The notes beneath the pieces were generated by a model. It was not told the origin of the DNA. It made no database searches and saw only the letters and a list, made by a program, of their open reading frames with translations. This document shows positions 1 to 64,000 of a stretch of DNA of 64,000 bases, piece by piece. Each line of letters starts with the position of its first letter. Positions within the stretch are counted from its first letter, which is position 1. Source of the stretch: Kutzneria viridogrisea (GTDB lineage: Bacteria > Actinomycetota > Actinomycetes > Mycobacteriales > Pseudonocardiaceae); NCBI GenBank assembly GCA_014138725.1, contig JACJID010000003.1:806001-870000 (forward strand), given 5' to 3'. The position numbers were made by a program, and so were the translations under genes.

Positions 1-227
1 TCCTTGCTGATGATGGCATCGGGAGGAGTCGATACGGCCGGAACCGTCACCAGGTGCTCCTCCTCGGAGAGGCGCTGCGCCGGGGCGTAGTCCGGGACGT
101 ACCGCATCAGGAAGTACACGGTGCCCAGCAACGCGATGCCGCAGGCCAGCACCAGGCCGCCGTAGAGCAGGGTGAGCCGCAGCCGAATGGACAACCGGCT
201 CCGTCGTGGCGTGGCGTGGACGCTCAC
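1..227 (-). CDS. Sensor histidine kinase, N-terminal part (cut by window edge)
   Basis: This is the first 75 codons of a gene that runs off the left edge. It starts at a GTG that overlaps the stop codon of the upstream response regulator by four bases (GTGA at 227-224), so the two are translationally coupled. The visible protein has a basic N-terminus, one membrane segment (LTLLYGGLVLACGIALLGTV, about residues 18-37) and then an extracytoplasmic stretch. That is the usual start of a membrane sensor kinase of the kind paired with OmpR-type regulators. The kinase domains lie outside the window, so the assignment rests on position and the transmembrane start, not on catalytic motifs. Confidence 0.75.
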   Translation of the reverse strand, partial: MSVHATPRRSRLSIRLRLTLLYGGLVLACGIALLGTVYFLMRYVPDYAPAQRLSEEEHLVTVPAVSTPPDAIISK

Positions 228-889
228 GGGGTGGCGGCGAGGTAGTAGCCGATCCCGGTGGCGGTGTGCAGGATCGGCGGATCACCGAGTTTGCGCCGTA
301 GCGTGGACACGGTGATGCGGACCGCGTTGGTGAACGGATCGGCGTGGGCGTCCCAAGCCTTCTCCAGCAACTGTTCGGCGCTCAACACCGCCCCGTCCGC
401 GCGCAGGAGCAGTTCCAGGACGGCGAACTCCTTGCGGGTCAGGCGCAGGGTGCGGTCGCCCCGGCGGGCGTCGCGACGCGCGGGGTCCAGCCAGAGGTCG
501 GCGTAGGTCAGCACCGGCGGGTGCGCCGTGGTGGCGCGCCGCCGCAAGGCGTGCAGTCGGGCCACGAGTTCGGGAAAGTCGAACGGCTTGACCAGATAGT
601 CGTCGGCGCCGATGCGTAGTCCGTCGACCTTGTCGGCCAACCTGCCGGCCGCGGTCAGCATGAGAATCCGGCAATCCGGCCGCCTGGCCGCCGTCTGGCG
701 GCACACCTCGTCACCGTGGACACCGGGAAGATCGCGGTCCAGCACCAGCACGTCGTATTCGTTGACCGCCACGCTTTCCAGCGCGGTGGCTCCGTCGTGG
801 GCGAGGTCGACAGCCATGCCTTCCCGGCGAAGACCGGACTGCAATGCCTCGGCGAGGAATACCTCGTCCTCCACGACCAGCACGCGCAT
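224..889 (-). CDS. OmpR-family two-component response regulator
   Basis: A 221-residue DNA-binding response regulator. The receiver domain (about 1-115) has the acidic pair E7/D8, the phospho-acceptor D51 in VLVLDRDLPG, a Thr in MLTA and K101 in LVKPF. A winged-helix effector domain follows (about 125-218), with the typical TRKEFAVLELLL and TVSTLRRKLG segments. Length and domain order are standard for the family. It is transcribed first and the sensor kinase follows with a GTGA overlap. The nearest divergent gene encodes a small exported proline-rich protein, a possible target. An inverted repeat in the shared intergenic region (963-979) could be its binding site; that is inference. Confidence 0.95.
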   Translation of the reverse strand: MRVLVVEDEVFLAEALQSGLRREGMAVDLAHDGATALESVAVNEYDVLVLDRDLPGVHGDEVCRQTAARRPDCRILMLTAAGRLADKVDGLRIGADDYLVKPFDFPELVARLHALRRRATTAHPPVLTYADLWLDPARRDARRGDRTLRLTRKEFAVLELLLRADGAVLSAEQLLEKAWDAHADPFTNAVRITVSTLRRKLGDPPILHTATGIGYYLAATP

Positions 890-962
890 GTTGCCCCTCC
901 CCTACCTGTCACTGCCGTGCGCTCACCCGATATTGGCGCGAACCGCATCGTCCACTCGCGAA

Positions 963-979
963 CATATGGCCACCATATG
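963..979. promoter_or_regulatory. Inverted repeat, candidate operator between response regulator and exported protein
   Basis: A perfect 7-bp inverted repeat, CATATGG, with a 3-bp spacer (CATATGGCCACCATATG). It sits in the 187-bp divergent gap, about 75 bp upstream of the response-regulator start and 98 bp upstream of the proline-rich protein. It is AT-rich against a GC-rich background, which favours a functional site. The bound factor is unknown. Confidence 0.45.
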
Positions 980-1076
980 GAAATCACCAGACGCTGGCGA
1001 TAACACCGGTTCGGCTGGATGGAACGCGTCGCGGTCCGCCGGGGCGCGATCCACCTCCAACCGAAGGGAATCTCCC

Positions 1077-1394
1077 ATGTCCTTGTTCCTGCAACGCAGC
1101 GCCTTGGTCGTCGCGGGCCTGGCCGTCTTGCTTGGCACCGGCGGCTCCGCGTTCGCCAGCACCACGGACGCGCCTGCCGGCGGCGAACCGGCGACGCCGA
1201 TCTGCCAGCCGGCCAAGCCGCTGGAACCGGGCACGCCCTCCGTTCCGGCGAACCCGATCCAGGAGCAGCCGACCAAGCCAGTGCCGGTCGGCGCCCCCAG
1301 CGTGCCAGCGAACCCGATCCAGTGCCAGCCCGCCCAGCCGCTGAAGCCGGGTACCCCCTCCGTCCCGGCTAAGCCAGTCGGCCGGGGCAAGTAG
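1077..1394 (+). CDS. Small exported proline-repeat protein
   Basis: A 105-residue protein of unknown function. A Sec-type signal peptide covers about residues 1-27 (MSLFLQ, hydrophobic core ALVVAGLAVLLGTG, then SAFAS). The mature part is almost entirely three imperfect repeats built around 'KPLEPGTPSVPANPIQ'-like units. Two of the repeats carry a Cys (ICQP, IQCQP), so a single disulfide is possible. The ATG is chosen because GAAGGGA lies just upstream and the signal peptide begins exactly there. The proline-rich repeats suggest a cell-wall-spanning or surface protein. It stands divergent from a two-component system and is followed by its own terminator. I do not recognise a named family. Confidence 0.8.
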   Translation: MSLFLQRSALVVAGLAVLLGTGGSAFASTTDAPAGGEPATPICQPAKPLEPGTPSVPANPIQEQPTKPVPVGAPSVPANPIQCQPAQPLKPGTPSVPAKPVGRGK

Positions 1395-1417
1395 TCCCGC
1401 ACGCTTGACGAGCACCA

Positions 1418-1450
1418 GCGGGGACCGTCGGGCGTGCCAACGGTCCCCGC
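1418..1450 (+). terminator. Hairpin terminator after proline-repeat gene
   Basis: A perfect 11-bp stem (GCGGGGACCGT / ACGGTCCCCGC) with an 11-nt loop, 24 nt after the stop codon. There is no U-tract, as is common in actinobacteria. The rest of 1395-1654 shows no gene. Confidence 0.6.
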
Positions 1451-1654
1451 GCTACGTTGAGGTCGCCTCGCGAAGCGGATCGCCTGTCATGTCCACGTCT
1501 GCGTCGGTGGTTCACTGTCGCCGCAAGGACTTCACCGTATCGTTGTCGACTTTCGCGCTGCGGTCGACCACGCGTTCGACGTTCTGAGGTCCCGCGATCT
1601 CCAGAAGCACTCCTCGCGGCAGCTGAGTGCGTGTGCCCCCCTTTGTCCCGAGCC

Positions 1655-2848
1655 TCACCGAGCCGGGGCATCGGGGGTGGCGAAGGTGGGGAGTTGGAGT
1701 GCGGAGTGGGCCGGGCGGCCGGTGTCAGCGGGCAGCGAGGTGGAGTTGCGGAGGGCGGCGTTGCGTTCGGCCAGGGCTTCGGCCGTGCTGGGGAAGAGGC
1801 TGGCGTTGCCCTCGGTGACCAGGGCCTGGTTCAACTCGACGAACGGTCGGGTGGCCTGTTCGTAGGCGGTGAACGCCGTGGTGTGGTCGGGGCTGGTGGC
1901 CAGTTCGCCGGCGAGCATGTAGGCGCCGACCAGGGCGATGCTGGTGCCCTGGCCGGTGAGAAACGACGGGGCGTAGGCGGCGTCGCCGACGAGGGCGACG
2001 CGGCCGGATGACCAGCGGGGCAGGTGGATCTGGCTCACGACGTCGAAGAAGAGGTCGTCGGCGGCGCGCATGGCGGTGACCATGCGGGGGATCTCCCAGC
2101 CGTCCTCGGCGAAGACCTCGGCGACCAGGTCGCGTTGGGCGGCCGGGTCGCGGAAGGCGTCGAACGGGGGTTCGGGGCGGGCGAAGTTGAGGAAGCCGTG
2201 GAGGTTCTCACTCTCGCCCACGGCGTAGAGGACGGCAGCGCGGCCCGGGGTGTTCCGGATGACGCCCTCGTGGGACAGGCCGAAGTCGTTGCGCATGGTG
2301 AAGCCGGCGAAGCAGTAGCCGAGGTAGCGGTGGAACTGTTCCTCGGGGCCGAAGACGAGGGCTCGGACGCCGGAGTGCAGGCCGTCGGCACCGATGACGA
2401 GGTCGAACGTGCGGTGGGTGCCGCCGCGGAAGGTCACGTCGACGCCGTCGGCGTGCTCGTCGAGGGCGGTGATGGTGTCGTTGAAGAGGAATTCGACGTC
2501 CTCGCGGACGGTGGCGTAGAGGGCCTGTGCGAGGTCGCCGCGGCGCACCTCCAGGTCGCGGCCCTCGACGCCGCCAGCGAGGGCGTCCGGGCGGATCGAG
2601 GTGATCGGGCTGCCGTCGGGGTGGAGGAAGGTGATCTGGCGGGTGTCGACGTGGGCGGCCCGCAGGTCCGGCAGCAGGCCCATCCGCTCGACCACGTCCA
2701 GTGCCGTGCCGCGGATGTCGATGGGGTAACCGCCGCCGCGCAGGGTGTTCGCCTTCTCCACGACCGTGACGTCGAAGCCGTAGCGGCGCAGCCAGTAGGC
2801 CAGCGCGGGGCCGGCGATGCTGGCGCCGGAGATCAGGACCGTGCTCAT
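1655..2848 (-). CDS. FAD-dependent aromatic monooxygenase (PHBH/TetX fold)
   Basis: A flavoprotein hydroxylase of about 397 residues. The N-terminal dinucleotide motif is LISGASIAGPALAYWLRRYG, the mid-domain 'DLVIGADGLHSGVR' is the DG fingerprint, and 'RVALVGDAAYAPS' is the GD motif that contacts FAD ribityl. This is the class A group that contains TetX-like and rifampicin-type monooxygenases; the substrate cannot be read from sequence. The ATG at 2848 is preferred over the GTG six bases upstream because GAGGGG lies five bases before it. It is divergently transcribed from a MarR repressor across two matching operators, so it is probably induced by its own substrate, a detoxification arrangement. 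Confidence 0.9.
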   Translation of the reverse strand: MSTVLISGASIAGPALAYWLRRYGFDVTVVEKANTLRGGGYPIDIRGTALDVVERMGLLPDLRAAHVDTRQITFLHPDGSPITSIRPDALAGGVEGRDLEVRRGDLAQALYATVREDVEFLFNDTITALDEHADGVDVTFRGGTHRTFDLVIGADGLHSGVRALVFGPEEQFHRYLGYCFAGFTMRNDFGLSHEGVIRNTPGRAAVLYAVGESENLHGFLNFARPEPPFDAFRDPAAQRDLVAEVFAEDGWEIPRMVTAMRAADDLFFDVVSQIHLPRWSSGRVALVGDAAYAPSFLTGQGTSIALVGAYMLAGELATSPDHTTAFTAYEQATRPFVELNQALVTEGNASLFPSTAEALAERNAALRNSTSLPADTGRPAHSALQLPTFATPDAPAR

Positions 2849-2883
2849 GTCCACCCCTCAGGATCGGTAGCCACCAGATCGGA

Positions 2884-2898
2884 TAGCTAACTTAGGTA
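2884..2898. promoter_or_regulatory. MarR operator O1 (monooxygenase side)
   Basis: TAGCTAACTTAGGTA is a 7-1-7 palindrome with one mismatch, 36 bp upstream of the monooxygenase start. It has the same sequence class as the perfect palindrome at 2953-2967, with centres 69 bp apart. That fits autoregulation plus repression of the neighbour by the MarR protein encoded at 2981. Confidence 0.65.
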
Positions 2899-2952
2899 TG
2901 CTTCTTCAGGCCGCAACGGTCGCTACCGTTACGGGCATCAGTACCAACTGTA

Positions 2953-2967
2953 TACCTAAGTTAGGTA
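2953..2967. promoter_or_regulatory. MarR operator O2 (regulator side)
   Basis: TACCTAAGTTAGGTA is a perfect 7-bp inverted repeat with a single central G, 13 bp upstream of the marR start. It is the stronger of the two sites and would overlap the marR promoter or 5' end. Confidence 0.7.
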
Positions 2968-2980
2968 AGTAAGAGGTGTG

Positions 2981-3469
2981 ATGAGCGACAAGGACGACGG
3001 CCGGCTCGACCCGTCGGCGGTGCTGCCACGCCTGATGCAGCTGGGCGCCGTGCTCAACCGCAGCCAGTTGATGGAGCGGGCCATGGACCGGGTCGGTATC
3101 CCGCTGGACCGGCCGGCGGTGACAGTGCTCGTCACGCTGCGAATGGCCGGCCAACCCCTGCGCGTCGGGGAGATCGCCACCCGGATGCAGGTCGTCGGGC
3201 CGCACGTCACGCGGCACCTGCACGAACTTGAGCGGCGCGGACTGGTGCGCCGGGCCACCGACCCGCACGACCAGCGCGCCCGCCTGATCGAACTGACGCC
3301 GGAGGGCGGCGCGGCGGCCAGCCGCTACCTGGAGACGGTGCTGGGCTGGTTCACCGACGCGGTGGCCGACTGGTCCGACGAGGACCGCCAGACCTTCGGC
3401 CGCCTGCTCACCCGGCTCGTCGACGACCTGACCGCCCGCCTCGCCGACCTCGACGACCACACGACATGA
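2981..3469 (+). CDS. MarR-family transcriptional regulator
   Basis: A 162-residue winged-helix repressor. The core shows RVGEIATRMQVVGPHVTRHL (recognition region) followed by the wing 'RRGLVRRATDPHDQRARLIELTPEG', whose DPxDxR pattern is diagnostic of MarR proteins. Flanking helices provide dimerisation. The ATG at 2981 is taken as the start; a GTG at 2978 is also in frame but lies too close to the AAGAGG at 2971-2976. It is divergent from the flavin monooxygenase with two palindromic operators between them, so it most likely represses that gene and itself until a small aromatic ligand binds. Confidence 0.92.
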   Translation: MSDKDDGRLDPSAVLPRLMQLGAVLNRSQLMERAMDRVGIPLDRPAVTVLVTLRMAGQPLRVGEIATRMQVVGPHVTRHLHELERRGLVRRATDPHDQRARLIELTPEGGAAASRYLETVLGWFTDAVADWSDEDRQTFGRLLTRLVDDLTARLADLDDHTT

Positions 3470-3811
3470 CCGCCAGGCGCCGGAGTAGCGCGCTCATCGG
3501 CTACTTGTTGAATGGCCGCACGACCGATGCCCGGCCAGGCTTGGTCGAGGAGCCGCAACACGGTGGCGCTGGTCCGCGGGTTGCGGCGTTCGTTGCTCTC
3601 GTTGAGGAATCGAAGGCGGACGGCTTCGGCCTGATCCCACGCCTTCGGTCCAGCCGGGACACCCCGTCTGACCTGGTGGGCCTCATCGAGGCACATGCGC
3701 ACCACGCTCCGCCGGGCGCAGCCCGACACCAGGGGCACGGGGGTCGCCCCCCAGAAGAAACGACGGCCGACAAGGTTCGCGCGTTCCGCGAACACACCTC
3801 GGCCGAGGCCG
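3470..3811. other. Gene-free stretch beside tRNA, possible gene remnant
   Basis: No intact gene is visible. One minus-strand frame across about 3490-3690 reads like genuine protein ('AVRLRFLNESNERRNP', then 'VLRLLDQAWPGIGRAAIQQ') but has no plausible start and its frame runs on into the MarR gene. It may be the relic of a gene lost next to the tRNA, a common integration site. I saw no duplicate of the tRNA 3' end that would mark an attachment site. Confidence 0.3.
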
Positions 3812-3883
3812 TGGACGCAGCAGGGTTCGAACCTGCGACCCTCCGCTTGTAAGGCGGATGCTCTCCCGCTGAGCTATGCGTCC
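3812..3883 (-). tRNA. tRNA-Val (anticodon UAC)
   Basis: A complete 72-nt cloverleaf read on the minus strand. It has acceptor GGACGCA/TGCGTCC, D-arm GCTC-AGCGGGA-GAGC, anticodon stem TCCGC/GCGGA with loop CTTACAA (anticodon TAC), a five-base variable loop and T-arm GCAGG-TTCGAAC-CCTGC. The discriminator is A and CCA is not encoded, as usual in actinobacteria. It decodes GUA, a rare codon in this genome. Confidence 0.95.
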
Positions 3884-3884
3884 G

Positions 3885-3916
3885 CTGTGCCGGACCGGCC
3901 TCGCGGTCCGGCACAG
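3885..3916 (-). terminator. Hairpin between ahpE and tRNA-Val
   Basis: A perfect 13-bp stem (CTGTGCCGGACCG and its complement) with loop GCCTCG. It lies directly after the ahpE stop and two bases before the tRNA 5' end on the same strand, so it should stop ahpE transcription before the tRNA. Confidence 0.6.
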
Positions 3917-3922
3917 ATGGTC

Positions 3923-4381
3923 TCACAGCGCCTTGAGCGCGCGCTTCCACTGGTCCTGGTCGCGGGCCTCGCCGGGGGCGTTGCACTCGGCGAACTTGAT
4001 CAGGCCCTGCTTGTCGATCAGGAAGGTGCCGCGGTTGGCCATGCCCGCGGCCTCGTTGAACACGCCGTAGGCCTGGGCGACGGCACCGTGCGGCCAGAAG
4101 TCGGACAGCAGCGGGAAGGTGTAGCCCTGCTGCTCAGCCCAGGACTTGAGGCTGAACGGGGTGTCCACCGACACGCCGATGACCTGCACGTCGTCGTTCT
4201 GGAACTCGGCGAGTTCGTCCCGGACCTGGCAGAGCTCGCCCTGGCAGATCCCGCTGAAGGCGAACGGGTAGAACACCAGCAGGACGTTCTTCTGCCCACG
4301 GAACGAGGACAGGCTCACGTCCTGCCGGTTGGCGTCCTTGAGCGTGAAGCCAGGGGCCTCGGAACCGACTTCGAGCGCCAT
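3923..4381 (-). CDS. ahpE: AhpE-type peroxiredoxin
   Basis: A 152-residue thiol peroxidase that reduces hydroperoxides in the cytosol. Residues 40-53 read 'FAFSGICQGELCQV', with the peroxidatic Cys at position 46. The downstream blocks LLSDFWPHGAVAQAYGVFNE and 'NRGTFLIDKQG' match mycobacterial AhpE almost word for word. Start: the ATG at 4381 lies nine bases after GGAGG; a GTG three codons upstream overlaps that ribosome site. Odd point: position 51 is Cys where Mycobacterium tuberculosis AhpE, recalled from memory, has Asp (GELD), so this member has a second thiol five residues from the catalytic one. The order ahpE-DUF3052-aceE is conserved in mycobacteria (Rv2238c onward). Confidence 0.93.
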   Translation of the reverse strand: MALEVGSEAPGFTLKDANRQDVSLSSFRGQKNVLLVFYPFAFSGICQGELCQVRDELAEFQNDDVQVIGVSVDTPFSLKSWAEQQGYTFPLLSDFWPHGAVAQAYGVFNEAAGMANRGTFLIDKQGLIKFAECNAPGEARDQDQWKRALKAL

Positions 4382-4454
4382 GCTGCGCACCCTCCCGGTG
4401 GATTTCAGCTGCGTTGGGGTTACCCGTCCAGCCTAGGCCACCGGAAGGAAGCAC

Positions 4455-4886
4455 TCAGCGCTTGGCCTTGGCCGACTTCGGCGACACGAGCTTGATCCCG
4501 GCCCAGTCCTCACCAACGCTGGTGTTGAGGGTCTGCGCCAGCCCCGCGGTGGGCACGGCCTCCGCGATGTCACTGGGTTCGACGTACCCAGGCCGCCCCG
4601 TCTTCGGGGTCAGCACCCAGATCACACCGTCCTCGGCCAACGGGCCGGTGACGTCCATCAGGGTGTCGACCAGGTCTCCGTCGCTCTCCCGCCACCACAG
4701 CAGAACGACGTCGACGACGTCGTCGGCCTCCTCGTCGAGCAGGTCGCTGCCGATCCGCTCCTCGATCGCGGCGCGGACGTCGTCATCGACGTCCTCGTCC
4801 CAACCGATCTCCTGGACCACCATCTCCGGCTCGATCCCGAGCCTGTCGGCGACGCCGACCTTGCCAGCGTCTCCCGCGGCCACCAC
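4455..4886 (-). CDS. DUF3052 family conserved actinobacterial protein
   Basis: About 143 residues, acidic, cytoplasmic, function unknown. It has the family signature 'RLGIEPEMVVQEIGWDEDVDDD', quoted here only up to its first part (RLGIEPEMVVQEIGWDED), and a C-terminal half 'EDGVIWVLTPKTGRPGYVEP' followed by 'DIAEAVPTAGLAQT'. DUF3052 proteins occur beside aceE across actinobacteria, which matches this position. Start: GTG at 4886 is preferred because GGAGGA sits ten bases upstream; GTG at 4895 would leave no spacing. The C-terminus ends in a short lysine-rich tail (SPKSAKAKR). Confidence 0.85.
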   Translation of the reverse strand: MVAAGDAGKVGVADRLGIEPEMVVQEIGWDEDVDDDVRAAIEERIGSDLLDEEADDVVDVVLLWWRESDGDLVDTLMDVTGPLAEDGVIWVLTPKTGRPGYVEPSDIAEAVPTAGLAQTLNTSVGEDWAGIKLVSPKSAKAKR

Positions 4887-5213
4887 GGCTTCCACTCCTC
4901 CAAGCTATGCCAGCAGCGGCGGTTGTCCCCAGCCTCGCCGGGCAACCCGCCGCTGTCTGTGCCTTTACCGGTCGCCGGTTAGCGAACACTGCCTGACCAC
5001 CCTCGCGCAACCACCCACACCGAGACACCCCCCAACTGCTACCCCGCCGCAACACCCGTCTGGGGCATGAGGCAGGCTCTGCATACCTCCTATACGCGCG
5101 CGCGAGGGCACAAAAATCGGCTACTGGCCAGTAGCGCAGATCGGGTCACGCCTCAAGTCGCCGGATGGGGGAGGATGGACCCGGACTCAGACAGAACCAG
5201 GCGAGGAGAACCC
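4887..5213. promoter_or_regulatory. aceE / DUF3052 divergent regulatory region with 16-bp palindrome at 5120-5135
   Basis: About 320 bp without a gene. It contains the perfect palindrome GCTACTGGCCAGTAGC (5120-5135), preceded by an A5 run at 5112-5116, roughly 80 bp upstream of the aceE start. This is a plausible operator for a dimeric regulator of pyruvate dehydrogenase. The aceE frame stays open upstream to 5067, but that extension ([10 protein letters not shown]...) lacks a ribosome site and family similarity, so it is treated as non-coding. Confidence 0.45.
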
Positions 5214-7991
<2,778 letters not shown>

Positions 7992-8008
7992 GCCTGACCC
8001 GAGCTGAC

Positions 8009-8043
8009 AACGGCGTCACCCGCCTGGTGCGGGTGGCGCCGTT
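8009..8043 (+). terminator. aceE terminator
   Basis: A 15-bp stem (AACGGCGTCACCCGC and its complement with one G-T pair) with loop CTGGT, ending in GTTTCT. It starts 18 nt after the aceE stop and stops just before the deacetylase start. Confidence 0.75.
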
Positions 8044-8057
8044 TCTGCTAGCCAGGT

Positions 8058-8927
8058 GTGGTGACACAGCCTTGGGAGTGGGACGAGCCGACCTGGCGCG
8101 GGCACGTGCAGCGGGTGCGGGCGGGACGCAGCCTCAAGCCGGAGAGCTGGCCGGGCGGGGCGCGGGTGGCCGTGGCCCTGTCCTTCGACGCCGACCAGGA
8201 GACGATCCCGCTGCGCGACGCCGACCTGAGCCCGTGCCGGCTGTCCCAGGGCGAGTACGGCAGCCGGACCGCGGTGCCGCGCGTGCTGCGGCTGCTGGCC
8301 GAGCACGGCATCCCGGCGACCTTCTTCGTGCCCGCGGTGTCCGGCCTGCTGCACCCCGAGGACCTGCGGCTCTTCGTGGACGCCGGGCACGAGGTGGCGC
8401 TGCACGGCTGGATCCACGAGCGCAACACCGACCTGCCGCCCGGGGTGGAGCGGGAGCTGGCCCTGCGCAGCGCGGACACCCTGGAGCGGCTCACCGGCCG
8501 CCGCCCGGTGGGGCTGCGTACCCCGTCCTGGGACTTCAGCGCGGACACGCTGTCGATCGTGCGCGAACTGGGCCTGGCCTACGACTCCTCGCTGATGGCC
8601 GACGACGAGCCGTACGAGCTGCTCGCCGACGGGCAGCCGACCGGGGTGGTGGAGATCCCGGTGGAGTGGATCCGCGACGACGCGCCGTTCTTCCCGCGCG
8701 ACCCGACCAGGCCGAACCTGGCGCCGCGGGACGTGCTGCGGCTGTGGTGCGACGAGTTCGACGGGGCGCACGCCGAGGGCGGCCTGTTCCAGCTCACGAT
8801 GCACCCGCACGTGATCGGCCACCGCGGGCGGCTGGTGGCGCTGCGCGAGCTGATCGGGCACGTGCTGGGCCACCAGGACGTGTGGTGGGCCACCCACGCC
8901 GAGGTGGCCGCCTGGGTCAGCCGCTGA
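8058..8927 (+). CDS. Polysaccharide deacetylase family protein (CE4 fold)
   Basis: A 289-residue NodB-like metal-dependent amidase. Motif 1 is 'ALSFDADQET' (catalytic and metal Asp), motif 2 is 'HEVALHGWIHERN' (metal His pair), motif 3 is around 'GLRTPSWDFS' and motif 5 is 'LFQLTMHPHVIG'. There is no signal peptide. The layout, with an FDAD motif and a C-terminal TMHPH, resembles the cytosolic branch that acts on small amides (imidase/allantoinase-like) more than cell-wall chitin deacetylases. The substrate is therefore open. The start is a GTG pair at 8058/8061. Its stop overlaps that of the convergent pnuC by 11 bases. Confidence 0.85.
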   Translation: MVTQPWEWDEPTWRGHVQRVRAGRSLKPESWPGGARVAVALSFDADQETIPLRDADLSPCRLSQGEYGSRTAVPRVLRLLAEHGIPATFFVPAVSGLLHPEDLRLFVDAGHEVALHGWIHERNTDLPPGVERELALRSADTLERLTGRRPVGLRTPSWDFSADTLSIVRELGLAYDSSLMADDEPYELLADGQPTGVVEIPVEWIRDDAPFFPRDPTRPNLAPRDVLRLWCDEFDGAHAEGGLFQLTMHPHVIGHRGRLVALRELIGHVLGHQDVWWATHAEVAAWVSR

Positions 8928-9552
8928 CCTGGGCCGGTTCGCGGGCGCTGATGCTGCGCGCGGTCCTGGCCCAGTCCAGCCAGCCCTTGACCACCAGCCC
9001 GGCGAACACGATGTAGACCGCGGCGCTGAAGTACAGGCCCGAGGCCAGTTGCAGCGGCACGCCCACGGCGTCCACGAGCAGCCAGATCAGCCAGAACTCG
9101 ACCAGACGCAGGCCCTGGGCGGCGTAGGCCACGGCGGTGCCGATGAAGATCGCCGCGTCGGGCCAGGGCGCCCAGGAGGCGTTGAACTGCTGCAACAGCA
9201 GGGCCATGCCGACCGTGCCGATGACCAGGGCGGCGAGGATGCCCAGCAGCTCGGGCCGGGTGGAGCGGCGCACCTCGATGCCGAACACCGGGTCCCGCCG
9301 CCGGGTCCAGGCCCACCAGCCGTAGCAGGAGATCCCGAACACGATGACCTGCCGGATCGCCAGGCCGCCCAGGTGCGCCGAGGAGTAGACGGAGAACAGC
9401 AGCACCGCCGCGAGCAGCTGCACGGGCCAGGTCCACAGCGTTCGCCGTTGGGCCAGGAAGACCACGGCGACCGCGCCGATCTGGCCGATCAGCTCGGCGA
9501 AGGAGATCCGCTCCCCGAGCAGTAGCAAGCCGTTTTCCAACAACCAGTTCAC
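8917..9552 (-). CDS. pnuC: PnuC-family nicotinamide riboside transporter
   Basis: A 211-residue membrane protein with about seven hydrophobic segments, importing NAD precursor vitamins by facilitated diffusion. The recognisable PnuC features are 'GQIGAVAVVFLAQRRTLWTW', 'IRQVIVFGISCYGWWAWTRR' and the substrate-site tryptophan block 'LVEFWLIWLLVDAVGVPL'. The start is GTG at 9552 with GAAGGGG six bases before it. A strong hairpin (9566-9597) lies directly upstream of the ribosome site and could control translation or end the upstream gene. Confidence 0.9.
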   Translation of the reverse strand: MNWLLENGLLLLGERISFAELIGQIGAVAVVFLAQRRTLWTWPVQLLAAVLLFSVYSSAHLGGLAIRQVIVFGISCYGWWAWTRRRDPVFGIEVRRSTRPELLGILAALVIGTVGMALLLQQFNASWAPWPDAAIFIGTAVAYAAQGLRLVEFWLIWLLVDAVGVPLQLASGLYFSAAVYIVFAGLVVKGWLDWARTARSISAREPAQVSG

Positions 9553-9565
9553 GCCCTACCCCTTC

Positions 9566-9597
9566 CCACCCAGGGTTTCAACATAGGCCCTGGGTGG
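9566..9597 (-). promoter_or_regulatory. 10-bp hairpin immediately upstream of pnuC ribosome site
   Basis: A perfect inverted repeat CCACCCAGGG / CCCTGGGTGG with a 12-nt loop, 13 bases before the pnuC start and 26 bases after the stop of the upstream channel gene. It could be the upstream gene's terminator or a pnuC leader element; the sequence alone does not decide. Confidence 0.5.
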
Positions 9598-9623
9598 TCC
9601 TATTCCTCGGGGTTTGTGGCGGA

Positions 9624-10403
9624 TCAGCCAGTCGTCGGCGGCTGGGTGAAGCCCTCGGGCGGGGTCGGCGTCTCCGAGGGGGCGGGCTGGTTGCGCTCCC
9701 ACGGGGCGCCGGCTGGCTGGCCGCCCGCCGAGCCCGGCTCACCACCGGTCGTCTCGGCCTGCGCGCGGGTCAGCCAGTGCTCCCAGCGCGACTGCATTGG
9801 TCCGATGAGCCCACCGCCGACGCCGACCACGATCACGCCGCCCACGGTGGCCAGCACCGCGATCAGCACCGGCTCGGTGACGGTGGTGGCGATGCCCAGC
9901 TGGTTCAGTGCGGCGATCACGCCCAGCGCCAGCAGGAACGCGTAGCTGATCGTGCCGAGCAGCGGGCCGAACTGCCGACCGGCGAGCGCGCCGGTGACCA
10001 GGTCGCGCACCACCCGGGCGATGGCCGAGGCGATCAGCACGAGCACGATCGCCACGACTACCCGGGGCAGGTAGGCGATGACCTCGTTGAGCAGCTCGCT
10101 GACCGCGTTGCCGGGGCCGAACGCACCGAAGGCGAACTGGAGCGCGATGAGCAGGATGAAGTAGAAGACCAGCTTGACGATCAGGCCGCCCGCGTCCACC
10201 GGTGACTTGGGGCCGCCGATGCCCGCCTTGGCGACCAGTTTCGCGAAGCCGGTCTTGGCCAGCAGCAGTTGCACCGCTTTGGACAGGGCGGTGGCGATCA
10301 GCCAGCCGATCAGCAGCACCAGCAGGAAACCCAGCAGCTTGGGCACGAAGGTGGTGATCAGTGCCCAGGCCGCGCCGAGCCCCTGGCTCAGTTGCGAGTC
10401 CAC
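9624..10403 (-). CDS. Small-conductance mechanosensitive channel-like membrane protein (TM-helix repeat type)
   Basis: A 259-residue inner-membrane protein. Four to five hydrophobic helices are visible (LLGFLLVLLIGWLIATAL, IVKLVFYFILLIALQFAF, YLPRVVVAIVLVLIASAI, and a C-terminal VLIAVLATVGGVIVVGVGGG). They alternate with the amphipathic 'TALSKAVQLLL' type linkers seen in the conserved TM-helix family related to MscS. The classic MscS beta-domain is absent. The tail is a Pro/Gly-rich cytoplasmic stretch of about 50 residues. GTG at 10403 is chosen because GAGGAGGA sits four bases upstream; the longer reading frame adds an unrelated 40 residues. Confidence 0.8.
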   Translation of the reverse strand: MDSQLSQGLGAAWALITTFVPKLLGFLLVLLIGWLIATALSKAVQLLLAKTGFAKLVAKAGIGGPKSPVDAGGLIVKLVFYFILLIALQFAFGAFGPGNAVSELLNEVIAYLPRVVVAIVLVLIASAIARVVRDLVTGALAGRQFGPLLGTISYAFLLALGVIAALNQLGIATTVTEPVLIAVLATVGGVIVVGVGGGLIGPMQSRWEHWLTRAQAETTGGEPGSAGGQPAGAPWERNQPAPSETPTPPEGFTQPPTTG

Positions 10404-10708
10404 GAGATCCTCCTCACCGCATCGGTGACCGGATGGTTTCGCAGGCGGGGACGTGCAGCAACTCGACCGCACGAAAGGGGGAATGCGATGGCGGAGTGCG
10501 CTTCGATGATCCACAGTGGACATACCGGTGGGGACCGGGGAGATGAGACCGCCCGGCCCCGCGCTCCGTCTCAGGTGCGCGGGGCCGGGCGTTTTCGCTT
10601 TCAGAGCGGGATTCAGCCGCCCCAGAGCGGGACTCGCGCTCCGGTGAGCGGGACTCGCGGGGTTGGCGGCGTGTCCCGGTCAGCCGCACGCGAGTCCCGC
10701 TCAGCGGG
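10404..10708. repeat. Intergenic region with repeated GAGCGGGACTCGCG motif
   Basis: No gene is visible. GAGCGGGACTCGCG occurs at 10625-10638 and 10646-10659, a degenerate copy (GAGCGGGATTC) starts at 10604, and an inverted copy lies at 10689-10702. The last two intact copies form a long stem-loop just after the peptidase stop (10709) and may serve as its terminator. The same motif recurs near 58030-58062. Confidence 0.6.
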
Positions 10709-12256
10709 TCAGATCGGGGGCAGTGCGCTCAGGTAGGTCCGCACCGAGTCGGTGAGTGAGGCGGCACGGGCGGGTGCGACCGCGGCCGGTGGCACGGCGG
10801 GATCGGCGGCGGTGCCCGGCCTCGGGTCGCCCGCGCAGACCGAGCGGCTGTCCGGCAGCACGCCGTCCACGAAGTAGCGGTTGATCCGCTCGTTGACGCA
10901 GGGGTTGCTGCCGTACTCCCCGTGCCGCCCCTCGTCGGTCACGGTGATCAGGTTGTCCCGCAACAGGTTGGCCATGGCGGGACCCCCTGCGTACTGGGTC
11001 TGCGCATCGGCCTCGGCCTGCACCACCACGCCGACGGGGTAGCCGGTGCGGGCCAGTCGCACGGGGTGGTCGGCCGGGGTGAAGGACCGGAACGTGCAGC
11101 CGGTGGGCGCGGCACGGGACACGCCGTAACCGTAGGGGAACCGGTCCCGGTAGGTGCGCATGTCCTGGTAGTAGGTCTCGGGGTCGGTGGGCCAGTCGGC
11201 CTCGCAGGTGACCGTGTCGAACACCCCGGAGCGCAGTTCGTGGATGCCCGCCTCGGCCAGCGCGCGGCCCGCCCGCGTGGCGTCGAGCACCCCGGGGTCG
11301 GGGGCCTGTCCCCGGCTGATCCGGCCGACCAGCACCGCCAGGTCCGACCACAGTGGACGGTAGCGGGCGCCCTGACCGAGCGCCCCGTCCAGCATCGAGC
11401 GGGTGAACTCCCCGACCGGGGACTTGGCCAGCCGTCCGGCCAACCGCTCCACAGTGGACAGTACGGCCCCGCTCGATGTGCCAAGGCCGTAGGCGTTGTC
11501 GCGGTGGCCGACCCAGTCCGCCCAGGCGTCCACGTCGGCGCGGTACGCGGCGGCCTGTTCGAGGAACTGCTTGCGCCACAACCACTCCGGGTGCACGGAG
11601 GAGTCCAGCACGGAGAGGTTGAGCCGCTGCGGGAACAGCGTGCCGTACACCGCGCCGAGGTAGGTGCCGTACGAGTAGCCCAGGTAGTTGATCTTCTCCT
11701 CGCCCAGGGCCGCGCGCAGCAGGTCCATGTCCCGCGCGGTGTTGGCGGTGGTGACGAACGGCCGGATGCCGCCGCCCGCGCGCTGGCAGGCGTCCTCGTC
11801 GGCGCGGGCCTGCGCGGTCCAGGAGGCGAACTCGGCGTCGGCGGGCCGGGAGTCGGTGTCGGCCAGGGTCGGCGAGCGCAGGCAGTTCAGCGCGGTGGAG
11901 GCGCCGACCCCGCGCGGGTCGAAGCCGACCAGGTCGTAGTACTGGCCCAGCGGGGTGTGGTCGGCGACGTAGCGCGGCATGGACAGCCCGCTGCCGCCGG
12001 GACCGCCCGGGTTGATCAGCAGGACTCCCCTGCGGTGCTGGGGGTCGGCGGCACGGCGCCTGCTGACCGCCACGGCGATCTTCTCCCCGTCCGGGTGGAG
12101 GTGGTCCAGTGGCACGGCCAGGGATCCGCACTCCAGTGTGGACAACGAGCCGGTGCACGGGCTCCACACCAGGCGGGGTGTCGCCGCACCGGAGACGGGC
12201 GGCACGAGCAGGCAGGCGGCCAGCGCACTCACCGCGACGGCCAGCATTCTTCGCAC
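10709..12256 (-). CDS. Secreted alpha/beta hydrolase, tripeptidyl-aminopeptidase (TAP) type
   Basis: A 515-residue serine exopeptidase that removes short peptides from the N-termini of secreted proteins. A signal peptide of about 25 residues (MLAVAVSALAACLLVPPVSGA) precedes the fold. The oxyanion loop is 'LLINPGGPGGSG', the nucleophile elbow is 'NYLGYSYGTYLG' (Ser in GYSYG), and the C-terminal TAP-like domain holds the 'DEGRHGEYG' His region near the end. The start is GTG at 12256 with GGGAGGA four bases upstream. It is divergent from fasR. It resembles the Streptomyces SlpD/TAP family. Confidence 0.9.
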   Translation of the reverse strand: MRRMLAVAVSALAACLLVPPVSGAATPRLVWSPCTGSLSTLECGSLAVPLDHLHPDGEKIAVAVSRRRAADPQHRRGVLLINPGGPGGSGLSMPRYVADHTPLGQYYDLVGFDPRGVGASTALNCLRSPTLADTDSRPADAEFASWTAQARADEDACQRAGGGIRPFVTTANTARDMDLLRAALGEEKINYLGYSYGTYLGAVYGTLFPQRLNLSVLDSSVHPEWLWRKQFLEQAAAYRADVDAWADWVGHRDNAYGLGTSSGAVLSTVERLAGRLAKSPVGEFTRSMLDGALGQGARYRPLWSDLAVLVGRISRGQAPDPGVLDATRAGRALAEAGIHELRSGVFDTVTCEADWPTDPETYYQDMRTYRDRFPYGYGVSRAAPTGCTFRSFTPADHPVRLARTGYPVGVVVQAEADAQTQYAGGPAMANLLRDNLITVTDEGRHGEYGSNPCVNERINRYFVDGVLPDSRSVCAGDPRPGTAADPAVPPAAVAPARAASLTDSVRTYLSALPPI

Positions 12257-12360
12257 GAGGTCCTCCCAGCGGTTCGGGGCTTGCTCCGAACATAGGGGCG
12301 AGTTCGGTCCGCGAGCTGGACTTTCAGCCGACCGTGTGGCGGCGTGCAATTCTTGGCGGC

Positions 12361-13560
12361 ATGAACGGAGTTGGCGGCCTCGAGTGGGAGTCGCTGTCGG
12401 CGAAGACCCTGCGTGAGCTGGAACACGCCTCGGGCGCACTCGCCTCGGGCACGATCGAGGCGATGGAGCAGCGGCTGCCCTGGTTCCGGCGGCTGCCCGC
12501 CGACCAGCGGGCCAGCGTGCTGCTGGTGACACAGAGCGGGGTCGCCGGGTTCGTGTCCTGGCTGCGGGACACCAAGCAGGCGATCCGGCTGACCGCCGAC
12601 GCGTTCCGCTCAGCCCCCAAGGACATGTCCCGCTGGGTGAGCCTGCGGCAGACCGTGGAGCTGGTCCGGGTGGCGCTGGAGGTGTTCGAGGGGCGGCTGC
12701 CCGAGATCGCCGCCGACGAGCACGAGAGCGCGATGCTCACCGCGGCCGTGCTGCGCTACGGGCGGGAGATCGCCTTCGCCGCGGCCACCTCCTACGCGGC
12801 GGCGGCGGAGGCCCGCGGTGCCTGGGACGCGCGCCTGGAGGCACTGGTCGTGGACGGCATCGTGCGCGGGGACACCGAGGAGGCGCTGGTCTCGCGGGCG
12901 GCGGCACTGGGTTGGGAGCCCGCGGCCGAGGCGACGGTGCTGGTGGGCAACCCGGCCTCGGACGAGCCGACCCGGGTGGTGTTCGACGTGCGCAGCCGGG
13001 CGGCGCGGGTGTCCCGGCCGGTGCTGCTCAGCGTGCAGGGCTCGCGGCTGGTGGTGGTGCTCGGCGGACCGGCCGACGAGGCGGGCGGGCGCGAGGTGCT
13101 GCCGAAGATGGCCGAGGCGTTCGGCCCGGGCCCGGTGGTGGTCGGGCCGACGGTGTCCAGCGTGGCCGAGGCGCACCGCAGCGCCTCCGACGCGCTGTCC
13201 GGGCTGCGCGCGGTGGTGGGCTGGCCGACCGCGCCCCGGCCGGTGCGCTCGCTGGACCTGCTGCCGGAGCGGGCGCTGGCCGGGGACCCGGAGGCGGAGT
13301 ACCAGCTGATCGACCGGGTGGCCCGCCCGCTGGAGGACGCGACCGGCGGTCTGATGGAGACGGTGGACGCCTACCTGGAGGTGGGTGGGGTGCTGGAGGC
13401 GTGCGCGCGCAAGCTGTTCGTGCACCCGAACACGGTGCGCTACCGGCTGCGCAGGGTCGCGGAGCTGACCGGGCGCAACGCCAACGACCCCCGGGACGCC
13501 CTGGTGCTGCGGGTGGCGCTGACCGTGGGCAGGCTGGCCAGGGCACGGGGCTTGTGGTGA
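12361..13560 (+). CDS. fasR: FasR-like PucR/CdaR-family activator of fatty-acid synthesis
   Basis: A 399-residue regulator. The N-terminal two thirds are a ligand-sensing region without known motifs. The C-terminal PucR helix-turn-helix reads 'CARKLFVHPNTVRYRLRRVA' (about 350-370), followed by the usual DPRDALVLRVAL helix. Genes of this type stand directly upstream of fabD in Streptomyces (FasR) and mycobacteria (Rv2242), and there activate the fab operon in response to acyl-CoA levels. The position here is the same, with one extra lipoprotein gene inserted. The ATG has only a weak ribosome site. Confidence 0.88.
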   Translation: MNGVGGLEWESLSAKTLRELEHASGALASGTIEAMEQRLPWFRRLPADQRASVLLVTQSGVAGFVSWLRDTKQAIRLTADAFRSAPKDMSRWVSLRQTVELVRVALEVFEGRLPEIAADEHESAMLTAAVLRYGREIAFAAATSYAAAAEARGAWDARLEALVVDGIVRGDTEEALVSRAAALGWEPAAEATVLVGNPASDEPTRVVFDVRSRAARVSRPVLLSVQGSRLVVVLGGPADEAGGREVLPKMAEAFGPGPVVVGPTVSSVAEAHRSASDALSGLRAVVGWPTAPRPVRSLDLLPERALAGDPEAEYQLIDRVARPLEDATGGLMETVDAYLEVGGVLEACARKLFVHPNTVRYRLRRVAELTGRNANDPRDALVLRVALTVGRLARARGLW

Positions 13561-13607
13561 CCTGACGGAAGTCAGGGCCAGGACCCGACCTCAGCCCGAC
13601 TTGCGAG

Positions 13608-13630
13608 GGACCCGATCAGTGATTGGGTCC
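13608..13630. promoter_or_regulatory. 23-bp palindrome upstream of lipoprotein gene
   Basis: Two 11-bp arms (GGACCCGATCA and TGATTGGGTCC, one mismatch) around a central G at 13619, ending five bases before the ATG at 13636. A further GGACCCGA lies at 13581. The size and symmetry suit a TetR- or MarR-type operator; the regulator is unknown. Confidence 0.5.
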
Positions 13631-13635
13631 TAGCC

Positions 13636-14022
13636 ATGCACAAGGCACTCACCGTCACCGCTGCCCTCGCCGCGGTCGCCGCCGTCTCGGCCTGTTCCAA
13701 CCCCACCGGCAAGGCCTGGGCCATCACCTACGAGGTGACGGCCGAGGGCACCGGCACGCTGTCGAACATCAGCTACGCGGAGACGGTCAACCGCTACCAG
13801 AACTCGACGACCAAGCACGAACTCGCCGGGCCGCTCGGGCTGCCGTGGAAACTGGACGTGGTCATCGGTGCCGGTGAGCAGGCCGAGGTCACCGCCAAGC
13901 CCTCGGCGGGCACCGGGGTGCTCAGCTGCCGGATCCTGCTCGACGGCACCAAGGAGCTCGCCAAGGCCACCGCCCCGGCCGCGGGCCAGCCCGTCACCTG
14001 CACCAAGAAGACCGACAGCTGA
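13636..14022 (+). CDS. MmpS-like lipoprotein
   Basis: A 128-residue exported lipoprotein. The signal peptide (MHKALTVTAALAAVAAVS) ends in lipobox AVSAC, giving a lipidated Cys at about residue 20. The mature domain 'ITYEVTAEGTGTLSNISYAE' and the late Cys pair (LSCRILLD...PVTCTKK) resemble the beta-sandwich domain of MmpS proteins, accessory partners of MmpL lipid exporters. No mmpL is nearby. The gene interrupts the usual fasR-fabD adjacency and may be co-transcribed with fasR, or run from its own palindrome-controlled promoter (13608-13630). Confidence 0.75.
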   Translation: MHKALTVTAALAAVAAVSACSNPTGKAWAITYEVTAEGTGTLSNISYAETVNRYQNSTTKHELAGPLGLPWKLDVVIGAGEQAEVTAKPSAGTGVLSCRILLDGTKELAKATAPAAGQPVTCTKKTDS

Positions 14023-14167
14023 GGTGTGGTGATCGCCTCACTCGGTCGTGTGTACCCCTGTCGACAACCCAACTGACCAGCTCGCGGTCATCCCGGCTTA
14101 ACTTTTGTAGACACCCCACAAAGCTCGCGCCGTTACTTCGTGGCTGGCGGCATCGTTGCCCCGGGCC
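14023..14167 (+). promoter_or_regulatory. fab operon promoter region
   Basis: A short AT-richer gap before fabD containing the interrupted inverted repeat CTTTTGT...ACAAAG (14102-14123). It is the natural place for the FasR binding site. I cannot confirm the site by consensus. Confidence 0.35.
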
Positions 14168-15109
14168 ATGACCGTGTTCAGTGAGCGGGTGATCGCACTC
14201 CTAGCCCCCGGTCAGGGGTCCCAGGCTCCCGGAATGCTCACCCCCTGGCTGGAACTCGACGGTGTCGAGCAGCTGGTGCGGGGCTGGTCGCAGGCCACCG
14301 GCCTGGACCTGCTGCGGCTGGGCACCACGGCGGAGGCCGAGGAGATCAAGGACACCGCGATCACGCAGCCGCTGATCGTGGCGATGTCCCTGCTGGCGCA
14401 CCGCGAGCTGGTCAAGCGCGTGGAGCTGCCCGAGGGCACCCCGGTCGCGGGCCACTCCGTCGGCGAGCTGGCCGCCGCCGCCATCGCGGGCGTGCTCTCC
14501 GCCGACGACGCCGTGGCACTGGCCGCCGTGCGCGGGGCCGCGATGGCCAGGGCCTGCGCCCTGGAGTCCACCGGCATGGCCGCGGTGATGGGTGGCAACG
14601 CCGAGGAGCTGCTGGCCAGGCTGGACGACTACGGCCTGACCCCGGCCAACCGCAACGGCGCGGGCCAGACCGTGGCGGCGGGGTCGGTCGAGGCGCTGCG
14701 CAAGCTGTCCGAGGACCGGCCCGCGGGCACCAAGGTGGTCATGCTCAAGGTCGCGGGCGCCTTCCACACGCACTACATGGAGCCCGCCCGCGTGGAGCTG
14801 GCCGAGCGCGCCGCACAGGTCAGCACCGCCGACCCGGTGCTGCCGCTGCTGTCCAACGCGGACGGTGCCGTGGTCACCAGCGGGGCCGAGATGCTGCGGC
14901 GGCTGGTCGCCCAGGTGACCCTGCCGGTGCGCTGGGACCTGTGCATGGACTCCCTCGCCGAACTCGGCGTGACCACCACCGTCGAGCTGCCGCCCGCCGG
15001 TGCGCTGACCGGGCTGGTCAAGCGCCAGCTCAAGGACGTGGTGACCCAGCCGCTGGCCTGCAAGACCCCGGCCGACCTGGACCGCGTCCTCGAGGCGGTG
15101 CGGGCATGA
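14168..15109 (+). CDS. fabD: Malonyl-CoA:ACP transacylase
   Basis: A 313-residue enzyme that loads malonyl groups from CoA onto acyl carrier protein for type II fatty-acid elongation. The oxyanion motif is LLAPGQGSQ near the N-terminus, the nucleophile S97 sits in VAGHSVGELAA, and the second catalytic residue is His in 'GAFHTHYMEPA'. It aligns well with mycobacterial FabD. The start is uncertain: ATG 14168 gives seven extra residues compared with the GTG at 14189, which would begin MIALLAPGQ as in M. tuberculosis. It is the first gene of fabD-fabH-acpP-fabF and its stop overlaps the fabH start (ATGA). Confidence 0.96.
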   Translation: MTVFSERVIALLAPGQGSQAPGMLTPWLELDGVEQLVRGWSQATGLDLLRLGTTAEAEEIKDTAITQPLIVAMSLLAHRELVKRVELPEGTPVAGHSVGELAAAAIAGVLSADDAVALAAVRGAAMARACALESTGMAAVMGGNAEELLARLDDYGLTPANRNGAGQTVAAGSVEALRKLSEDRPAGTKVVMLKVAGAFHTHYMEPARVELAERAAQVSTADPVLPLLSNADGAVVTSGAEMLRRLVAQVTLPVRWDLCMDSLAELGVTTTVELPPAGALTGLVKRQLKDVVTQPLACKTPADLDRVLEAVRA

Positions 15110-16092
15110 GCGGGCGTCCGAACCTGTTGCGCACCAGCGGTCCCGCCGGTTCGAAGCTGCTCGGCTTCGGCAGCGCCCAGGGCAACCGCGTGGTCACCAA
15201 CGAGGACATCGCCGCCTCCGGGGTGGACACCTCCGACGAGTGGATCCGCCAGCGCGTCGGCATCGTCGAGCGCAGGCTGGCCGACCCGGACCAGTCCCTG
15301 GTGGACATGGCCGTGGAGGCCGGGTCCAAGGCGCTGGCCGACGCGGGCCTGGTGCCCTCCGACGTGGACACCGTGCTGGTCGCGACCTGCACCATGCCGG
15401 GCAACATCCCCAACGCCGCGGCGCAGACCGCGGACCGGATCGGGGTGAAGGCCCCGGCGGCCTTCGACCTGAACGCGGCCTGCGCGGGCTTCCCGTACTC
15501 GCTGACCGTGGCCACCGACATGATCCGCGGCGGCAGCGCCAAGCGGGTGCTGGTGATCGGCGCGGAGCGGTTCACCGACTGGGTGGACTGGCAGGACCGG
15601 GGCAACTGCATCATCTTCGCCGACGGCGCGGGCGCCGCGGTGGTCGGTCCCAGCGAGGAGCCGCTGATCGGGCCGGCCGTGCTGGGCAGCGCGGGCGACC
15701 TGGTGGACATGATCGGGCTCACCGAGCGCGGCCACATCTTCCAGGAGGGCCAGTCGGTGTTCCGCTGGGCCACCACGCAGATCGCGCCGATCGCCGAGCG
15801 CGCCGTGGAGGCCTCCGGGCTGAAGCTGTCCGACATCGACGTGCTGGTGCCGCACCAGGCGAACCTGCGCATCGTGGAGCTGATCGCGAAGAAGCTGCGT
15901 GCGCGCGGCGCCCGCGACGAGATGGTCGTCGCGGACGACATCCAGTACTCCGGCAACACCTCCTCCGCGTCGATCCCCATGGCGATCGACCACATGCGGG
16001 CGGCGGGCCGGATCTCCAGTGGCGACGTGATGCTGCTGGTCGGGTTCGGCGCGGGCCTGTCCTACGCCGGCCAGGTGGCGATCTGCCCCTGA
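15106..16092 (+). CDS. fabH: 3-oxoacyl-ACP synthase III
   Basis: A 328-residue condensing enzyme that starts fatty acids by joining an acyl-CoA primer to malonyl-ACP. The catalytic triad is visible: C126 in DLNAACAGFP, His in 'VLVPHQANLR' and Asn in 'YSGNTSSASIP'. The closing GFGAGLSYAG is typical. In actinomycetes FabH prefers branched primers, consistent with iso/anteiso fatty acids. Mycobacteria have lost fabH from this operon, so the order is streptomycete-like. The start overlaps the fabD stop by four bases. Confidence 0.96.
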   Translation: MSGRPNLLRTSGPAGSKLLGFGSAQGNRVVTNEDIAASGVDTSDEWIRQRVGIVERRLADPDQSLVDMAVEAGSKALADAGLVPSDVDTVLVATCTMPGNIPNAAAQTADRIGVKAPAAFDLNAACAGFPYSLTVATDMIRGGSAKRVLVIGAERFTDWVDWQDRGNCIIFADGAGAAVVGPSEEPLIGPAVLGSAGDLVDMIGLTERGHIFQEGQSVFRWATTQIAPIAERAVEASGLKLSDIDVLVPHQANLRIVELIAKKLRARGARDEMVVADDIQYSGNTSSASIPMAIDHMRAAGRISSGDVMLLVGFGAGLSYAGQVAICP

Positions 16093-16148
16093 TCGAGGTT
16101 TCCGCCAGGGCACTGGCCCTGGCGGGTGGTACGACGAAAGGAAAGACA

Positions 16149-16388
16149 GTGGAGAACGAGGAGATCCGCACCGGGTTGGCGGAGATCGTCGAAGAGGTCG
16201 CCGGTGTCGCGGCTGACGACGTCACCGTCGAGAAGTCCTTCGTGGACGACCTGGACATCGACTCGCTGTCCATGGTGGAGATCGCGGTTCAGGCCGAGGA
16301 CAAGTTCGGCGTGAAGATCCCGGACGACGAGCTGGCCAACCTCAAGACCGTCGGCGACGCGGTGACCTACATCGCCGCCAACGCATGA
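16149..16388 (+). CDS. acpP: Acyl carrier protein
   Basis: A 79-residue acidic carrier of growing acyl chains. The phosphopantetheine attachment Ser is S39 in DLDIDSLSMVEI. The length and the helical pattern ending in 'LKTVGDAVTYI' are standard. The start is a GTG preceded by GAAAGGAAAG. It sits between fabH (56 bases upstream) and fabF, whose start overlaps its stop (ATGA), giving coupled synthesis of carrier and elongase. Confidence 0.97.
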   Translation: MENEEIRTGLAEIVEEVAGVAADDVTVEKSFVDDLDIDSLSMVEIAVQAEDKFGVKIPDDELANLKTVGDAVTYIAANA

Positions 16389-17617
16389 CCGAGATCGACG
16401 TCGTCGTCACCGGGCTCGGCGCGACCACCCCGCTCGGCGGGGATGTCGCGTCGACCTGGGACGGCCTGCTCACCGGCCGCAGCGGCGTCAGCGCGCTGGA
16501 CGCCGACTGGGTGCACAAGTACGAGATGCCGGTGCAGATCGCCGCGCAGCTCGCGGTGGAGCCCACCGAGATCCTGCCCAGGGTCGAGGCGCGCAGGCTG
16601 GACCGCAGCGAGCAGGTGGCCGTGGTCGCCGCGAAGCAGGCCTACGCCGACGCGGGGCTGTCCGAGGACGCCGTCGACCCGTTCCGGCTCGCGGTGATCG
16701 TCGGCACCGGCATCGGTGGCGCCATGACCCTGCTCAACCAGGACGACCTCCTGGAGACGCACGGGCTGCGCAAGGTCTCGCCGCTGACCGTGCCGATGCT
16801 GATGCCCAACGGTCCCGCCGCGCACGTGGGTCTGCTGTTCAAGGCCCGCGCCGGGGTGCACGCCCCGGTCTCGGCCTGTGCCTCGGGTTCCGAGGCGCTG
16901 GCCTGGGCCTGGCGGATGATCAAGACCGGTGAGGCCGACGTGGTCATCGCCGGTGGCGCCGAGGCGTGCATCACCGGCATCACCATGGCCGGGTTCGCGC
17001 AGGCGCGCACCATGAGCACCCGCAACGACGACCCGGCACGGGCCTCCCGCCCGTTCGACGGCCAGCGGGACGGCTTCGTGCTCGGTGAGGGCGCGGGCAT
17101 CATGGTGCTGGAGCGGGGCGAGTTCGCCCGGGCTCGCGGCGCGCGGATCTACGCCACGCTCGCCGGGGCGGGCACCAGCGCCGACTCGTACCACATCACC
17201 GGGCCGGACCCGGAGGGCACCGGCCAGGCGCGGGCCATCACCGCCGCGCTGCGCACCGGGGGCATCGACAAGGCCGACGTCGGCCACGTCAACTGCCACG
17301 CCACCTCCACCCCGGTCGGCGACGTGATCGAGTCGCTCGCGGTGCACAAGTCGGTCGGCGACCACCCGTTGCTGACCGCGCCGAAGGGCTCACTCGGGCA
17401 CCTGCTGGGGGCCTCCGGTGCCGTTGAGGCGATCGCGACCGTGCTCTCGGTGCGAGACGGTGTGATCCCTCCGACGGCGAACCTGGAGAACCCGGACCCG
17501 GCGATGTTGCACGAGGTTGTCGCGGGCAAGCCGCGCGAGGTCTCCCTGACCGCGGCTGTCAACGACTCGTTCGGTTTCGGCGGGCACAACGTCGCACTCG
17601 CCTTCACGCCCGCCTGA
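16385..17617 (+). CDS. fabF: 3-oxoacyl-ACP synthase II (KasA/FabF type)
   Basis: A 410-residue elongating condensing enzyme. The Cys-His-His triad is present: C165 in SACASGSEA, His in 'NCHATSTPVGD' and His in 'KGSLGHLLGASG'. Key blocks are PLGGDVASTWDGLLTGRSGV and 'SFGFGGHNVALAF'. It is the last intact gene of the fab operon. A hairpin that begins at its stop codon probably ends transcription, leaving the degraded carboxyltransferase fragment downstream without expression. Confidence 0.96.
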   Translation: MTEIDVVVTGLGATTPLGGDVASTWDGLLTGRSGVSALDADWVHKYEMPVQIAAQLAVEPTEILPRVEARRLDRSEQVAVVAAKQAYADAGLSEDAVDPFRLAVIVGTGIGGAMTLLNQDDLLETHGLRKVSPLTVPMLMPNGPAAHVGLLFKARAGVHAPVSACASGSEALAWAWRMIKTGEADVVIAGGAEACITGITMAGFAQARTMSTRNDDPARASRPFDGQRDGFVLGEGAGIMVLERGEFARARGARIYATLAGAGTSADSYHITGPDPEGTGQARAITAALRTGGIDKADVGHVNCHATSTPVGDVIESLAVHKSVGDHPLLTAPKGSLGHLLGASGAVEAIATVLSVRDGVIPPTANLENPDPAMLHEVVAGKPREVSLTAAVNDSFGFGGHNVALAFTPA

Positions 17618-17635
17618 TCCAGCCGTGGATCGGGC
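17612..17635 (+). terminator. fab operon terminator overlapping the fabF stop
   Basis: A 10-bp stem (GCCTGATCCA with TGGATCGGGC, one G-T pair) and loop GCCG. The TGA stop is inside the left arm. Confidence 0.5.
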
Positions 17636-17654
17636 AGGTGTGCTGGTCGGGTAG

Positions 17655-18168
17655 TACGACGCACGCCGCAGACCTCCCGAGTCCAAGGGCAGCCCACGTG
17701 AGCCCGATCCCCGTGACCCGGAGGTCCGGCTGGCGCGGTCGCTGGACGCCGACTCGCCGGTGCCGCTGCGGCCCTTCGGCTCCTCTGGCGTGCTGGCCGT
17801 GCGGGGGCGCGTCGACGGCGCGCAGGTGGTCGCGCACTGCACCTGCGGCACCAGGATGGGCGGTGCGATGGGGTCGGAGGGCTGCCGCCACCTCGTCGAG
17901 GCCTTCGACCTCGCGGTGCGCGAGCGCTGCCCGGTGATCGGGCTGTGGCACTGCGGCGGTGCCCGGCTCGTCGAGGGGGTCGAGGCCCTCGACGGTGTCG
18001 GGCAGACGTCCGCGGCGGTGGTGCGCGCCTCCGGCCGGGTCCCGCATTTCTCGGGCCCGCGGCCGGTGGTGCCGCCCACGGGCAAGCGCTGACCGATGTG
18101 GTGATCGTGTCCGCGGACGGCAGCCGGGGGTCGTCACCGGAGCGGGCGTGGGGCTGGTGGGGCCTCGC
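17655..18168 (+). pseudogene. accD6: Degenerate accD6-like acyl-CoA carboxylase carboxyltransferase remnant
   Basis: Residual coding for the N-terminal third of an AccD6-type carboxyltransferase. Readable blocks in order are DPRDPEVRLARSLDADSPV, 'SGVLAVRGRVDG', 'TRMGGAMGSEGCRHLVEAFD', 'CPVIGLWHCGGARLVEGVEA' and 'VRASGRVPHF'. After about 18045 the frame shifts and continues as LGPAAGGAAHGQALTDVVIV. A second shift near 18130 gives 'VVTGAGVG'. There is no start codon before an in-frame TAG at 17652, and the last two thirds (about 300 codons) are gone. In mycobacteria accD6 follows the kas genes, so this is the ancestral site. The cell must use another carboxyltransferase. Confidence 0.85.
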
Positions 18169-18185
18169 CGTCCACCTACATCCAT

Positions 18186-18349
18186 CCCCCGCCGCTCCCT
18201 GGGGGGCGACCCCGATACCAGTCTACCGCCCGCACCCCCTAGTTGATCTTGACGAGGGTCCAGGTGTGGACAACCCGGCGGGTGTGCACAGGTCGGCGCC
18301 CCGCAGCGGCTCGACGGCGCGGATCGGCAGGTCAGGCCGTGTCAAGGGG
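18186..18349 (+). repeat. ~160-bp intergenic repeat with DnaA-box-like nonamer, copy 1
   Basis: Shares ordered blocks with the inverted copy at 32894-33050: GGGGGCGACCCC, CCAGTCTACC, CCCCCTAGTTGATCTTG, GTGTGGACAAC, CAGCGGCTC and CCGTGTCAAGGGGC. It includes TGTGGACAA (18265-18273), the complement of the actinobacterial DnaA-box form TTGTCCACA. No gene lies here. Confidence 0.7.
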
Positions 18350-18368
18350 CAGTTCGCGGGCACGACAT

Positions 18369-18422
18369 GTCAGGAAGGTGCCGTTGAGGACGTTGGACGT
18401 CCCAAAGGGCACCTTCCTGACG
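18369..18422. repeat. Palindromic GTGCCGTT element, copy A (degenerate)
   Basis: Outer arms TGTCAGGAAGGTGCC and GGGCACCTTCCTGAC enclose a 24-nt centre. It is the same family as copies at 18451, 30907, 50907 and the array at 57421. Confidence 0.75.
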
Positions 18423-18450
18423 GGTCCACCCTGGGCCGGGCAGCGCCGCC

Positions 18451-18509
18451 GATGTCAGGAAGGTGCCGTTCAGGACGCTGAACGCCGCGAACGGCACCTT
18501 CCTGACATC
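18451..18509. repeat. Palindromic GTGCCGTTC element, copy B
   Basis: Perfect 21-bp arms (18451-18471 and 18489-18509; inner part AGGTGCCGTTC / GAACGGCACCT) with a 17-nt loop. It lies 43 bp beyond the stop of the convergent membrane-protein gene and can fold as a strong terminator on either strand. Confidence 0.8.
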
Positions 18510-18552
18510 GGGAGCGGGCCGGGCGTGCACCACTACCGCCAATGCCCCCGGC

Positions 18553-19164
18553 TCACTGGCAGATGCGGACCTGGGGGAAGAGGTTGGCGGTGCCCGCGTC
18601 GATGACCAGGTTGCCCTGCTCCCACACCATGGACCAGACGATCCACCACTGGTTGCAGTCCGAGGGGGCCTTGGTGGGCGCCTTCTTCACGGCCTGGTGG
18701 CTGGTGAAGTTGACCATCGCGATGACCGAGTCGCTGCCGTCGTGCGCGGGGTTGATGCGCTCGACCACCATGGCGGTGTCCTGCGTGGTGTCGTAGTCGA
18801 ACTTCCAGGCGGCCTCGGGTTTGCTCTGGCCGAGCCGGTAGCTGACGGTCTTCAACCAGTTCTGGTAGTCGCGGTCGTTGATCGAGTCGAAGAAGCGCTG
18901 GGCCGTGCGCCGCACCTGGTCGTGCACCGGACTGCTCTGCGCGTCGCGGGTCATGACCACGGTCCGGCTCTTCGGGTCGACTGCGGGCGCCCCGGTATCG
19001 CTGGGCTCAGCCGTGTTGGTGGTGGAGTGCCCGCCGGGCGCCGTGGCGCCGACGGCGTAGAACTGCCGCGCGGCGAAGCCGCCGACCACCGAGCAGACGA
19101 GTATCAGCCCGACCACCGGGATCAGCCAGTGGCCGGTCCTGCGGGGGTGCTGTGGTGCCGACAC
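18553..19164 (-). CDS. Membrane-anchored protein of unknown function
   Basis: A 203-residue protein with a short basic N-terminus, one transmembrane anchor (HWLIPVVGLILVCSVVGGFA, about 12-31), a Ser/Thr/Pro-rich linker and an extracytoplasmic domain of about 130 residues with a predicted alpha+beta fold (RRTAQRFFDSINDRDYQNW...). That domain resembles NTF2-like or Mce-associated extracellular domains in size and pattern, but I cannot name a family. The GTG start has a modest ribosome site. Two Cys in the mature part (SDCNQWW and VRICQ at the very end) could pair. Confidence 0.75.
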   Translation of the reverse strand: MSAPQHPRRTGHWLIPVVGLILVCSVVGGFAARQFYAVGATAPGGHSTTNTAEPSDTGAPAVDPKSRTVVMTRDAQSSPVHDQVRRTAQRFFDSINDRDYQNWLKTVSYRLGQSKPEAAWKFDYDTTQDTAMVVERINPAHDGSDSVIAMVNFTSHQAVKKAPTKAPSDCNQWWIVWSMVWEQGNLVIDAGTANLFPQVRICQ

Positions 19165-19198
19165 GCCGACGAGCCTGCCATGGACAGGTAAAAAACGC

Positions 19199-19702
19199 TC
19201 ACCCGACCCGGTGCAACCAGGTCACCGGGGCACCGTCCCCGGCCCTGCGGAACGGCTCCAGCGCATCGTCCCAGGGCTTGCCAAGCAGGCTGTCCACCCC
19301 GTGCGCGAAGGACTCCCCACCGCGGCTGCCCGAGGCGAGCGCGCGCAGCTGGTCCTCGGTGACCACGATGTCCCCGTTGGCGCTGGTGCGGGAGTGCCAC
19401 AGGCCGATGCCCGGCGCGAAGCAGAACCGCTCCCCGTCGGTGCCGGGACTGGGGTCCTCGGTCACCTCGAAGCGCAGCATCGGCCACGCCTTGAGCGCAC
19501 CGGCCAGGGAGCTGCCCGTACCGGCCTCGCCCGTCCAGGCGCATTCGGCACGCAACTGCCCCGGCAGTGCGGGCTGTGCCGCCCACCGCAGATCCGCCCG
19601 GACCCCGAGGGTGCCAGAAATGGCCCACTCGACGTGCGGACAGACCGCGGACGGCGACGAGTGGACGTACACAACGCCACTGGTGCTGCCCCGGTTGTTC
19701 AC
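19199..19702 (-). CDS. DUF3145 family conserved actinobacterial protein
   Basis: A 167-residue cytosolic protein of unknown function, highly conserved across actinobacteria. The family blocks are all present: 'GVVYVHSSPSAVCPHVEWAI', 'ECAWTGEAGTGSSLAGAL', 'LRFEVTEDPS', 'LLGKPWDDALEPFRRAGDGA' and the terminal VTWLHRVG. GTG at 19702 is chosen because GGAGGT sits five bases upstream; the frame upstream is only five codons longer. The flanking gap 19703-19970 shows no gene. Confidence 0.92.
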   Translation of the reverse strand: MNNRGSTSGVVYVHSSPSAVCPHVEWAISGTLGVRADLRWAAQPALPGQLRAECAWTGEAGTGSSLAGALKAWPMLRFEVTEDPSPGTDGERFCFAPGIGLWHSRTSANGDIVVTEDQLRALASGSRGGESFAHGVDSLLGKPWDDALEPFRRAGDGAPVTWLHRVG

Positions 19703-19970
19703 TGCTGACCTCCGCACTCGACGAGGGACGTCTTCCCCTACGCCCTGTCTCGCGTGACGATCACCAGCGGATCAACCTGATGCGCCATTCTGCCCCGGGC
19801 GGAGCTCCGTTCGCCACCGGAACTACAGGCTCGTTACCCAGAGATCACCCTCGCGTGGGGTTCCGACACAGGTGACGCCGATCACAGCACCACCTTCACC
19901 CTGTCGTGTCCACACGTTCTGGTGAGACACCGCTACGGTGAGCCCCTGAGTCAAGTTCCGGAGGTGAGCC

Positions 19971-21299
19971 GTGCGCCTGGTGCGGCTGGGCGAGGCCACG
20001 TCGAAGGTGGCCGCCGACCTGAAGGCCGCGCTCGCGGCGTGGGGCAGCGGGGACACCATCCTGGGCGGTGTCGCGCTGCTGGGTTACCAGCCGCCGGGGC
20101 ACCCCAGGCCGGTGGACGCGGTGCTGGTGCTGCCGGGGGCGGTGCTCGTGGTGGTGGGTGTGGACCTGCCCGACCCCGCGCTCAAGCTGGACGCCCCACT
20201 GTCCGGGCAGTGGCGCATCGACGGCTGGCCACTGGTCAGCCCGACCGGCACGGTCAACCCGGCCTCCGAGGCGGTGACGGCCACGGCCGCGATCACCGCG
20301 CACCTGCGGCCGGTGCTGGGCGAGTCGGCGCGGCTGGGGGTGATCGTCGCGGTGGGGCCCTACGTCTCCGAGGTGACCCAGCCCGAGGAGGACCTCGCCG
20401 GGGGCGCACGGGTGCTGCACCCGAAGCCGTCGACCCTGCTGACCTGCGCGCAGGAACTGGCGACCGGGCCGAGGATGAGCGCCGCGCGGGCGGCTGCCGT
20501 GCTGGCCGCGCTGCACCCGGACGCGCCCACCGGGGACCTGGCCGCCGAGGGCTTCGCGGAGCAGGAGCAGGAACACGAGGCGGTCGAGGCCGCGGCGGCG
20601 CCCAAGCAGCGCCAGGACAAGTCCCGCCAGGACAGGCAGCGGCCGGAGAAGTCCCGTGGTGAGACGGCTCGTCCGGAACCGCAGCTGCCGCCCGTTCCCG
20701 CGCCCGCCAAGGCCGAACAGAAGACGGGTACGGGCAAGCCGCGCAAGTGGTTGCCGATTGGTGCGGCCGCCGCCGTGGTGGTGCTGATCGGCGCGGGCAT
20801 AGTGGCGGCGCTGGTGACTGGCAGCTCCTCCCGCGCTGTGCAGCCGCAGACGGCCACTGTGGACGGCACCAACTACACCCGCGCCGACTCCACCCAGGAC
20901 GGCACGGGCTGCGGCCAGCACTCCTACGGGGACCTCCAGGTGTGGCTGGGCGCCCACCCGTGCGCGGACCTGCGGCGGTGGAGCTACAGCGCGGAGGTCA
21001 ACGGGCGCAACGCGGCCCTGGCCGTGGCCGAGGTGGGCTTCGCGGACGCCAAGGTGGCCGAGCAGTTCCGCGCGGCGGCGGCGAAACCGGGCGGCGGCGG
21101 GATCGCCGACCTGGTGCGGGAGGGCCGGGGCTGGCCGGGCGGACCGTCCTCCTTCGACCGGGCGGCGTTCAGCAGCGCGCAGACCGGCGCCAAGGTGCGG
21201 CTGGTGGAGGCGGTGTGGGCCAGCGGGGCCAGTTCCCCGGAGGACGCCGACCTGACCGCGCTCACCAAGCGCACCCTGAGCCTGCCGCTCACCGACTGA
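19971..21299 (+). CDS. Large single-pass membrane protein of unknown function
   Basis: A 442-residue protein in three parts. The N-terminal cytosolic domain (about 1-185) begins MRLVRLGEATSKVAADL and has a beta-rich 'VDAVLVLPGAVLVVVGVDLP' core reminiscent of nuclease-related-domain proteins, but no catalytic residues can be named. A charged, low-complexity linker follows (about 190-255, KQRQDKSRQDRQRPEKSRGE). Then comes one transmembrane helix (LPIGAAAAVVVLIGAGIVAA) and an extracellular domain with a Cys pair (GTGCGQHSYGD...AHPCADL). The start GTG has GGAGG six bases upstream. Its 3' end overlaps the convergent lipase by 11 bases. Confidence 0.8.
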   Translation: MRLVRLGEATSKVAADLKAALAAWGSGDTILGGVALLGYQPPGHPRPVDAVLVLPGAVLVVVGVDLPDPALKLDAPLSGQWRIDGWPLVSPTGTVNPASEAVTATAAITAHLRPVLGESARLGVIVAVGPYVSEVTQPEEDLAGGARVLHPKPSTLLTCAQELATGPRMSAARAAAVLAALHPDAPTGDLAAEGFAEQEQEHEAVEAAAAPKQRQDKSRQDRQRPEKSRGETARPEPQLPPVPAPAKAEQKTGTGKPRKWLPIGAAAAVVVLIGAGIVAALVTGSSSRAVQPQTATVDGTNYTRADSTQDGTGCGQHSYGDLQVWLGAHPCADLRRWSYSAEVNGRNAALAVAEVGFADAKVAEQFRAAAAKPGGGGIADLVREGRGWPGGPSSFDRAAFSSAQTGAKVRLVEAVWASGASSPEDADLTALTKRTLSLPLTD

Positions 21300-22467
21300 G
21301 GCAGGTGCTCGGTGCGGGCGAGCCGCCCGCGAACCGGTCCCTGATCCACCGCACGAGGTCGGCGGAGGCCTGGTCCAGCACGGACTCGTGGTCGCCGGGG
21401 TACTGGTGGTACGCCACCGGCGTGCCCTGACCGCACTGCTCGGCGACCACCGGCGCGATGGTGGACGCGGCGACGTCCTGGTCGGTGGCACCCGAGGCGA
21501 CGAACAGCGGTCCGGCGAGCGGGGCGGTGGAGTACCGGTTGCCCGCCAGGAACTGGCTGACGGCCGGGTTGTGCGACCAGTCGGCGCGCAACAACTGCCT
21601 GGGCGTTCCCGTGCCGGACAGCACCCTGCCCACGCTCCAACAGCCCGCGTGCAGGTACTGGTCGTAGTCGCGCATGCCCGCCTCGCTGAGCATGTCCATG
21701 GGCTGGAATCCCGGGTGCTGCAAGGCGATCGAGCTGGCCACGTAGGCCAGGTACTGACCCTGTCCCTGGTTGTCCTGGACGGTCTGCTGAAGGCGGTCGT
21801 ACGGGGTGACGGGGGCGAGCGCCACCGAACCGAGGAACTGGCCGACCGGCTCGGCGACCTGTTGCCGCGCCACGCCCCAGGCCGTCTGGCCGCCCTGGGA
21901 GTGGCCGACCACGACCCAGCGATCTCCCAGTCCCGCAACGGCTTTGCGGGCCGCGGCCACGGAGTACCGCACGTCGTTGGCGTTGGCGGTCAGGGTGAGG
22001 TACTCGTGCCCGCTGCCAGCGCCCAGCCCCGAGTAGTCCGTGGCGACCACGGCGAAGCCCTGCCTGAGCCAGTTGGCGACGAACTCCCCGTAGTACAGGT
22101 CCTTCATCAGGCTGGGCGCGCACTGCTGTGCCACGCCGCTCGTGCCGTGCGCCCAGGCGATGACCGGCCAGCCGCCGCTGGGTGGTGCACCGGCCGGGGT
22201 CAGCACCGCGGCGGAGGCCGCGACCGGTTTGCCCTGCGCGGAACGCGAGTCGTAGACCAGGCGCGTGCCCACGGCGCCCTCGGGCAGTGCCCAGCCGGTG
22301 AACCGCTCGGCGCGCAGCGGGGTGCCGGGGGCGGCCGAGTCCGGTGCGGTGTCGTAGAACGCCGCACGCGGCAGGGCGTTGGCGGCTTCGGCGGCCTTCG
22401 CCTGCGCGAGGGCGTCCGGTGTGGAGCACGCCGTCAGCAGGAGCACCAGCAGGGCGAGTCGTTTCAT
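21289..22467 (-). CDS. Secretory lipase-family lipoprotein
   Basis: A 392-residue alpha/beta hydrolase of the secretory lipase (LIP) group, anchored outside the membrane. The signal MKRLALLVLLLTAC is a short lipoprotein leader with lipobox LLTAC. The hydrolase has 'VIAWAHGTSGVAQQCAPS' (oxyanion region), nucleophile 'WVVVGHSQGGQTAWG' (GHSQG), an Asp region 'LFVASGATDQDV' and His in 'QYPGDHESVLDQA'. The ATG at 22467 gives the leader its best shape; another in-frame ATG lies nine bases upstream. The divergent TetR at 22527 probably controls it through the palindrome at 22499-22513. Confidence 0.88.
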   Translation of the reverse strand: MKRLALLVLLLTACSTPDALAQAKAAEAANALPRAAFYDTAPDSAAPGTPLRAERFTGWALPEGAVGTRLVYDSRSAQGKPVAASAAVLTPAGAPPSGGWPVIAWAHGTSGVAQQCAPSLMKDLYYGEFVANWLRQGFAVVATDYSGLGAGSGHEYLTLTANANDVRYSVAAARKAVAGLGDRWVVVGHSQGGQTAWGVARQQVAEPVGQFLGSVALAPVTPYDRLQQTVQDNQGQGQYLAYVASSIALQHPGFQPMDMLSEAGMRDYDQYLHAGCWSVGRVLSGTGTPRQLLRADWSHNPAVSQFLAGNRYSTAPLAGPLFVASGATDQDVAASTIAPVVAEQCGQGTPVAYHQYPGDHESVLDQASADLVRWIRDRFAGGSPAPSTCLSR

Positions 22468-22498
22468 GGCGTCCATGAAAGGCAGTGCCCGCACTTGG

Positions 22499-22513
22499 GT
22501 CAACGGTGTTGAC
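22499..22513. promoter_or_regulatory. Palindrome between lipase and TetR genes
   Basis: GTCAACGGTGTTGAC is a perfect 5-bp inverted repeat with 5-bp spacer in the 59-bp divergent gap. It is a likely TetR operator shared by both promoters. Confidence 0.5.
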
Positions 22514-22526
22514 ATAAGCTCGGCGA

Positions 22527-23219
22527 GTGACCAGCAGCCGTGTCGGGTCCGCCCGCCGTCGCCGCCGTCCGACCCGTGGCGGACAGGTGCTGTCCGAGGA
22601 CCTGATCGTGGACACCTCCCTGCGGCTGATCGAACTGCACGGGGCCGAGGGCCTGTCGATGCGCAGGCTCGGCGCGGCGCTCGGGGCCGACGCCACCGCC
22701 GTGTACCGGTACTTCGCGAACAAGCACCAGCTGCTGCTGGCCCTCGCCGACGAGCTGATCGGCCGGACCTTCGCCGGGTTCGAGCCGACCGGCCAGTGGC
22801 AGCGGGACCTGCGGACCCTCGCGGGGTTGATCCACGGCGTGAACCTGGCGCACCCGCGGGCGGCGGCCGTGGTCACCGCACGGGTGACGGGCCGCCCGCA
22901 CGAACTGGCCGCCGTGGAGACGATCATCGGCATCCTGCGCGGCGCGGGCTTCACCCCGGCGCAGGCCGTGCGCCACTACCACTGCTTCATCAGCCTGGTA
23001 CTGGCGTTCTCGGCGCTGGACTCGGCGATGTGCAGCGGGGACAAGGCCGAACTCGCCGCGGAGACGGCCACCTGGCGCGAGGTCTACCGGGAGCTGCCCG
23101 CCGGGCAGTACCCGAACATCGCGGAGGGGGCGGACCTCCTCGTGGCGCAGATGCGGCACAGCCCGTTCGAGGCGACCGTGGAGCTGTTCCTGTCCGCGCT
23201 GGCGGCGCGGTTGGACTAG
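22527..23219 (+). CDS. TetR-family regulator (TetR_C-type)
   Basis: A 230-residue repressor. After a basic N-terminal tail (GSARRRRRPTRGG), the helix-turn-helix reads 'LHGAEGLSMRRLGAALGADA' then 'TAVYRYFANKHQLLLALADE'. The C-terminal part is the all-helical ligand domain. It is divergent from the lipase, with a palindrome in the gap. Its stop codon shares the palindromic CTAG (23216-23219) with the stop of the convergent PaiB-like gene, so the two genes meet with no spacer. Confidence 0.9.
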   Translation: MTSSRVGSARRRRRPTRGGQVLSEDLIVDTSLRLIELHGAEGLSMRRLGAALGADATAVYRYFANKHQLLLALADELIGRTFAGFEPTGQWQRDLRTLAGLIHGVNLAHPRAAAVVTARVTGRPHELAAVETIIGILRGAGFTPAQAVRHYHCFISLVLAFSALDSAMCSGDKAELAAETATWREVYRELPAGQYPNIAEGADLLVAQMRHSPFEATVELFLSALAARLD

Positions 23220-23827
23220 CCGCGCCGGGTCAGGTGCCCGCGAGCCTCGGCGTCGAGGAAGCCGTTCCGCTCGCGCAGCCGCTCGGAGATCCGCGCGCGG
23301 TCGGCCTCGGACCTGTTGCCGCCGTACTTGAACTTGGCGCGCACCGCGGTGACGGTCAGCTCGATGCCGCGGATCCCCTTGAGCAGGCGCTCATCCGGGG
23401 TCACCGGGTGCCGGCCGCTGCCGGGTTCGAAGTGCGCGAGCTGGGCGTTGAGCAGTTCGGCCTTGACCGCGGGATCGTCCAGCACGCGCACGTCGCACTC
23501 CAGGTGCACGGCGGCGTAGTACGAGGTGGGCACGCCCTGGGCCGGATCGGTGTCCTCGGCGGCGTTCCAGGCGGCGGGCACGTAGGTGTAGTCCCCGGTC
23601 ACGGCGAGCAGCGCGCGGGGGTGTTCGTCCAGGGCGTGCCACACGGGGTTGGGCCGCGCGAGGTGCAGCAGCACGGTGCGCTCCCCGTCGTAGCGGAAGT
23701 GCGTGGGCACGACCACCGGCAGGTCGCGCCCCGAGCCGGGGGCGATCAGCTGGCCGAAGTCGTGTGTGGACAACCAGTCCCGCCACTCGGTGTCGTGCTG
23801 GGCGGCGTCCCAGGGGTGGATCAGCAC
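23216..23827 (-). CDS. PaiB-like FMN-binding protein
   Basis: A 203-residue protein of the FMN-binding split-barrel group related to Bacillus PaiB. It opens MLIHPWDAAQHDTEW and has 'LPVVVPTHFRYDGERTVLL', 'HLARPNPVW', 'VTGDYTYVPAAW' and the conserved tail 'KGIRGIELTVTAVRAKFKYG'. PaiB itself is described as a negative transcriptional regulator, but many relatives act as flavin enzymes; I make no choice. It starts at GTG 23827, only four bases after the kinase stop, so it belongs to the same operon. Confidence 0.85.
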   Translation of the reverse strand: MLIHPWDAAQHDTEWRDWLSTHDFGQLIAPGSGRDLPVVVPTHFRYDGERTVLLHLARPNPVWHALDEHPRALLAVTGDYTYVPAAWNAAEDTDPAQGVPTSYYAAVHLECDVRVLDDPAVKAELLNAQLAHFEPGSGRHPVTPDERLLKGIRGIELTVTAVRAKFKYGGNRSEADRARISERLRERNGFLDAEARGHLTRRG

Positions 23828-23831
23828 GGGC

Positions 23832-24863
23832 TCACCGGGTCCTGGTGTCGGCCGCCTGTTCCAGCGGGGACACCACCGGGATCGGGGTGTAGGCCTGCGG
23901 GGTGGCGGTGGTGGTGTTCTGCTGGGGTTCCACGGAGTGCTGCTCCTCGCTGCCGTGCGGCTGGGCCAGCAGCAGGGCGGCGAGCGCCAGGGCTCCGATG
24001 GCGGCCACGGCTATCGTGCGGCGTCTTCGCAGCTGCGGCACGGAAAGCACGCCGGTGCGGGTGGTCAACCGCTGCGCCACATCGCTCAGTCGCGTGGCGC
24101 AGGACCGTGCGCTGGGCCGGTCCTCGGGCTCGGCCCTGGTCATGGCGACCAGTGCGGCCGCGAGCGGGGCGGGCAGGTCGGCGGGGATGCGGGGCGGGCG
24201 GGTGAGCCGGGCCAGTGCGGCCTCCACGCGCGGGCCCTCGTACTCCAACTCGCCGGTCAGGCACTCCAGCAGCACCAGGCCCAGCGCGTAGACGTCGGCG
24301 GCGGGGCCGACCGGCTCGCCGCGCACCTGCTCGGGCGCCAGGTACGCGGCGGTGCCGACGATCTGCCCGGTGGGCGAGACGGCGGTGGCGTCCACGGCCC
24401 TGGCGAAGCCGAAGTCGGCCAGGTGCGGGGCCCCGTCGGAGTCCAGCAGGATGTTGGAGGGCTTGACGTCGCGGTGCACCACGCCCCTGGCGTGCACGTA
24501 GGTCAGCGCCTGGGCCAGGGTGGCACCCAGCTCGGCCACCTCGGCGGGGCCCAGCGGCTGGTCGCAGAGCCGGTCGAGCAGGGTGGCCCCGTCGACCAGC
24601 TCCATGACCAGGTAGGCGCGGTCCCCGTCGGTGCCCGCGTCGAACAGCTTGACCAGGCCGGGGTGGCGCAGGGTGCCCAGGACCCTGGCCTCCTGGGCGA
24701 ACCGGCGCCGGCCCACCTCGTCCAGGGTCGGCCGGAACAGCTTGACGGCCACCAACCGGTTCAGCCGGACGTCGACGGCCCGGTACACCCGCGCGACGCC
24801 GCCCTCACCGAGCAGCGCTCCAAGCCGGTACCTGCCCGCGAGCAGGTCCTGTTCCTGCCTCAT
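23832..24863 (-). CDS. Membrane Ser/Thr protein kinase (PknB-like)
   Basis: A 343-residue eukaryotic-type kinase. In order: glycine loop 'LGALLGEGGVARVYRA', ATP lysine in VAVKLF, catalytic loop 'GVVHRDVKPSNILLD', 'ADFGFA' magnesium loop, and the activation segment to 'GTAAYLAPEQVRGE'. The kinase domain spans about 8-265. After a juxtamembrane linker there is one transmembrane helix (TIAVAAIGALALAALLLAQ, about 283-301) and a short extracellular tail without PASTA repeats. It follows the flavin disulfide reductase by 16 bases and precedes the PaiB-like gene, forming a three-gene run. Confidence 0.93.
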   Translation of the reverse strand: MRQEQDLLAGRYRLGALLGEGGVARVYRAVDVRLNRLVAVKLFRPTLDEVGRRRFAQEARVLGTLRHPGLVKLFDAGTDGDRAYLVMELVDGATLLDRLCDQPLGPAEVAELGATLAQALTYVHARGVVHRDVKPSNILLDSDGAPHLADFGFARAVDATAVSPTGQIVGTAAYLAPEQVRGEPVGPAADVYALGLVLLECLTGELEYEGPRVEAALARLTRPPRIPADLPAPLAAALVAMTRAEPEDRPSARSCATRLSDVAQRLTTRTGVLSVPQLRRRRTIAVAAIGALALAALLLAQPHGSEEQHSVEPQQNTTTATPQAYTPIPVVSPLEQAADTRTR

Positions 24864-24879
24864 GTCCCCGTCCCCACCA

Positions 24880-26331
24880 CTACAGCCCGTACGCCTCCAG
24901 CAGGCGCAGCCACACCTCGCTGATCGTCGGGTATGACGGAACAGCGTGCCAGAGCCGATCGACTGGGACCGCGCCGACCACCGCGACGGTCGCCGAGTGC
25001 AGCAGTTCGGCCACGTCCTGGCCCACGAAGGTGACGCCGACCAGCACACGGCGGTCCTCGTCGACCACCATGCGCGCCTTGCCCCGGTAGCCGTCGGCGT
25101 GCAGTGAGGACCCGGCGACCGCGATGTCAAGGTCCACAACCCTGGTCCGCAGCCCGTCCTTCGCCGCCTGTTCGGCGGTGCGGCCGACGAAGGCCACCTC
25201 AGGGTCGGTGAAGACCACCTGCGGCACGGCGGCGTGGTCGGCGGTGGACACGAGCGGGCTCCACGGCGAGGTGTCGACCGCACCGCCCCTGGCGCGCGCG
25301 GCGATGACGTCACCCACGGCCCTGGCCTGGTACTTGCCCTGGTGGGTCAGCGGCGCGCGGCCGTTGACGTCACCCGCGGCGTAGAGCCACTGACCGTCCA
25401 CACCCTCGACCAGCCCGGTGTCGTCGCAGGTGAGCGGGCTGCCGGGGTTGAGGCCGACCAGGTCCACCCCGATGTCGGCGGTGGCCGGGCGGCGGCCGGT
25501 GGCCACGAGCAGTTCCTGGGCGGACACGGTGGAGCCGTCGGAGAGCGCGAGCCGGACCTGGCCGTCCACCTGGGACACCGCCTGGCCGGAGACCCCGGTG
25601 AGCACGCGCACCCCGTCCTCGACCAGGCCCTGCGCCACCAGCTCGCCCACGAAGGGCTCCTGGCGTGGCAGCGGCCGGTCCTGGGAGACCACCAGCGTCA
25701 CCTCGGCGCCCAGCCTGGCCCAGGCCTGGGCCATCTCCACACCGACCACGCCGCCGCCGAGCACCGCCAGGCTGGTGGGCACCGACTTGGCCGAGGTCGC
25801 CTCGCGGGAGGACCAGGTCCGCACGGTGTCGATGCCCTCGATCGGCGGGGTGAAGGGCACGCTGCCGGTGCTCACCACCACGGCGTGCCGCGCGGTGAGC
25901 AGCCGGTCGCCGACCGACACCTGGCGCTCGCCCGCGATGCGCCCGTGGCCGCGGACCACCGTGATGCCCGCGCCCTCCGCCCAGGAGACCTGGCCGGAGT
26001 CGTCCCAGTGGGAGGTGAACGAGTCGCGCCTGGCCAGCACCGCGGCCGGGTCGAGCCGGTCGCCGACGGGCACCCCTGGCAGCCGCCGCGCGGCCGCCAG
26101 GGCGTGGCCGGGTCGCAGCAGCGCCTTGCTGGGCATGCACGCCCAGTACGAGCACTCACCGCCCACCAGTTCGTGCTCCACCAGCGCCGCGGTCAGGCCC
26201 CCGCGCACCGCGCGCGCCGCCACGTTCTCGCCGACCGGCCCGCCGCCGATCACCACCACATCGAAGGATTCGCTCGGCGCAGCGCTTCGCGCCGGCCCTG
26301 TGCCCAATGGTTCGCTCGCAAGCTCGCTCAC
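24880..26331 (-). CDS. Pyridine nucleotide-disulfide oxidoreductase (class I, lipoamide-dehydrogenase-like)
   Basis: A 483-residue FAD/NAD(P)H flavoenzyme. The FAD motif is 'DVVVIGGGPVGENVAARAV', the redox disulfide is 'GGECSYWACMPSKALLRP' (C-x4-C), the NAD(P) motif is 'LAVLGGGVVGVEMAQAWARL', and the second FAD contact is 'LYAAGDVNG'. The C-terminal dimerisation domain is present but lacks the HxxxxE acid-base pair of true lipoamide dehydrogenases (it ends in 'LWHAVPSYPTISEVWLRLLE', where HAVPSYPTISE has the spacing of HPT/SE). It could be a mercuric-reductase- or mycothione-reductase-like enzyme. The start is GTG 26331 with a weak ribosome site. Confidence 0.88.
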   Translation of the reverse strand: MSELASEPLGTGPARSAAPSESFDVVVIGGGPVGENVAARAVRGGLTAALVEHELVGGECSYWACMPSKALLRPGHALAAARRLPGVPVGDRLDPAAVLARRDSFTSHWDDSGQVSWAEGAGITVVRGHGRIAGERQVSVGDRLLTARHAVVVSTGSVPFTPPIEGIDTVRTWSSREATSAKSVPTSLAVLGGGVVGVEMAQAWARLGAEVTLVVSQDRPLPRQEPFVGELVAQGLVEDGVRVLTGVSGQAVSQVDGQVRLALSDGSTVSAQELLVATGRRPATADIGVDLVGLNPGSPLTCDDTGLVEGVDGQWLYAAGDVNGRAPLTHQGKYQARAVGDVIAARARGGAVDTSPWSPLVSTADHAAVPQVVFTDPEVAFVGRTAEQAAKDGLRTRVVDLDIAVAGSSLHADGYRGKARMVVDEDRRVLVGVTFVGQDVAELLHSATVAVVGAVPVDRLWHAVPSYPTISEVWLRLLEAYGL

Positions 26332-26375
26332 CGCCCAAGCCCACACCAGCCGCCCACCCGGAGCAAGCCGAGGCG

Positions 26376-26494
26376 TACCGGAAGCGCCGACACACCGCAC
26401 GGGAACGTCCGACACGCGCCGCCCCACCCCGCGTGTCGGCGCTTCCGGTACCGCGTGTTCGACGTTCCGGTACCGCGTGTTTGCGCTTCCCGCT
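26376..26494. repeat. 22-bp-period repeat array with inverted copies
   Basis: Three direct units starting CGCGTGT and ending GCTTCC or GTTCC (26431-26451, 26452-26473, 26474-26494) and two inverted units upstream (26376-26393, TACCGGAAGCGCCGACAC, and 26399-26418). The first inverted and first direct units pair as a perfect 18-bp stem. The array abuts the stop codon of the SDR gene and fills most of the gap before it. Confidence 0.7.
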
Positions 26495-27249
26495 CAGAGC
26501 GAGGAGGCGCCGTCGAGCACCACGTCCTGGCCGGTGACGTAGCTGGCCTGGTCGGAGGCCAGCCAGAGCACGGCCTCGGCGATCTCCTCGGCGGAACCGA
26601 TCCGCCCGACCGGCACGGTCTCGGCCACCCGCTGGTCCCGCTGCTGCGCGGTCTCGCCCGGCTGCTGCGACATCGGGCCGCCCACCGCACCGGGCGACAC
26701 GGCGTTGATCCGCACCTTGTCGGCGGCGTGCTCCAGGGCGGCCCCCTTGGTCAGCGCCAGCACGGCGGCCTTCGCGGCCCCGTACACGGTGGTGCCCGGC
26801 ACGGACTTGTACGCGCCCAGCACCGAGGACATGTTCACGATCGCGCCGCCGCCCTGCCGCACCATCTGCGGGATCTGGTGCTTGAGCGCCAGCCAGGTGC
26901 CCTTGACGTTGGTGGCCAGCACCTCGTCCACCGTGGCGGAGTCCAGCTCGACCAGCGGGCCGGCGCCCAGCACGCCCGCGTTGTTGAACGCCACGTCCAG
27001 CCGCCCGTGGTGGGCCAGCACGGTGTCGATCACGCGGCGCACGTCCTCCTCAACGGCCACGTCTGCCGTGACGACCAGCGCCTTGCCGCCCGCGGCCTCG
27101 ATGGCCGAGGCCGTCTCGGCGAGCGTGTCGGCGGAACGGCCGGTCAGCACGACCGAGGCCCCCTCGGCGGCGAAGGCCAGGGCGGCGGCCCGGCCCAGCC
27201 CGCTGCCCGCACCGCTGACCAGCACGACCTTGTCGGTGAAGCGAGACAT
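26494..27249 (-). CDS. Short-chain dehydrogenase/reductase
   Basis: A 251-residue NAD(P)-dependent SDR with cofactor motif 'VSGAGSGLGRAAALAFAAEG', NNAG in 'VAFNNAGVLG', and catalytic Ser/Tyr/Lys in 'VNMSSVLGAYKSVPGTTVYGAAKAA' (first part VNMSSVLGAYKS; then YGAAK). The C-terminal 'VLDGASSL' replaces the common VDGG ending. ATG at 27249 follows GGGAG by six bases. A palindrome GAACGATCATTC just upstream matches a second site near the adjacent tetR gene, so that regulator (27307-27885) probably controls it. Confidence 0.92.
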   Translation of the reverse strand: MSRFTDKVVLVSGAGSGLGRAAALAFAAEGASVVLTGRSADTLAETASAIEAAGGKALVVTADVAVEEDVRRVIDTVLAHHGRLDVAFNNAGVLGAGPLVELDSATVDEVLATNVKGTWLALKHQIPQMVRQGGGAIVNMSSVLGAYKSVPGTTVYGAAKAAVLALTKGAALEHAADKVRINAVSPGAVGGPMSQQPGETAQQRDQRVAETVPVGRIGSAEEIAEAVLWLASDQASYVTGQDVVLDGASSL

Positions 27250-27267
27250 CAAGCACTCCCCATAATC

Positions 27268-27279
27268 GAACGATCATTC
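27268..27279. promoter_or_regulatory. TetR operator candidate upstream of SDR
   Basis: GAACGATCATTC, near-palindromic around GATC, 19 bp upstream of the SDR start. It shares GAACGATC with the site at 27908-27919. Confidence 0.55.
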
Positions 27280-27306
27280 CAGTATTACGGCAGAACTCAG
27301 GAGCCC

Positions 27307-27885
27307 TCAGCCCAGCACGGACAGGGCCTGGTCGACGGCATCGGTCAGGCGTTGCCGGTCCGGGGTCTTGGCGATCACCCGGATGCCCTGCAACAGCGTG
27401 AGCAGGAACCGGGCCAGCGCCCGCGGATCGGCACCCTCCGCCAGCTCACCCTGGGCCCGCGCCCTGGTCAGCGCCATCGCGAGCGCGGTCTCCAGCTGGT
27501 CGAGGCTCGCCTCCACCAGTCTCGCCAGCTCGCGGTCCCCCGGCAGGCACTCCACCGCGGTGTTGGTCACCAGGCAACCCTTGCGGTCCGGGTCGGCCAG
27601 CGACTGCTCGGCGAAGGTCCGCACCAGTCGGCGCACCGCGGGCAGCGCGGGCCCCGGCTGTCCGAGCAGATCGAGCACCTGCCCGCCAGTGTCCTCGCCG
27701 TAACGGGCCAGCGCCGCGGTGTAGAGCTCGTGCTTGCTGCCGAAGGTGGCGTAGATGCTGGCCCGGCCGATGCCCAGGTGGTCGACGAGGTCCTGCATGG
27801 ACGTGGCCTCGTAGCCCTTGCGCCAGAACAGGTCCACCGCGGCACGCAGTGCGGCGTCGGGGTCGAACTCCTTGGTCCTGGCCAT
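27307..27885 (-). CDS. TetR-family regulator
   Basis: A 192-residue repressor. The helix-turn-helix is 'GYEATSMQDLVDHLGIGRAS' followed by IYATFGSKHELYTAALARYG. The C-terminal domain with the conserved 'KGCLVTNTAVE' segment is the AcrR/YcdC-like ligand domain common beside redox enzymes and often responsive to electrophiles. It lies upstream of the SDR gene on the same strand, and matching GAACGATC palindromes stand before both genes. Confidence 0.92.
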   Translation of the reverse strand: MARTKEFDPDAALRAAVDLFWRKGYEATSMQDLVDHLGIGRASIYATFGSKHELYTAALARYGEDTGGQVLDLLGQPGPALPAVRRLVRTFAEQSLADPDRKGCLVTNTAVECLPGDRELARLVEASLDQLETALAMALTRARAQGELAEGADPRALARFLLTLLQGIRVIAKTPDRQRLTDAVDQALSVLG

Positions 27886-27907
27886 AGGTACGACGGTAGT
27901 CGAACTA

Positions 27908-27919
27908 GAACGATCGGTC
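27908..27919. promoter_or_regulatory. TetR operator candidate upstream of its own gene
   Basis: GAACGATCGGTC, 22 bp before the tetR start and overlapping the stop codon of the upstream PLP deaminase gene. It is the twin of the site at 27268-27279. Confidence 0.55.
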
Positions 27920-28913
27920 AAGATTGCAGGGCGGTCAGCGCTTCCGGGGCGTAGCCGAACAGCCCGGGCAGGCCCCCGGTGTGCAGGAACAGCACGGTCT
28001 GCCCCGCGTCGATCGAGCCCTCGGCCACGGCCATCAGCAGCTCGGCGGCGGCCTTGCCGGTGTAGACGGGGTCCAGGGTGATGCCCTCGGTGCGGCCGAA
28101 CGCGGCCAGCGCCTGCCAGACCTGATCGGTCGGCACGCCGTAGCCGGGACCGACCGCGCGGTCGAGGACCCGCACCCGGTCCAGCGGCGGCACGGGCACG
28201 CCGAGCACCTCGCAGGTCTGGTCCACCAGCAGCCGCAGCTGGGTCCACGCCTGCGCACTGGCCCGCGACACGCTGACCAGGTCGATCTCGACCTCCCAGC
28301 CCAGCATGGCGATGCCCACGACCAGCCCGGCAGCGGTGCCCGCACTGCCCAGCGGCACGACCAGCCGGGTCGGCCAGCCGCCGCGCTCCGCGCACTGCTC
28401 CACGAGTTCCGCGGCGGCGGCCACGTAACCCAGTGCACCGACCCCGTCGGACCCACCGACGGGGATCAGCCTCGTGCGCCCGGAGTCGGCGAGCAGTTCG
28501 GCTCGACGCTGCTCGGCCTGTTCGGCGGTGTCCAGCACGTGCACCCGCGCCCCGTAGAGCCGGTCCAGCAGCAGGTTGCCCGAGCCCTCGTAGTGCTCCC
28601 CGGACCTGGGCACCTCCCTGACCAGCACCAGCTCACAGCGCAGGCCCAGCGCAGCGCAGGCAGCGGCGGTCTGCCTGCCGTGATTGGTCTGCAGCGCACC
28701 CGAGGTGATCACCGTGTCGACGCCGTCGGCCAGCGCACGCCCGAGCAGGAACTCCAGCTTGCGCAGCTTGTTGCCGCCGACGCCAAGACCGTTCACGTCG
28801 TCCCGCTTGACCAGCACCGTCGGCCCACCGAGCCGGGCCGACAGGCGCGGACAGTCCTGGAGCGGCGTAGGCCACTGTCCTAATCGGACACGAGGGAACC
28901 TCGACAGGTCCAC
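27918..28913 (-). CDS. PLP-dependent ACC deaminase / D-cysteine desulfhydrase family enzyme
   Basis: A 331-residue fold-type II PLP enzyme. It opens RLGQWPTPLQDCPRLSARLG, has the Schiff-base lysine in 'GVGGNKLRKLEFLLG', 'SGALQTNHGRQTAAACA' (substrate carboxylate loop) and a phosphate loop 'VPLGSAGTAAGLVVGIA'. The C-terminal 'LDPVYTGKAAAELL' is typical. D-cysteine desulfhydrase releases H2S from D-cysteine and ACC deaminase splits aminocyclopropane-carboxylate; the sequence does not separate the two here. GTG 28913 follows CGGAG by six bases. Confidence 0.9.
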   Translation of the reverse strand: MDLSRFPRVRLGQWPTPLQDCPRLSARLGGPTVLVKRDDVNGLGVGGNKLRKLEFLLGRALADGVDTVITSGALQTNHGRQTAAACAALGLRCELVLVREVPRSGEHYEGSGNLLLDRLYGARVHVLDTAEQAEQRRAELLADSGRTRLIPVGGSDGVGALGYVAAAAELVEQCAERGGWPTRLVVPLGSAGTAAGLVVGIAMLGWEVEIDLVSVSRASAQAWTQLRLLVDQTCEVLGVPVPPLDRVRVLDRAVGPGYGVPTDQVWQALAAFGRTEGITLDPVYTGKAAAELLMAVAEGSIDAGQTVLFLHTGGLPGLFGYAPEALTALQS

Positions 28914-28932
28914 GCCACACTCCGCCTTCCGA

Positions 28933-29583
28933 CTACTCCTGGTCGAGCACCTTGGCCAACACAGTAACCACGACCTCCTGCGCGCCCGCGATCAGCTGCT
29001 TGCGCTGGCGTGCCGGACCGCGCTCGGCCAGGCGCAACAGCGCCCCGCCGGACTCCACGGCCATCTGGAAGGCCAGCTTGTAGGCCGCGCTGCGCCGGAT
29101 CCGGTACCTGGTGGCGAACAACGCGCCCAGTTGGTCGGCGAGCACCCGGTGGTGGTCCTCCTCCGGGTCGACCAGGTGGTTGTCCAGCATGTCCACGAAG
29201 CCCACCCGGCCCAGCGAGGGGTCGCGGCGCCGGATGCGGTCGTACACCGCCAGAACACCGACAACGGTCTCCCGCCAGTCCTCCGGGGTGCCGTTGTCGA
29301 AGTACTGTTCCACTTCGGCGAGCAAGCGCTCGGTCCCGCGCAGGGCGAGCGCGCGCACGACGGAGCGCTTGTCCGGGAAGTACTGGTAGAACGAGCCGAT
29401 CGGGATCCCGGCGGACTCCGCGATGCGCGCGGTGGTCACCGAGTCGTAGTCCCGGTCGGTCAGCAGCGCCTCGCACGCGTCGAGGATCGCTGTGACGGTG
29501 GCGGCGCCACGGGCCTGCACCGGCTGGCGGCGCATGAGCAGGCCCAGCCGACTTGAGTTCTGTTCATCCTGCACGGTTGGCAT
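28933..29583 (-). CDS. TetR-family regulator
   Basis: A 216-residue repressor. The DNA-binding helices read 'RDYDSVTTARIAESAGIPIG' and SFYQYFPDKRSVVRALALRG, the classic pattern. The ligand domain is about 130 residues and not assignable. The ATG at 29583 lies shortly after GGAAGGG. It is 19 bases upstream of the PLP deaminase gene on the same strand and may regulate it. Confidence 0.9.
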   Translation of the reverse strand: MPTVQDEQNSSRLGLLMRRQPVQARGAATVTAILDACEALLTDRDYDSVTTARIAESAGIPIGSFYQYFPDKRSVVRALALRGTERLLAEVEQYFDNGTPEDWRETVVGVLAVYDRIRRRDPSLGRVGFVDMLDNHLVDPEEDHHRVLADQLGALFATRYRIRRSAAYKLAFQMAVESGGALLRLAERGPARQRKQLIAGAQEVVVTVLAKVLDQE

Positions 29584-29846
29584 GTCCCTTCCGAGGGTCG
29601 CTCAGTAGGCAAAGATGCCTCAAGAACTGCCTGACGGAGCCATATTCACAGCGGACTGCCAGGTTCGAACGTTACTGGGAACACGCACCGCAAACCTTTG
29701 ATCACCCCGCGCGAAACGCGCGGTCCGGTATTGGTCCACACGGGCGAACCCTGATCGCCGGTTCACCCCGGTGTCGCAGGACACGGGCACGCCCCGGTTC
29801 CGGTCCCCGTTGCCCGCGCGCACGGCCCGCCTGATTGACTTACCCC
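29584..29846. other. trpS leader / divergent intergenic region
   Basis: About 260 bp between the divergent tetR and trpS genes without a gene. It holds a 7-bp hairpin CCGCGCG-AAA-CGCGCGG (29707-29723). I see no T-box signature and no tryptophan-rich leader peptide. Confidence 0.4.
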
Positions 29847-30905
29847 ATGACCGAACGCCGCAGGATGCTCACCGGTGACCGACCGACCGGGAAGCTCCAC
29901 CTGGGCCACTACGTCGGCAGCATCAGCAACCGGATCCGGCTGCAACGCGAGTACGACAGCTTCTTCATCATCGCCGACCTGCACATGCTCACGACCAAGA
30001 ACACGGTCGAGGACATCGGCAAGGTCGCCGAGAACGCCAGGCACCTGGTGCTGGACTCGCTGTCGGCGGGCATCGACCCGGAGCACGCCACGTACTACCT
30101 GCAGTCCGCCGTGCCCGAGGTGTGCGAGCTGAACACGCTGTTCCAGAACCTGGTGACGGTGCCGAGGCTGGAGCGGATCCCGAGCCTGAAGGACATGGCC
30201 CGCGACGCGCACAAGGAGGAGATGCCCTACGGCCTGCTGGGATACCCCATCCTGCAGGCCGCGGACATCATGTGCGTGCGCTCCCACGTGTGCCCGGTGG
30301 GCAAGGACAACGCCCCGCACGTGGAGATCACCCGCGAGATCGCGCGCCGGTTCAACCACCTGTACGGCGAGGTCTTCCCGGTGGTGGAGCTGATCAACGC
30401 CGAGGTGCCGACCCTGGTGGGCACCGACGGGCAGGCGAAGATGAGCAAGAGCATCGGCAACGTGATCTACCTGTCCGACACCCCGGCCGAGGTGCGCAAG
30501 CGCGTGATGGGCATGTACACCGACCCCAACCGCGTGCGCGCCGACGTGCCGGGCACCGTGGAGGGCAACCCCGTGTTCGCCTACCACGACGCCTTCAACG
30601 ACAACAAGGCGCAGGTCGAGGACCTCAAGACCCGCTACCGCGAGGGCAAGGTCGGCGACGTGGAGGTCAAGGAGAAGCTGGCCGAGGCGATCAACCGGTT
30701 CCTGGACCCGATGCGCGAGCGGCGGGCCAAGTACGAGGAGCAGAGCGGGCTGGTCGACCAGTTGATCGTGGAGGGCACCGAGCGGACCCGCCGCGAGGTG
30801 CAGGCCACGGTGTTCGCCGCGCGCAAGGCCATGGGCCTGACCGGGGCGTTCAACTCGATCCGCCGCAAGGCCGAGCGCGCGGCGAAGAAGGCCGCCACGC
30901 AGTGA
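29847..30905 (+). CDS. trpS: Tryptophanyl-tRNA synthetase, TrpRS II-like type
   Basis: A 352-residue class I synthetase charging tRNA-Trp. The ATP motifs are 'TGDRPTGKLHLGHYVGS' (HIGH variant) and 'QAKMSKSIGN' (KMSKS). The opening TGDRPTG...LHLGHY and 'IADLHMLTTK' differ from the usual bacterial form (GxQPSG..LHLGNY) and match the auxiliary TrpRS II group known from Deinococcus. In Streptomyces a second TrpRS can give resistance to tryptophan analogues. Whether this one is the only copy cannot be seen here. No clear ribosome site precedes the ATG. Confidence 0.92.
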   Translation: MTERRRMLTGDRPTGKLHLGHYVGSISNRIRLQREYDSFFIIADLHMLTTKNTVEDIGKVAENARHLVLDSLSAGIDPEHATYYLQSAVPEVCELNTLFQNLVTVPRLERIPSLKDMARDAHKEEMPYGLLGYPILQAADIMCVRSHVCPVGKDNAPHVEITREIARRFNHLYGEVFPVVELINAEVPTLVGTDGQAKMSKSIGNVIYLSDTPAEVRKRVMGMYTDPNRVRADVPGTVEGNPVFAYHDAFNDNKAQVEDLKTRYREGKVGDVEVKEKLAEAINRFLDPMRERRAKYEEQSGLVDQLIVEGTERTRREVQATVFAARKAMGLTGAFNSIRRKAERAAKKAATQ

Positions 30906-30906
30906 G

Positions 30907-30961
30907 TGCCAGGAAAGTGCCGTTCGCGCCACCAGATGTCGCGAACGGCACTTTCATGACA
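30907..30961. repeat. Palindromic GTGCCGTTC element, copy C
   Basis: Arms of 22 bp with two mismatches, core AAAGTGCCGTTCGCG / CGCGAACGGCACTTT, loop of 11 nt. It starts two bases after the trpS stop and contains the stop codon of the convergent sigma-factor gene, so it can terminate both. Confidence 0.8.
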
Positions 30962-31943
30962 TCGGCAGTTCCAGGGGCAGGCCAAAGGTCTCGAACAGGC
31001 TCAGGTCGAAGAAGCTGGCCACGTGGCTCACGCCCTCGGCGGTCACGGTCAGCACCGGCAGGTTGAACGCGCGGTGCACGCCGTCCTCCCCGCGCATGTA
31101 GAGCCCGAACGCGGGCTGGCCGTTGGCGCTGGTGGGGATCAGCCGCATGTCCCCGGGCCCCTTGGCCGGGCACTGGGTGTCCACCAGCCGCGCGATGTTC
31201 TCCGGCCCCTGGTACCAGGACAGGAACGGCGGCATCTCCCAGACCGCGTCCTTGGTGAACAGGTCGATCATCGCCGCGATGTCCTTGCGCTCGAACGCGG
31301 CCACGTAGCGCTCCAGCAGTGCGGTGGTCTCCGCGGAGGTCGGCTCGGTGACCTCGTCCTGGCTGGGTGAGACCTGCTCCAACTGGGCGCGGGCACGCTG
31401 CAGGCTGCTGTTGACCGCCGCCGTGCTGGTGTCGAGCAGTTCGGCGACCTCGGCCGCCTTCCAGGCGAGCACGTCGCGCAGGATCAGCACCGCGCGCTGG
31501 CGGGGCGGCAGGTGCTGCAACGCCGCGATCAGCGCCAGCCGCACGCTCTCCCGCGAGGTGACGATCGAGGCCGGGTCGGTGGCGTCCAGCCCCACCGCGC
31601 TGTCGGGCACCGGCTCCAGCCACGGCACCTCGTTGCTCTCCACCAGCGGCTCGCCCGCCTGCGAACCGGGGTTGCCCAGCCCGGTGGGCATCGGCCGGCG
31701 GTTGCGGGTGTCCAGCGCGGTCAGGCAGACGTTGGTGGCGATCCGGTACAGCCAGGTGCGCATCGAGGAACGGCCCTCGAACTGGTGGTAGGAGCGCCAG
31801 GCCCGCAGGAAGGTCTCCTGCACCAGGTCCTCGGCGTCGTGCACCGAGCCGAGCATGCGGTAGCAGTGCGCGAGCAGCTCGCGGCGGTACGGGGCGATGA
31901 CGCCCTCGAAGTCCTGGTCGGTGGGTGTGTCAGTGACGGTCAC
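30954..31943 (-). CDS. ECF sigma factor with C-terminal SnoaL-like domain (SigG/SigJ type)
   Basis: A 329-residue extracytoplasmic-function sigma factor. Region 2 is 'LLAHCYRMLGSVHDAEDLVQ' to 'TFLRAWRSYHQFEGRSS', and region 4 is 'LQHLPPRQRAVLILRDVLAW' with 'LLDTSTAAVNSSLQRARAQL'. A fused C-terminal domain of about 120 residues (LLERYVAAFERKDIAAMIDL...) is a SnoaL/NTF2-like fold that replaces an anti-sigma factor in these subfamilies. GTG 31943 has GGAGGAG ten bases upstream. It is divergent from doxX-VOC, which may be its targets. Confidence 0.93.
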   Translation of the reverse strand: MTVTDTPTDQDFEGVIAPYRRELLAHCYRMLGSVHDAEDLVQETFLRAWRSYHQFEGRSSMRTWLYRIATNVCLTALDTRNRRPMPTGLGNPGSQAGEPLVESNEVPWLEPVPDSAVGLDATDPASIVTSRESVRLALIAALQHLPPRQRAVLILRDVLAWKAAEVAELLDTSTAAVNSSLQRARAQLEQVSPSQDEVTEPTSAETTALLERYVAAFERKDIAAMIDLFTKDAVWEMPPFLSWYQGPENIARLVDTQCPAKGPGDMRLIPTSANGQPAFGLYMRGEDGVHRAFNLPVLTVTAEGVSHVASFFDLSLFETFGLPLELPMS

Positions 31944-32080
31944 GACTGCCGGTCTCCTCCCCTTGACCCCAGTCCGCGCACAGTCTCCCCCACGAGGTGC
32001 CGCGGGACAACCGATGAGTTCCGGCGAGTCGGCGGGTCAGTACCGGTGACACCACGAGACCGCACGACAGGAGATCCACA

Positions 32081-32482
32081 ATGGCCAGCACCGCGCTCCC
32101 CGCCACCACCGGCCGCACCTGGCACCGCACCCTGCTGGTGCTACAGGTGGTCATGGCCCTGTTCTTCCTCGTCGCCGCCGCGGGGCCCAAGCTGCTCGGC
32201 CAGGAGTACGCCGTGCAGATGTTCGACCAGATGGGCTTCGGCCAGTGGCTGCGCTACCTGACCGGCGCGCTGGAGCTGGCCGGGGCGATCGGCCTGCTCA
32301 TCCCCCGGCTGGCCGGGCTGGCCGCGCTCGGCCTGGTCGGCGTGATGGTCGGGGCCACGCTGACCCAGGTCCTCGTGCTGGGCGCACCGGCCATGGCGTT
32401 CACCCCGGTGCTGTTCGGGCTGCTGCTGGCCCTGGTCGCCTGGGGCCGCTGGTCGGGAGTGCGCGCCCTGTTCACCCGCTGA
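32081..32482 (+). CDS. DoxX-like membrane protein
   Basis: A 133-residue protein with four hydrophobic helices (LLVLQVVMALFFLVAAAGPK, LTGALELAGAIGLLIPRLAG, AALGLVGVMVGATLTQVLV, PVLFGLLLALVAWGRW). The pattern 'GPKLLG...LTGALELAGAIGLL' marks the DoxX family, found in oxidative-stress and thiosulfate-linked membrane complexes. The ATG follows GGAG by seven bases. It is divergent from the ECF sigma gene and precedes a VOC protein by 29 bases, so the pair is probably one operon under that sigma factor. Confidence 0.85.
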   Translation: MASTALPATTGRTWHRTLLVLQVVMALFFLVAAAGPKLLGQEYAVQMFDQMGFGQWLRYLTGALELAGAIGLLIPRLAGLAALGLVGVMVGATLTQVLVLGAPAMAFTPVLFGLLLALVAWGRWSGVRALFTR

Positions 32483-32511
32483 GTCCCTTCCACGACAGGA
32501 GAAGCCCCGTC

Positions 32512-32913
32512 ATGCGCATGATCTTCGTGAACCTGCCGGTGCGGGACCTCGCCGCGAGCAAGGAGTTCTTCACCGGGCTGGGGTTCGGCTTCAACGAGGA
32601 CTACTGCGACGACAGCGCGGCGTGCATGGTCGTCGAGGACAACGTGTTCGTCATGCTGCTGACCGAGCAGCGGTTCAGCGAGTTCGCCCCCGGGGAGATC
32701 GCCGACCCGGACAGCACCGAGGTGCTGCTCTGCCTGTCCTGCGCCAGCAGGCAGGAGGTCGACGACCTCGCCGAGCGGGCGGCCGCCTCCGGTGGGCGGG
32801 TCACCAGGACCCTGGAGCAGGGCCCGATGTACGGCCGCAGCTTCACCGACCTGGACGGGCACTGCTGGGAACTGATGTCCATGACGCCACCAGGGCCCCT
32901 TGACACGGTCTGA
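32512..32913 (+). CDS. VOC-family (glyoxalase/bleomycin-resistance-like) protein
   Basis: A 133-residue vicinal-oxygen-chelate protein. It opens MRMIFVNLPVRDLAASKEFF and ends 'GRSFTDLDGHCWELMSM', where the terminal GHxWE supplies the metal Glu. The middle resembles the PhnB/YaeR-like lactoylglutathione-lyase relatives. GGAGAAG seven bases upstream sets the start. Its last codons and stop fall inside the left end of the ~160-bp repeat (copy 2), which therefore supplies part of the coding sequence. Confidence 0.88.
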   Translation: MRMIFVNLPVRDLAASKEFFTGLGFGFNEDYCDDSAACMVVEDNVFVMLLTEQRFSEFAPGEIADPDSTEVLLCLSCASRQEVDDLAERAAASGGRVTRTLEQGPMYGRSFTDLDGHCWELMSMTPPGPLDTV

Positions 32914-33050
32914 CCTGGGCGGGAGCCGCTGGCGGCGCACGGTTGTCCACAGCCGCCGAGTTGTCCACACGTGGATCTCCAGCAAGATCAACTAGGGGGC
33001 GGGGCGGGTAGACTGGAGCTGGGGTCGCCCCCGAGGAGTGGTGGGGGGCG
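32894..33050 (-). repeat. ~160-bp intergenic repeat with two DnaA-box-like nonamers, copy 2
   Basis: Inverted relative to copy 1 at 18186-18349, with the same ordered blocks. It carries TTGTCCACA twice (32943-32951 and 32961-32969). It lies between the VOC gene and the convergent end of the biosynthetic operon. Confidence 0.7.
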
Positions 33051-33063
33051 TACGGAGTGGGTG

Positions 33064-34608
33064 TCAGCGTGGGACCAGTGTGGACTCCGTGGCGAGGCGG
33101 GTCAGGGTGCGGCGGCACACCTTGCTGGTCGGGGCGAGCGGGAACTCCGGCAGCACGAGCAGCAGTTCGGGCAGCTTGCGGGGTTCCAGGCCGCGGGCGC
33201 GCAGGAAGTCGGTGAGCTGACCGAGGTCGGGCGGCTGCTGCCCCGGCCTGATCGTCACGCAGGCGCACATGCGCTCACCGAGGTCCTCGTCGGGCACCGG
33301 CACGCAGACGACCTCGCCAATCATGGGATGGGCGGCGATCTCCCGCTCCACCTCGGCGGGGCTGATGCCGTAACCACCGCGCACCACCACGGTGCGCAGC
33401 CTGCCGAGCACGTGCAGCCTGCCCCCCGAGTCGAAGCGGCCGCGGTCCCCGGTGCGCACCCAACCGCCGGGCAGCCGGTACGCGGAGTCCAGTTCGGGCG
33501 CGCCGAGGTAGCACAGCGGGGTCATCGGGCCGCGCGCGCAGATCTCCCCGTCGATGATCCGGATCTCGGTGACGGTGTGGTCCGGCACGCCGACCCCCTG
33601 CTCCGGGTGGGCGGTGTGGCAGTTGACCCCGTCGGAGGACCCGTAGATGTTGATCAGGTCCACGCCGAACCCGCGGCGCACGCGGTGCACGGTGTCGGCC
33701 AGCAGCATGTCGGAGCTGGAGACGACGGCGCGCAGCGAGGCCAGGTTCGCGTGCACGGGCTGGTCCACCATGCGCCGGAGCATGGTCGGCACGGCGAACA
33801 CGTGGGTCGGGCGGTGCGCGGAGATCAGGCCCAGCGCGTGCTCTGGGTGGAACCGGCGGGTCAGGACCAGCGTTCCGCCGAGGCAGCACAGGGTGATCGC
33901 GACGCCGAAGGAGCCGTAGGAGGAGGCCAGCGACACGAGCAGCAGGTCGCGGACGACCGGCTCCCCCCGGTGCACGGCGCGGATGTAGTTGGCGCGGCCA
34001 CCGGCGAAGGCGTTGTGCGAGTAGGCGACGATCTTCGGCGCGGTCTCGGAGCCGGAGGACACCAGGAACCGGGCCGGGGCCTCCGGATCGACCTGCGGTG
34101 CCCGCCAGCCGGGATCCGGTTCGGGCAGCACCGCGGGCAGCACGAACACGGCGCGCAGGTGCGGCAGCCGCCCGCTGATCATCGGGACCTCGGACTCGGC
34201 GTCGACCAGCGCGACACTGGCCCTGGACCGGCCGAGCAGGCTCAGGGCGTCGGCGGTGCCCCGGCCGGGCGGCACCGGCAGCGCGGCGGCGCCGATCGCG
34301 GCGACGGCCAGTTCGGCGACCACAGCGTGCCGGCTGTTGTGCATGTGGGTGGCGATGATGTCGTGCGGGCCGAAGCCGTTGCGGGTCAACAGGGTTGCCA
34401 GCCTGAGCACCTCGTGGTGCAGCTCGGCGTACCCGAGGTCGCCCTGGTCGTCGATCACGGCGACTCGGCTGGGCCAGCGGGTGGCCTGTTCTCGGAACAG
34501 CGAGTACAGGTCGTGGTCCGGGCAGTGGCCCTGCTCCACCCACTGCCGCCGCAGGGCGACGGGCACGAGGTCGCGGAGGGTCACACCGTTGGTGGAGGTC
34601 CAGGTCAT
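33064..34608 (-). CDS. AMP-forming acyl/aryl-acid ligase 1
   Basis: A 514-residue adenylate-forming enzyme that activates a carboxylic acid with ATP, possibly passing it to CoA or another acceptor. The phosphate-binding loop is unusual, 'FLVSSGSETAPKIVAYSHN' instead of SGTTGxPKG. 'NIYGSSDGVNCHTAHP' takes the place of the A5 motif, and 'GWVRTGDRGRFDSGG' and the catalytic Lys region 'LAPTSKVCRRTLTRL' are present. It is most like the EntE/DhbE aryl-acid ligases. It is last in the eight-gene left operon, its start overlapping the CaiB stop (ATGA). The substrate is unknown. Confidence 0.88.
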   Translation of the reverse strand: MTWTSTNGVTLRDLVPVALRRQWVEQGHCPDHDLYSLFREQATRWPSRVAVIDDQGDLGYAELHHEVLRLATLLTRNGFGPHDIIATHMHNSRHAVVAELAVAAIGAAALPVPPGRGTADALSLLGRSRASVALVDAESEVPMISGRLPHLRAVFVLPAVLPEPDPGWRAPQVDPEAPARFLVSSGSETAPKIVAYSHNAFAGGRANYIRAVHRGEPVVRDLLLVSLASSYGSFGVAITLCCLGGTLVLTRRFHPEHALGLISAHRPTHVFAVPTMLRRMVDQPVHANLASLRAVVSSSDMLLADTVHRVRRGFGVDLINIYGSSDGVNCHTAHPEQGVGVPDHTVTEIRIIDGEICARGPMTPLCYLGAPELDSAYRLPGGWVRTGDRGRFDSGGRLHVLGRLRTVVVRGGYGISPAEVEREIAAHPMIGEVVCVPVPDEDLGERMCACVTIRPGQQPPDLGQLTDFLRARGLEPRKLPELLLVLPEFPLAPTSKVCRRTLTRLATESTLVPR

Positions 34609-36005
34609 GTAGAGAACTCCCAGGGAGAACAGGGGAAGACGCAGCCTTCACGCACGAGCGCTGCGGCGAATCGGGGGTCGGCGGCCAACTCGGTCAGGTC
34701 GGTGCAGATCGGCACCTCTGGTGAGGACGTGCCGAGCGGGCCGGAGCTCAGCCGCACGGCCGCGGACAGCAGCGAGGAGTCGACCCGGCTCCCCTCGCCG
34801 GTGAGTGCCTTGTGCAGCAAGGCGTCCAGCACGCCGTGCGCGCAGACCAGGCCGCCGAAGATGTCGACGACCGTCATCAGCGAGGGTGTTCGGGCGGCGA
34901 GTCCGCTGTGGGCCTGCACGAGGTAGTCGGTGCCCAGCGGTGGGTCGGCGCCGAACTCCTGACCCCAGCCGGAGGCCCAGGCGTACACGATGCCGGGGCT
35001 GACCCGCGCCAGGTCCCCGGCGTCCAGTGCACGCTGCTCCGCCTTGCCCGGGGCCCAGTTGTGCAGGAACACGTCAGCGCCCGCGGCCAGCTCCAGGACC
35101 TCGGACCGGCCCTGGGCGGTGTTGAGGTCGATACGCAGCACCTGCTTGCCCCGGTTGACCGCCAGGAACCGCGCCGAGCAGTCACCGGAGATCGGCGGCG
35201 CACCGCGCAGCAGGTCGCCGCCGGGTGGCTCGATGCGGATCACCTTGGCGCCCAACAGGGTGAGCAGGTGACCGGCGAGTGGCCCTTGGAGTCGGCGGGT
35301 CACCTCCAGCACGGTGATCCCGGCGAGCGGGGCGGTTGCGCTGGCGGCCGGAAGTGTTGCCGTCCCAGGCAACGGGGTCAGCTGGTAGGCGGGAATGCCT
35401 GTGGGCGAACGACTCTGGACGCGGACGATGCTCATCCCGGTGTGGGCGGCGACCTCCCGCAGGCACGCGAAGGGGAGTTCACCGACCAGGTCGACCAGCT
35501 TGCCGGGCAACGGACAGGTCGCGGTGGCGAACCGATGCAGGAACGACTGCCAGCCATCGCGCACCGCGATCGGTTCCGCACACAGCACCGACCAGAAACA
35601 CTGCCAGACAAAGGGGTCCAGGGACTCGATCTCGAAGCGAACACCGTCGGAGGACACGAAGGGCGGTCCACCCGGCAGCAGCGGCTCGGGCCGGTCGTCC
35701 CCGGCGGTGGCGGCGGCCAGGTACTGGGAGATCACCAGCAGGGCGGCCTGAGCGACCGAAGTGGACACGGAGTCGAGCGGATTCCCCCTGATACGGGCGA
35801 TCTTCGCGGCGAGCACACCCTGGTCGAGCAGTTCCTCGGCGACCAGCGTGGCGTAGTCCAGGGCCAGCCGGGTGGGCTGCCCGTACCGGCGGCCGTGCAC
35901 GTGCATGATGCCGCAGGCGGCCTGCACGTCCGCCTCCCCGTGCAGCGGCAGGTCCACCGGCCCGGCCCAGGTCAGTCTTGTGTGGACGGTGTCGAGGACC
36001 TTCAC
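34605..36005 (-). CDS. CaiB/BaiF family III CoA-transferase-like protein with permuted halves
   Basis: A 466-residue protein built from family III CoA-transferase segments in swapped order. Residues about 25-220 resemble the linker and C-terminal half of normal CaiB proteins ('QAACGIMHVHGRRYGQPTRL', 'GVLAAKIARIRGNPLDSVST', then 'DGVRFEIESLDPFVWQCFW'). From about 245 the normal N-terminal Rossmann half follows ('GITVLEVTRRLQGPLAGHLL', 'FLAVNRGKQVLRIDL', 'ADVFLHNWAPGKAEQRAL', 'GTDYLVQAHSGLAA') and then a second copy of the linker ('VVDIFGGLVCAHGVLDALLH'). Both linker copies keep the Asp expected for the acyl-Asp intermediate. GTG 36005 overlaps the methyltransferase stop (GTGA). Confidence 0.8.
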   Translation of the reverse strand: MKVLDTVHTRLTWAGPVDLPLHGEADVQAACGIMHVHGRRYGQPTRLALDYATLVAEELLDQGVLAAKIARIRGNPLDSVSTSVAQAALLVISQYLAAATAGDDRPEPLLPGGPPFVSSDGVRFEIESLDPFVWQCFWSVLCAEPIAVRDGWQSFLHRFATATCPLPGKLVDLVGELPFACLREVAAHTGMSIVRVQSRSPTGIPAYQLTPLPGTATLPAASATAPLAGITVLEVTRRLQGPLAGHLLTLLGAKVIRIEPPGGDLLRGAPPISGDCSARFLAVNRGKQVLRIDLNTAQGRSEVLELAAGADVFLHNWAPGKAEQRALDAGDLARVSPGIVYAWASGWGQEFGADPPLGTDYLVQAHSGLAARTPSLMTVVDIFGGLVCAHGVLDALLHKALTGEGSRVDSSLLSAAVRLSSGPLGTSSPEVPICTDLTELAADPRFAAALVREGCVFPCSPWEFST

Positions 36006-36778
36006 AGCGGGCGCCTGCCGTGCACGGAGTACATCACGGTGGAACTGGCGCGGAACCGCTCGTCGGCCAGCAGCGCACGGACCTCGGCGAGGTCCTGCTC
36101 GGTCATGCCGGCGGCGATCAGCTTGTCCCGCAGGTGGTGCGTGTGGTTGATCTGCAACCGCACACCCGGCGAACCGGCACGCCACGGGTAGACCACCGGC
36201 AGCGGGTCGACCGCCACAAATCCCGCGGCGGCCATGGCCCCGGCGACCTTGCGGCCCCACGTGCCGTCGGCGCCCGCCTCGGCCAGCAGCACCTCCTTCG
36301 CCGCCTGGAACGCCTCGTACAGCTCGGCGGCACGCCGGTCGGGCGAGAGCAGCACCGGGCAGTAGCCGATGTCCGGCTCGTCCAGTTGCAGCCATCCACT
36401 GGGCCTGAGCGCACGAAGCAGCTTGCGCAGCACGGCATCCCGCTCGGGCAGGTGCATCAGCACGAGCCGGGCGTGGATCAGGTCGAACTCACCGTCCGGC
36501 AACGGGTCGTGCACGACCTCGTGGGTGTGGACGTAGGGGCGGATCGGCCTGATGTCGGTGGCCAGCACGGAGCCGGTCGGCCCGACCCGGCGGACGAGCC
36601 AGTCCGCCACGCTGCCACCGCCCGCACCGATCTCCCAGCAGCGCCAACCAAGTGAGACTCCAGTCTCAGCAAGCCGGGAGCAGGTGAGCGCGTCGTAGCA
36701 CTCGGTGAGGTAGCGGTGCTGGTCGACGGCGTGCACGTAGTCGTTGTCGAACACGTAGCCGGTTCTTGTTGACGTCAC
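36002..36778 (-). CDS. SAM-dependent methyltransferase
   Basis: A 258-residue class I methyltransferase. Motif I is 'RCWEIGAGGGSVADWLVRRV', motif II the acidic 'SVLATDIRPIRP', and motif IV/post I 'FDLIHARLVLMHLPERDAVL', a ubiE/MenG-like arrangement often used on quinone or prenylated phenol rings and on polyketide hydroxyls. No target can be deduced, but it stands with a UbiA prenyltransferase. GTG 36778 is preceded by GAGGGG, and the gap to the upstream ligase gene is ten bases. Confidence 0.9.
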   Translation of the reverse strand: MTSTRTGYVFDNDYVHAVDQHRYLTECYDALTCSRLAETGVSLGWRCWEIGAGGGSVADWLVRRVGPTGSVLATDIRPIRPYVHTHEVVHDPLPDGEFDLIHARLVLMHLPERDAVLRKLLRALRPSGWLQLDEPDIGYCPVLLSPDRRAAELYEAFQAAKEVLLAEAGADGTWGRKVAGAMAAAGFVAVDPLPVVYPWRAGSPGVRLQINHTHHLRDKLIAAGMTEQDLAEVRALLADERFRASSTVMYSVHGRRPL

Positions 36779-36788
36779 GGCGATCCCC

Positions 36789-38351
36789 TCAGGTCCAACG
36801 GCCGGAGCCGTGCGTTTCGGCGCGTCCGAGCAGCCTGGTCAGCAACTCGAGCCTGCGCACCTTGCCGGTGCCGGTGCGCGGGACCTCGGGCCAGGTCACT
36901 GTGTGCGGCTCGGCCAGCGCGGGCAGGTCGGCCACGGCCAGGCACCAGCGGTCCCGGTCGATCCGGCCGTCCTCGGTCACCAGCACCGGCAGCGGAAGTC
37001 GGCCGGTGGCGCCGAGCACCACGCACTCGACCACCTCGGGCAACCGGTCCTCGATCACGTCCTCCAGTTCCAGGCAACTCAGCCCGGGGATCGTGTCGAC
37101 CTCCCTGTCCAGCAGCAGCAGGGCGCCGGTCCTGGTCAGCACGCCGAGGTCGCCGGTGTTCCACCAGGGGCCAATCGCCTTGGCCCGCCAGCGATCCTGC
37201 TCGCCGACGTAGCCGGTGCAGCGGGCCGCGGTCCTGGTCAGCACCAGCCCGGGTGTGCCACGGGGCAGCGGCCGGAAGGTCACCGGGTCGACCACGCGCA
37301 GCCTGGGGCCGCCCGGCAGCGGCCTGCCCAGGTGCCGGGTTGTCGGGTGCCGCGAGCGCGCGGCCAGCGCACGGCGGGTCAGGAACCGAAAGGTGATCGG
37401 CCCGGTCTCGGTCTGCCCCCAGCCCTGCATCCACAGTGGACGGTCACGCTGCGAGGCGGCCAGCAGGGTGCGCACGGCGGGCGGGTGCATCGCGTCGTAG
37501 GTGCTGACGTACAGGCGGACCGCGCGGAACGGGTTGTCGCGGCTGGCGGCGAGGCGCTGCCAGCGCACGTACGCCGAGGGCAGGGCCTCCACCGTGGTGG
37601 GCGGGTGCTCGGACAGCACGCGTGCCGCGATGGCGGGGTCGTGTTCGCTGAGGATGGCGATCTTCCTTGGCGCGGCGGAGAAGACGGCCGCGGTCCAGCA
37701 GAAGGTGCGGCCGTGCGCGTAGGAGCTGGCGTTGGCCACCGTGTCGTCCCTGCGGGTGCCCACGACGGGCCAGCGGATCGACTCGGGCCGCGCCAGGGTG
37801 TCGATGATCGTGCGGGTGGTGTGCACGACGAGCTTCGGGGCACCGGTGGTGCCCGAGGTGTGGTTGACGACCAACGGCTCGTCGGCACCACGGCGCCGGA
37901 CCGGTGGGCTCGGGGTGCCGCGCAGGTCCTCCAGCGCGGTCGCACCGGGCCAGGGCTCGCCGAGCGCGAGCACGCGGCGGGCCGATCCCGCGGGCAGCGG
38001 GCGGTCGGTCAGCACGACCGCGGGCTCCAGGCGCTTGAGCAGCGACTCCAGGGCGTCCTCGGGCAGGTGACCGGAGATCAGCGCGGGCAGGGCGCCGATG
38101 CGTATGGCAGCGCAGGCGATCAGGTCGTAGTCCCAGTGGTTGCGCTTGACCACGGCGACGCGGTCGCCCGGCCCCGCGCCGAGCGCGGCCAGGCAGCCCG
38201 CGAGCTCGGCGGTGAGCTCGGCCAACCGCGAGACGGTCAGCGCCGTGCCCGCCTCCGGCGCGATGTCCAGCGGACGGTCGAGGTGCAGCACGGTGTGGCT
38301 GCCCCGATCCGCGCACTGGTCGAACAGGGTGCCCATGTCATGTGGCCTCAC
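36789..38351 (-). CDS. AMP-forming acyl-acid ligase 2
   Basis: A 520-residue adenylate-forming enzyme with canonical motifs: 'VVNHTSGTTGAPKLVVHTTR' (phosphate loop), 'WMQGWGQTETGPITF' (A5), 'WWNTGDLGVLTRTGALLLLD' (A7-A8) and a C-terminal Lys in 'RTGTGKVRRLELL'. It resembles fatty- or aryl-acid-CoA ligases. Two ligases in one operon suggest two different acids, or one activating and one tailoring step. GTG 38351 is chosen because GGAGG lies eight bases upstream and the GTGA overlap with the preceding stop is the norm in this operon; ATG 38336 is possible. Confidence 0.9.
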   Translation of the reverse strand: MRPHDMGTLFDQCADRGSHTVLHLDRPLDIAPEAGTALTVSRLAELTAELAGCLAALGAGPGDRVAVVKRNHWDYDLIACAAIRIGALPALISGHLPEDALESLLKRLEPAVVLTDRPLPAGSARRVLALGEPWPGATALEDLRGTPSPPVRRRGADEPLVVNHTSGTTGAPKLVVHTTRTIIDTLARPESIRWPVVGTRRDDTVANASSYAHGRTFCWTAAVFSAAPRKIAILSEHDPAIAARVLSEHPPTTVEALPSAYVRWQRLAASRDNPFRAVRLYVSTYDAMHPPAVRTLLAASQRDRPLWMQGWGQTETGPITFRFLTRRALAARSRHPTTRHLGRPLPGGPRLRVVDPVTFRPLPRGTPGLVLTRTAARCTGYVGEQDRWRAKAIGPWWNTGDLGVLTRTGALLLLDREVDTIPGLSCLELEDVIEDRLPEVVECVVLGATGRLPLPVLVTEDGRIDRDRWCLAVADLPALAEPHTVTWPEVPRTGTGKVRRLELLTRLLGRAETHGSGRWT

Positions 38352-39682
38352 ACCCGCTGCCTCCCCGGTTGTGTTGTCCTGTCGAGGATCCGGCTCGCCG
38401 CCAACTCCCCCGCGCACACCGCGCCCTCACTGCTGGGGCGCAGCTTCACCCAGTCGCCCGCGTAGTCCACGACGCCGCCGAGCCGCGACTCGAACCCGGC
38501 GCGCAGGCCCAGCGCCCGCGGTGTCGCCTCGGGCAGCCCGTACCGGATCCGGCTGACCATCGCGCGGGTCGTGGCCTCGCGCAGCCCCGGCACGTAGTGC
38601 TCCCCCGCCTCGGCCAGCCGCGTGACGATCTCCTGTTCCGGCGCGTCCAGCAGCTCCGGCACGACCGCCGGGTTGGCGATCAGCGTGACGAGCCCGCAGC
38701 CGTGCGGCACGCGGGACGGGTGCTTGACGTGGTCGAACATCACGGTGCAGACGGTGGGGTCCTCGACCGGGGGCACCAGCAGGGCGTAGATCCGCCCGCC
38801 GCCGCGCGGTGCGAGCCGGCGGTCCAGCAGGTAGTGGGCCTTGACCACCGAGGTGAACGAACACGCTTGCAGGAAGGGGAGTTCGTGCTCGGGTGGATTG
38901 GCGTGCAGGGCCAGCGCCACCGGGGCGGGCACCGCGAGCAGCACCGATCGGGCCCGGATCTCGTTGTGCTCGAACAGGATCCGCGCCGAGTCACGGTCGG
39001 CCACGACCTGCCGCACGGGGCTGGACGTGCTGAGGTCCACCTGGTCGGCGAGTGTCCGTGCGGGCGTGTCCATGCCCTCGGCGTAGGTGCGCCACTGGGT
39101 GGCGGGCCCGACCGCCGCGAGCAGGCTCAGGAACGGGGCGACGGAGCTGCGGTGCGGGTCCCAGCCGAAGAACGCCGCCACCACCGGGTGGAACAGGTAC
39201 TCGCCGAGGTCGCGGTGGTACCGGCGGGCCAGGTCGGCGACGGTGGCCGAGCCGAACGGGGTCGCCTCGGGCCGGTGCGGGTCAAGGCGGTGGCGCGCGG
39301 CCAGCGCCATGATCCGGAACAGGTCCCAGCGCGCGGACAACGGCAGACCGGCACCGGTGAGCAGGCCGCGCGGCCGGGCCACGTCGGGGTGCGCCCTGTC
39401 GTGGCGCCACATGCCGATCCCGCCCTCGATCCTGGGCGCCCGCGAACGGTCGATGCCCAACTCCGCGAGCAGCCGCCAGGTCGTGTCGTAGCCGCGCTCT
39501 GGAACCTGTTCTGCCCCGGTGTCCACGAGGTAGCCCGCCGACCTGATCGTGGCCATCCGTCCGCCGATCCGGTCGGTCGCCTCGAACACGCGCACCGAGC
39601 GGCCCGCCGCGCGCAGCCGGTGCGCGGCCGTCAGCCCGGCGATGCCCGCGCCGACCACGGCCACGTCGATCTCGGCGGTCAC
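38348..39682 (-). CDS. FAD-dependent amine oxidase / protoporphyrinogen-oxidase-like flavoprotein
   Basis: A 444-residue flavoprotein of the monoamine oxidase/phytoene desaturase/PPO superfamily. The FAD motif is 'VAVVGAGIAGLTAAHRLRAA' with RVFEATDRIGGRM. The C-terminal FAD contact 'VDYAGDWVKLRPSSEGAVCA' to 'GELAASRIL' replaces the usual GD...G.. segment. It sits directly after a UbiA-type prenyltransferase, and such oxidases often oxidise or desaturate prenyl or cyclic intermediates. GTG 39682 overlaps the ubiA stop (GTGA). Confidence 0.88.
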   Translation of the reverse strand: MTAEIDVAVVGAGIAGLTAAHRLRAAGRSVRVFEATDRIGGRMATIRSAGYLVDTGAEQVPERGYDTTWRLLAELGIDRSRAPRIEGGIGMWRHDRAHPDVARPRGLLTGAGLPLSARWDLFRIMALAARHRLDPHRPEATPFGSATVADLARRYHRDLGEYLFHPVVAAFFGWDPHRSSVAPFLSLLAAVGPATQWRTYAEGMDTPARTLADQVDLSTSSPVRQVVADRDSARILFEHNEIRARSVLLAVPAPVALALHANPPEHELPFLQACSFTSVVKAHYLLDRRLAPRGGGRIYALLVPPVEDPTVCTVMFDHVKHPSRVPHGCGLVTLIANPAVVPELLDAPEQEIVTRLAEAGEHYVPGLREATTRAMVSRIRYGLPEATPRALGLRAGFESRLGGVVDYAGDWVKLRPSSEGAVCAGELAASRILDRTTQPGRQRV

Positions 39683-40608
39683 CGGATCACCACCAGGTCG
39701 AGGACCACCAGCAGCAGCACGGTGAGCCGGTGCACGTGCACTCCGAGTTTGCGCGCGCGCAGGATGTCCCCGTGCACGAAACCGGTGCGCCACTGCCGCA
39801 TGCGCAGGACGATCGCCGGCAGCATGGCCAGCGGGAACCACCACGGACCGCCCACGAAGGGCGCGAGCAGGATCAGCGCGGTCTCGGCGGCGGACACGGC
39901 GCCCACGAACAGGGCGTTGCCCCGGTGGGAGGTCAGCACCGCGACGGTTGGGCGGCCCACCTGCCGGTCGCCCTCGATGTCGTTGGTGTTGGAGTAGACC
40001 CCGAACAGCAGCGGCCCCAGCCCGAAGACCAGTGCCTGCACGAGCGCGAAGCCCTCGAACCGCCCGGCGGTCAGCCCGTACGGGACGAGCACGACCGACC
40101 AGCCCAGTGCGGCGAGGAAGAACTCCTGGAAGCCGCGGTAACTCAGCTTGACGCCCCAGGAGTACTGCACGGCGAACACGAAGGTCACCGCGACCAGCAG
40201 GACAGTCCACAGTGGAGTGTTTGGCGCGATGACCGTGGCCGCGATCCACAGCACAGCGCCGAGCACGCCGGTGATCCAGGCGAAGCGCAGCACCTGCTGT
40301 TCGGTCAACGTGCCCGCCACCAGGGGTTTGCGGGCCAGCCTGCGGCGGCGGTCGTCCGGGGCGTAGTTGGCGAGGTCGCTGCCGTCCCGGTACCCGGTCA
40401 GGTCGTCCAGGGCGACCATCGTGACCATGACCAGCACCTCGCCGAGCAGGAAGACCAGCAGCACCACCAGGATCTGCGGGTCCAGCCGCAGCGCGGGCGC
40501 GAGCAGCGCCCACGCCAGCAGCGGGCTCAGGTAGTAGTCGAAGATGTCCAGCTTGGCCAGCCGGAGGTACGCGGTGCGGTCGCGGGACAGGTGGGACACG
40601 GGCCGCAT
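39679..40608 (-). CDS. UbiA-family prenyltransferase
   Basis: A 309-residue integral membrane enzyme that transfers a prenyl group from a polyprenyl diphosphate. Two Asp-rich motifs bind the Mg-diphosphate: 'MVALDDLTGYRDGSD' after the second helix and 'SNTNDIEGDRQVGRPTVAVL' further on. About eight to nine hydrophobic helices follow the family pattern. The acceptor could be an aromatic ring, a quinone precursor or a cyclitol/sugar-like unit. The start is ATG 40608 with GGAGGAG six bases before it; an upstream ATG overlaps the previous stop but lacks a site. Confidence 0.93.
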   Translation of the reverse strand: MRPVSHLSRDRTAYLRLAKLDIFDYYLSPLLAWALLAPALRLDPQILVVLLVFLLGEVLVMVTMVALDDLTGYRDGSDLANYAPDDRRRRLARKPLVAGTLTEQQVLRFAWITGVLGAVLWIAATVIAPNTPLWTVLLVAVTFVFAVQYSWGVKLSYRGFQEFFLAALGWSVVLVPYGLTAGRFEGFALVQALVFGLGPLLFGVYSNTNDIEGDRQVGRPTVAVLTSHRGNALFVGAVSAAETALILLAPFVGGPWWFPLAMLPAIVLRMRQWRTGFVHGDILRARKLGVHVHRLTVLLLVVLDLVVIR

Positions 40609-40622
40609 GGCTGTCTCCTCCA

Positions 40623-41735
40623 TCAGGCGAACCGGCAGACGGTGTCGGCGATGTGCTCGACCTGCGCGTCGGTCAGGTGCGGGTAGATCGGGATGGACAG
40701 GGCCCGGTGGCACGCGCTCCGCGCGGCGGGCCAGCGCCGCCCGGCGGGCGCGAACTCGGCGAACGCGGGCTGCTCCGGCAGCGGCCGCGGGTAGTAGACG
40801 TGCGAGTCCACCCCGTGCCGTGCCAGGTGGCCCTTCAACTCGTCACGCCGGTCAGCCAGCAGCGAGTACACGTAGTAGCAACGGCCCTCGCGTCCGGGCG
40901 GCGGCGCGAGCACCCCGCGGTCGGCCAGCGGGGCGAAGCGCTCGGTGTAGTACTCGCCGATCCGCGCGCGGCGCTCGACCCGCTCCGCCAGCCCGGCGAA
41001 CCGGTGCACCTGGAAGGCCGCCATGATCTCGTCGAACCGGCTGTTGTAGCCGATCACGTGGTGCACGAAGCGCTGGCCGGGGCGCTGCCCGTGGTTGCGC
41101 AGCGAACGCACGGCCGCACCGAGTTCGCGGTCCCCGGTGACGACCATGCCGCCCTCGCCGGGCATGCCGAACACCTTGACCTGCACGAAGGAGTAGACCC
41201 CGGCGTCACCCCAGGTGCCCGCCGCCCGCCCGGCGAGGACCCCGCCCTGCCCCACGGCGGAGTCCTCCAGCAGCCGCACGCCGGCGGAGTCGGCGATCTG
41301 CCGCATCGCGGGCATGTCGGCCATCACCGAGAACATGTGCGCGGGCATGATCACCTTGGTGCGCGGGCCGATCAGCTTGTCCACCTCGGCCGGGTCGGCG
41401 ACCAGGGTCCACGGGTCCACGTCGGCGAAGACCGGGGTGGCGCCGAGCAGGGCGGGTGCCGCGGCCAGCGGGGCACAGCCGAAGGCGGGCACGAGGACCT
41501 CGTCGCCGGGGCCGACCCCCATCGCGCGCAGCACGAGCATGAGCGCCGTCGTGCCGCTGCCGCAGGCGATCGCCTCGGCGGTGCCGACCGAGTCGCGCAG
41601 CAGGGCCTCCAACCGCGCGGTGTGCTCGCCGAGGATGAACTTCTGCTCCGGGGCGAGGGCGATCCGCCGCACCAGGTCCAGCAGCAGCTCGCGGTCGGAC
41701 TCGAACAGGTCCGGTGGGAAGAACGGCAGTGTCAC
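40623..41735 (-). CDS. DegT/DnrJ/EryC1-family PLP aminotransferase 1
   Basis: A 370-residue sugar- or cyclitol-type aminotransferase. Conserved blocks: 'ACGSGTTALMLVLRAMGVGP', 'VLVPAFGCAPLAAAPAL', 'RLLEDSAVGQGG' (Asp binding the pyridine ring), the PLP lysine in 'YSFVQVKVFGMPGEGGMVV' and 'GYNSRFDEIMAAFQVHRF'. It differs clearly from its neighbour (41732-42898), so the pair is not a recent duplication. It would put an amino group on a keto-sugar or ketocyclitol made by one of the Gfo/Idh dehydrogenases of the divergent operon. GTG 41735 overlaps the preceding stop. Confidence 0.92.
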   Translation of the reverse strand: MTLPFFPPDLFESDRELLLDLVRRIALAPEQKFILGEHTARLEALLRDSVGTAEAIACGSGTTALMLVLRAMGVGPGDEVLVPAFGCAPLAAAPALLGATPVFADVDPWTLVADPAEVDKLIGPRTKVIMPAHMFSVMADMPAMRQIADSAGVRLLEDSAVGQGGVLAGRAAGTWGDAGVYSFVQVKVFGMPGEGGMVVTGDRELGAAVRSLRNHGQRPGQRFVHHVIGYNSRFDEIMAAFQVHRFAGLAERVERRARIGEYYTERFAPLADRGVLAPPPGREGRCYYVYSLLADRRDELKGHLARHGVDSHVYYPRPLPEQPAFAEFAPAGRRWPAARSACHRALSIPIYPHLTDAQVEHIADTVCRFA

Positions 41736-42898
41736 GCGGCCCGCCCCAGGTAGAACCGGCGCATCGCGGCGCACACCCGGTCCACGTCCTCCAGGGACAG
41801 GTCCGGATAGAGCGGCAGGGCCACGCTCGTCCGGCAGGCGGCCTCGGCGTTGGGGAACTCACCCGGCCGGTGGCCCAGTTCGGCGAAGCAGGGTTGCAGG
41901 TGCAGTGGGGTCGGGTAGTACACCTCGGTGCCCACCCCGCAGGCCGTCAGGTGCTCGACGAGCTGATCGCGGCGGTCGACCTCGACCACGTAGACGTAGA
42001 ACACGCCCCGCACCTGCTCCGGGCGGCGCAGCACGCGGGGCAGCCGCCGGATCCCCGGCAGGCCCGCCAGCCGCTCGGTGTAGGCGGCGGCCAACTCGGC
42101 GCGGCGCTGGATGTCACGGTCCAATGTGGACAGCTTGGCCAGCAGCACGGCGGCCTGGATGTCGTCCATCTTGCTGTTGAACCCGGGCATGCCGGTGGCG
42201 GAGTTGATGCCGGGGAAGTTGTCGATCGTGCGCCCGAACCGCCCGTGGTGGCGCAGCGCGGACACGACCTCGGCCAGCTCCGGGTCGTTGGTGAGCACGG
42301 CGCCCGCGTCGCCGAGCGCGCCCAGGGTCTTGGTGGGGAAGAACGACAGCACGCCGCCCGCACCGAGCAGCCCGGCGTGCGTTGCGCCGTAGCTCATGCC
42401 GATGGCCTCGGCGCTGTCCTCCAGCACGGTCAGCTCGCGGCGGGCGGCGATCGCCAGCAGCGCGGTCATGTCGGCGGGCTGGCAGAACAGGTGCACCGGC
42501 ATCAGGTAGCGCGTGCGGTCGGTCAGCACGGACTCGACCGAACCGGGATCGAGGCAGTAGCCCTCCGGCTCGATGTCGGCGAACACCGGCCGTCCCCCGG
42601 CGAGCACCACCGAGGAGGCCGTGGCGACGAAGGAGAACGCCGGCACCACCACCTCCTGCCCCGCGTCGAGCCCCGCGGCGAGCAGCAGCAGGACCAGCGC
42701 GTCCGTTCCGCTGTTCACCCCGATGACGTATTCGGCCCCGGTGTAATCAGCGAGCGCACATTCGAGTTCGGCAACCTTGCGGCCATGTGAGTATTTGCCA
42801 CTGTTCATGACATCGACGATGTGACGCCGCGTTGTCGGCCACTGTTCCGCGAATCCGGATGCTTGCGTAAAGAAGGACACCCCAGCCCCCGAGGACAT
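41732..42898 (-). CDS. DegT/DnrJ/EryC1-family PLP aminotransferase 2
   Basis: A 388-residue aminotransferase, first gene of the left operon. The key blocks are 'VIGVNSGTDALVLLLLAAGL', 'VVVPAFSFVATASSVVLAGG', 'LTVLEDSAEAIGMSYG', the PLP lysine in 'LSFFPTKTLGALGDAGAVL' and 'GFNSKMDDIQAAVLLAKL'. It is closest in pattern to nucleotide-sugar 3- or 4-aminotransferases such as WbpE, which take a 3-keto sugar from a Gfo/Idh partner. ATG 42898 follows GGGAGGTGTGC. The longer reading frame adds 30 unrelated residues and is not used. Confidence 0.93.
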   Translation of the reverse strand: MSSGAGVSFFTQASGFAEQWPTTRRHIVDVMNSGKYSHGRKVAELECALADYTGAEYVIGVNSGTDALVLLLLAAGLDAGQEVVVPAFSFVATASSVVLAGGRPVFADIEPEGYCLDPGSVESVLTDRTRYLMPVHLFCQPADMTALLAIAARRELTVLEDSAEAIGMSYGATHAGLLGAGGVLSFFPTKTLGALGDAGAVLTNDPELAEVVSALRHHGRFGRTIDNFPGINSATGMPGFNSKMDDIQAAVLLAKLSTLDRDIQRRAELAAAYTERLAGLPGIRRLPRVLRRPEQVRGVFYVYVVEVDRRDQLVEHLTACGVGTEVYYPTPLHLQPCFAELGHRPGEFPNAEAACRTSVALPLYPDLSLEDVDRVCAAMRRFYLGRAA

Positions 42899-43086
42899 GC
42901 ACACCTCCCGATCTACCAGCGAATTCGAGAGTAGGACAGTCCCGTTCAATTCCCGAGCACACCTCGCGTGTTCACTCTTCCTGGTCAACCATCGGATGCC
43001 AGGATTGACAGGGCACAGGCCAGGAGGACACCGTTAATGGCGGTCAATTCCGAGCGCTACTCCATTTCAGTGACGGGGCCGAGAAA
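42899..43086. promoter_or_regulatory. Divergent promoter region of the biosynthetic cluster
   Basis: 188 bp, noticeably AT-richer than its surroundings, between the two operons. TTGACA occurs at 43005-43010 in the rightward direction but no matching -10 is convincing. No regulator gene is present inside the cluster, so control probably comes from elsewhere. Confidence 0.5.
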
Positions 43087-44112
43087 TTGCAGACACTCGT
43101 TGTGGGGCTCGGCAGGGCCGGGGCGGGGTTGCACCTGCCGGTGCTGGCGAAGGCCAGGACGGCAGCCACACACCTGTTCGCCGACCGCCCCGTGGTGGCG
43201 TGCGACCCCAGGCGCACGCTGGCCGACCGGCCGGACCTGACCGTGACCTCCACACTGGAGCAGGCCGAGCGGCAGGTGGACCCGGCCGACACGGTGGTGC
43301 ACGTGTGCACCCCGCCCACCGTGCGCACCGAGCTCATCGGGCAGCTGGCCGGGTACGGCTTCCGCCGGATCATCGTGGAGAAGCCCCTGGCCACCGACAC
43401 CGACGACCTGGCGCGCATCGTGCGGCTGCGGCGCAGGCACAACCTGCACATCGAGGTGGTGGAGCCCTGGCTGACCAGCGCGCTGACCAAGCGGCTGCAC
43501 GGCCTGCTGCGCGAGGGCACGCTGGGCGAACCGCGCTCGCTGACCATCGTGCAGAACAAGCCCCGGTTCCGGCGGTCCCTGCTGACCAGCGGGCATCCCA
43601 CGGCCTTCGACGTGGAGCTGCCGCACGGGGTGGCGCTCGCGCTGCGGCTGGCTGGCAGCGCCCGGGTCACGCACGCACTCGGCAGCGACATGGCCGTGGG
43701 TGATCTGCTCATCCCGCGAATGGGTGGGGCGCAGGTGGGATTGCGGCACAACAGCGGGGTGCGCACAAGGATCGAGTCCGATCTGACCTCGCCGGTGCGC
43801 GAGCGGCGGGTCACCCTGGAATTCGAGCGGGGCACCGCCACCGGCCACTACGCGGTCGGCGAGGACGACGAATACGCCCAGCTCACGGTGACCGTCAACG
43901 GGCACGCCGAACACCGCGTGCTGCGCGACGATTCCCTGACCACCTGGATGTTGCAGGCCTACCGCAATTTCCGCGTGGGCACCGAGCACGCGGGGCAGTC
44001 CTTCTCCTTCGCCGCCGACGTGGTGCGCACCCTGTCGGTGGCCAAGAACATCTGCGCGGAGCCCGTGGTGCCCGACGCCCGGGGCGAGCGGCTGACCCGG
44101 CATGCCGGTTGA
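43087..44112 (+). CDS. Gfo/Idh/MocA-family NAD(P) dehydrogenase 1
   Basis: A 341-residue oxidoreductase with an N-terminal Rossmann fold (TLVVGLGRAGAGLHLPVL) and the family fingerprint 'RRIIVEKPLATDTDDLARIV' (EKP motif). The C-terminal domain contains 'SGHPTAFDVELPHGVALALR', where D and H take the usual catalytic positions. Members oxidise secondary hydroxyls of sugars, inositols or nucleotide sugars. It opens the right operon, divergent from two aminotransferases. The start is taken as TTG 43087, which lacks a strong ribosome site; no ATG or GTG fits better. Confidence 0.87.
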   Translation: MQTLVVGLGRAGAGLHLPVLAKARTAATHLFADRPVVACDPRRTLADRPDLTVTSTLEQAERQVDPADTVVHVCTPPTVRTELIGQLAGYGFRRIIVEKPLATDTDDLARIVRLRRRHNLHIEVVEPWLTSALTKRLHGLLREGTLGEPRSLTIVQNKPRFRRSLLTSGHPTAFDVELPHGVALALRLAGSARVTHALGSDMAVGDLLIPRMGGAQVGLRHNSGVRTRIESDLTSPVRERRVTLEFERGTATGHYAVGEDDEYAQLTVTVNGHAEHRVLRDDSLTTWMLQAYRNFRVGTEHAGQSFSFAADVVRTLSVAKNICAEPVVPDARGERLTRHAG

Positions 44113-44938
44113 GCGGCGAGCCGTGCTGGCGGGCATCGCGGACGAGGCGGGGCACGGGCTGCGCACCCAGATCTCGGCGATCCGCGCGCTGGGCTGGGGC
44201 GGCATCGAACTGCGCTGCGTGGACCGGTTCCCGGTCGCGGAGCTGGACGAGCACCGATTCGCCCGCGTGGTCGAGGAGCTGGCCGCGGCCGAGCTGCACG
44301 TGGTGTGCCTGGCCTCGCGGATCGGCAGCTGGGCGCGGCCGATCAGCGGGCCGTTCGACCTGGACCTGACCGAGCTGGACGTGCTGGCGCGGCGGTGTGC
44401 GGCGCTCGGCACGCGTTACGTGCGGGTCATGTCCTACCCCAACGACGGCCTGGACGAGGCGCAGTGGCGCGCGCGGTGCGTGGATCGCCTGCGGGTGCTG
44501 GCCACGCGCGCCGAGGACTCGGGAGTGACGCTGCTGCACGAGAACTGCTCCGGGTGGGCGGGCACCAGCGCCAAGCGCATGCTGGAGCTGCTCGACGCGG
44601 TCGACAGCCCGGCGCTGCGGCTGCTGTTCGACACCGGCAACGGCATCCCGCACGGCTACGACGGGCTGGCGGTGCTCAAGGAGATCGTCGAGCACGTCGC
44701 GCACGTGCACGTCAAGGACGCGGTGGGCAGCCCGGCCGAGCACAGCTACACCCTGCCCGGTGCGGGCCAGGCCCGGGTGACCGACTGCGTGAGGTTGTTG
44801 CGGGACAACGGGTACACGGGGGCGTGGTCGCTGGAGCCGCATCTGGGCCTGCGACCGCACGAGCCGGGCGAGCTGGCGGCGGACGCCCCGCAGCGGTTCC
44901 TCGCCGCCGGGCGGGCGATGACCGAGCTGCTGCGATGA
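44102..44938 (+). CDS. Sugar-phosphate isomerase/epimerase-like TIM-barrel protein
   Basis: A 278-residue xylose-isomerase-like TIM barrel. The divalent-metal ligands typical of the family are visible: Glu in 'GVTLLHENCSG', Asp in 'LRLLFDTGNGIPHG', His in 'AHVHVKDAVG' and Glu in 'GAWSLEPHLGL'. Relatives include inosose dehydratases and hydroxypyruvate or ketose 3-epimerases, so a keto-sugar or inosose is a fair guess. The start overlaps the preceding gene by 11 bases and its stop overlaps the next start (ATGA). Confidence 0.88.
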   Translation: MPVERRAVLAGIADEAGHGLRTQISAIRALGWGGIELRCVDRFPVAELDEHRFARVVEELAAAELHVVCLASRIGSWARPISGPFDLDLTELDVLARRCAALGTRYVRVMSYPNDGLDEAQWRARCVDRLRVLATRAEDSGVTLLHENCSGWAGTSAKRMLELLDAVDSPALRLLFDTGNGIPHGYDGLAVLKEIVEHVAHVHVKDAVGSPAEHSYTLPGAGQARVTDCVRLLRDNGYTGAWSLEPHLGLRPHEPGELAADAPQRFLAAGRAMTELLR

Positions 44939-46182
44939 ACCGCGCCGACCGGGACCTGTTGCTGGGGCTGCTCGAACTGCCCACGGCGGGTCCGCTGGAG
45001 ACCGACGGGCCGGTACGGCTGTGGCAGGCGATGCACAGCTACGCGTTGGCGGCCAACGGGATCGGCTTCGAGACCGTCCGGCTGACCACGGCCACCACGA
45101 CGGCGGCACTGCGACCCGACGTGCCGCTGCCGGTACGGGAGGCCGTGGCGCGGGGACCGGAATTCCTCGCCGCACAGCCAAGTCTGGTGCTCCGCCTGGG
45201 TCCTGCCAAACCCGCCGTGATGTTCAACGTGCACCTGGACACCGTGGCCGGGGCCGAACCTGTGCGCTACACGGACGGGCGGTTCCACGGCCGCGGCGCG
45301 ATCGACGCCAAGGGGCCGGCCGTCGCGCTGCTGGCCGGGGTCCGCCATGCCCTGCTGGCCGAGCCCGCGCTCGGCCGCGACGTGGGTGTGCTGGTGCAGG
45401 CGGTGTCCGGCGAGGAGGGTGGGGCGCTGGGCACGATCGGCACCCGCCCGCTGGTCGAGGACGGGTTCTTCGGTCGGCTCAACGTGTTCTGCGAGCCGAC
45501 CGGGCTGCGCTGGCTGAGCCGGTGCACGGCGGCGATGACCGCCAGCGTGCGGGTGGCGGGTCAGGACGCGATCGACGACCAGCCGCACGCGGGGCACAAC
45601 GCGACGGTGCTGCTGGGATTCCTCGCGCAGCACCTGGGCGCGGCGCTGACCGGCCAGGTCCCGGACGGGCAGGTCTGCGTCGCGGGGCTGCACACCGGGC
45701 GGCTGCACAACCGGGTGTACGGCACGGGCGAGTTGCTGCTCAACCTGTCCTACGGCTCGGCGGGCTCGGCACAGCGGCTGACCACGCTGCTGGAATCGGG
45801 GCTGCGCGAGGGTTTGGCCGAGTTCCGCGCGCGGTTCGCAGACAGCCCGGTGTACCGCCGCACCGCTGTGGAGGCCGAGTCCGTGACCCGGCTGAACTGG
45901 CTCAAGCGGGGCCTGCCCGCGCTGGACTGCCGGGACTCGTGGGGCGAGGCGCTGCTGGACCAGGTCGTGCCGCGTTGGCCCGAGCACGAACCCGGCTTCA
46001 CCTGTGACGCCATCTGGCTGGCCGGGGTGCCCGGCACCTGCACGGTGGTGCTCGGCCCCGGGTCGCTGGCCGCCAACAACGCGCACGCCGAGGGCGAGTT
46101 CGCCGACGAGCGGGAACTGGACCGGTTCGCCGAGGTCGTGTGCGAGATCCTGATCAGGTTCGCACGGAACGGAGTGGCATGA
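44935..46182 (+). CDS. M20-family zinc amidohydrolase
   Basis: A 415-residue di-zinc hydrolase of the ArgE/DapE/CPG2 group, which cleaves N-acyl amino acids and small amides. The metal ligands are in order: 'MFNVHLDTVAGAE' (His, Asp), 'FHGRGAIDAKGPAVAL' (bridging Asp), 'AVSGEEGGALGT' (catalytic Glu and ligand Glu), 'NVFCEPTG' and the last His in 'AANNAHAEGEF'. In a biosynthetic cluster it could remove an acetyl or other protecting group from an amino sugar- or amino acid-derived intermediate. Coupled to its neighbours by ATGA overlaps on both sides. Confidence 0.9.
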   Translation: MNRADRDLLLGLLELPTAGPLETDGPVRLWQAMHSYALAANGIGFETVRLTTATTTAALRPDVPLPVREAVARGPEFLAAQPSLVLRLGPAKPAVMFNVHLDTVAGAEPVRYTDGRFHGRGAIDAKGPAVALLAGVRHALLAEPALGRDVGVLVQAVSGEEGGALGTIGTRPLVEDGFFGRLNVFCEPTGLRWLSRCTAAMTASVRVAGQDAIDDQPHAGHNATVLLGFLAQHLGAALTGQVPDGQVCVAGLHTGRLHNRVYGTGELLLNLSYGSAGSAQRLTTLLESGLREGLAEFRARFADSPVYRRTAVEAESVTRLNWLKRGLPALDCRDSWGEALLDQVVPRWPEHEPGFTCDAIWLAGVPGTCTVVLGPGSLAANNAHAEGEFADERELDRFAEVVCEILIRFARNGVA

Positions 46183-47246
46183 ACGACACGGTGCTCGTGC
46201 CGCACAGGACGCTTCTGTCCACTGTGGCCGGTGTCTTCGCCGAGCGCGGGCTCGCCCCGCGGCGGGCCGAGATCGCCGCCGAGGCCCTGTGCCACGGCGA
46301 TCTCACCGGGGTCAGCTCGCACGGGCTGGTCAACCTGACCCGGCTCTACCTGCCGCTGTTCGCCGAGGGCAGGACGGATCCGCTGGCGGAGTTGGAGATC
46401 CTCAACGACCTGGGCGCCTGCCTGCACGTGGACGCGCACGAGGCGCTCGGGCTGTGGGCCGCCGCGGAGGCGGTGAAGATCGCCACCGAACGCGCCAGCA
46501 GGTTCGGCCTCGGCCTGGTGTCGCTGCGCCGCGCCACGCACATCGGCTGCGCGGGCTACCACGCGTTGCGGGCGGCGCGGCAGGGCATGATCGGGTTGAT
46601 CGCGTCCAACTGTGGCGGCCAGCGCATCGCTCCCCCGCCCGGCGGGCTCGCCGCGATGCTGGGCACCAACCCGCTCAGCCTCGCCTGCCCCGCCGGTGCG
46701 GGCCCGCCCTTCGTGCTGGACATGAGCACCACGGTCGTGCCCACCGGCCGGATCCGTGCGGCGGCACGGGCCGGTGATCCGATACCCGCGGGCTGGCTGG
46801 CCGGCAGGGATGGCGAACCGGTCACCGACCCCGCGGCGCTCGACCGGGGGGAGGCACACCTGCGCTGGCTCGGCGGCAGCCCGGAAACCGGTTCGTACAA
46901 GGGGTTCGGGCTCGGACTGCTGGTGGAGGTGCTCGCCGCGCTGCTGCCCGGCGCGGCGCTCGGGCCGGTGTCGGACAGCGGCGGCCGGGACGAGGACATC
47001 GGTGTGCTCGCGCTGGTGATCGCACCCGAGGTGCTGCGGCCGGGCGGCTCGTTCGCCGCCGACTCGGCCAGGCTGTTCCGCGCGCTGCTGGACTGCCCGC
47101 CGGTCGACCCCGCGCAGCCGGTGCGCTACCCGGGCTGGCCGGAGGCGGAGCGGGCCGCGCGCAATCGGGTGCGGGGAATCCCCTTGCCCAGGGCCCTGTT
47201 CGAGGAACTCAGCGCGCTCGCGCCGGAACTGCGGGAGGTCGGGTGA
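46179..47246 (+). CDS. Ldh-family (malate/L-lactate, DpkA-like) NAD(P) oxidoreductase
   Basis: A 355-residue member of the non-Rossmann malate/lactate dehydrogenase family. Diagnostic features are 'LTGVSSHGLVNLTRLYLPLF' (catalytic His in SSHG), 'LRRATHIGCAGYHAL', 'AMLGTNPLSLACPAG' and 'GSYKGFGLGLLVEVLAALLP'. Relatives reduce 2-keto acids, ureidoglycolate or cyclic imino acids such as piperideine-2-carboxylate. With an aminotransferase and an amidohydrolase nearby, reduction of a cyclic imine carboxylate is one testable idea. It is coupled to the genes on both sides by overlaps. Confidence 0.9.
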   Translation: MNDTVLVPHRTLLSTVAGVFAERGLAPRRAEIAAEALCHGDLTGVSSHGLVNLTRLYLPLFAEGRTDPLAELEILNDLGACLHVDAHEALGLWAAAEAVKIATERASRFGLGLVSLRRATHIGCAGYHALRAARQGMIGLIASNCGGQRIAPPPGGLAAMLGTNPLSLACPAGAGPPFVLDMSTTVVPTGRIRAAARAGDPIPAGWLAGRDGEPVTDPAALDRGEAHLRWLGGSPETGSYKGFGLGLLVEVLAALLPGAALGPVSDSGGRDEDIGVLALVIAPEVLRPGGSFAADSARLFRALLDCPPVDPAQPVRYPGWPEAERAARNRVRGIPLPRALFEELSALAPELREVG

Positions 47247-48151
47247 TCCGCCTGGGGGTCGTCGGGCTCGGGGTGATCTCACGGTTCTACCTGGCCGCGA
47301 TCGCCGCACTGCCCGACTGCGAGCTGGCCGCGGTGTGCGATCCGCACGGGGAGGCGCTGGACCCGTTCCGGGACAAGGCCCGCTGCCACGCCGACCACCG
47401 CGAGATGCTCGCCGGGGGTGGGCTGGACGCCGTGGTGGTGACCGCGCCCAACGACGTGCACCTGGTCGTGTGCCGGGACGTGCTGCACGCGGGACTGCCG
47501 GTCTGCGTGGAGAAGCCGCTGGCCACCACGCTGGAGGACGGGGCCGAGCTGGCCGCCGTCGCACGAGACCGTAGTCTCACCTTGTTCACGGCCTTCCACC
47601 GCCGCTACAACAGCAACGTGCTGGCACTGCGGGAGGAACTGGCCGGTGCGGGTCCGGTCGAGTCGCTGACCGTGCGGTACCTGGAGCGGATCGAGGAGCA
47701 CGTCGGCCGCGACCGCTGGTACCTGGATGCCGCGCGCTGCGGCGGCGGGTGCGTGGCGGACAACGGCCCGAACGCGCTGGACCTCGTGCGCTGGCTGCTC
47801 GGCCCGCTGCGGCTGACCGGGGTGCGGATCACCCGCGATGCCACGGGGATCGACCGCCAGGCCGTGCTGGAGCTGCACGGGTCGTGCCCGGCGCGGGTGG
47901 AGCTGGACTGGTCCTATCCGGGCGAGTGCAAGGACATCACGGCGTGCCTGGCCGACGGGACCGAGCTGCGCGCCGACATGCTCGGCGGCTACCCGGGGTT
48001 CAAGGGCTCGCTGTGGCACGAGTACGAGGGCGTGCTGCGGGACTTCCTCGGTGCGGTGCCGCTGGGCGCGAGGTGGGATGACGCGGGGCTCAGCGCGTTG
48101 GCGCTGGTGGACCAGGTCTACCGAGTGGAAGGGAGCCAGTCGGGTGCTTGA
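47243..48151 (+). CDS. Gfo/Idh/MocA-family NAD(P) dehydrogenase 2
   Basis: A 302-residue oxidoreductase. The Rossmann motif is 'RLGVVGLGVISRFYLAAIAA', the family motif is 'LPVCVEKPLATTLEDGAELA', and the catalytic region is 'GGCVADNGPNALDLVRWLLG' (Asp and Asn where D/H are common). It is shorter than the first Gfo/Idh gene of the operon and clearly not a duplicate. The EKP motif and 'FTAFHRRYNSNV' resemble the WbpB/MviM group that oxidises nucleotide sugars. GTG 47243 overlaps the previous stop. Confidence 0.9.
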   Translation: MIRLGVVGLGVISRFYLAAIAALPDCELAAVCDPHGEALDPFRDKARCHADHREMLAGGGLDAVVVTAPNDVHLVVCRDVLHAGLPVCVEKPLATTLEDGAELAAVARDRSLTLFTAFHRRYNSNVLALREELAGAGPVESLTVRYLERIEEHVGRDRWYLDAARCGGGCVADNGPNALDLVRWLLGPLRLTGVRITRDATGIDRQAVLELHGSCPARVELDWSYPGECKDITACLADGTELRADMLGGYPGFKGSLWHEYEGVLRDFLGAVPLGARWDDAGLSALALVDQVYRVEGSQSGA

Positions 48152-48614
48152 GGACGGGCCGAAACGGGCTGTGCGTACGACCGTGGTGAAGGTGCTGGTG
48201 CACCAGCGGCGGGACCGGGGCATGAGCCTGGAGCCGCACGCCAGCCGCTGCGTGCGGCAGGGCGAGGTGCACGAGTTGGTGACCACCGACCACGCGGAGA
48301 CCGCGCCGGGCTCGCGCATCGACCGGGTGGGTTTCCTGGGCTTCGTTGAGGTGGGCAACGCGGGTGTGCTCGACCGCGGGGACCAGGTGTGGGTCGACGG
48401 GGTGTTCGTGGGCACCGTGCTCGGCTTCGACGCCTGCCACTTCCCCAACCACTACAACGTCCTGATCCACACCGTGGCACCGGTCACCGGACCGGACCTG
48501 GGGCTGCTGCCGGAGGACGTGGTGGTGTTCGCCCCCGCCACGGTCCCGGCGGGGGCGAACGGCACATCGGCGGGTCAGCCCAGCAGCGGCACGTCCAGCG
48601 TGCCGAAGTGGTAG
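48144..48614 (+). CDS. Small conserved-looking protein, last gene of the right operon
   Basis: A 156-residue soluble protein I cannot assign with confidence. The central part 'VKVLVHQRRDRGMSLEPHAS' then 'GSRIDRVGFLGFVEVGNAGV', 'GDQVWVDGVFVGTVLGFDAC' and 'HFPNHYNVLIHT' has the regular beta-strand spacing of a small beta-barrel, with several His and one Cys that could bind metal. The final 20 residues are low complexity. GTG 48144 has AAGGGAG upstream and overlaps the preceding stop by eight bases, so it is translated with the operon. Its 3' end overlaps the convergent calerythrin-like gene by 40 bases. Confidence 0.8.
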   Translation: MLEDGPKRAVRTTVVKVLVHQRRDRGMSLEPHASRCVRQGEVHELVTTDHAETAPGSRIDRVGFLGFVEVGNAGVLDRGDQVWVDGVFVGTVLGFDACHFPNHYNVLIHTVAPVTGPDLGLLPEDVVVFAPATVPAGANGTSAGQPSSGTSSVPKW

Positions 48615-49108
48615 TCGCGCACGGCCTGCACGAGCTCGTCCACGCTCAGCTGCCCGTCACCGTTGGTGTCGATGGCGCGGAACGACTCGACGGCCGACGA
48701 CCGGTCCACACCCACGGCTTCCAGCCACTTGTGGAACTCCTCGGGGTTGATCTGACCGTCACCGTCCACATCGCACAGACCCACGATCGCCGAGATGGTC
48801 GGCCGCACCACGCGGCTGAACCCGGCGTCGCCCTCGGCGAACAGCTGCGCCTGGACCACCTCCTGGAACTGGTCCACCGACATGCTGCCGGCGGCGCCCA
48901 CCCCGGCCTTGTCCGCCAGGTAGTCGTACATGCCCGCGAAGGCGTCCTTGAGCGCGCGGGCCTGCGGGGTGCTCGGGTCCTCGCCGAAGGCGCTGACGAT
49001 GCGGTCGGCCTCCGACAGGTAGTCCGCGCGGTCGACCTGGCCGTCACCGTTGGTGTCCCACTTCTCGAAACGCTTGCGCAGCCGCTCGTTCTTCACAGCG
49101 GTGGTCAT
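48575..49108 (-). CDS. Calerythrin-like EF-hand calcium-binding protein
   Basis: A 177-residue cytosolic protein, exactly the length of Saccharopolyspora calerythrin and similar from start (MTTAV..RLRKRF) to end (VRDYHFGTLDVPLLG). EF loops: 'DTNGDGQVDRADY', 'DVDGDGQINPEEF' and 'DTNGDGQLSVDEL' are canonical; the second hand, around 'GDSMSVDQF'-like residues 75-90 (GAAGSMSVDQFQEV), is degenerate. Three Ca sites are expected. GGAGGA eight bases before the ATG fixes the start. It lies 40 bases downstream of the nucleotide-sugar dehydrogenase gene on the same strand. Confidence 0.93.
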   Translation of the reverse strand: MTTAVKNERLRKRFEKWDTNGDGQVDRADYLSEADRIVSAFGEDPSTPQARALKDAFAGMYDYLADKAGVGAAGSMSVDQFQEVVQAQLFAEGDAGFSRVVRPTISAIVGLCDVDGDGQINPEEFHKWLEAVGVDRSSAVESFRAIDTNGDGQLSVDELVQAVRDYHFGTLDVPLLG

Positions 49109-49148
49109 CGGGTTTGTCCTCCTGTTGTGTGTGACGGTGGATCGGTCC

Positions 49149-50399
49149 TCAGAGCCGCGACACCGCGTGCTCGCCAGGGACCCGGCCAGTGGTGTCCAGC
49201 AACAGGCGCGCCGCCCTGGCCAGGTGTGCGGGCCGGTACGCGCTGTGCGGGGTGAGCAGGATCGCGAGGTCGGCCGCGTGCAGGGCCGCGTCGAGCTCGC
49301 CGACCGGGTGGGCCACCGCGTCCAGCGCGGGCACCGCGCCGACGAACGGGTCGTGGTAGTGCACCAGCGCACCGCGCCCGGCCAGCTCGGTGGCGATGGG
49401 CACCGCGCGGGTCTCCCGCGTGTCGGGCACCTCGGGCTTGTAGGTCACGCCGAGCAGCAGGACCCTCGCCTCGTCGAGGTTGCGGCCGAGCAGTCGCTCC
49501 GCCCGACTGACCACATAGGACGGCATGGCCGCGTCGACCCGGCGCGCCGCCCGCACCACGCCCAGCGGGAAACCCGCTCGTTCCGCCCGGTCCAGCAGGT
49601 ACATCGGGTCCACCGGGATGCAGTGCCCGCCAACCCCGGGCCCCGGTACGAAGGGCGCGAAGCCGAAGGGCTTGGTGGCCGCGCAGTGCAGCACGTCCCA
49701 GACGTCCAGGCCGATCTGGTCGCAGAACACCGCGATCTCGTTGACCAGCGCGATGTTGACGTAGCGGTAGGTGTTCTCCAGCAGCTTGGCCATCTCCGCC
49801 TCGCGGGTTCCCCTGGCCAGCACCACCGAGTCCACGAAGCGGCTGTAGAACGTGGCGCACTGCTTGGCGCAGCGCGGGGTGTGCCCGCTGACGACCTTCG
49901 GCGTGCTGCGCACCCCGTACGCCCGGTTGCCGGGGTCGATCCGCTCCGGGGAGTAGGCCAGCAGGAAGTCCTCGCCCGCGACCAGCCCCGTGCTCTCCAG
50001 CACCGGCCGCAGCACCTCGTCGGTGGTCCCCGGGTAACTGGTCGACTCCAGCACCACCAGCGTGCCGGGCCGCAGGTTGGCCGCCACGGTGGCCGCCGCG
50101 GCCCGCACCGCGCCGAGGTCGGGCCCGCCGCCGGGGTCGAGCCCGGTGGGCACGCAGATGACGACCGTGTCGGCGCCACGTAGCACCGAGGGATCGGCGG
50201 TGGCGGTGAACCCGTTGGCGCGCATGGAGTTCAGCTGCGCCTCGGACACGTCGGGCACGTGTGAACGCCCCTGCTGAAGGCCCTCGACCACCGAGGGGTC
50301 GATGTCGAAGCCAGTCACCGACAGGCCCGCGGCACAGGCCGCGGCCGCCAGCGGGAGCCCCACGTACCCGACACCGACCACCACGGCGTCGACCGGCAT
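49149..50399 (-). CDS. Nucleotide-sugar 6-dehydrogenase (UDP-GlcNAc/WbpA type)
   Basis: A 416-residue NAD-dependent four-electron oxidase turning a UDP-hexosamine into its uronic acid. The Rossmann start is 'AVVVGVGYVGLPLAAAACAA', the middle is 'SPERIDPGN' with 'AEMAKLLENTYRYVNIALVN', and the catalytic Cys is in 'GPGVGGHCIPVDPMYL'. 'TSYPGTTDEVLRPVLE' places it with UDP-N-acetylglucosamine or -mannosamine dehydrogenases rather than UDP-glucose ones. Together with a Gfo/Idh enzyme and a DegT aminotransferase it would complete a WbpA-WbpB-WbpE-like route. Start ATG 50399. Confidence 0.9.
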   Translation of the reverse strand: MPVDAVVVGVGYVGLPLAAAACAAGLSVTGFDIDPSVVEGLQQGRSHVPDVSEAQLNSMRANGFTATADPSVLRGADTVVICVPTGLDPGGGPDLGAVRAAAATVAANLRPGTLVVLESTSYPGTTDEVLRPVLESTGLVAGEDFLLAYSPERIDPGNRAYGVRSTPKVVSGHTPRCAKQCATFYSRFVDSVVLARGTREAEMAKLLENTYRYVNIALVNEIAVFCDQIGLDVWDVLHCAATKPFGFAPFVPGPGVGGHCIPVDPMYLLDRAERAGFPLGVVRAARRVDAAMPSYVVSRAERLLGRNLDEARVLLLGVTYKPEVPDTRETRAVPIATELAGRGALVHYHDPFVGAVPALDAVAHPVGELDAALHAADLAILLTPHSAYRPAHLARAARLLLDTTGRVPGEHAVSRL

Positions 50400-50422
50400 G
50401 AGCGTCCTTTCCTCGCGGGGCT

Positions 50423-50734
50423 TCACTCTTCGGTCTGGAAGCTGCCCGAGCCGGGTACCACGTGCGAGCCGAAACCCGGGTTGACATCCAGCGAGGGCGA
50501 CAGGCAGAACGGGTCGGCGTAGATCTCCACCGGGGTGTCGGTCTGGTTGACCAGCACGTGCGCCGCCAGCGGTAACTTCTTGCAGCCCTTGGGGTTCTCC
50601 CACACAGTCAGCGGCACGTACTCCAGCTCGAAGACCAGGACCCTGCCGGTCGCGGCCTTGGCCGAGGCCGTGGCGGGCGCCAGCAGGGCCGCGCCCACGA
50701 GCAAGGCGGCAACGATGGCGGTGACGCGGTTCAT
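50423..50734 (-). CDS. Small secreted protein of unknown function
   Basis: A 103-residue exported protein. The signal peptide MNRVTAIVAALLVGAALLAP ends near ATASA. The mature part of about 75 residues has one Cys in 'NPKGCKKLPL' and one in 'ADPFCLSPSL', likely a disulfide, and no known motif. GGGAGG upstream of the ATG supports the start. Nothing nearby suggests its role. Confidence 0.8.
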   Translation of the reverse strand: MNRVTAIVAALLVGAALLAPATASAKAATGRVLVFELEYVPLTVWENPKGCKKLPLAAHVLVNQTDTPVEIYADPFCLSPSLDVNPGFGSHVVPGSGSFQTEE

Positions 50735-50906
50735 CGGATTCCTCCCGCACGATTTGCGACTGTCCGCAACGTAACAGTCACTCAGCGCACCGAGGCCGTA
50801 CCGCCTCGATGTCACTCGTGCAGGTCGTCCCGGTGCGGGGCCATTCATCCGAACGGCGGCGGGACGGGTGTCAGGCCGTCAATCCCGGTGACCCACAAGG
50901 CTGACG

Positions 50907-50961
50907 TGCCATGAAAGTGCCGTTCACTGCGCTGGACGCAGTGAACGGCACTTTCATGGCA
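50907..50961. repeat. Palindromic GTGCCGTTC element, copy D (perfect)
   Basis: Two perfect 25-bp arms (50907-50931, 50937-50961; inner part AAAGTGCCGTTCACTGCG) around a 5-nt loop. It ends eight bases before the stop codon of the S53 peptidase gene and probably acts as its terminator. Confidence 0.85.
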
Positions 50962-50969
50962 TGTCAGGG

Positions 50970-52556
50970 CTACCTGGTGATGCCCGCGGTTGCGATCTTG
51001 TTGGCGTCCGGGGTACCGATGCCGGTCACGAGGTCGAAGCCGGACTTGGCGCTGTAGCCGCCGTTGCTGCCGCTGGAGATGTCGTGGTAGTTCGAGGCGG
51101 CGATCGAGTACAGCTTGGGATTGGCCCAGCCCAGCCCGGACTTGCCCTTGGCCTTGGCGTCCTGGTTGTAGACCGCGGCCACCCCCGCCCAGATCGGCGC
51201 GGCCCCGGAGGTGCCGTACACCGAGGTCCAGCTGCCCTGGCTGTAGACGGAGATGCCGGTCGGACCGCCCTGTGCGGAGACATCGGGCACCTGGCGCTTG
51301 TTCGTGGTGCCGATCTTCACCCCGCTCTGGAAGCTGGGCAGGGCGAACACCGAGGAGTAGCCGCCGCCGGAACCGTTCCAGCCGGTCTCCTTGCTCCAGG
51401 CGTTGCCGGAGGTGACGGTCAGGTTGGTGCCGCCGACCCCGGTCACGTACGGGTCGCTGGCCGGGTAGTCCACGGTCTTGCTGCCGTCACCGTTGTCGTC
51501 GGAGCCGCTGTCCCCGGAGGCGGCGAAGAAGCTCTGCCCCTGGGCGGCACCCTGCTTGAGGATGTTGTCCACGGCCTGGATGCCGGAGGTGGTGCGGCCC
51601 TTCTCCGACAGGCCCCAGCTGATCGAGGTCACCGGGATCCCGCTGGCCACGATCGCGTTGGCCAGGTCCACCTCGCCCTGGTCGGAGTTGGGCGCCTCGA
51701 ACACCTGGATGGCGGCCTTGGGCGCGATCGCCTGCACCGCCTCGATGTCCAGCTCCACCTCGACCTGGCCGTTGCCGATCGGGCCCGAACCCCCGCTGAC
51801 CTGCTTGACCACCGGGGTGGGCGAGCCGGTCTTGTAGTAGTTGTCGTAGGCGGTGATGTTGGACTGCTGGTAGCCGTCGAACTCCCACAGCGCCACGGTC
51901 TGCCCGCTGCCGTCGTAGCCAGCGGTGGCCAGCGGGGTCACGTCGTAACCGCCCTTGAGCTGGGTGGGCGTGTAGCCGCCGCCAGGACCGTTGTGCGGGG
52001 CCACCTTCGCGTGGTGCACGCGCACCGAGCGGGTGCTCAGCCCGGCCACGTCCAGCACGCTGCCCGCGATCGCGCTGGGCAGGTGCGGCGCGGCGGTGTT
52101 GGCGTAGAAGCCGCGGCCGGTCCTGCCGTCGCGGTAGTCGGCCAGGGTGGTGCCGAAGGCGCGGGAGACCGCCTCGGCCGGTCCGCTGGCGTCGACCACG
52201 AGGTGGTTGTCACTGACCGAGTCCACCGAAAGTCCTTGCCCACGAAGGTAGTCGGTGACCTTCGCGACCTCGGTGGAACTCGGCCCGTACCGGTCGGTGA
52301 ACTGCTCAGGTGTCAGGAAATGACCGTATCGTGGCGAATTCGGGTCGCTGACCTGGGCGATGACCTGGTCCAGCTCGGCGCCGTTGCGCAGGTTCAGGCT
52401 GACCGCGACCGAGATCTTCTGCTGTGCGGCAACGGTTCCGGTCCGCACGACCTCGGGGCCGAACGGGCTGGCGGGTGCGGCGAGCGCGACCGGCGCGGCC
52501 ACCGCGGCCACGGCTACGGGGGCGATCAGCGCACCGAGGATCCTCAGTGATTTCAC
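50970..52556 (-). CDS. S53-family (sedolisin/kumamolisin) secreted peptidase
   Basis: A 528-residue acid serine-carboxyl peptidase precursor. A signal peptide (MKSLRILGALIAPVAVAAVA, cleavage near ALA-AP) is followed by a pro-domain of about 150 residues (NLRNGAELDQVIAQVSDPNS...YGHFLTPEQF) and the catalytic domain. The Glu/Asp pair is in 'VEVELDIEAVQAIAPKA', the oxyanion Asp lies in 'FFAASGDSGSDDNG', the Ser is in 'VYGTSGAAPIWAG' and the Ca-site ends with 'GFDLVTGIGTPD'. GTG 52556 follows GGAG by six bases. Typical of extracellular protein degradation at low pH. Confidence 0.95.
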   Translation of the reverse strand: MKSLRILGALIAPVAVAAVAAPVALAAPASPFGPEVVRTGTVAAQQKISVAVSLNLRNGAELDQVIAQVSDPNSPRYGHFLTPEQFTDRYGPSSTEVAKVTDYLRGQGLSVDSVSDNHLVVDASGPAEAVSRAFGTTLADYRDGRTGRGFYANTAAPHLPSAIAGSVLDVAGLSTRSVRVHHAKVAPHNGPGGGYTPTQLKGGYDVTPLATAGYDGSGQTVALWEFDGYQQSNITAYDNYYKTGSPTPVVKQVSGGSGPIGNGQVEVELDIEAVQAIAPKAAIQVFEAPNSDQGEVDLANAIVASGIPVTSISWGLSEKGRTTSGIQAVDNILKQGAAQGQSFFAASGDSGSDDNGDGSKTVDYPASDPYVTGVGGTNLTVTSGNAWSKETGWNGSGGGYSSVFALPSFQSGVKIGTTNKRQVPDVSAQGGPTGISVYSQGSWTSVYGTSGAAPIWAGVAAVYNQDAKAKGKSGLGWANPKLYSIAASNYHDISSGSNGGYSAKSGFDLVTGIGTPDANKIATAGITR

Positions 52557-52641
52557 GAAGTTCTCCGCAGGGTGTCGGGATCGGGACAACACCCAAGCTA
52601 TTGGCCCGATCCCCGCACCGTTAGCGGGGAAACCCTTGTGC

Positions 52642-55449
52642 TCACCCGGCCTGACTGCGCAGGGCCACCCGTTCGGGCTCACCGATCGCGGGCTCGGGCA
52701 GCACCTCCATGGCGCGCACCAGTTCCGTGCGCGAGCGGACCCCGAACTTGCGGTAGATCCGGGACAGCGTGGCCTCCACGGTCTTCACACTGATGAACAG
52801 CGCGGCGGCCACCTCGCGGTTGGTGGAGCCCGCGCGCACGAGCTCGGCGACCCGTTGCTCGGCAAGGGTGAGCTCGGCCGGGGCCTGCTCGGCGCGCACC
52901 TGAACCCCGGTCCGGTCCAGTTCGTCCCGGACGCGCTCCGCCCAGGGCACGGCCTCGATCGCCACGCAGACCTCGTACGCCTCGATCAGCGCCGAACGCG
53001 CGGCGGCCCGCCTGCGGCAGCGGCGCTCGACCCCGGCCAGGGCGATCAGGGTGCGCGCCCGGTCCAGCGGGACGGGCAGTGCGCGTTGCCGGTCGGCGAT
53101 GGCACGCAGTGCGGCGGCACCCTCGTGCTGCTCCCCCAGCGCGACGGCGAGCAGCGCGCGGGCGCGGTCCAGGTTGGCCAGCACGCTCGCCCTGCCGAAC
53201 TCGCGGGCCCGCTCACGGGCGGAGTCGATCAGCGCGGCGGCCCGCTCGGTGTCCCCTGTGGACACCAGGGCCTCGGCCAGGTCGGCGTGCCAGCGCACCA
53301 CCGCCGGGTCCCGGATGTCCATGGCAGCGCCCAGGTCCGCGACCTGGCTCAGCGCGCGCACGGCGCCGGGGGCGTCACCCGTGCTGAGCAGGATCTGGCC
53401 CAACACGGCCAGGTTGCGCATCAGGAACAGCTTGTCCCCGTCGGCCTCGGACTCGCGGGCCCCGCGCCGCGCCAGCGCCGTCGCCGACTCCACGCTGCCG
53501 CCGGTGGCCTCCGCCAGCGCCGCGGCGAACAGCGCGGGCGCGCAGCTGACCCCCGCCTCGGAGAACAGCTGGATCGCCCGCCGGGCGGTCTCCAGTCCGC
53601 CGCGGCACTGCCCGGCCCTGGCCTGCGCCTCGGCCAGGGTCACCATGACGGCCACCGCGTCCTCCACGGCGGCGCTCTCCTCCACCTTGCGCAGCAACGG
53701 GATCAGCCGCTGCGTGGCCTGGGTGTACCGGTCGGCGTAGAGCTCCACGATCGCCTGGAGGCGGGCGGGTTCCCACAGGCGGGCCGCCGGGTTGGCCTCG
53801 GCCAGTTCCAGCGCGCGGGCCAGCGTGGGCCGCGCCTCGGGGTCACCGGTGAAGGTCAGCAGGTGGGCGAGGCGGGTCAGGGCACGCACGGCCGTCACCG
53901 GGTCGCCCGCGGCATCGGCCAGCCGCGCGGAGATACGGGACTGCTCCACCGCCTCCGCCGTGCGGCCGATCAACAGCGCGCGGCCGGCCGCCCACATGCG
54001 CATCGGCGCCTCCAGCGCGGGATCGCCCGCGGCGTCGGCGACCCCGTCCTCGATGAGCGGGCTGAGCACGTCCAGCGCCTGGCCCGCGTTGCGCAGCAGC
54101 ACCAGCCTCGCCCGCACCCGCAGTCGCGGGGAGCGCGCGTCGGCCAGCACCGACTCGGCCGCCGTGCGCGCCTCCACGCGCAGGCCCGCGTCGCAGGCGT
54201 GCTCGGCGGCGGCGAGTCGGCGCTCGGCCCGCACTTCCTGGTCGTCCCAAGGGGTTCGGTCGGCGGCCATGCTGGCCAGTTCGGCCGCGGTGACCGGGGC
54301 GCCACGGCGTCGCGCGGAGGCGGCCGCCGACATCAGCGTGCTGGCAACGGGTTCGTCCTCGTGCGGCTTGGCCAGCGCCAGGTGGCGGGCCTGCTCCACC
54401 GGCTCGCCCACCACCTCGGCCAGCCGGGCGTGCGCCTCGACCCGTTGGTGTGCGGGCACTTCCGCGTAGATCGCGGCCCGGATCAGTGGGTGGCGGAACC
54501 GCACGATGCCGTCGTCCCCGGTGCGCGCGAGCCCGCACCGGTCGGCGGCGGCGAGATCGCGGGCCGCGTCCGGGTGGCCCGCCGCGCGCAGCAGGGTCAG
54601 GCTGGGGCGGGTCGCCACGCTGGCCAGCAACAGGGTGGCCTGGGCCTGCGGGGACAGCTCGCCGAGCCGGTCCAGCAGCAGAGCACGCAGCCTGCGCGGC
54701 ACCGGCAGCGGGCTGCCCGGGCTCTCCGGGGCGCCCGCGCGCAGCACGGCACGGCCCAGTTCCAGTGCGTAGAAGGGGTTGCCGTCGGCGACCTCGTGCA
54801 CGCGCGCGACGAGGCTGTGCGGCAGCAGGCGGCCCGTGTCGCGCAGCAGCAGCCGGGCCACGTCGCGCGGGCTGAGCGGGGGCACGGCCAGTTCGGTGAC
54901 CTCGGGCGGGCACAGGTGCCGGTTCGCGGGCTGCTCGCGCTCGGGCACCCGCTCGGCGGCGAGCACCCGCACCGAGGTGCCCACGGTGCGGCGGGCCACG
55001 AAGGCGAGCACCTCGGCGCTGGGCGGGTCGACCCACTGCACGTCGTCGATCACCAGTACGACCGGGTTGGCGGCGGAAAGTCGTTGCAGCACTTGCAACA
55101 CCGCCATCCGCACGCCGAGGCGGCTCTGGTCGGAGCTGGGGTGTTCCCCACGCAGCAGGGCGGCGTCCAGCGCGGTGCGCAGCGGGGCGGGCAGTGCGGC
55201 CAGCGCCGCGTCGCCGACCTCGGCGAGCAGGTCGATCAGGCAGACGAAGGGCAGCTGGGAGTCCGACTCGTCGGGGGCACAGCGCAGCACGGCGCAGCCG
55301 CCCTCGGCCAGTTCGGCGGCGAGGGTGGACAGCAGGGTGGACTTGCCGATGCCCGCGGGACCGCCGAACAGCACGCTGCCGCCCGCCAGCAGCTGCGCTC
55401 TGGCGCTGCGGAGCAGGTCGCCGCGACCGACCGGGCCGAGTTCGTTCAC
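52642..55449 (-). CDS. LAL-type LuxR-family transcriptional regulator
   Basis: A 935-residue large ATP-binding LuxR regulator. The N-terminal AAA/STAND ATPase has Walker A 'VLFGGPAGIGKSTLLSTLAA' and Walker B 'NPVVLVIDDVQWVDPPSAEV', followed by a long helical TPR-like region (about 300-860). The C-terminal LuxR helix-turn-helix is 'LTLAEQRVAELVRAGSTNRE' with 'ALFISVKTVEATLSRIYRKF'. Such proteins usually activate specialised metabolism or catabolic genes. GTG 55449 follows GAGGT by five bases and is preferred over starts 20 or more codons upstream. No obvious target is adjacent except the S53 peptidase. Confidence 0.92.
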   Translation of the reverse strand: MNELGPVGRGDLLRSARAQLLAGGSVLFGGPAGIGKSTLLSTLAAELAEGGCAVLRCAPDESDSQLPFVCLIDLLAEVGDAALAALPAPLRTALDAALLRGEHPSSDQSRLGVRMAVLQVLQRLSAANPVVLVIDDVQWVDPPSAEVLAFVARRTVGTSVRVLAAERVPEREQPANRHLCPPEVTELAVPPLSPRDVARLLLRDTGRLLPHSLVARVHEVADGNPFYALELGRAVLRAGAPESPGSPLPVPRRLRALLLDRLGELSPQAQATLLLASVATRPSLTLLRAAGHPDAARDLAAADRCGLARTGDDGIVRFRHPLIRAAIYAEVPAHQRVEAHARLAEVVGEPVEQARHLALAKPHEDEPVASTLMSAAASARRRGAPVTAAELASMAADRTPWDDQEVRAERRLAAAEHACDAGLRVEARTAAESVLADARSPRLRVRARLVLLRNAGQALDVLSPLIEDGVADAAGDPALEAPMRMWAAGRALLIGRTAEAVEQSRISARLADAAGDPVTAVRALTRLAHLLTFTGDPEARPTLARALELAEANPAARLWEPARLQAIVELYADRYTQATQRLIPLLRKVEESAAVEDAVAVMVTLAEAQARAGQCRGGLETARRAIQLFSEAGVSCAPALFAAALAEATGGSVESATALARRGARESEADGDKLFLMRNLAVLGQILLSTGDAPGAVRALSQVADLGAAMDIRDPAVVRWHADLAEALVSTGDTERAAALIDSARERAREFGRASVLANLDRARALLAVALGEQHEGAAALRAIADRQRALPVPLDRARTLIALAGVERRCRRRAAARSALIEAYEVCVAIEAVPWAERVRDELDRTGVQVRAEQAPAELTLAEQRVAELVRAGSTNREVAAALFISVKTVEATLSRIYRKFGVRSRTELVRAMEVLPEPAIGEPERVALRSQAG

Positions 55450-55689
55450 GTGGTACCTCGACTGCAGGGGCGAGAAGGCACTCAGGTCTATTTTCGGCGT
55501 ACCCACACGGTCCGGATAACCGGTATTCGTGTGAGCCGCTACGCGATACGGCCTACGACTTTCGTCGGTACCGCACCAATTCGGACAACGATGTCCGCAC
55601 CGGAAACCGCAGGGTGGCGGCGGTGATCGCTCAGCAGGCGCAACAGGGACAGGCACCCGGAACTGTGCACAACCGTGGTGTTCGCACTG
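55450..55689. other. Intergenic region upstream of the LuxR regulator
   Basis: About 240 bp. I see no gene, hairpin or operator of note. Confidence 0.3.
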
Positions 55690-56358
55690 TCATGGATCAA
55701 CCACACCGTGTGGTTCCGGCTTTGTCAACGGCCTCCCACCTGACGGATGTGGACCATTGCCCAATGGCCTCGGTGGGCGGGTGACATAGGGCACACACAG
55801 CCGCACGAGCACCAGTCCCGGGGCGATCAGCGGCACCACGGCGGACAGGGCGGCGGCGGTGACCCCTGCGTGCAGCACGTCGCGGGGCATCAGCACGATG
55901 TGCCGCAGCACGAACGCGCGGCGGCCGGGCAGCGAGACCAGCAGCAGCACCAGCACAAAGGCGCCCAGGGCCAGCACGGCGCGGTTGACCGCCGAGCCGT
56001 AACCGATGCCCTCGGCGGCGGTCATCACCGCCAGCCAGCCCAGCAGCGCGGGCAACTGGTTGCGCTCGGTCGTGGAGGACCAGAGCAGTCCGCCCGCGAT
56101 GGCCAGCGCGCCGAGCGGGCCGTGCCTGCGCTCGTCGCGCAGCCACTGCGTGATCGCGTCCAGCCAGCGGGAGGGCACGTCCGCCCAGCCGAGGCCCAGT
56201 CTCAGCACGTCCAGCGGGGAGCGGCCGTCCTGCTGCACCTGGCCGACGATCCAGAACAGGGTCCACAACGAGAGCAGTGCTGCGGCGAACAGCTGCCACC
56301 TCGGCCTGCGCACCGCCACCTGCCAGAGACGGACCAGTTCCCGCCGCCTGCCCTGCAT
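55690..56358 (-). CDS. Integral membrane protein of unknown function
   Basis: A 222-residue protein with about six hydrophobic segments (LFAAALLSLWTLFWIVGQV, GPLGALAIAGGLLWSS, LPALLGWLAVMTAAEGIGYG, RAVLALGAFVLVLLLVSLPG and two more near the end), a basic N-terminus and a Pro-rich cytoplasmic tail. Overlapping frames on both strands are also open, but only this one has membrane-protein character and a ribosome site (GGGAG, six bases before ATG 56358). I do not recognise the family. Confidence 0.7.
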   Translation of the reverse strand: MQGRRRELVRLWQVAVRRPRWQLFAAALLSLWTLFWIVGQVQQDGRSPLDVLRLGLGWADVPSRWLDAITQWLRDERRHGPLGALAIAGGLLWSSTTERNQLPALLGWLAVMTAAEGIGYGSAVNRAVLALGAFVLVLLLVSLPGRRAFVLRHIVLMPRDVLHAGVTAAALSAVVPLIAPGLVLVRLCVPYVTRPPRPLGNGPHPSGGRPLTKPEPHGVVDP

Positions 56359-56721
56359 CGCCAACTCCCCAGTCCGCGTACCGCCCCCTCGATGGTGAAG
56401 CGCGCCGGGCGGGTCGGCAAGAACGCATATGGTCGAGGGCGTGTCGAGGTTGTTGTACACGCACGGTGATGGTGGTCACCGTGGCCTGCACCGGGCGAGG
56501 GATGCGGGAACACCACGCGCACCGCTACCGTTGTAGGCAGTGGTTGGCTGGTACGTGTCCCCCGGGCCGCATCTAATCAACCGGTGCGAAATACCGTACG
56601 GCTGGAGTCGCATCGTGTCCTTCGCCGAGAGGCGACCTACCAGTCGGCCACAAGAGGGCGGGTTCCTCCGGGAGCCCGCCCTCTGCTGTCGGCAGGCGCT
56701 TTCCAGGTGCACGATGTCCGC

Positions 56722-57393
56722 GTGAACGACGAGGCACTGCCCGCGTGGCGCCAGCGGACCGCGACCGAGCACCGCTGGCCGGTGGCGCTGGCCATCCTGC
56801 TCGCGCTGGGGCTGCAACTGCCGTTGCCCGACAAGCTGAACTTCCTGCCGTCCTGGCTGCTGCCCGGTCTGACCACGCTGCTGGTGGTGCTGGTGGTGGC
56901 CGTCAACCCCGGCCGGGTCGGCCGCTACGAGCGGCTGGAGCGCTCCATCGGGCTGGTGGTCGCCGCGCTGGTCAGCTTCGGCAACGCCGTCAACGGGGTG
57001 CAGCTGGTGCGGCACATCCTCGACGGCTCGCTCGGCGACCAGGCCGGGCCGCTGCTCAGCAACGGGGCCTCGGTGTACGTCACCAACATCATCGTGTTCT
57101 CGCTCTGGTACTGGGAGTTCGACCGCGGCGGGCCAGCCGTGCGCGCCAGCGGGGTGCGCGAGTACCCGGACTTCCTGTTCCCGCAGATGAGCAGCCCCGA
57201 ACTCGCCCCGCGCGACTGGGAGCCGCGCTACCTGGACTACCTGTACCTGTCGTTCACCAACGCCACCGCGTTCAGCCCCACCGACGTGATGCCGCTGCGG
57301 ACCTGGGCCAAGCTCGCCATGCTCGCCCAGTCGGTGATCTCCCTGCTGATCGTCGTCCTCGTCGTCGCCCGCGCCGTCAACGTCCTGCACTGA
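56722..57393 (+). CDS. DUF1345-type multi-pass membrane protein
   Basis: A 223-residue membrane protein with about six helices. The late block 'DYLYLSFTNATAFSPTDVMP' followed by 'LRTWAKLAMLAQSVISLLIV' is a strong signature of DUF1345-like proteins, whose 'TDxxP' segment resembles the pore of two-helix ion channels; transport is not proven. 'SLWYWEFDRGGP' is also conserved. The start is GTG 56722 or GTG 56707; the frame upstream is not protein-like. It is followed by the tandem array of palindromic repeats. Confidence 0.82.
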   Translation: MNDEALPAWRQRTATEHRWPVALAILLALGLQLPLPDKLNFLPSWLLPGLTTLLVVLVVAVNPGRVGRYERLERSIGLVVAALVSFGNAVNGVQLVRHILDGSLGDQAGPLLSNGASVYVTNIIVFSLWYWEFDRGGPAVRASGVREYPDFLFPQMSSPELAPRDWEPRYLDYLYLSFTNATAFSPTDVMPLRTWAKLAMLAQSVISLLIVVLVVARAVNVLH

Positions 57394-57420
57394 GCCCGCG
57401 GCACCCGCTCGCCCCACCTC

Positions 57421-57870
57421 CTGTGTCATGAAGGTGCCGTTCGGGACGCCCACCGCCGCAAAGGGCACCTTGGTGGCGGGTGGCGGCGCAGGTCCAGCCC
57501 GCCGGTGGCCCGCCCGACGCCCCTGTCGTGAAGGTGCCGTTCAGGACGTTCACCGCCACGAAAGGCACCTTCGTGGTAGCGCAGGTCCAGCCCGCCCGTG
57601 GCCCGCCCGCCCAACGCCCCTGTCATGAAGGTGCCGTTCGGGACGCCCACCGCCGCAAAGGGCACCTTGGTGGCGGGACGGGGCCGCCCACCGCTGGCTC
57701 CCCGACCCAACGCCCGTGCCATGAAGGTGCCGTTCAGGACACTCACCGCCGCGAAAGGCACCTTGGTGGCGGGACGGGGCCGCCCACCGCTGGCTCCCCG
57801 ACCCAACGCCCCTGTCATGAAGGTGCCGTTCAGGACGTTCACCGCCACAAAGGGCACCTTCAGGACATGG
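57421..57870. repeat. Tandem array of five palindromic GTGCCGTTC elements
   Basis: Five copies with the conserved start TGAAGGTGCCGTTC at 57429, 57529, 57626, 57722 and 57818, each followed about 25 bases later by AAAGGGCACCTT or GAAAGGCACCTT. The period is 100, 97, 96 and 96 bases. Between copies lie near-identical spacers (GGCGGGACGGGGCCGCCCAC recurs). Inner loops vary (GGACGCCCACCGCC, GGACGTTCACCGCC, GGACACTCACCGCC). Both strands stay open in one frame through several copies, because the period is a multiple of three, but there is no ribosome site. Confidence 0.85.
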
Positions 57871-58495
57871 CGGCGCGGGCCTGAGCAGGCTCGCCGGGCC
57901 CGGGCCTGGACCCGGGCCGAGGCGCGCCGCGAAAGGACCATTCGCTGCGTTCAACGCAGTGAAAGCCACCTTCGCGGCGGCTGCGGCACGCTCACCGCGC
58001 AGTGAAAGCCACCTTCACGCCATGCCCCGGGCGGGACTCGCGCGCAGGAGAGCGGGACTCGCAGATACCGAAGTCTCGTCCCCCACCACGCAATCGGGGT
58101 CCGGGGCGGCGCCCCGGCGTGGGGGCCGTGCCCCCACAGCGACAGCCGTGCTTGCGGGCGACCGCGCTCCGGGAGCAAAACTCCCGGAAAGCACGGAGCC
58201 CCCGTCCGAGGACGGGGGCTCCGGTTTCCCGTCACCAGGGGGGAGGGGTGACGGGAGGTCTTTGTTCATCGCTAAGCCTAATGCATCTGGCGGGAACAGC
58301 AAGCCCCGGGGCCCGAATCTTCACTTTTGGCCCTGCCTGACAGCTCAAGCCTTCCTCAAGCTTGCACGGTAGTGCGTGAAACCTGGCGGTTTCCGCCAAA
58401 CGGGTGTAGAAGAGACCCTTCACGGCTGCATCGATTCACCACGGGGAGCGCTGTGACCGTGCGCACAAACCCGTGGCGCGATCGCCAAGTTCGTG
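57871..58495. other. Hairpin-rich gene-free region
   Basis: More than 600 bp without a credible gene. It contains decayed half-elements of the palindromic family (57929-57980 and about 57999-58020), two GCGGGACTCGC motifs (58029-58042, 58050-58062), a 13-bp hairpin GGAGCCCCCGTCC with its complement (58195-58222), a 9-bp hairpin CCCGTCACC/GGTGACGGG (58228-58255) and TGGCGG-TTT-CCGCCA (58384-58398). A structured non-coding RNA cannot be excluded. Confidence 0.5.
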
Positions 58496-58526
58496 GGCAA
58501 TCCCCAACGTGGGATCGCCTTACAAT
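58496..58526 (+). promoter_or_regulatory. Promoter and operator of MarR-family gene
   Basis: Inverted repeat GGCAATCCC-CAACGT-GGGATCGCC (58496-58519, one mismatch) directly before a good -10 element TACAAT (58521-58526). The -10 lies six bases before the ATG at 58533, so the transcript may be leaderless. The repeat overlaps the -35 region, fitting autorepression. Confidence 0.6.
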
Positions 58527-58532
58527 GGGGCC

Positions 58533-59018
58533 ATGAGCGGAGCGCACCGACCGGACCAGTTCGTGCTCCCGGAGCGCATGTTGGACATGCCGAGCTTCCT
58601 GTTCGTGATGCTCGCGAAGGAGTGGCGGCGCCTGGGCAACGCCCTGTTCAACGACTCGCTGCGCGGTCCGCACATGGTGATCCTGGCCTCGCTGGTGGAC
58701 TTCGGCGCCTCCTCGCAGAAGGAGATCAGCGAGCGGCTGGGCATCGACGCCAGCGACCTGGTCGCCCTGCTGGACGACCTGGAGAAGGCGGGGCTGGCCA
58801 ACCGCAAGCGCGACGAGCGCGACCGCAGGCGGTACGCGGTGATGGCGACCCAGGCCGGGGAGCGGGTGCTGCGCCAGCGCATGACCGGGGTGCGCCAGCT
58901 CAACGAGGAACTGCTCGAACCGCTGACCGATGCCGAGCGGGCGGAGCTGCACCGCTTGCTGCTCAAGGTGTTCGCGCACCACCAGCCGCGGCGGGTGCCT
59001 CAGGCCGCCAGGGAGTAG
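58533..59018 (+). CDS. MarR-family transcriptional regulator
   Basis: A 161-residue winged-helix regulator. The DNA-binding region is 'SSQKEISERLGIDASDLVAL' and the wing is 'GLANRKRDERDRRRYAVMAT', with the DERDRR pattern of the family. The start ATG sits six bases after a -10 box. Its 3' end overlaps the last 19 bases of the convergent fluoride-exporter gene, so the two may influence each other by antisense transcription. The ligand is unknown. Confidence 0.9.
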   Translation: MSGAHRPDQFVLPERMLDMPSFLFVMLAKEWRRLGNALFNDSLRGPHMVILASLVDFGASSQKEISERLGIDASDLVALLDDLEKAGLANRKRDERDRRRYAVMATQAGERVLRQRMTGVRQLNEELLEPLTDAERAELHRLLLKVFAHHQPRRVPQAARE

Positions 59019-59356
59019 CCCAGCAGCGCGACGCCCAGCCCGGCGCCCGCGCTGATCAGCACGTTGAGCAGCGCGTAGAAGTACGACCTGGACTCCAGCA
59101 GGCGGACGGTCTCGTAGCTGAAGGTGCTGAACGTGGTGAAGGCCCCGCACAGGCCGGTGCCCAGCAGGGCGAGCAGCCCGCCGGGCAGGGCCGAGCCGAG
59201 GCCGACCAGCACACCGAGCACGAAGGAGCCGATCACGTTGATCAGGACCGTGCCCCAGGGGAAGGCCGTGTCGTGCCGGGACTGGACCGCGCGGTCGAGC
59301 AGGTAGCGCAGCGGGGCGCCGACCGCTGCCCCGAGCACGACGAGCAGTTCGGTCAC
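59000..59356 (-). CDS. crcB: Fluoride ion exporter CrcB/FluC, subunit 2
   Basis: A 118-residue membrane protein with four helices. The Fluc signature 'WGTVLINVIGSFVLGVLVGL' (pore Asn) and 'GLCGAFTTFSTFSYETVRLL' (pore Phe box TTFSTFS) are intact. Fluc channels are dual-topology dimers; actinobacteria often encode two tandem genes making a heterodimer, as here. Its start overlaps the stop of the upstream crcB (GTGA). Confidence 0.93.
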   Translation of the reverse strand: MTELLVVLGAAVGAPLRYLLDRAVQSRHDTAFPWGTVLINVIGSFVLGVLVGLGSALPGGLLALLGTGLCGAFTTFSTFSYETVRLLESRSYFYALLNVLISAGAGLGVALLGYSLAA

Positions 59357-59814
59357 GAGGACCTCCGAGCGCAGACCAGCCGGGTCACGGCCATGGAAAA
59401 GGCCGTGGCGGCGAACCCGCAGAGCAGGGATCCGAACAGGTAGGCGACGCCGACCAGCACCGTGCCGGGTCGCAGCAACCCGTGCACCTCCACGGCGAAG
59501 GTGGAGAAGGTGGTGAGCCCGCCGAGCACGCCGACCCCGAGCAACGGCCGCAGCAGCCGGTGCGGGGTGAGGACCTCGGTGATGACCACCATCAGCACAC
59601 CGATCAGCGCACAGCCCACCACGTTGACGGTGAAGGTGGCCCAGGGCACGCGGCCGGGCTCGGCGGGCAGCAGCTGCGCGAGGCCGTAACGGGCCAGCGA
59701 ACCCAGCGCGCCGCCCACCGCGATCGCGGCGAGCACCGGCCAGCCGATCTCATTGCGCTGCGCGGGTACGTGCAGGTCCACGTCAGGATCGACCGATCGG
59801 CTCACGGGCGGCAC
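59353..59814 (-). CDS. crcB: Fluoride ion exporter CrcB/FluC, subunit 1
   Basis: A 153-residue protein with a 30-residue hydrophilic extension and then four helices carrying 'WATFTVNVVGCALIGVLMVV' and 'LGGLTTFSTFAVEVHGLL', the same pore motifs as its partner. The start is GTG 59814 or GTG 59805; neither has a clear ribosome site. I see no fluoride riboswitch in the short gap behind the cyclophilin gene. Confidence 0.92.
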   Translation of the reverse strand: MPPVSRSVDPDVDLHVPAQRNEIGWPVLAAIAVGGALGSLARYGLAQLLPAEPGRVPWATFTVNVVGCALIGVLMVVITEVLTPHRLLRPLLGVGVLGGLTTFSTFAVEVHGLLRPGTVLVGVAYLFGSLLCGFAATAFSMAVTRLVCARRSS

Positions 59815-59821
59815 AGTAGCA

Positions 59822-59858
59822 ACAGGTGGCGGCAGGCCAGCCGCCTGCCGCCACCTGT
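59822..59858 (-). terminator. Cyclophilin gene terminator
   Basis: A perfect 16-bp stem (ACAGGTGGCGGCAGGC and its complement) with loop CAGCC, 12 bases after the cyclophilin stop and before crcB. Confidence 0.75.
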
Positions 59859-59869
59859 CAGTGCGGAGC

Positions 59870-60367
59870 TCAGACCACCTTGGCCGCGGTGATCACGATG
59901 TCCTCGGTCGGCACGTCCTGGTGGCCGGCCTTGCTGCCGGTGCGCACCCCGGCGAACTTGTCGACCACGTCCTGGCCCTCGACGACCTTGCCGAACACCG
60001 TGTAGCCGAAGCCCTGCGCGGTGGGCGCGGTGAAGTCCAGGAACGCGTTGTCGCTGAAGTTGATGAAGAACTGCGAGGTGGCCGAGTGCGGGTCCGGGGT
60101 GCGGGCCATGGCCACCGTGTAGCGCAGGTTCTTCAGGCCGTTGCTGGCCTCGTTCTCCACCGGCTTGCGGGTCGCCTTCTGCTTCATGTCCGGGGTGAAG
60201 CCGCCACCCTGGGCCATGAAACCGGAGATGATCCGGTGGAAGATCGTGCCGTCGTAGTGACCCTCGTTGACGTAGGTCACGAAGTTCTCGACGGACTTCG
60301 GGGCCTTCTCCGCGTCGAGTTCGAGCACGATCGAGCCGAGAGTGGTGTCCAGCTGGACCTGGGTCAT
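59870..60367 (-). CDS. Peptidyl-prolyl cis-trans isomerase (cyclophilin)
   Basis: A 165-residue cytosolic cyclophilin of the E. coli PpiA/PpiB class, speeding proline isomerisation in folding. The active site is recognisable in 'GTIFHRIISGFMAQGGGF' (catalytic Arg), 'SATSQFFINFSDN' and 'GYTVFGKVVEGQDVVDKF'. It opens TQVQLDTTLGSIVLELD as in PpiB. ATG 60367 follows GGAGAATC; the longer frame is not needed. Confidence 0.95.
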   Translation of the reverse strand: MTQVQLDTTLGSIVLELDAEKAPKSVENFVTYVNEGHYDGTIFHRIISGFMAQGGGFTPDMKQKATRKPVENEASNGLKNLRYTVAMARTPDPHSATSQFFINFSDNAFLDFTAPTAQGFGYTVFGKVVEGQDVVDKFAGVRTGSKAGHQDVPTEDIVITAAKVV

Positions 60368-60419
60368 GATTCTCCTTGGCAGATACTGCAACTGGACACA
60401 CCGTATAACGCGACCGTGA

Positions 60420-62366
60420 TCAGAGCAGCGCGGCCAGTAGGGAGTCGGTGTCCCCGGTGCCCATCCGGACGAACAGCGGTAGCGTGCCCGGCCCCGCGTG
60501 GTAGTCGTGCAGGTCCCCTCGCACGACCCGGTGGTTGGCCACGTCGAACCAGGCCCCGTGGCCCAGGTGCACGTCCCGGCTGGTCCCCTCGGTCAGCACC
60601 GGCGCGACCAGCAACCCGTCCCCGAGCAGCCACTCGTCGGTGATCGTGTAGGCCGCCTGGTCCTGCGGGTCCTCGAAGAACAGCGGCTTCATGATCGGCT
60701 CACCGGTGGCCAGCGCCCGGTCCCGCTGGCGCAGGATGTACGGGGTCAGCCTCTCGTGCAGCCGCACCGCGTCCCGGTAGTACTGGACGGTCTGCGCGTC
60801 GAAGCCCACCGGCGAGGTGGAGGCGTACATCAGCGGGGTGGCCGCCGCGGCCTGCGCCCAGCGGATCAGCACCTGCCTGTCCGGGTGCTGCCCGTCCGAG
60901 CCGCCGATCATGTCGCTGGTCACGAACGGGTAGCCCACCGTGGACAGCGCCAGCAGTTGGCGCACCGCGACGCCCAGTGCCGCGAAGTTCGCCTCCTTGT
61001 CGATCTCGCGCACGACGAACCCGTTGCGCTGCGCCCCCGTCCAGTGCGAGCGGATGCCCACGCCCTGCAGGTCGTAGCCGTCGGCCATCTGGGCCCCCAG
61101 CCGCTGGTAGTCGGCCATGCTCAGGTCCGGCCGGTACGGCGCGCAGCTCTCGTCGAAAAAGCGCGTGTCGAACTTGAAGCCGTCCACCCCGTAATCGGTC
61201 ATCAGCTGGTGCAACTGGCCCTGGTACCAGGCGTTGGCCTCCGGGTTGGCCAGGTCCACGATGCCCGCCGAGCCGTTCCACCACTGCACGGTGCACGGCT
61301 TGGCCGGGTCCGCCTTGGACTTGAGCAGCCAGCCCCGGCTCGCGGCCAGCGCGTAGTTGGCCGAGTCCGGATTCGCCCACAGGCTCACCCACAGCCCGAA
61401 CCTGGCGCCCAGCCGGTGCACCTGGTCGACCATGCCGTGCGGGTCGGGGAACTTGGCGTTGAAGGTGAAGTCCCCGTAGTGCGCCGACCAGCCGTCGTCC
61501 AGGCTGAAGGTGTGCGCCGGGATGCCCGCGTCGTGGATGCCGCGCGCCCAGTCCAGGAAGCCCTGCTGCGTGACAGCGGTGTAGAACTGCGCCCAGGAGT
61601 TCCAGACCGGCTCCCGGTACTGGTAGTCCGGGGCGTCGCTCTTCTCCGGTTTGCCCGCGATGCCCACGTAGTCCTGGAAGACCTCGCGCGCGGTGTCGCG
61701 CACGAGGACCGTGGCCGACAGCTCGCCCCCGGCCAGCTCGGTCAGGTCGAAGACCCCGGGGTGGCGGTTGCCCAGCGACACGTCCTTGACCCCGTTGCCG
61801 AGCAGGTACAGGCCCGATCCCCTGGAGGTGAACCAGAACGGCTCGGTCATGTAGTACTCGGCGGGCCCGAAGGCGGGGTCCAGCGGCTGGCCGGTCTCCA
61901 GCGGCCAGGGCTGGAACGCGATCGGGTCCTGGGCGCCCCTGGTCGTCTCACCCTGGCCGTACCAGTGGCCGCCCGAGGCGAGGTCGTAGTGCACGCCGAG
62001 CCGTCCCGCCGAGGGCGGACGCACCTGGGCCGCCAGCGAGAAGCGGTGCTCGCCGGGGCCGATCGTGAGCTGGACCGTGCGGGCCGGGTCGGTGGTTCCC
62101 AGTGACAGCACCAGGTTCCCGGCCGAGTAGTGGGATGAGCGGACGTTGGTGACCGTGCCGCCGTCGAAGTCGATGGCGGGCGAGGCGGTGCGCAGCACGA
62201 CCTGTCCCCCGTGCCGCACGGTGAGCCGGAACGGGGCGCGGTCGATGTCGAGCCGGTAGCCGGAACGGTCCACCGACAGCCCGGACGCCGCCGCGACCGG
62301 TGCCAGGCCGAGACAGCTGGCGACTGCGGTCGCCAGCGCGACCGCGAGCGAAATGGTTCGACCCAT
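60420..62366 (-). CDS. Secreted GH31-family glycoside hydrolase
   Basis: A 648-residue exported alpha-glycosidase-type enzyme. The signal peptide MGRTISLAVALATAVASCLG ends near VAAAS. The N-terminal beta-sandwich runs to about 230; the TIM barrel carries 'HTFSLDDGWSAHYGDFTFNA' and the nucleophile region 'DYGVDGFKFDTRFFDE'. The usual acid/base segment (RS...GSQR...WxGD) appears as 'IRSHWTGAQRNGFVVREIDK', so the acid could be the Asp of REIDK. This pattern differs from classic alpha-glucosidases, and I do not assign a substrate. ATG 62366 gives the best leader; ATG 62378 is also possible. Confidence 0.88.
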   Translation of the reverse strand: MGRTISLAVALATAVASCLGLAPVAAASGLSVDRSGYRLDIDRAPFRLTVRHGGQVVLRTASPAIDFDGGTVTNVRSSHYSAGNLVLSLGTTDPARTVQLTIGPGEHRFSLAAQVRPPSAGRLGVHYDLASGGHWYGQGETTRGAQDPIAFQPWPLETGQPLDPAFGPAEYYMTEPFWFTSRGSGLYLLGNGVKDVSLGNRHPGVFDLTELAGGELSATVLVRDTAREVFQDYVGIAGKPEKSDAPDYQYREPVWNSWAQFYTAVTQQGFLDWARGIHDAGIPAHTFSLDDGWSAHYGDFTFNAKFPDPHGMVDQVHRLGARFGLWVSLWANPDSANYALAASRGWLLKSKADPAKPCTVQWWNGSAGIVDLANPEANAWYQGQLHQLMTDYGVDGFKFDTRFFDESCAPYRPDLSMADYQRLGAQMADGYDLQGVGIRSHWTGAQRNGFVVREIDKEANFAALGVAVRQLLALSTVGYPFVTSDMIGGSDGQHPDRQVLIRWAQAAAATPLMYASTSPVGFDAQTVQYYRDAVRLHERLTPYILRQRDRALATGEPIMKPLFFEDPQDQAAYTITDEWLLGDGLLVAPVLTEGTSRDVHLGHGAWFDVANHRVVRGDLHDYHAGPGTLPLFVRMGTGDTDSLLAALL

Positions 62367-62379
62367 GGTTGACACCATG
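62364..62379. promoter_or_regulatory. Inverted repeat over the GH31 start codons
   Basis: CATGGT-TGAC-ACCATG, perfect 6-bp arms with 4-bp spacer. It covers both candidate ATG codons, so it may be partly coincidental, but it could be a repressor site for sugar control. Confidence 0.3.
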
Positions 62380-62731
62380 CGGCGGCCCACTGGGACCGTC
62401 AAGCAATCTTGTTGTGTGGCAAGAAAAATCGGCCACCGGCACCGGACACGCCGATTGCCTGGTCATTCGCCGTCCGGCCGTCAGGGTGCCGTCACCGGTT
62501 GGCCGAACGCCACTCCACCACTGGTCGACAAACCCCAGCCCACTGGTCTGGACCGCCCTCCGAGTTCCCCTCACCTGGCACGAAAGGGGCAATTCCGCTG
62601 CCCGTTCTTCCCGGGAAACACGAAGGCGGGCTGATGCGGTCCCTGCCACCGCACCAGCCCGCCCGGTCAGGTAACCGGTGCGGTCCCTGCCACCGCGCCG
62701 GCACCTGGTCTGTGGGGACCCGGTCCCGTCC
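62380..62731. terminator. Gap between GH31 and inhibitor genes, with terminator at 62625-62663
   Basis: No gene. On the minus strand a 16-bp stem with one mismatch (outer arm GGCGGGCTG, inner arm TGCGGT, loop of 7 nt) lies about 70 bases after the inhibitor gene stop and is followed by a T-rich TTCGTGTTT. TGCGGTCCCTGCCACCGC is repeated at 62635-62652 and 62679-62696. Confidence 0.6.
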
Positions 62732-63139
62732 TCAGAACTCGAAGACGGACTTGGTCCTGGAGTGCAGAGCGCACTCGTTGCCGTAAGTCTGACTGAAGCT
62801 GACGAGCACTCCTCGCCAGTATCCGCTCTCGGAGACGGTCACCGGCTTGTAGATCATCGAACACAGCCGGTAGTCCACCGGAAGTGCCCGGAAGTCTCCC
62901 CCCACGGCCGACAGCTGCGAACAGGAGTCGACTGCGAACGGGTGGTCTCCGCCGATGGGATCGCACCGTAGCACGCTGGCGTTACGCACCGGTGAGATCT
63001 CCGTGCCATCACTGATCGTCAGCACCAGCATCGACTGCGGTGCGCCGAGCGGGACGGCGGGGGCGGCTGCTGCGACTGCGGGTACGGCCGTGGTGACGGC
63101 CGCCGCCACAAGACAGACGAGGAGCGGGGTGCGCCTCAT
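62732..63139 (-). CDS. Subtilisin-inhibitor-like (SSI family) secreted protein
   Basis: A 135-residue exported serine-protease inhibitor. A signal peptide of about 26 residues (MRRTPLLVCLVAAAVTTAVP) precedes the SSI domain with its four cysteines (VLRCDPIGG, VDSCSQL, YRLCSMIYKPV, NECALHS) forming the usual two disulfides. The reactive-site loop is CSMIYKPV, so the scissile bond is expected to be Met-Ile, close to the Met-Val of Streptomyces SSI. The C-terminus TKSVFEF is conserved. GGAGGATG before the ATG supports the start. Such inhibitors commonly target subtilisin-like proteases and transglutaminase-activating proteases. Confidence 0.9.
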   Translation of the reverse strand: MRRTPLLVCLVAAAVTTAVPAVAAAAPAVPLGAPQSMLVLTISDGTEISPVRNASVLRCDPIGGDHPFAVDSCSQLSAVGGDFRALPVDYRLCSMIYKPVTVSESGYWRGVLVSFSQTYGNECALHSRTKSVFEF

Positions 63140-63421
63140 CTCGCATCCTCCTGGAGAGTTGCCGTTCGGAACCGCGGATCTCGCGTTCCACAGGGTCTAC
63201 GTCTGGGCCCCACGTGAACTCACCACTTCTCACTCGTTTGGCCGAGCAAGCACCCACAGCGACCAGCGGTAACGTGATGTATCTAACGGTCATCAGCCGG
63301 TGACAGCAAACGTTGTAACACCGTAGACACAGACTGGACCGAGTGTGGTCTGCCTCGGCCGGACGTTTTCCGGCCCCATGTCGATGAGACGACAACTTCT
63401 TCCTCAGTCGAGAGGACTGCA

Positions 63422-63937
63422 ATGCAGCCACAGCGCCCGGACCGGGTTCCCGAGGTCCCGGTCCGCTTCTGGGAGGAGTGCGCGAAGTTCCGCCCCCAAC
63501 TGGTCGGGATCGCCTCCCGCCACTCCGGGGGACCGAGTCAGGCCGAGGACATCGTGCACGACGCACTGGTGCGCGCGGCCGGGTTCTCGGAACTGGACCT
63601 CGACCGCCTGCACCCCTTCCTGGTCACGGTGGTGAAGCGGCTGTGCGCGGACGAGGCCCGCCGCAACTCCACCGCGAACCGGGCCTACGCGAACCCGAAG
63701 CTGCATCCCGAACCCGCCGTCGATCCCGCCGAACGAACCTGCGACCGCGCCGAGGCGGACTGGGTCGCGTCCAAGCTGCCCAGGTTGACCGAGTACGAGC
63801 GGTCCCTGGTCTCGCTGGTGGCCAAGGGCTACCCGCACAACGACATCGCCAGGATCCTGGGCACCACGCCGAGGGCCACCCAGACCGCCATCTGCCGGGT
63901 CCGCGGCAAGATCAAGTCCTGGCGCCGGGGCGAGTAG
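63422..63937 (+). CDS. ECF-like RNA polymerase sigma factor
   Basis: A 171-residue sigma-70 family protein. Region 2 is 'GIASRHSGGPSQAEDIVHDA' to LVRAAGFSELDLDRLHPFLV, and region 4 is 'LPRLTEYERSLVSLVAKGYP' with 'IARILGTTPRATQTAICRVR'. No anti-sigma gene is adjacent in the visible part. GAGAGGA five bases before the ATG sets the start. The divergent gap 63140-63421 toward the inhibitor gene shows no obvious second gene. Confidence 0.88.
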   Translation: MQPQRPDRVPEVPVRFWEECAKFRPQLVGIASRHSGGPSQAEDIVHDALVRAAGFSELDLDRLHPFLVTVVKRLCADEARRNSTANRAYANPKLHPEPAVDPAERTCDRAEADWVASKLPRLTEYERSLVSLVAKGYPHNDIARILGTTPRATQTAICRVRGKIKSWRRGE

Positions 63938-63958
63938 CCCGCCAAGCACCGAAGAGAA

Positions 63959-63988
63959 ACGGGCCGCACCAGTGCTGGTGCGGCCCGT
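63959..63988 (+). terminator. Sigma-factor gene terminator
   Basis: A perfect 14-bp inverted repeat (ACGGGCCGCACCAG and its complement) with a 2-nt centre, 21 bases after the stop. Confidence 0.7.
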
Positions 63989-64000
63989 CCTGTCGTGCGG

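Follow-up and report, generated by a model that had tools for sequence, protein, structure and literature searches.

A conserved set of sugar-type genes in Kutzneria viridogrisea may turn a UDP-hexose into an ortho-amino aromatic or heteroaromatic acid, a ring that the adjoining left operon would then prenylate and tailor; judged from the sequence, we put this reading at just under an even chance. The genes lie in a window of 64,000 nt (GCA_014138725.1, contig JACJID010000003.1, positions 806,001-870,000 of the forward strand), which is the whole stretch of DNA analysed. Gene content, conservation, conserved catalytic positions, a gene fusion and the architectures of related loci were observed directly, and from these we infer every reaction and the identity of the ring.

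The cluster comprises 16 genes: 14 in two divergent operons (33064..48614), an EF-hand gene and a UDP-sugar dehydrogenase gene, UDPdh (Table 1). The first-pass annotation had closed the border after the 14 genes, which proved too narrow, as the last two are also members. All 14 are open frames by codon usage, the family names given earlier agree with the Pfam matches, and the "small unassigned protein" was identified as DUF6917. The earlier statement that almost all genes are joined by ATGA/GTGA overlaps was too strong: 7 of 12 junctions overlap by 4 bases and the other five differ. In the left operon four of seven junctions are 4-base overlaps and three are gaps of 11-34 bases; in the right operon the figure is three of five, with overlaps of 8 and 11 bases at the other two. 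When TIM is read from its second start (44123), a 10-base gap replaces the overlap at its junction. For DegT1 the most likely start is ATG 42898, with GGAGG just upstream and longer relatives sharing its N-terminus, and for Gfo1 it is TTG 43087, since its relatives start at the same Rossmann motif. The promoters of both operons are presumed to lie in the intergenic region, where a sigma-70-type consensus gave no match. The 103-aa protein beyond UDPdh had no Pfam match and belongs to a family (c15) present in 12 of 48 sequences examined. Because gene content and order recur across many actinomycetes, the cluster is not a product of chance.

Table 1. Features of the cluster, with positions in the window and the family evidence for each.
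Feature	Position	Strand	Evidence or remark
AMP1, acyl/aryl-AMP ligase, 514 aa	33064..34608	-	PF00501 E 2e-47; PF13193
CaiB-like CoA-transferase family III, 466 aa	34605..36005	-	PF02515 E 5.3e-55
SAM methyltransferase, 250 aa	36002..36754	-	PF13489/PF08241
AMP2, adenylating enzyme, 515 aa	36789..38336	-	PF00501 E 4.5e-45
FAD oxidoreductase, amine oxidase / PPO / HpnE type, 444 aa	38348..39682	-	PF01593 E 3.1e-37
UbiA-family membrane prenyltransferase, 309 aa	39679..40608	-	PF01040 70.4 bits, cut-off 34.2
DegT2, PLP sugar-type aminotransferase, 370 aa	40623..41735	-	PF01041 E 3.6e-90
DegT1, PLP sugar-type aminotransferase, 388 aa (most likely start)	41732..42898	-	PF01041 E 4.1e-107 (shorter form)
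Divergent intergenic region	42899..43086		188 bp, from gene borders
Gfo1, divergent Gfo/Idh/MocA dehydrogenase, 341 aa (most likely start)	43087..44112	+	PF01408 E 1.9e-06 (shorter form)
TIM, xylose-isomerase-like TIM barrel (IolE / epimerase type)	44102..44938	+	PF01261 E 3.7e-30
M20-family amidohydrolase, 415 aa	44935..46182	+	PF01546 E 3e-16
Ldh2, malate/L-lactate dehydrogenase family oxidoreductase, 355 aa	46179..47246	+	PF02615 E 3.8e-97
Gfo2, Gfo/Idh/MocA dehydrogenase, 302 aa	47243..48151	+	PF01408 E 7e-21
DUF6917, 156 aa	48144..48614	+	PF21891 E 1.4e-55
EF-hand calcium-binding protein, 177 aa	48575..49108	-	PF13499
UDPdh, UDP-sugar 6-dehydrogenase, 416 aa	49149..50399	-	TIGR03026 401 bits, cut-off 189.8
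Small exported-looking protein, 103 aa	50423..50734	-	Often next to UDPdh; membership uncertain

Conservation was assessed in 39 distinct loci, each with enough flanking sequence. All eight core genes (DegT1, DegT2, Gfo1, TIM, M20, Ldh2, Gfo2 and DUF6917) were present in 37, and the remaining two lacked TIM only; both Gfo and both DegT genes occurred in 39/39. UDPdh was found in 33 loci and with every architecture, including all three loci that lack UbiA, and was not seen in the other six within the available flanking sequence. UbiA was present in 36, a count biased upward since UbiA served as a query. A co-occurrence check on these loci upheld the earlier view that the two operons form one unit. 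In 30 further short loci, DUF6917 lay beside Gfo2 and Ldh2 without exception (30/30). Within a class sample of 296 genomes, DUF6917 and UbiA (≥50% identity) were confined to the same six genomes. Three genomes (G249, G574 and G581) carry M20 and Gfo2::DUF6917 on a different contig from UbiA and Ldh2, with both parts retained.

Of 390 genomes from the family of the window, 92 carry DUF6917; of 14 control genomes, none does. The cluster is scattered among actinomycetes. In trees, DegT1 and DegT2 each formed one group that included the UbiA-less variants (support 95/94 and 82/71), with an identical branching order of L081 with L110, then L118, then the UbiA type. This shared grouping and order suggests that the module behaves as if inherited as a unit. 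At two loci (L088 and L097) the core operon is flanked by genes that look by eye like DXS, IspG and IspH, in keeping with an isoprenoid product; these loci gave no FAD or AMP2 matches.

The core proteins point to sugar-type chemistry. The nearest solved relatives of DegT2 were 2oga (a "Transaminase" that we take to be DesV), the scyllo-inositol transaminase 7b0d and WbpE; those of DegT1 were 7b0d, 2oga and WbpE. One lysine column (K160 in the short DegT1 form), presumably the PLP lysine, was invariant in 12 DegT1/DegT2 sequences, as expected for DegT enzymes that aminate rather than dehydrate. Gfo2 was nearest to L-arabinose 1-dehydrogenase, with inositol dehydrogenases and WbpB ranked lower. 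TIM matched AP_endonuc_2, with weak likeness to IolE and sugar epimerases. In M20, H100, D102, D124, E160, E161, E187 and H384 were invariant in 13 sequences, and from their role in the family we take them as candidate ligands of a di-metal site. H48 of Ldh2 was invariant in 14 sequences, and solved members of its family include 2-hydroxy-acid dehydrogenases and delta1-piperideine-2-carboxylate reductase. UDPdh was closest to a UDP-ManNAc-type dehydrogenase, Cap5O and CalS8; substrate-specific models all scored under their cut-offs, and the substrate may be UDP-Glc or UDP-GlcNAc. DUF6917 is predicted with confidence to fold as a small beta-barrel, with no significant match among solved structures, and six other loci have it as a C-terminal fusion to Gfo2 (L081, L107, L110, L111, L113 and L118). 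The EF-hand gene, present in 32/39 loci and in 0/3 of those lacking UbiA, is kept with UbiA-type clusters.

In the left operon, UbiA combines its family match with both Asp-rich motifs intact (D68, D69, D75, D78 and D210, D214, with no substitution across 17 sequences), which places it in the superfamily with the aromatic prenyltransferases UbiA and MenA, yet it is far from the curated subfamilies (best NCBIfam score 30 bits, cut-off 269). Its relation to any solved enzyme is only distant, and the acceptor therefore cannot be read from the sequence. The FAD enzyme (34/39 loci) matched HpnE best in NCBIfam, at 69 bits far under the cut-off of 283. AMP1 was found in at least 21 of the 39 loci, the CaiB-like gene in at least 18, and the methyltransferase and AMP2 in at least 26 each; these are lower bounds, as many flanks stop short of these genes. 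The PF02515 match of the CaiB-like protein falls in two stretches, the better at residues 227-424, and AMP2 gave no Pfam match to AMP-binding_C. These families support prenylation, acid activation and methylation as probable tailoring, as proposed earlier. Relatives of UbiA, AMP2, AMP1 and CaiB (28-37% identity) also occur together at L049, in a genome without DUF6917, so left-wing enzymes can serve other acceptors.

Three loci combine UDPdh and the core with no UbiA. In one genome (L104+L081, G922), TrpD, TrpC, TrpB and TrpA lie between UDPdh and Gfo1 as a run of touching genes, forming a single UDPdh-TrpD-TrpC-TrpB-TrpA-core operon. That genome has further TrpA and TrpD genes and, away from the cluster, four chorismate-binding (TrpE-type) genes, the nearest at a distance of more than 0.7 Mb. 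The cluster TrpD has Ala in the KHG motif where 7/7 other TrpDs have His, a residue that presumably contacts anthranilate. In a second genome (L124+L118, G805), a ForT match (6yqq, E 2.9e-105) and PurC-, PurA-, lyase- and AICARFT/IMPCH-like genes adjoin or sit inside the core operon, AICARFT between UDPdh and Ldh2. These Pur-type genes scored under NCBIfam cut-offs, and the PurA-like match spans about half the family. The third locus has a TrpB-like gene nearby. In another genome, G574, a ForT match and DUF6917 are on different contigs, so ForT also occurs apart from the core. The substrates of TrpD, TrpC, ForT and PurC/PurH-type enzymes are ortho-amino aromatic or heteroaromatic acids or amides, and aromatic acids are frequent acceptors of UbiA enzymes. 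The partners of the core at the sister loci thus suggest an ortho-amino aromatic or heteroaromatic acid, and UDPdh, present in most loci and in each of the three without UbiA, suggests a uronate starting point.

The core module in this reading comprises UDPdh and the eight core genes. UDPdh would turn UDP-GlcNAc into UDP-GlcNAcA by oxidising C6 to a carboxylate, and two rounds of Gfo/Idh oxidation and DegT transamination would introduce two amines. M20 would take off the N-acetyl group, TIM would carry out an isomerisation, Ldh2 would work on the carbon beside the carboxylate, either between 2-hydroxy and 2-keto acid or on a cyclic imine, and DUF6917 would act as a partner of Gfo2. Attack of an amine on a carbonyl would close the ring, and loss of water would make it aromatic; no cluster gene was recognised for UDP removal or as a dedicated aromatase. 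On paper a 3-aminopyrrole-2-carboxylate or 3-aminopicolinate type fits best. UbiA would transfer a polyprenyl group from its diphosphate to the electron-rich ring, the FAD enzyme would oxidise the prenylated product, AMP2/AMP1 would activate carboxylates, CaiB would shift CoA and the methyltransferase would cap, giving a prenylated amino-heteroaryl acid derivative. At the sister loci the same core would feed TrpD-C-B-A, toward a tryptophan-like amino acid, or ForT and the PurC/A/B/H-like enzymes, toward a C-nucleoside.

Parts of this scheme resemble known systems. Wbp-type UDP-3-amino-uronate routes (WbpA-WbpB-WbpE) use the same three families, and here too a nucleotide-sugar 6-dehydrogenase is linked to Gfo/Idh and DegT genes; DegT1/2 match WbpE structures and Gfo2 weakly matches WbpB. 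In contrast to Wbp, the cluster has two Gfo/DegT pairs as well as TIM, M20, Ldh2 and DUF6917, with no glycosyltransferase or acetyltransferase among its 16 genes. Congocidine, a pyrrolamide with a 4-acetamidopyrrole-2-carboxylate unit, offers by description a precedent for a sugar-derived aminopyrrole acid: a title cited in PMC4047045 (reference 25) gives its aminopyrrole acid a "sweet origin", and the amidohydrolase Cgc14 is described as proposed to deacetylate the pyrrole unit. The congocidine unit is polymerised by NRPS parts, whereas that of the cluster would be prenylated. The second sister locus resembles the formycin A and pyrazofurin C-nucleoside clusters; ForT couples PRPP with an amino-pyrazole-dicarboxylate, and the formycin ring comes from lysine and glutamate via an N-N bond. 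A Lys/Orn N-monooxygenase gene (L125:6718-8004) lies ~16 kb from the L118 core operon, so a formycin-like N-N route may operate there. ForT had no match in the window's genome.

The first-pass annotation had proposed an aminated sugar- or cyclitol-derived core that is acylated. Sugar-type chemistry with two aminations agrees with the data, and a diamino sugar or aminocyclitol that the AMP ligases acylate, UbiA prenylates and the methyltransferase then caps would suit the likeness of both DegTs to nucleotide-sugar and cyclitol aminotransferases, of Gfo2 to sugar and inositol dehydrogenases, of UDPdh to amino-uronate dehydrogenases and, weakly, of TIM to IolE and epimerases. However, Pfam and NCBIfam found no glycosyltransferase and no cyclitol synthase, including the 2-deoxy-scyllo-inosose type of aminoglycoside and aminocyclitol clusters, among the 16 genes, and the sister loci combine the core with ring-forming partners. 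To our knowledge, sugars and cyclitols do not serve as acceptors for TrpD/C/B/A, ForT or the Pur-like families. We therefore consider a sugar or cyclitol product unlikely. A general aminouronic-acid module, with TrpDCBA and ForT/Pur as separate neighbour or precursor-supply pathways and no aromatic ring implied, is less probable still. Each UbiA-less ring-partner architecture comes from one genome, L118 is part of a more extensive nucleoside-like region that also contains other genes, and trp paralogues often serve tryptophan supply, which those at L081 could instead raise; the interleaving of TrpDCBA and AICARFT with core genes, the lack of a nearby TrpE-type gene and the altered KHG motif argue against such independence.

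In the remaining alternative, UbiA would be a lipid-type prenyltransferase or related to terpene cyclases, and the core would supply the polar amino head group of a terpenoid or membrane lipid. Among the 14 genes Pfam found neither a PKS or NRPS family nor a class I/II terpene-synthase family, which bears out the earlier description as far as classical enzymes go; a strictly cyclase-free claim is untenable, since UbiA-related diterpene synthases exist, as stated in PMC10055836. The 16 genes include no transporter, and UbiA relatives of 44% identity (L039 and L048) lie near apparent DXS, IspG, IspH and polyprenyl synthase genes, named by eye, with the core absent. Nevertheless, the 16 genes include no prenyl-diphosphate synthase, the Asp motifs suit a prenyltransferase equally well, and three loci carry the core with no UbiA. 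Such a product seems improbable, to about the same degree as the aminouronic-acid module.

An ortho-amino ring acid remains our preferred product of the core, and the Kutzneria cluster seems, from its gene content, to share its core with loci tied to tryptophan-like or nucleoside-like product enzymes. More tentatively, DUF6917 may mark a so far unnamed actinomycete building-block pathway from a UDP-hexuronate to an ortho-amino heteroaromatic acid, a sugar-made anthranilate analogue, in which one nucleophile meets lineage-specific electrophiles: prenyl diphosphates (UbiA), PRPP at N (TrpD) or PRPP at C (ForT). The TrpD branch would yield a tryptophan analogue and the ForT branch a deazapurine-like C-nucleoside, the window cluster being the prenylated branch. 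If true, DUF6917 would be a single marker for a hidden pathway family in Pseudonocardiaceae, Streptomyces, Nocardiopsis, Actinomadura and others that shows no PKS or NRPS signals, the loci described here would be predicted to yield new C-nucleosides and tryptophan analogues, and the module would represent a new way of making aromatic amino acids from sugars.

Gene calls and starts came from a home-made caller based on codon usage, which recovered 14 genes in two divergent operons as the first-pass annotation had described them, on contig C3 of a 10.25 Mb genome. Each gene family named there was supported by Pfam and NCBIfam. The small protein at the end of the right operon, previously listed as unassigned, belongs to DUF6917. 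The right border was set too tightly: two genes further right, on the strand opposite to the right operon, are members by conservation, one for an EF-hand protein and the other for a nucleotide-sugar 6-dehydrogenase (UDPdh). The central observation of a two-operon biosynthetic cluster was upheld, but its border, the coupling of its genes and the proposed sugar- or cyclitol-derived core need amending. A gene for a 103-aa exported-looking protein adjoins UDPdh; its family turned up in 12 of the 48 sequences examined, frequently as a neighbour of UDPdh. A tryptophanyl-tRNA synthetase gene lies 2.2 kb left of the cluster, and the genome holds a second copy (33% identity).

A pattern-based contig scan with UbiA yielded 20 loci in named records, from Saccharothrix, Amycolatopsis, Umezawaea, Lentzea, Streptomyces, Nocardiopsis, Actinophytocola, Actinomadura, Actinocatenispora, Crossiella, Microtetraspora and one Pseudonocardiaceae MAG. 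The Microtetraspora locus (L039) showed UbiA only. Across 39 distinct loci with sufficient DNA, drawn from these and further genomes with the window counted in, DegT1, DegT2, Gfo1, M20, Ldh2, Gfo2 and DUF6917 were each present in 39/39, TIM in 37/39, UbiA in 36/39, the FAD oxidoreductase in 34/39, UDPdh in 33/39 and the EF-hand gene in 32/39; the UbiA, DUF6917 and completeness figures are biased upward because the loci came from UbiA or DUF6917 searches and incomplete ones were set aside. Counts for the left-operon genes AMP2 and methyltransferase (at least 26/39 each), AMP1 (at least 21/39) and CaiB (at least 18/39) are lower bounds, since many flanks stop short of these genes. Around DUF6917 in 30 short loci (L050-L079), Gfo2 and Ldh2 adjoined it in 30/30, and UDPdh and EF-hand genes were seen in 24/30 and 23/30. 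In three copies of the cluster (L115, L116, L121) some core genes were absent or fragmented, which may reflect decay or assembly errors. Lone DUF6917 genes (38-60% identity) were found apart from the core at L087, L112 and L114, the first with an ATP-grasp ligase, a TPP enzyme and a carbamoyltransferase nearby.

Co-occurrence was assessed in an even sampling of the class (296 genomes), where 6 genomes carried DUF6917 and 12 carried a UbiA of any degree of similarity. The six DUF6917 genomes were exactly the six with UbiA at 50% identity or more (53-100%), a line chosen after the data were seen; the other six UbiA genomes had 26-45%. Under independence, and uncorrected for kinship, the chance of this overlap is 1.1e-12, with three GTDB families represented. 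The two operons co-occur in relatives, as their grouping into one cluster had implied. In a phylum sample of 296 genomes, DUF6917 was found in the window's genome only. Within the window's own family, the Pseudonocardiaceae, it was present in 92/390 genomes and 15/46 genera, and it was absent from six listed genomes of the same genus; the cluster is therefore patchy. G249, G574 and G581, which belong to a single genus, had UbiA and Ldh2 on one contig and TIM, M20 and a fused Gfo2::DUF6917 gene on another. The fused gene lay at least 36 kb from the ends of its contig in G574 and G581, and the UbiA-side locus of G249 (L047) lacked M20, Gfo2 and DUF6917. That both parts were kept though apart speaks for one pathway.

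Three loci carried UDPdh and all eight core genes, with UbiA, FAD and EF-hand genes absent: L081+L104 (genome G922), L110+L126 (G816) and L118+L124 (G805). UbiA had no match anywhere in the G816 or G805 genomes; G922 has a second, UbiA-type cluster elsewhere. Maximum-likelihood analysis of 32 DegT rows, in which the outgroup rows had long branches, gave a tree with one branch (95/94) setting off all DegT1 rows and another (82/71) setting off all DegT2 rows. The branching order was alike in both: L081+L110 split off before L118, and L118 before the UbiA-type loci. The two paralogues therefore seem to have travelled with the module as a unit. Gfo2 and DUF6917 formed a single protein in six loci (L081, L107, L110, L111, L113 and L118), which suggests that DUF6917 serves Gfo2. 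The confident structure model of DUF6917 was a small beta barrel with no significant match among solved structures.

Locations of the sister loci and of neighbouring features
Feature	Location	Content
L104 with L081	G922:C1:5078000-5093000	TrpD-TrpC-TrpB-TrpA within secondary-metabolism operon
L118, L124, L125	G805:C218:1-52000	large nucleoside-like region
Shell genes	L109 4473-7317	two type 2A encapsulin-like genes
Tryptophanyl-tRNA synthetase	window 29847-30905	
Exported-looking protein	window 50423-50734	

The G922 locus reads UDPdh, TrpD, TrpC, TrpB, TrpA, Gfo1, DegT1, DegT2, TIM, M20, Ldh2, Gfo2::DUF6917 on one strand, joined by overlaps or short gaps. Its TrpD, TrpB and TrpA scored above NCBIfam cut-offs and TrpC 0.6 bits below one; Pfam also matched these families, and structures also matched TrpD. 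Another TrpA and two further TrpD-like genes lie elsewhere in G922, and the cluster TrpC, TrpB and TrpA shared 45, 57 and 38% identity with copies at L122. The genome has four chorismate-binding (TrpE-type) genes, one of which is close to the L122 copies, at a distance of a few kb; a genome search found none within 0.7 Mb of L081. In the KHG motif of the cluster TrpD, Ala replaces the His seen in 7/7 compared TrpDs, a residue that presumably touches anthranilate. The product may be a tryptophan analogue. An EamA transporter gene lies near this locus.

At the G805 locus, an AICARFT-like gene sits inside the core operon between UDPdh and Ldh2, and UDPdh is followed by a Lyase_1 gene that by eye resembles adenylosuccinate lyase. 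Facing the operon are ForT and genes of the PurC-, PurA- and IMPCH-like types. ForT was clear (E 2.9e-105 to solved ForT); the Pur-type genes fell under NCBIfam cut-offs (AICARFT 414 vs 415 bits), and the PurA-like match spans about half of the model. In formycin biosynthesis, ForT couples PRPP to 4-amino-pyrazole-3,5-dicarboxylate (PMC8724604), and the second ring is then closed by purine-type enzymes. The surroundings encode an EPSP/enolpyruvyl-transferase family protein, a radical SAM protein, 2OG oxygenases and a carbamoyltransferase-like protein, a set comparable in type with the malayamycin genes (PMC8724604). A formycin-like N-N route may still operate at L118, since a Lys/Orn N-monooxygenase gene lies further right. 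Among ten genomes searched, ForT was found in G805 and G574, the latter copy on a contig other than that of DUF6917. The G805 region appears to specify a C-nucleoside whose sugar is modified. An NRPS-like protein is also encoded in the region.

UbiA itself may act as a lipid-type enzyme or as a cyclase. L049, whose genome lacks DUF6917, groups distant relatives of UbiA, AMP2, AMP1 and CaiB (28-37%), so the left wing can in places do without this core; L049 also encodes a methyltransferase, a P450 and an MMPL transporter. UbiA relatives (44%) at L039 and L048 lie near apparent DXS, IspG, IspH and polyprenyl synthase genes, named by eye from the sequences, without the core. These are possible terpenoid clusters, and L048 has an AMP2 relative (39%). 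At L109, alongside a UbiA-type cluster, the two shell genes, identified by Pfam for the first and by similarity for the second, adjoin a Pfam-confirmed polyprenyl synthase gene.

Enzymes of the TrpD, TrpC, ForT and PurC/PurH types use substrates whose aromatic ring bears an amine adjacent to a carboxylate or carboxamide, and UbiA and MenA prenylate aromatic acids. From these partner families we infer that the core would make an ortho-amino (hetero)aromatic acid, their simplest common denominator. A UDP-amino-hexose start is consistent with UDPdh, the two Gfo/DegT pairs and M20, and enzymes of the Ldh2 family act at the position adjacent to a carboxylate, their substrates being 2-hydroxy acids or delta1-piperideine-2-carboxylate. 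A hexuronate with two amines could, on loss of water, give 3-aminopicolinate; if the C2 amine closes on C5, the alternative ring would be 3-aminopyrrole-2-carboxylate. Either ring may be the one formed. Congocidine provides a reported precedent for aminopyrrole acids of sugar origin (PMC4047045 and a title cited there). Each ring-forming UbiA-less architecture occurred in one genome, and two loci had genes that read, by eye from sequence, as MEP-pathway genes beside the core. We infer every reaction in this scheme: in the window, UbiA would prenylate the ring acid, the FAD enzyme would oxidise it, AMP1/2 with CaiB would activate it and the methyltransferase would methylate it.
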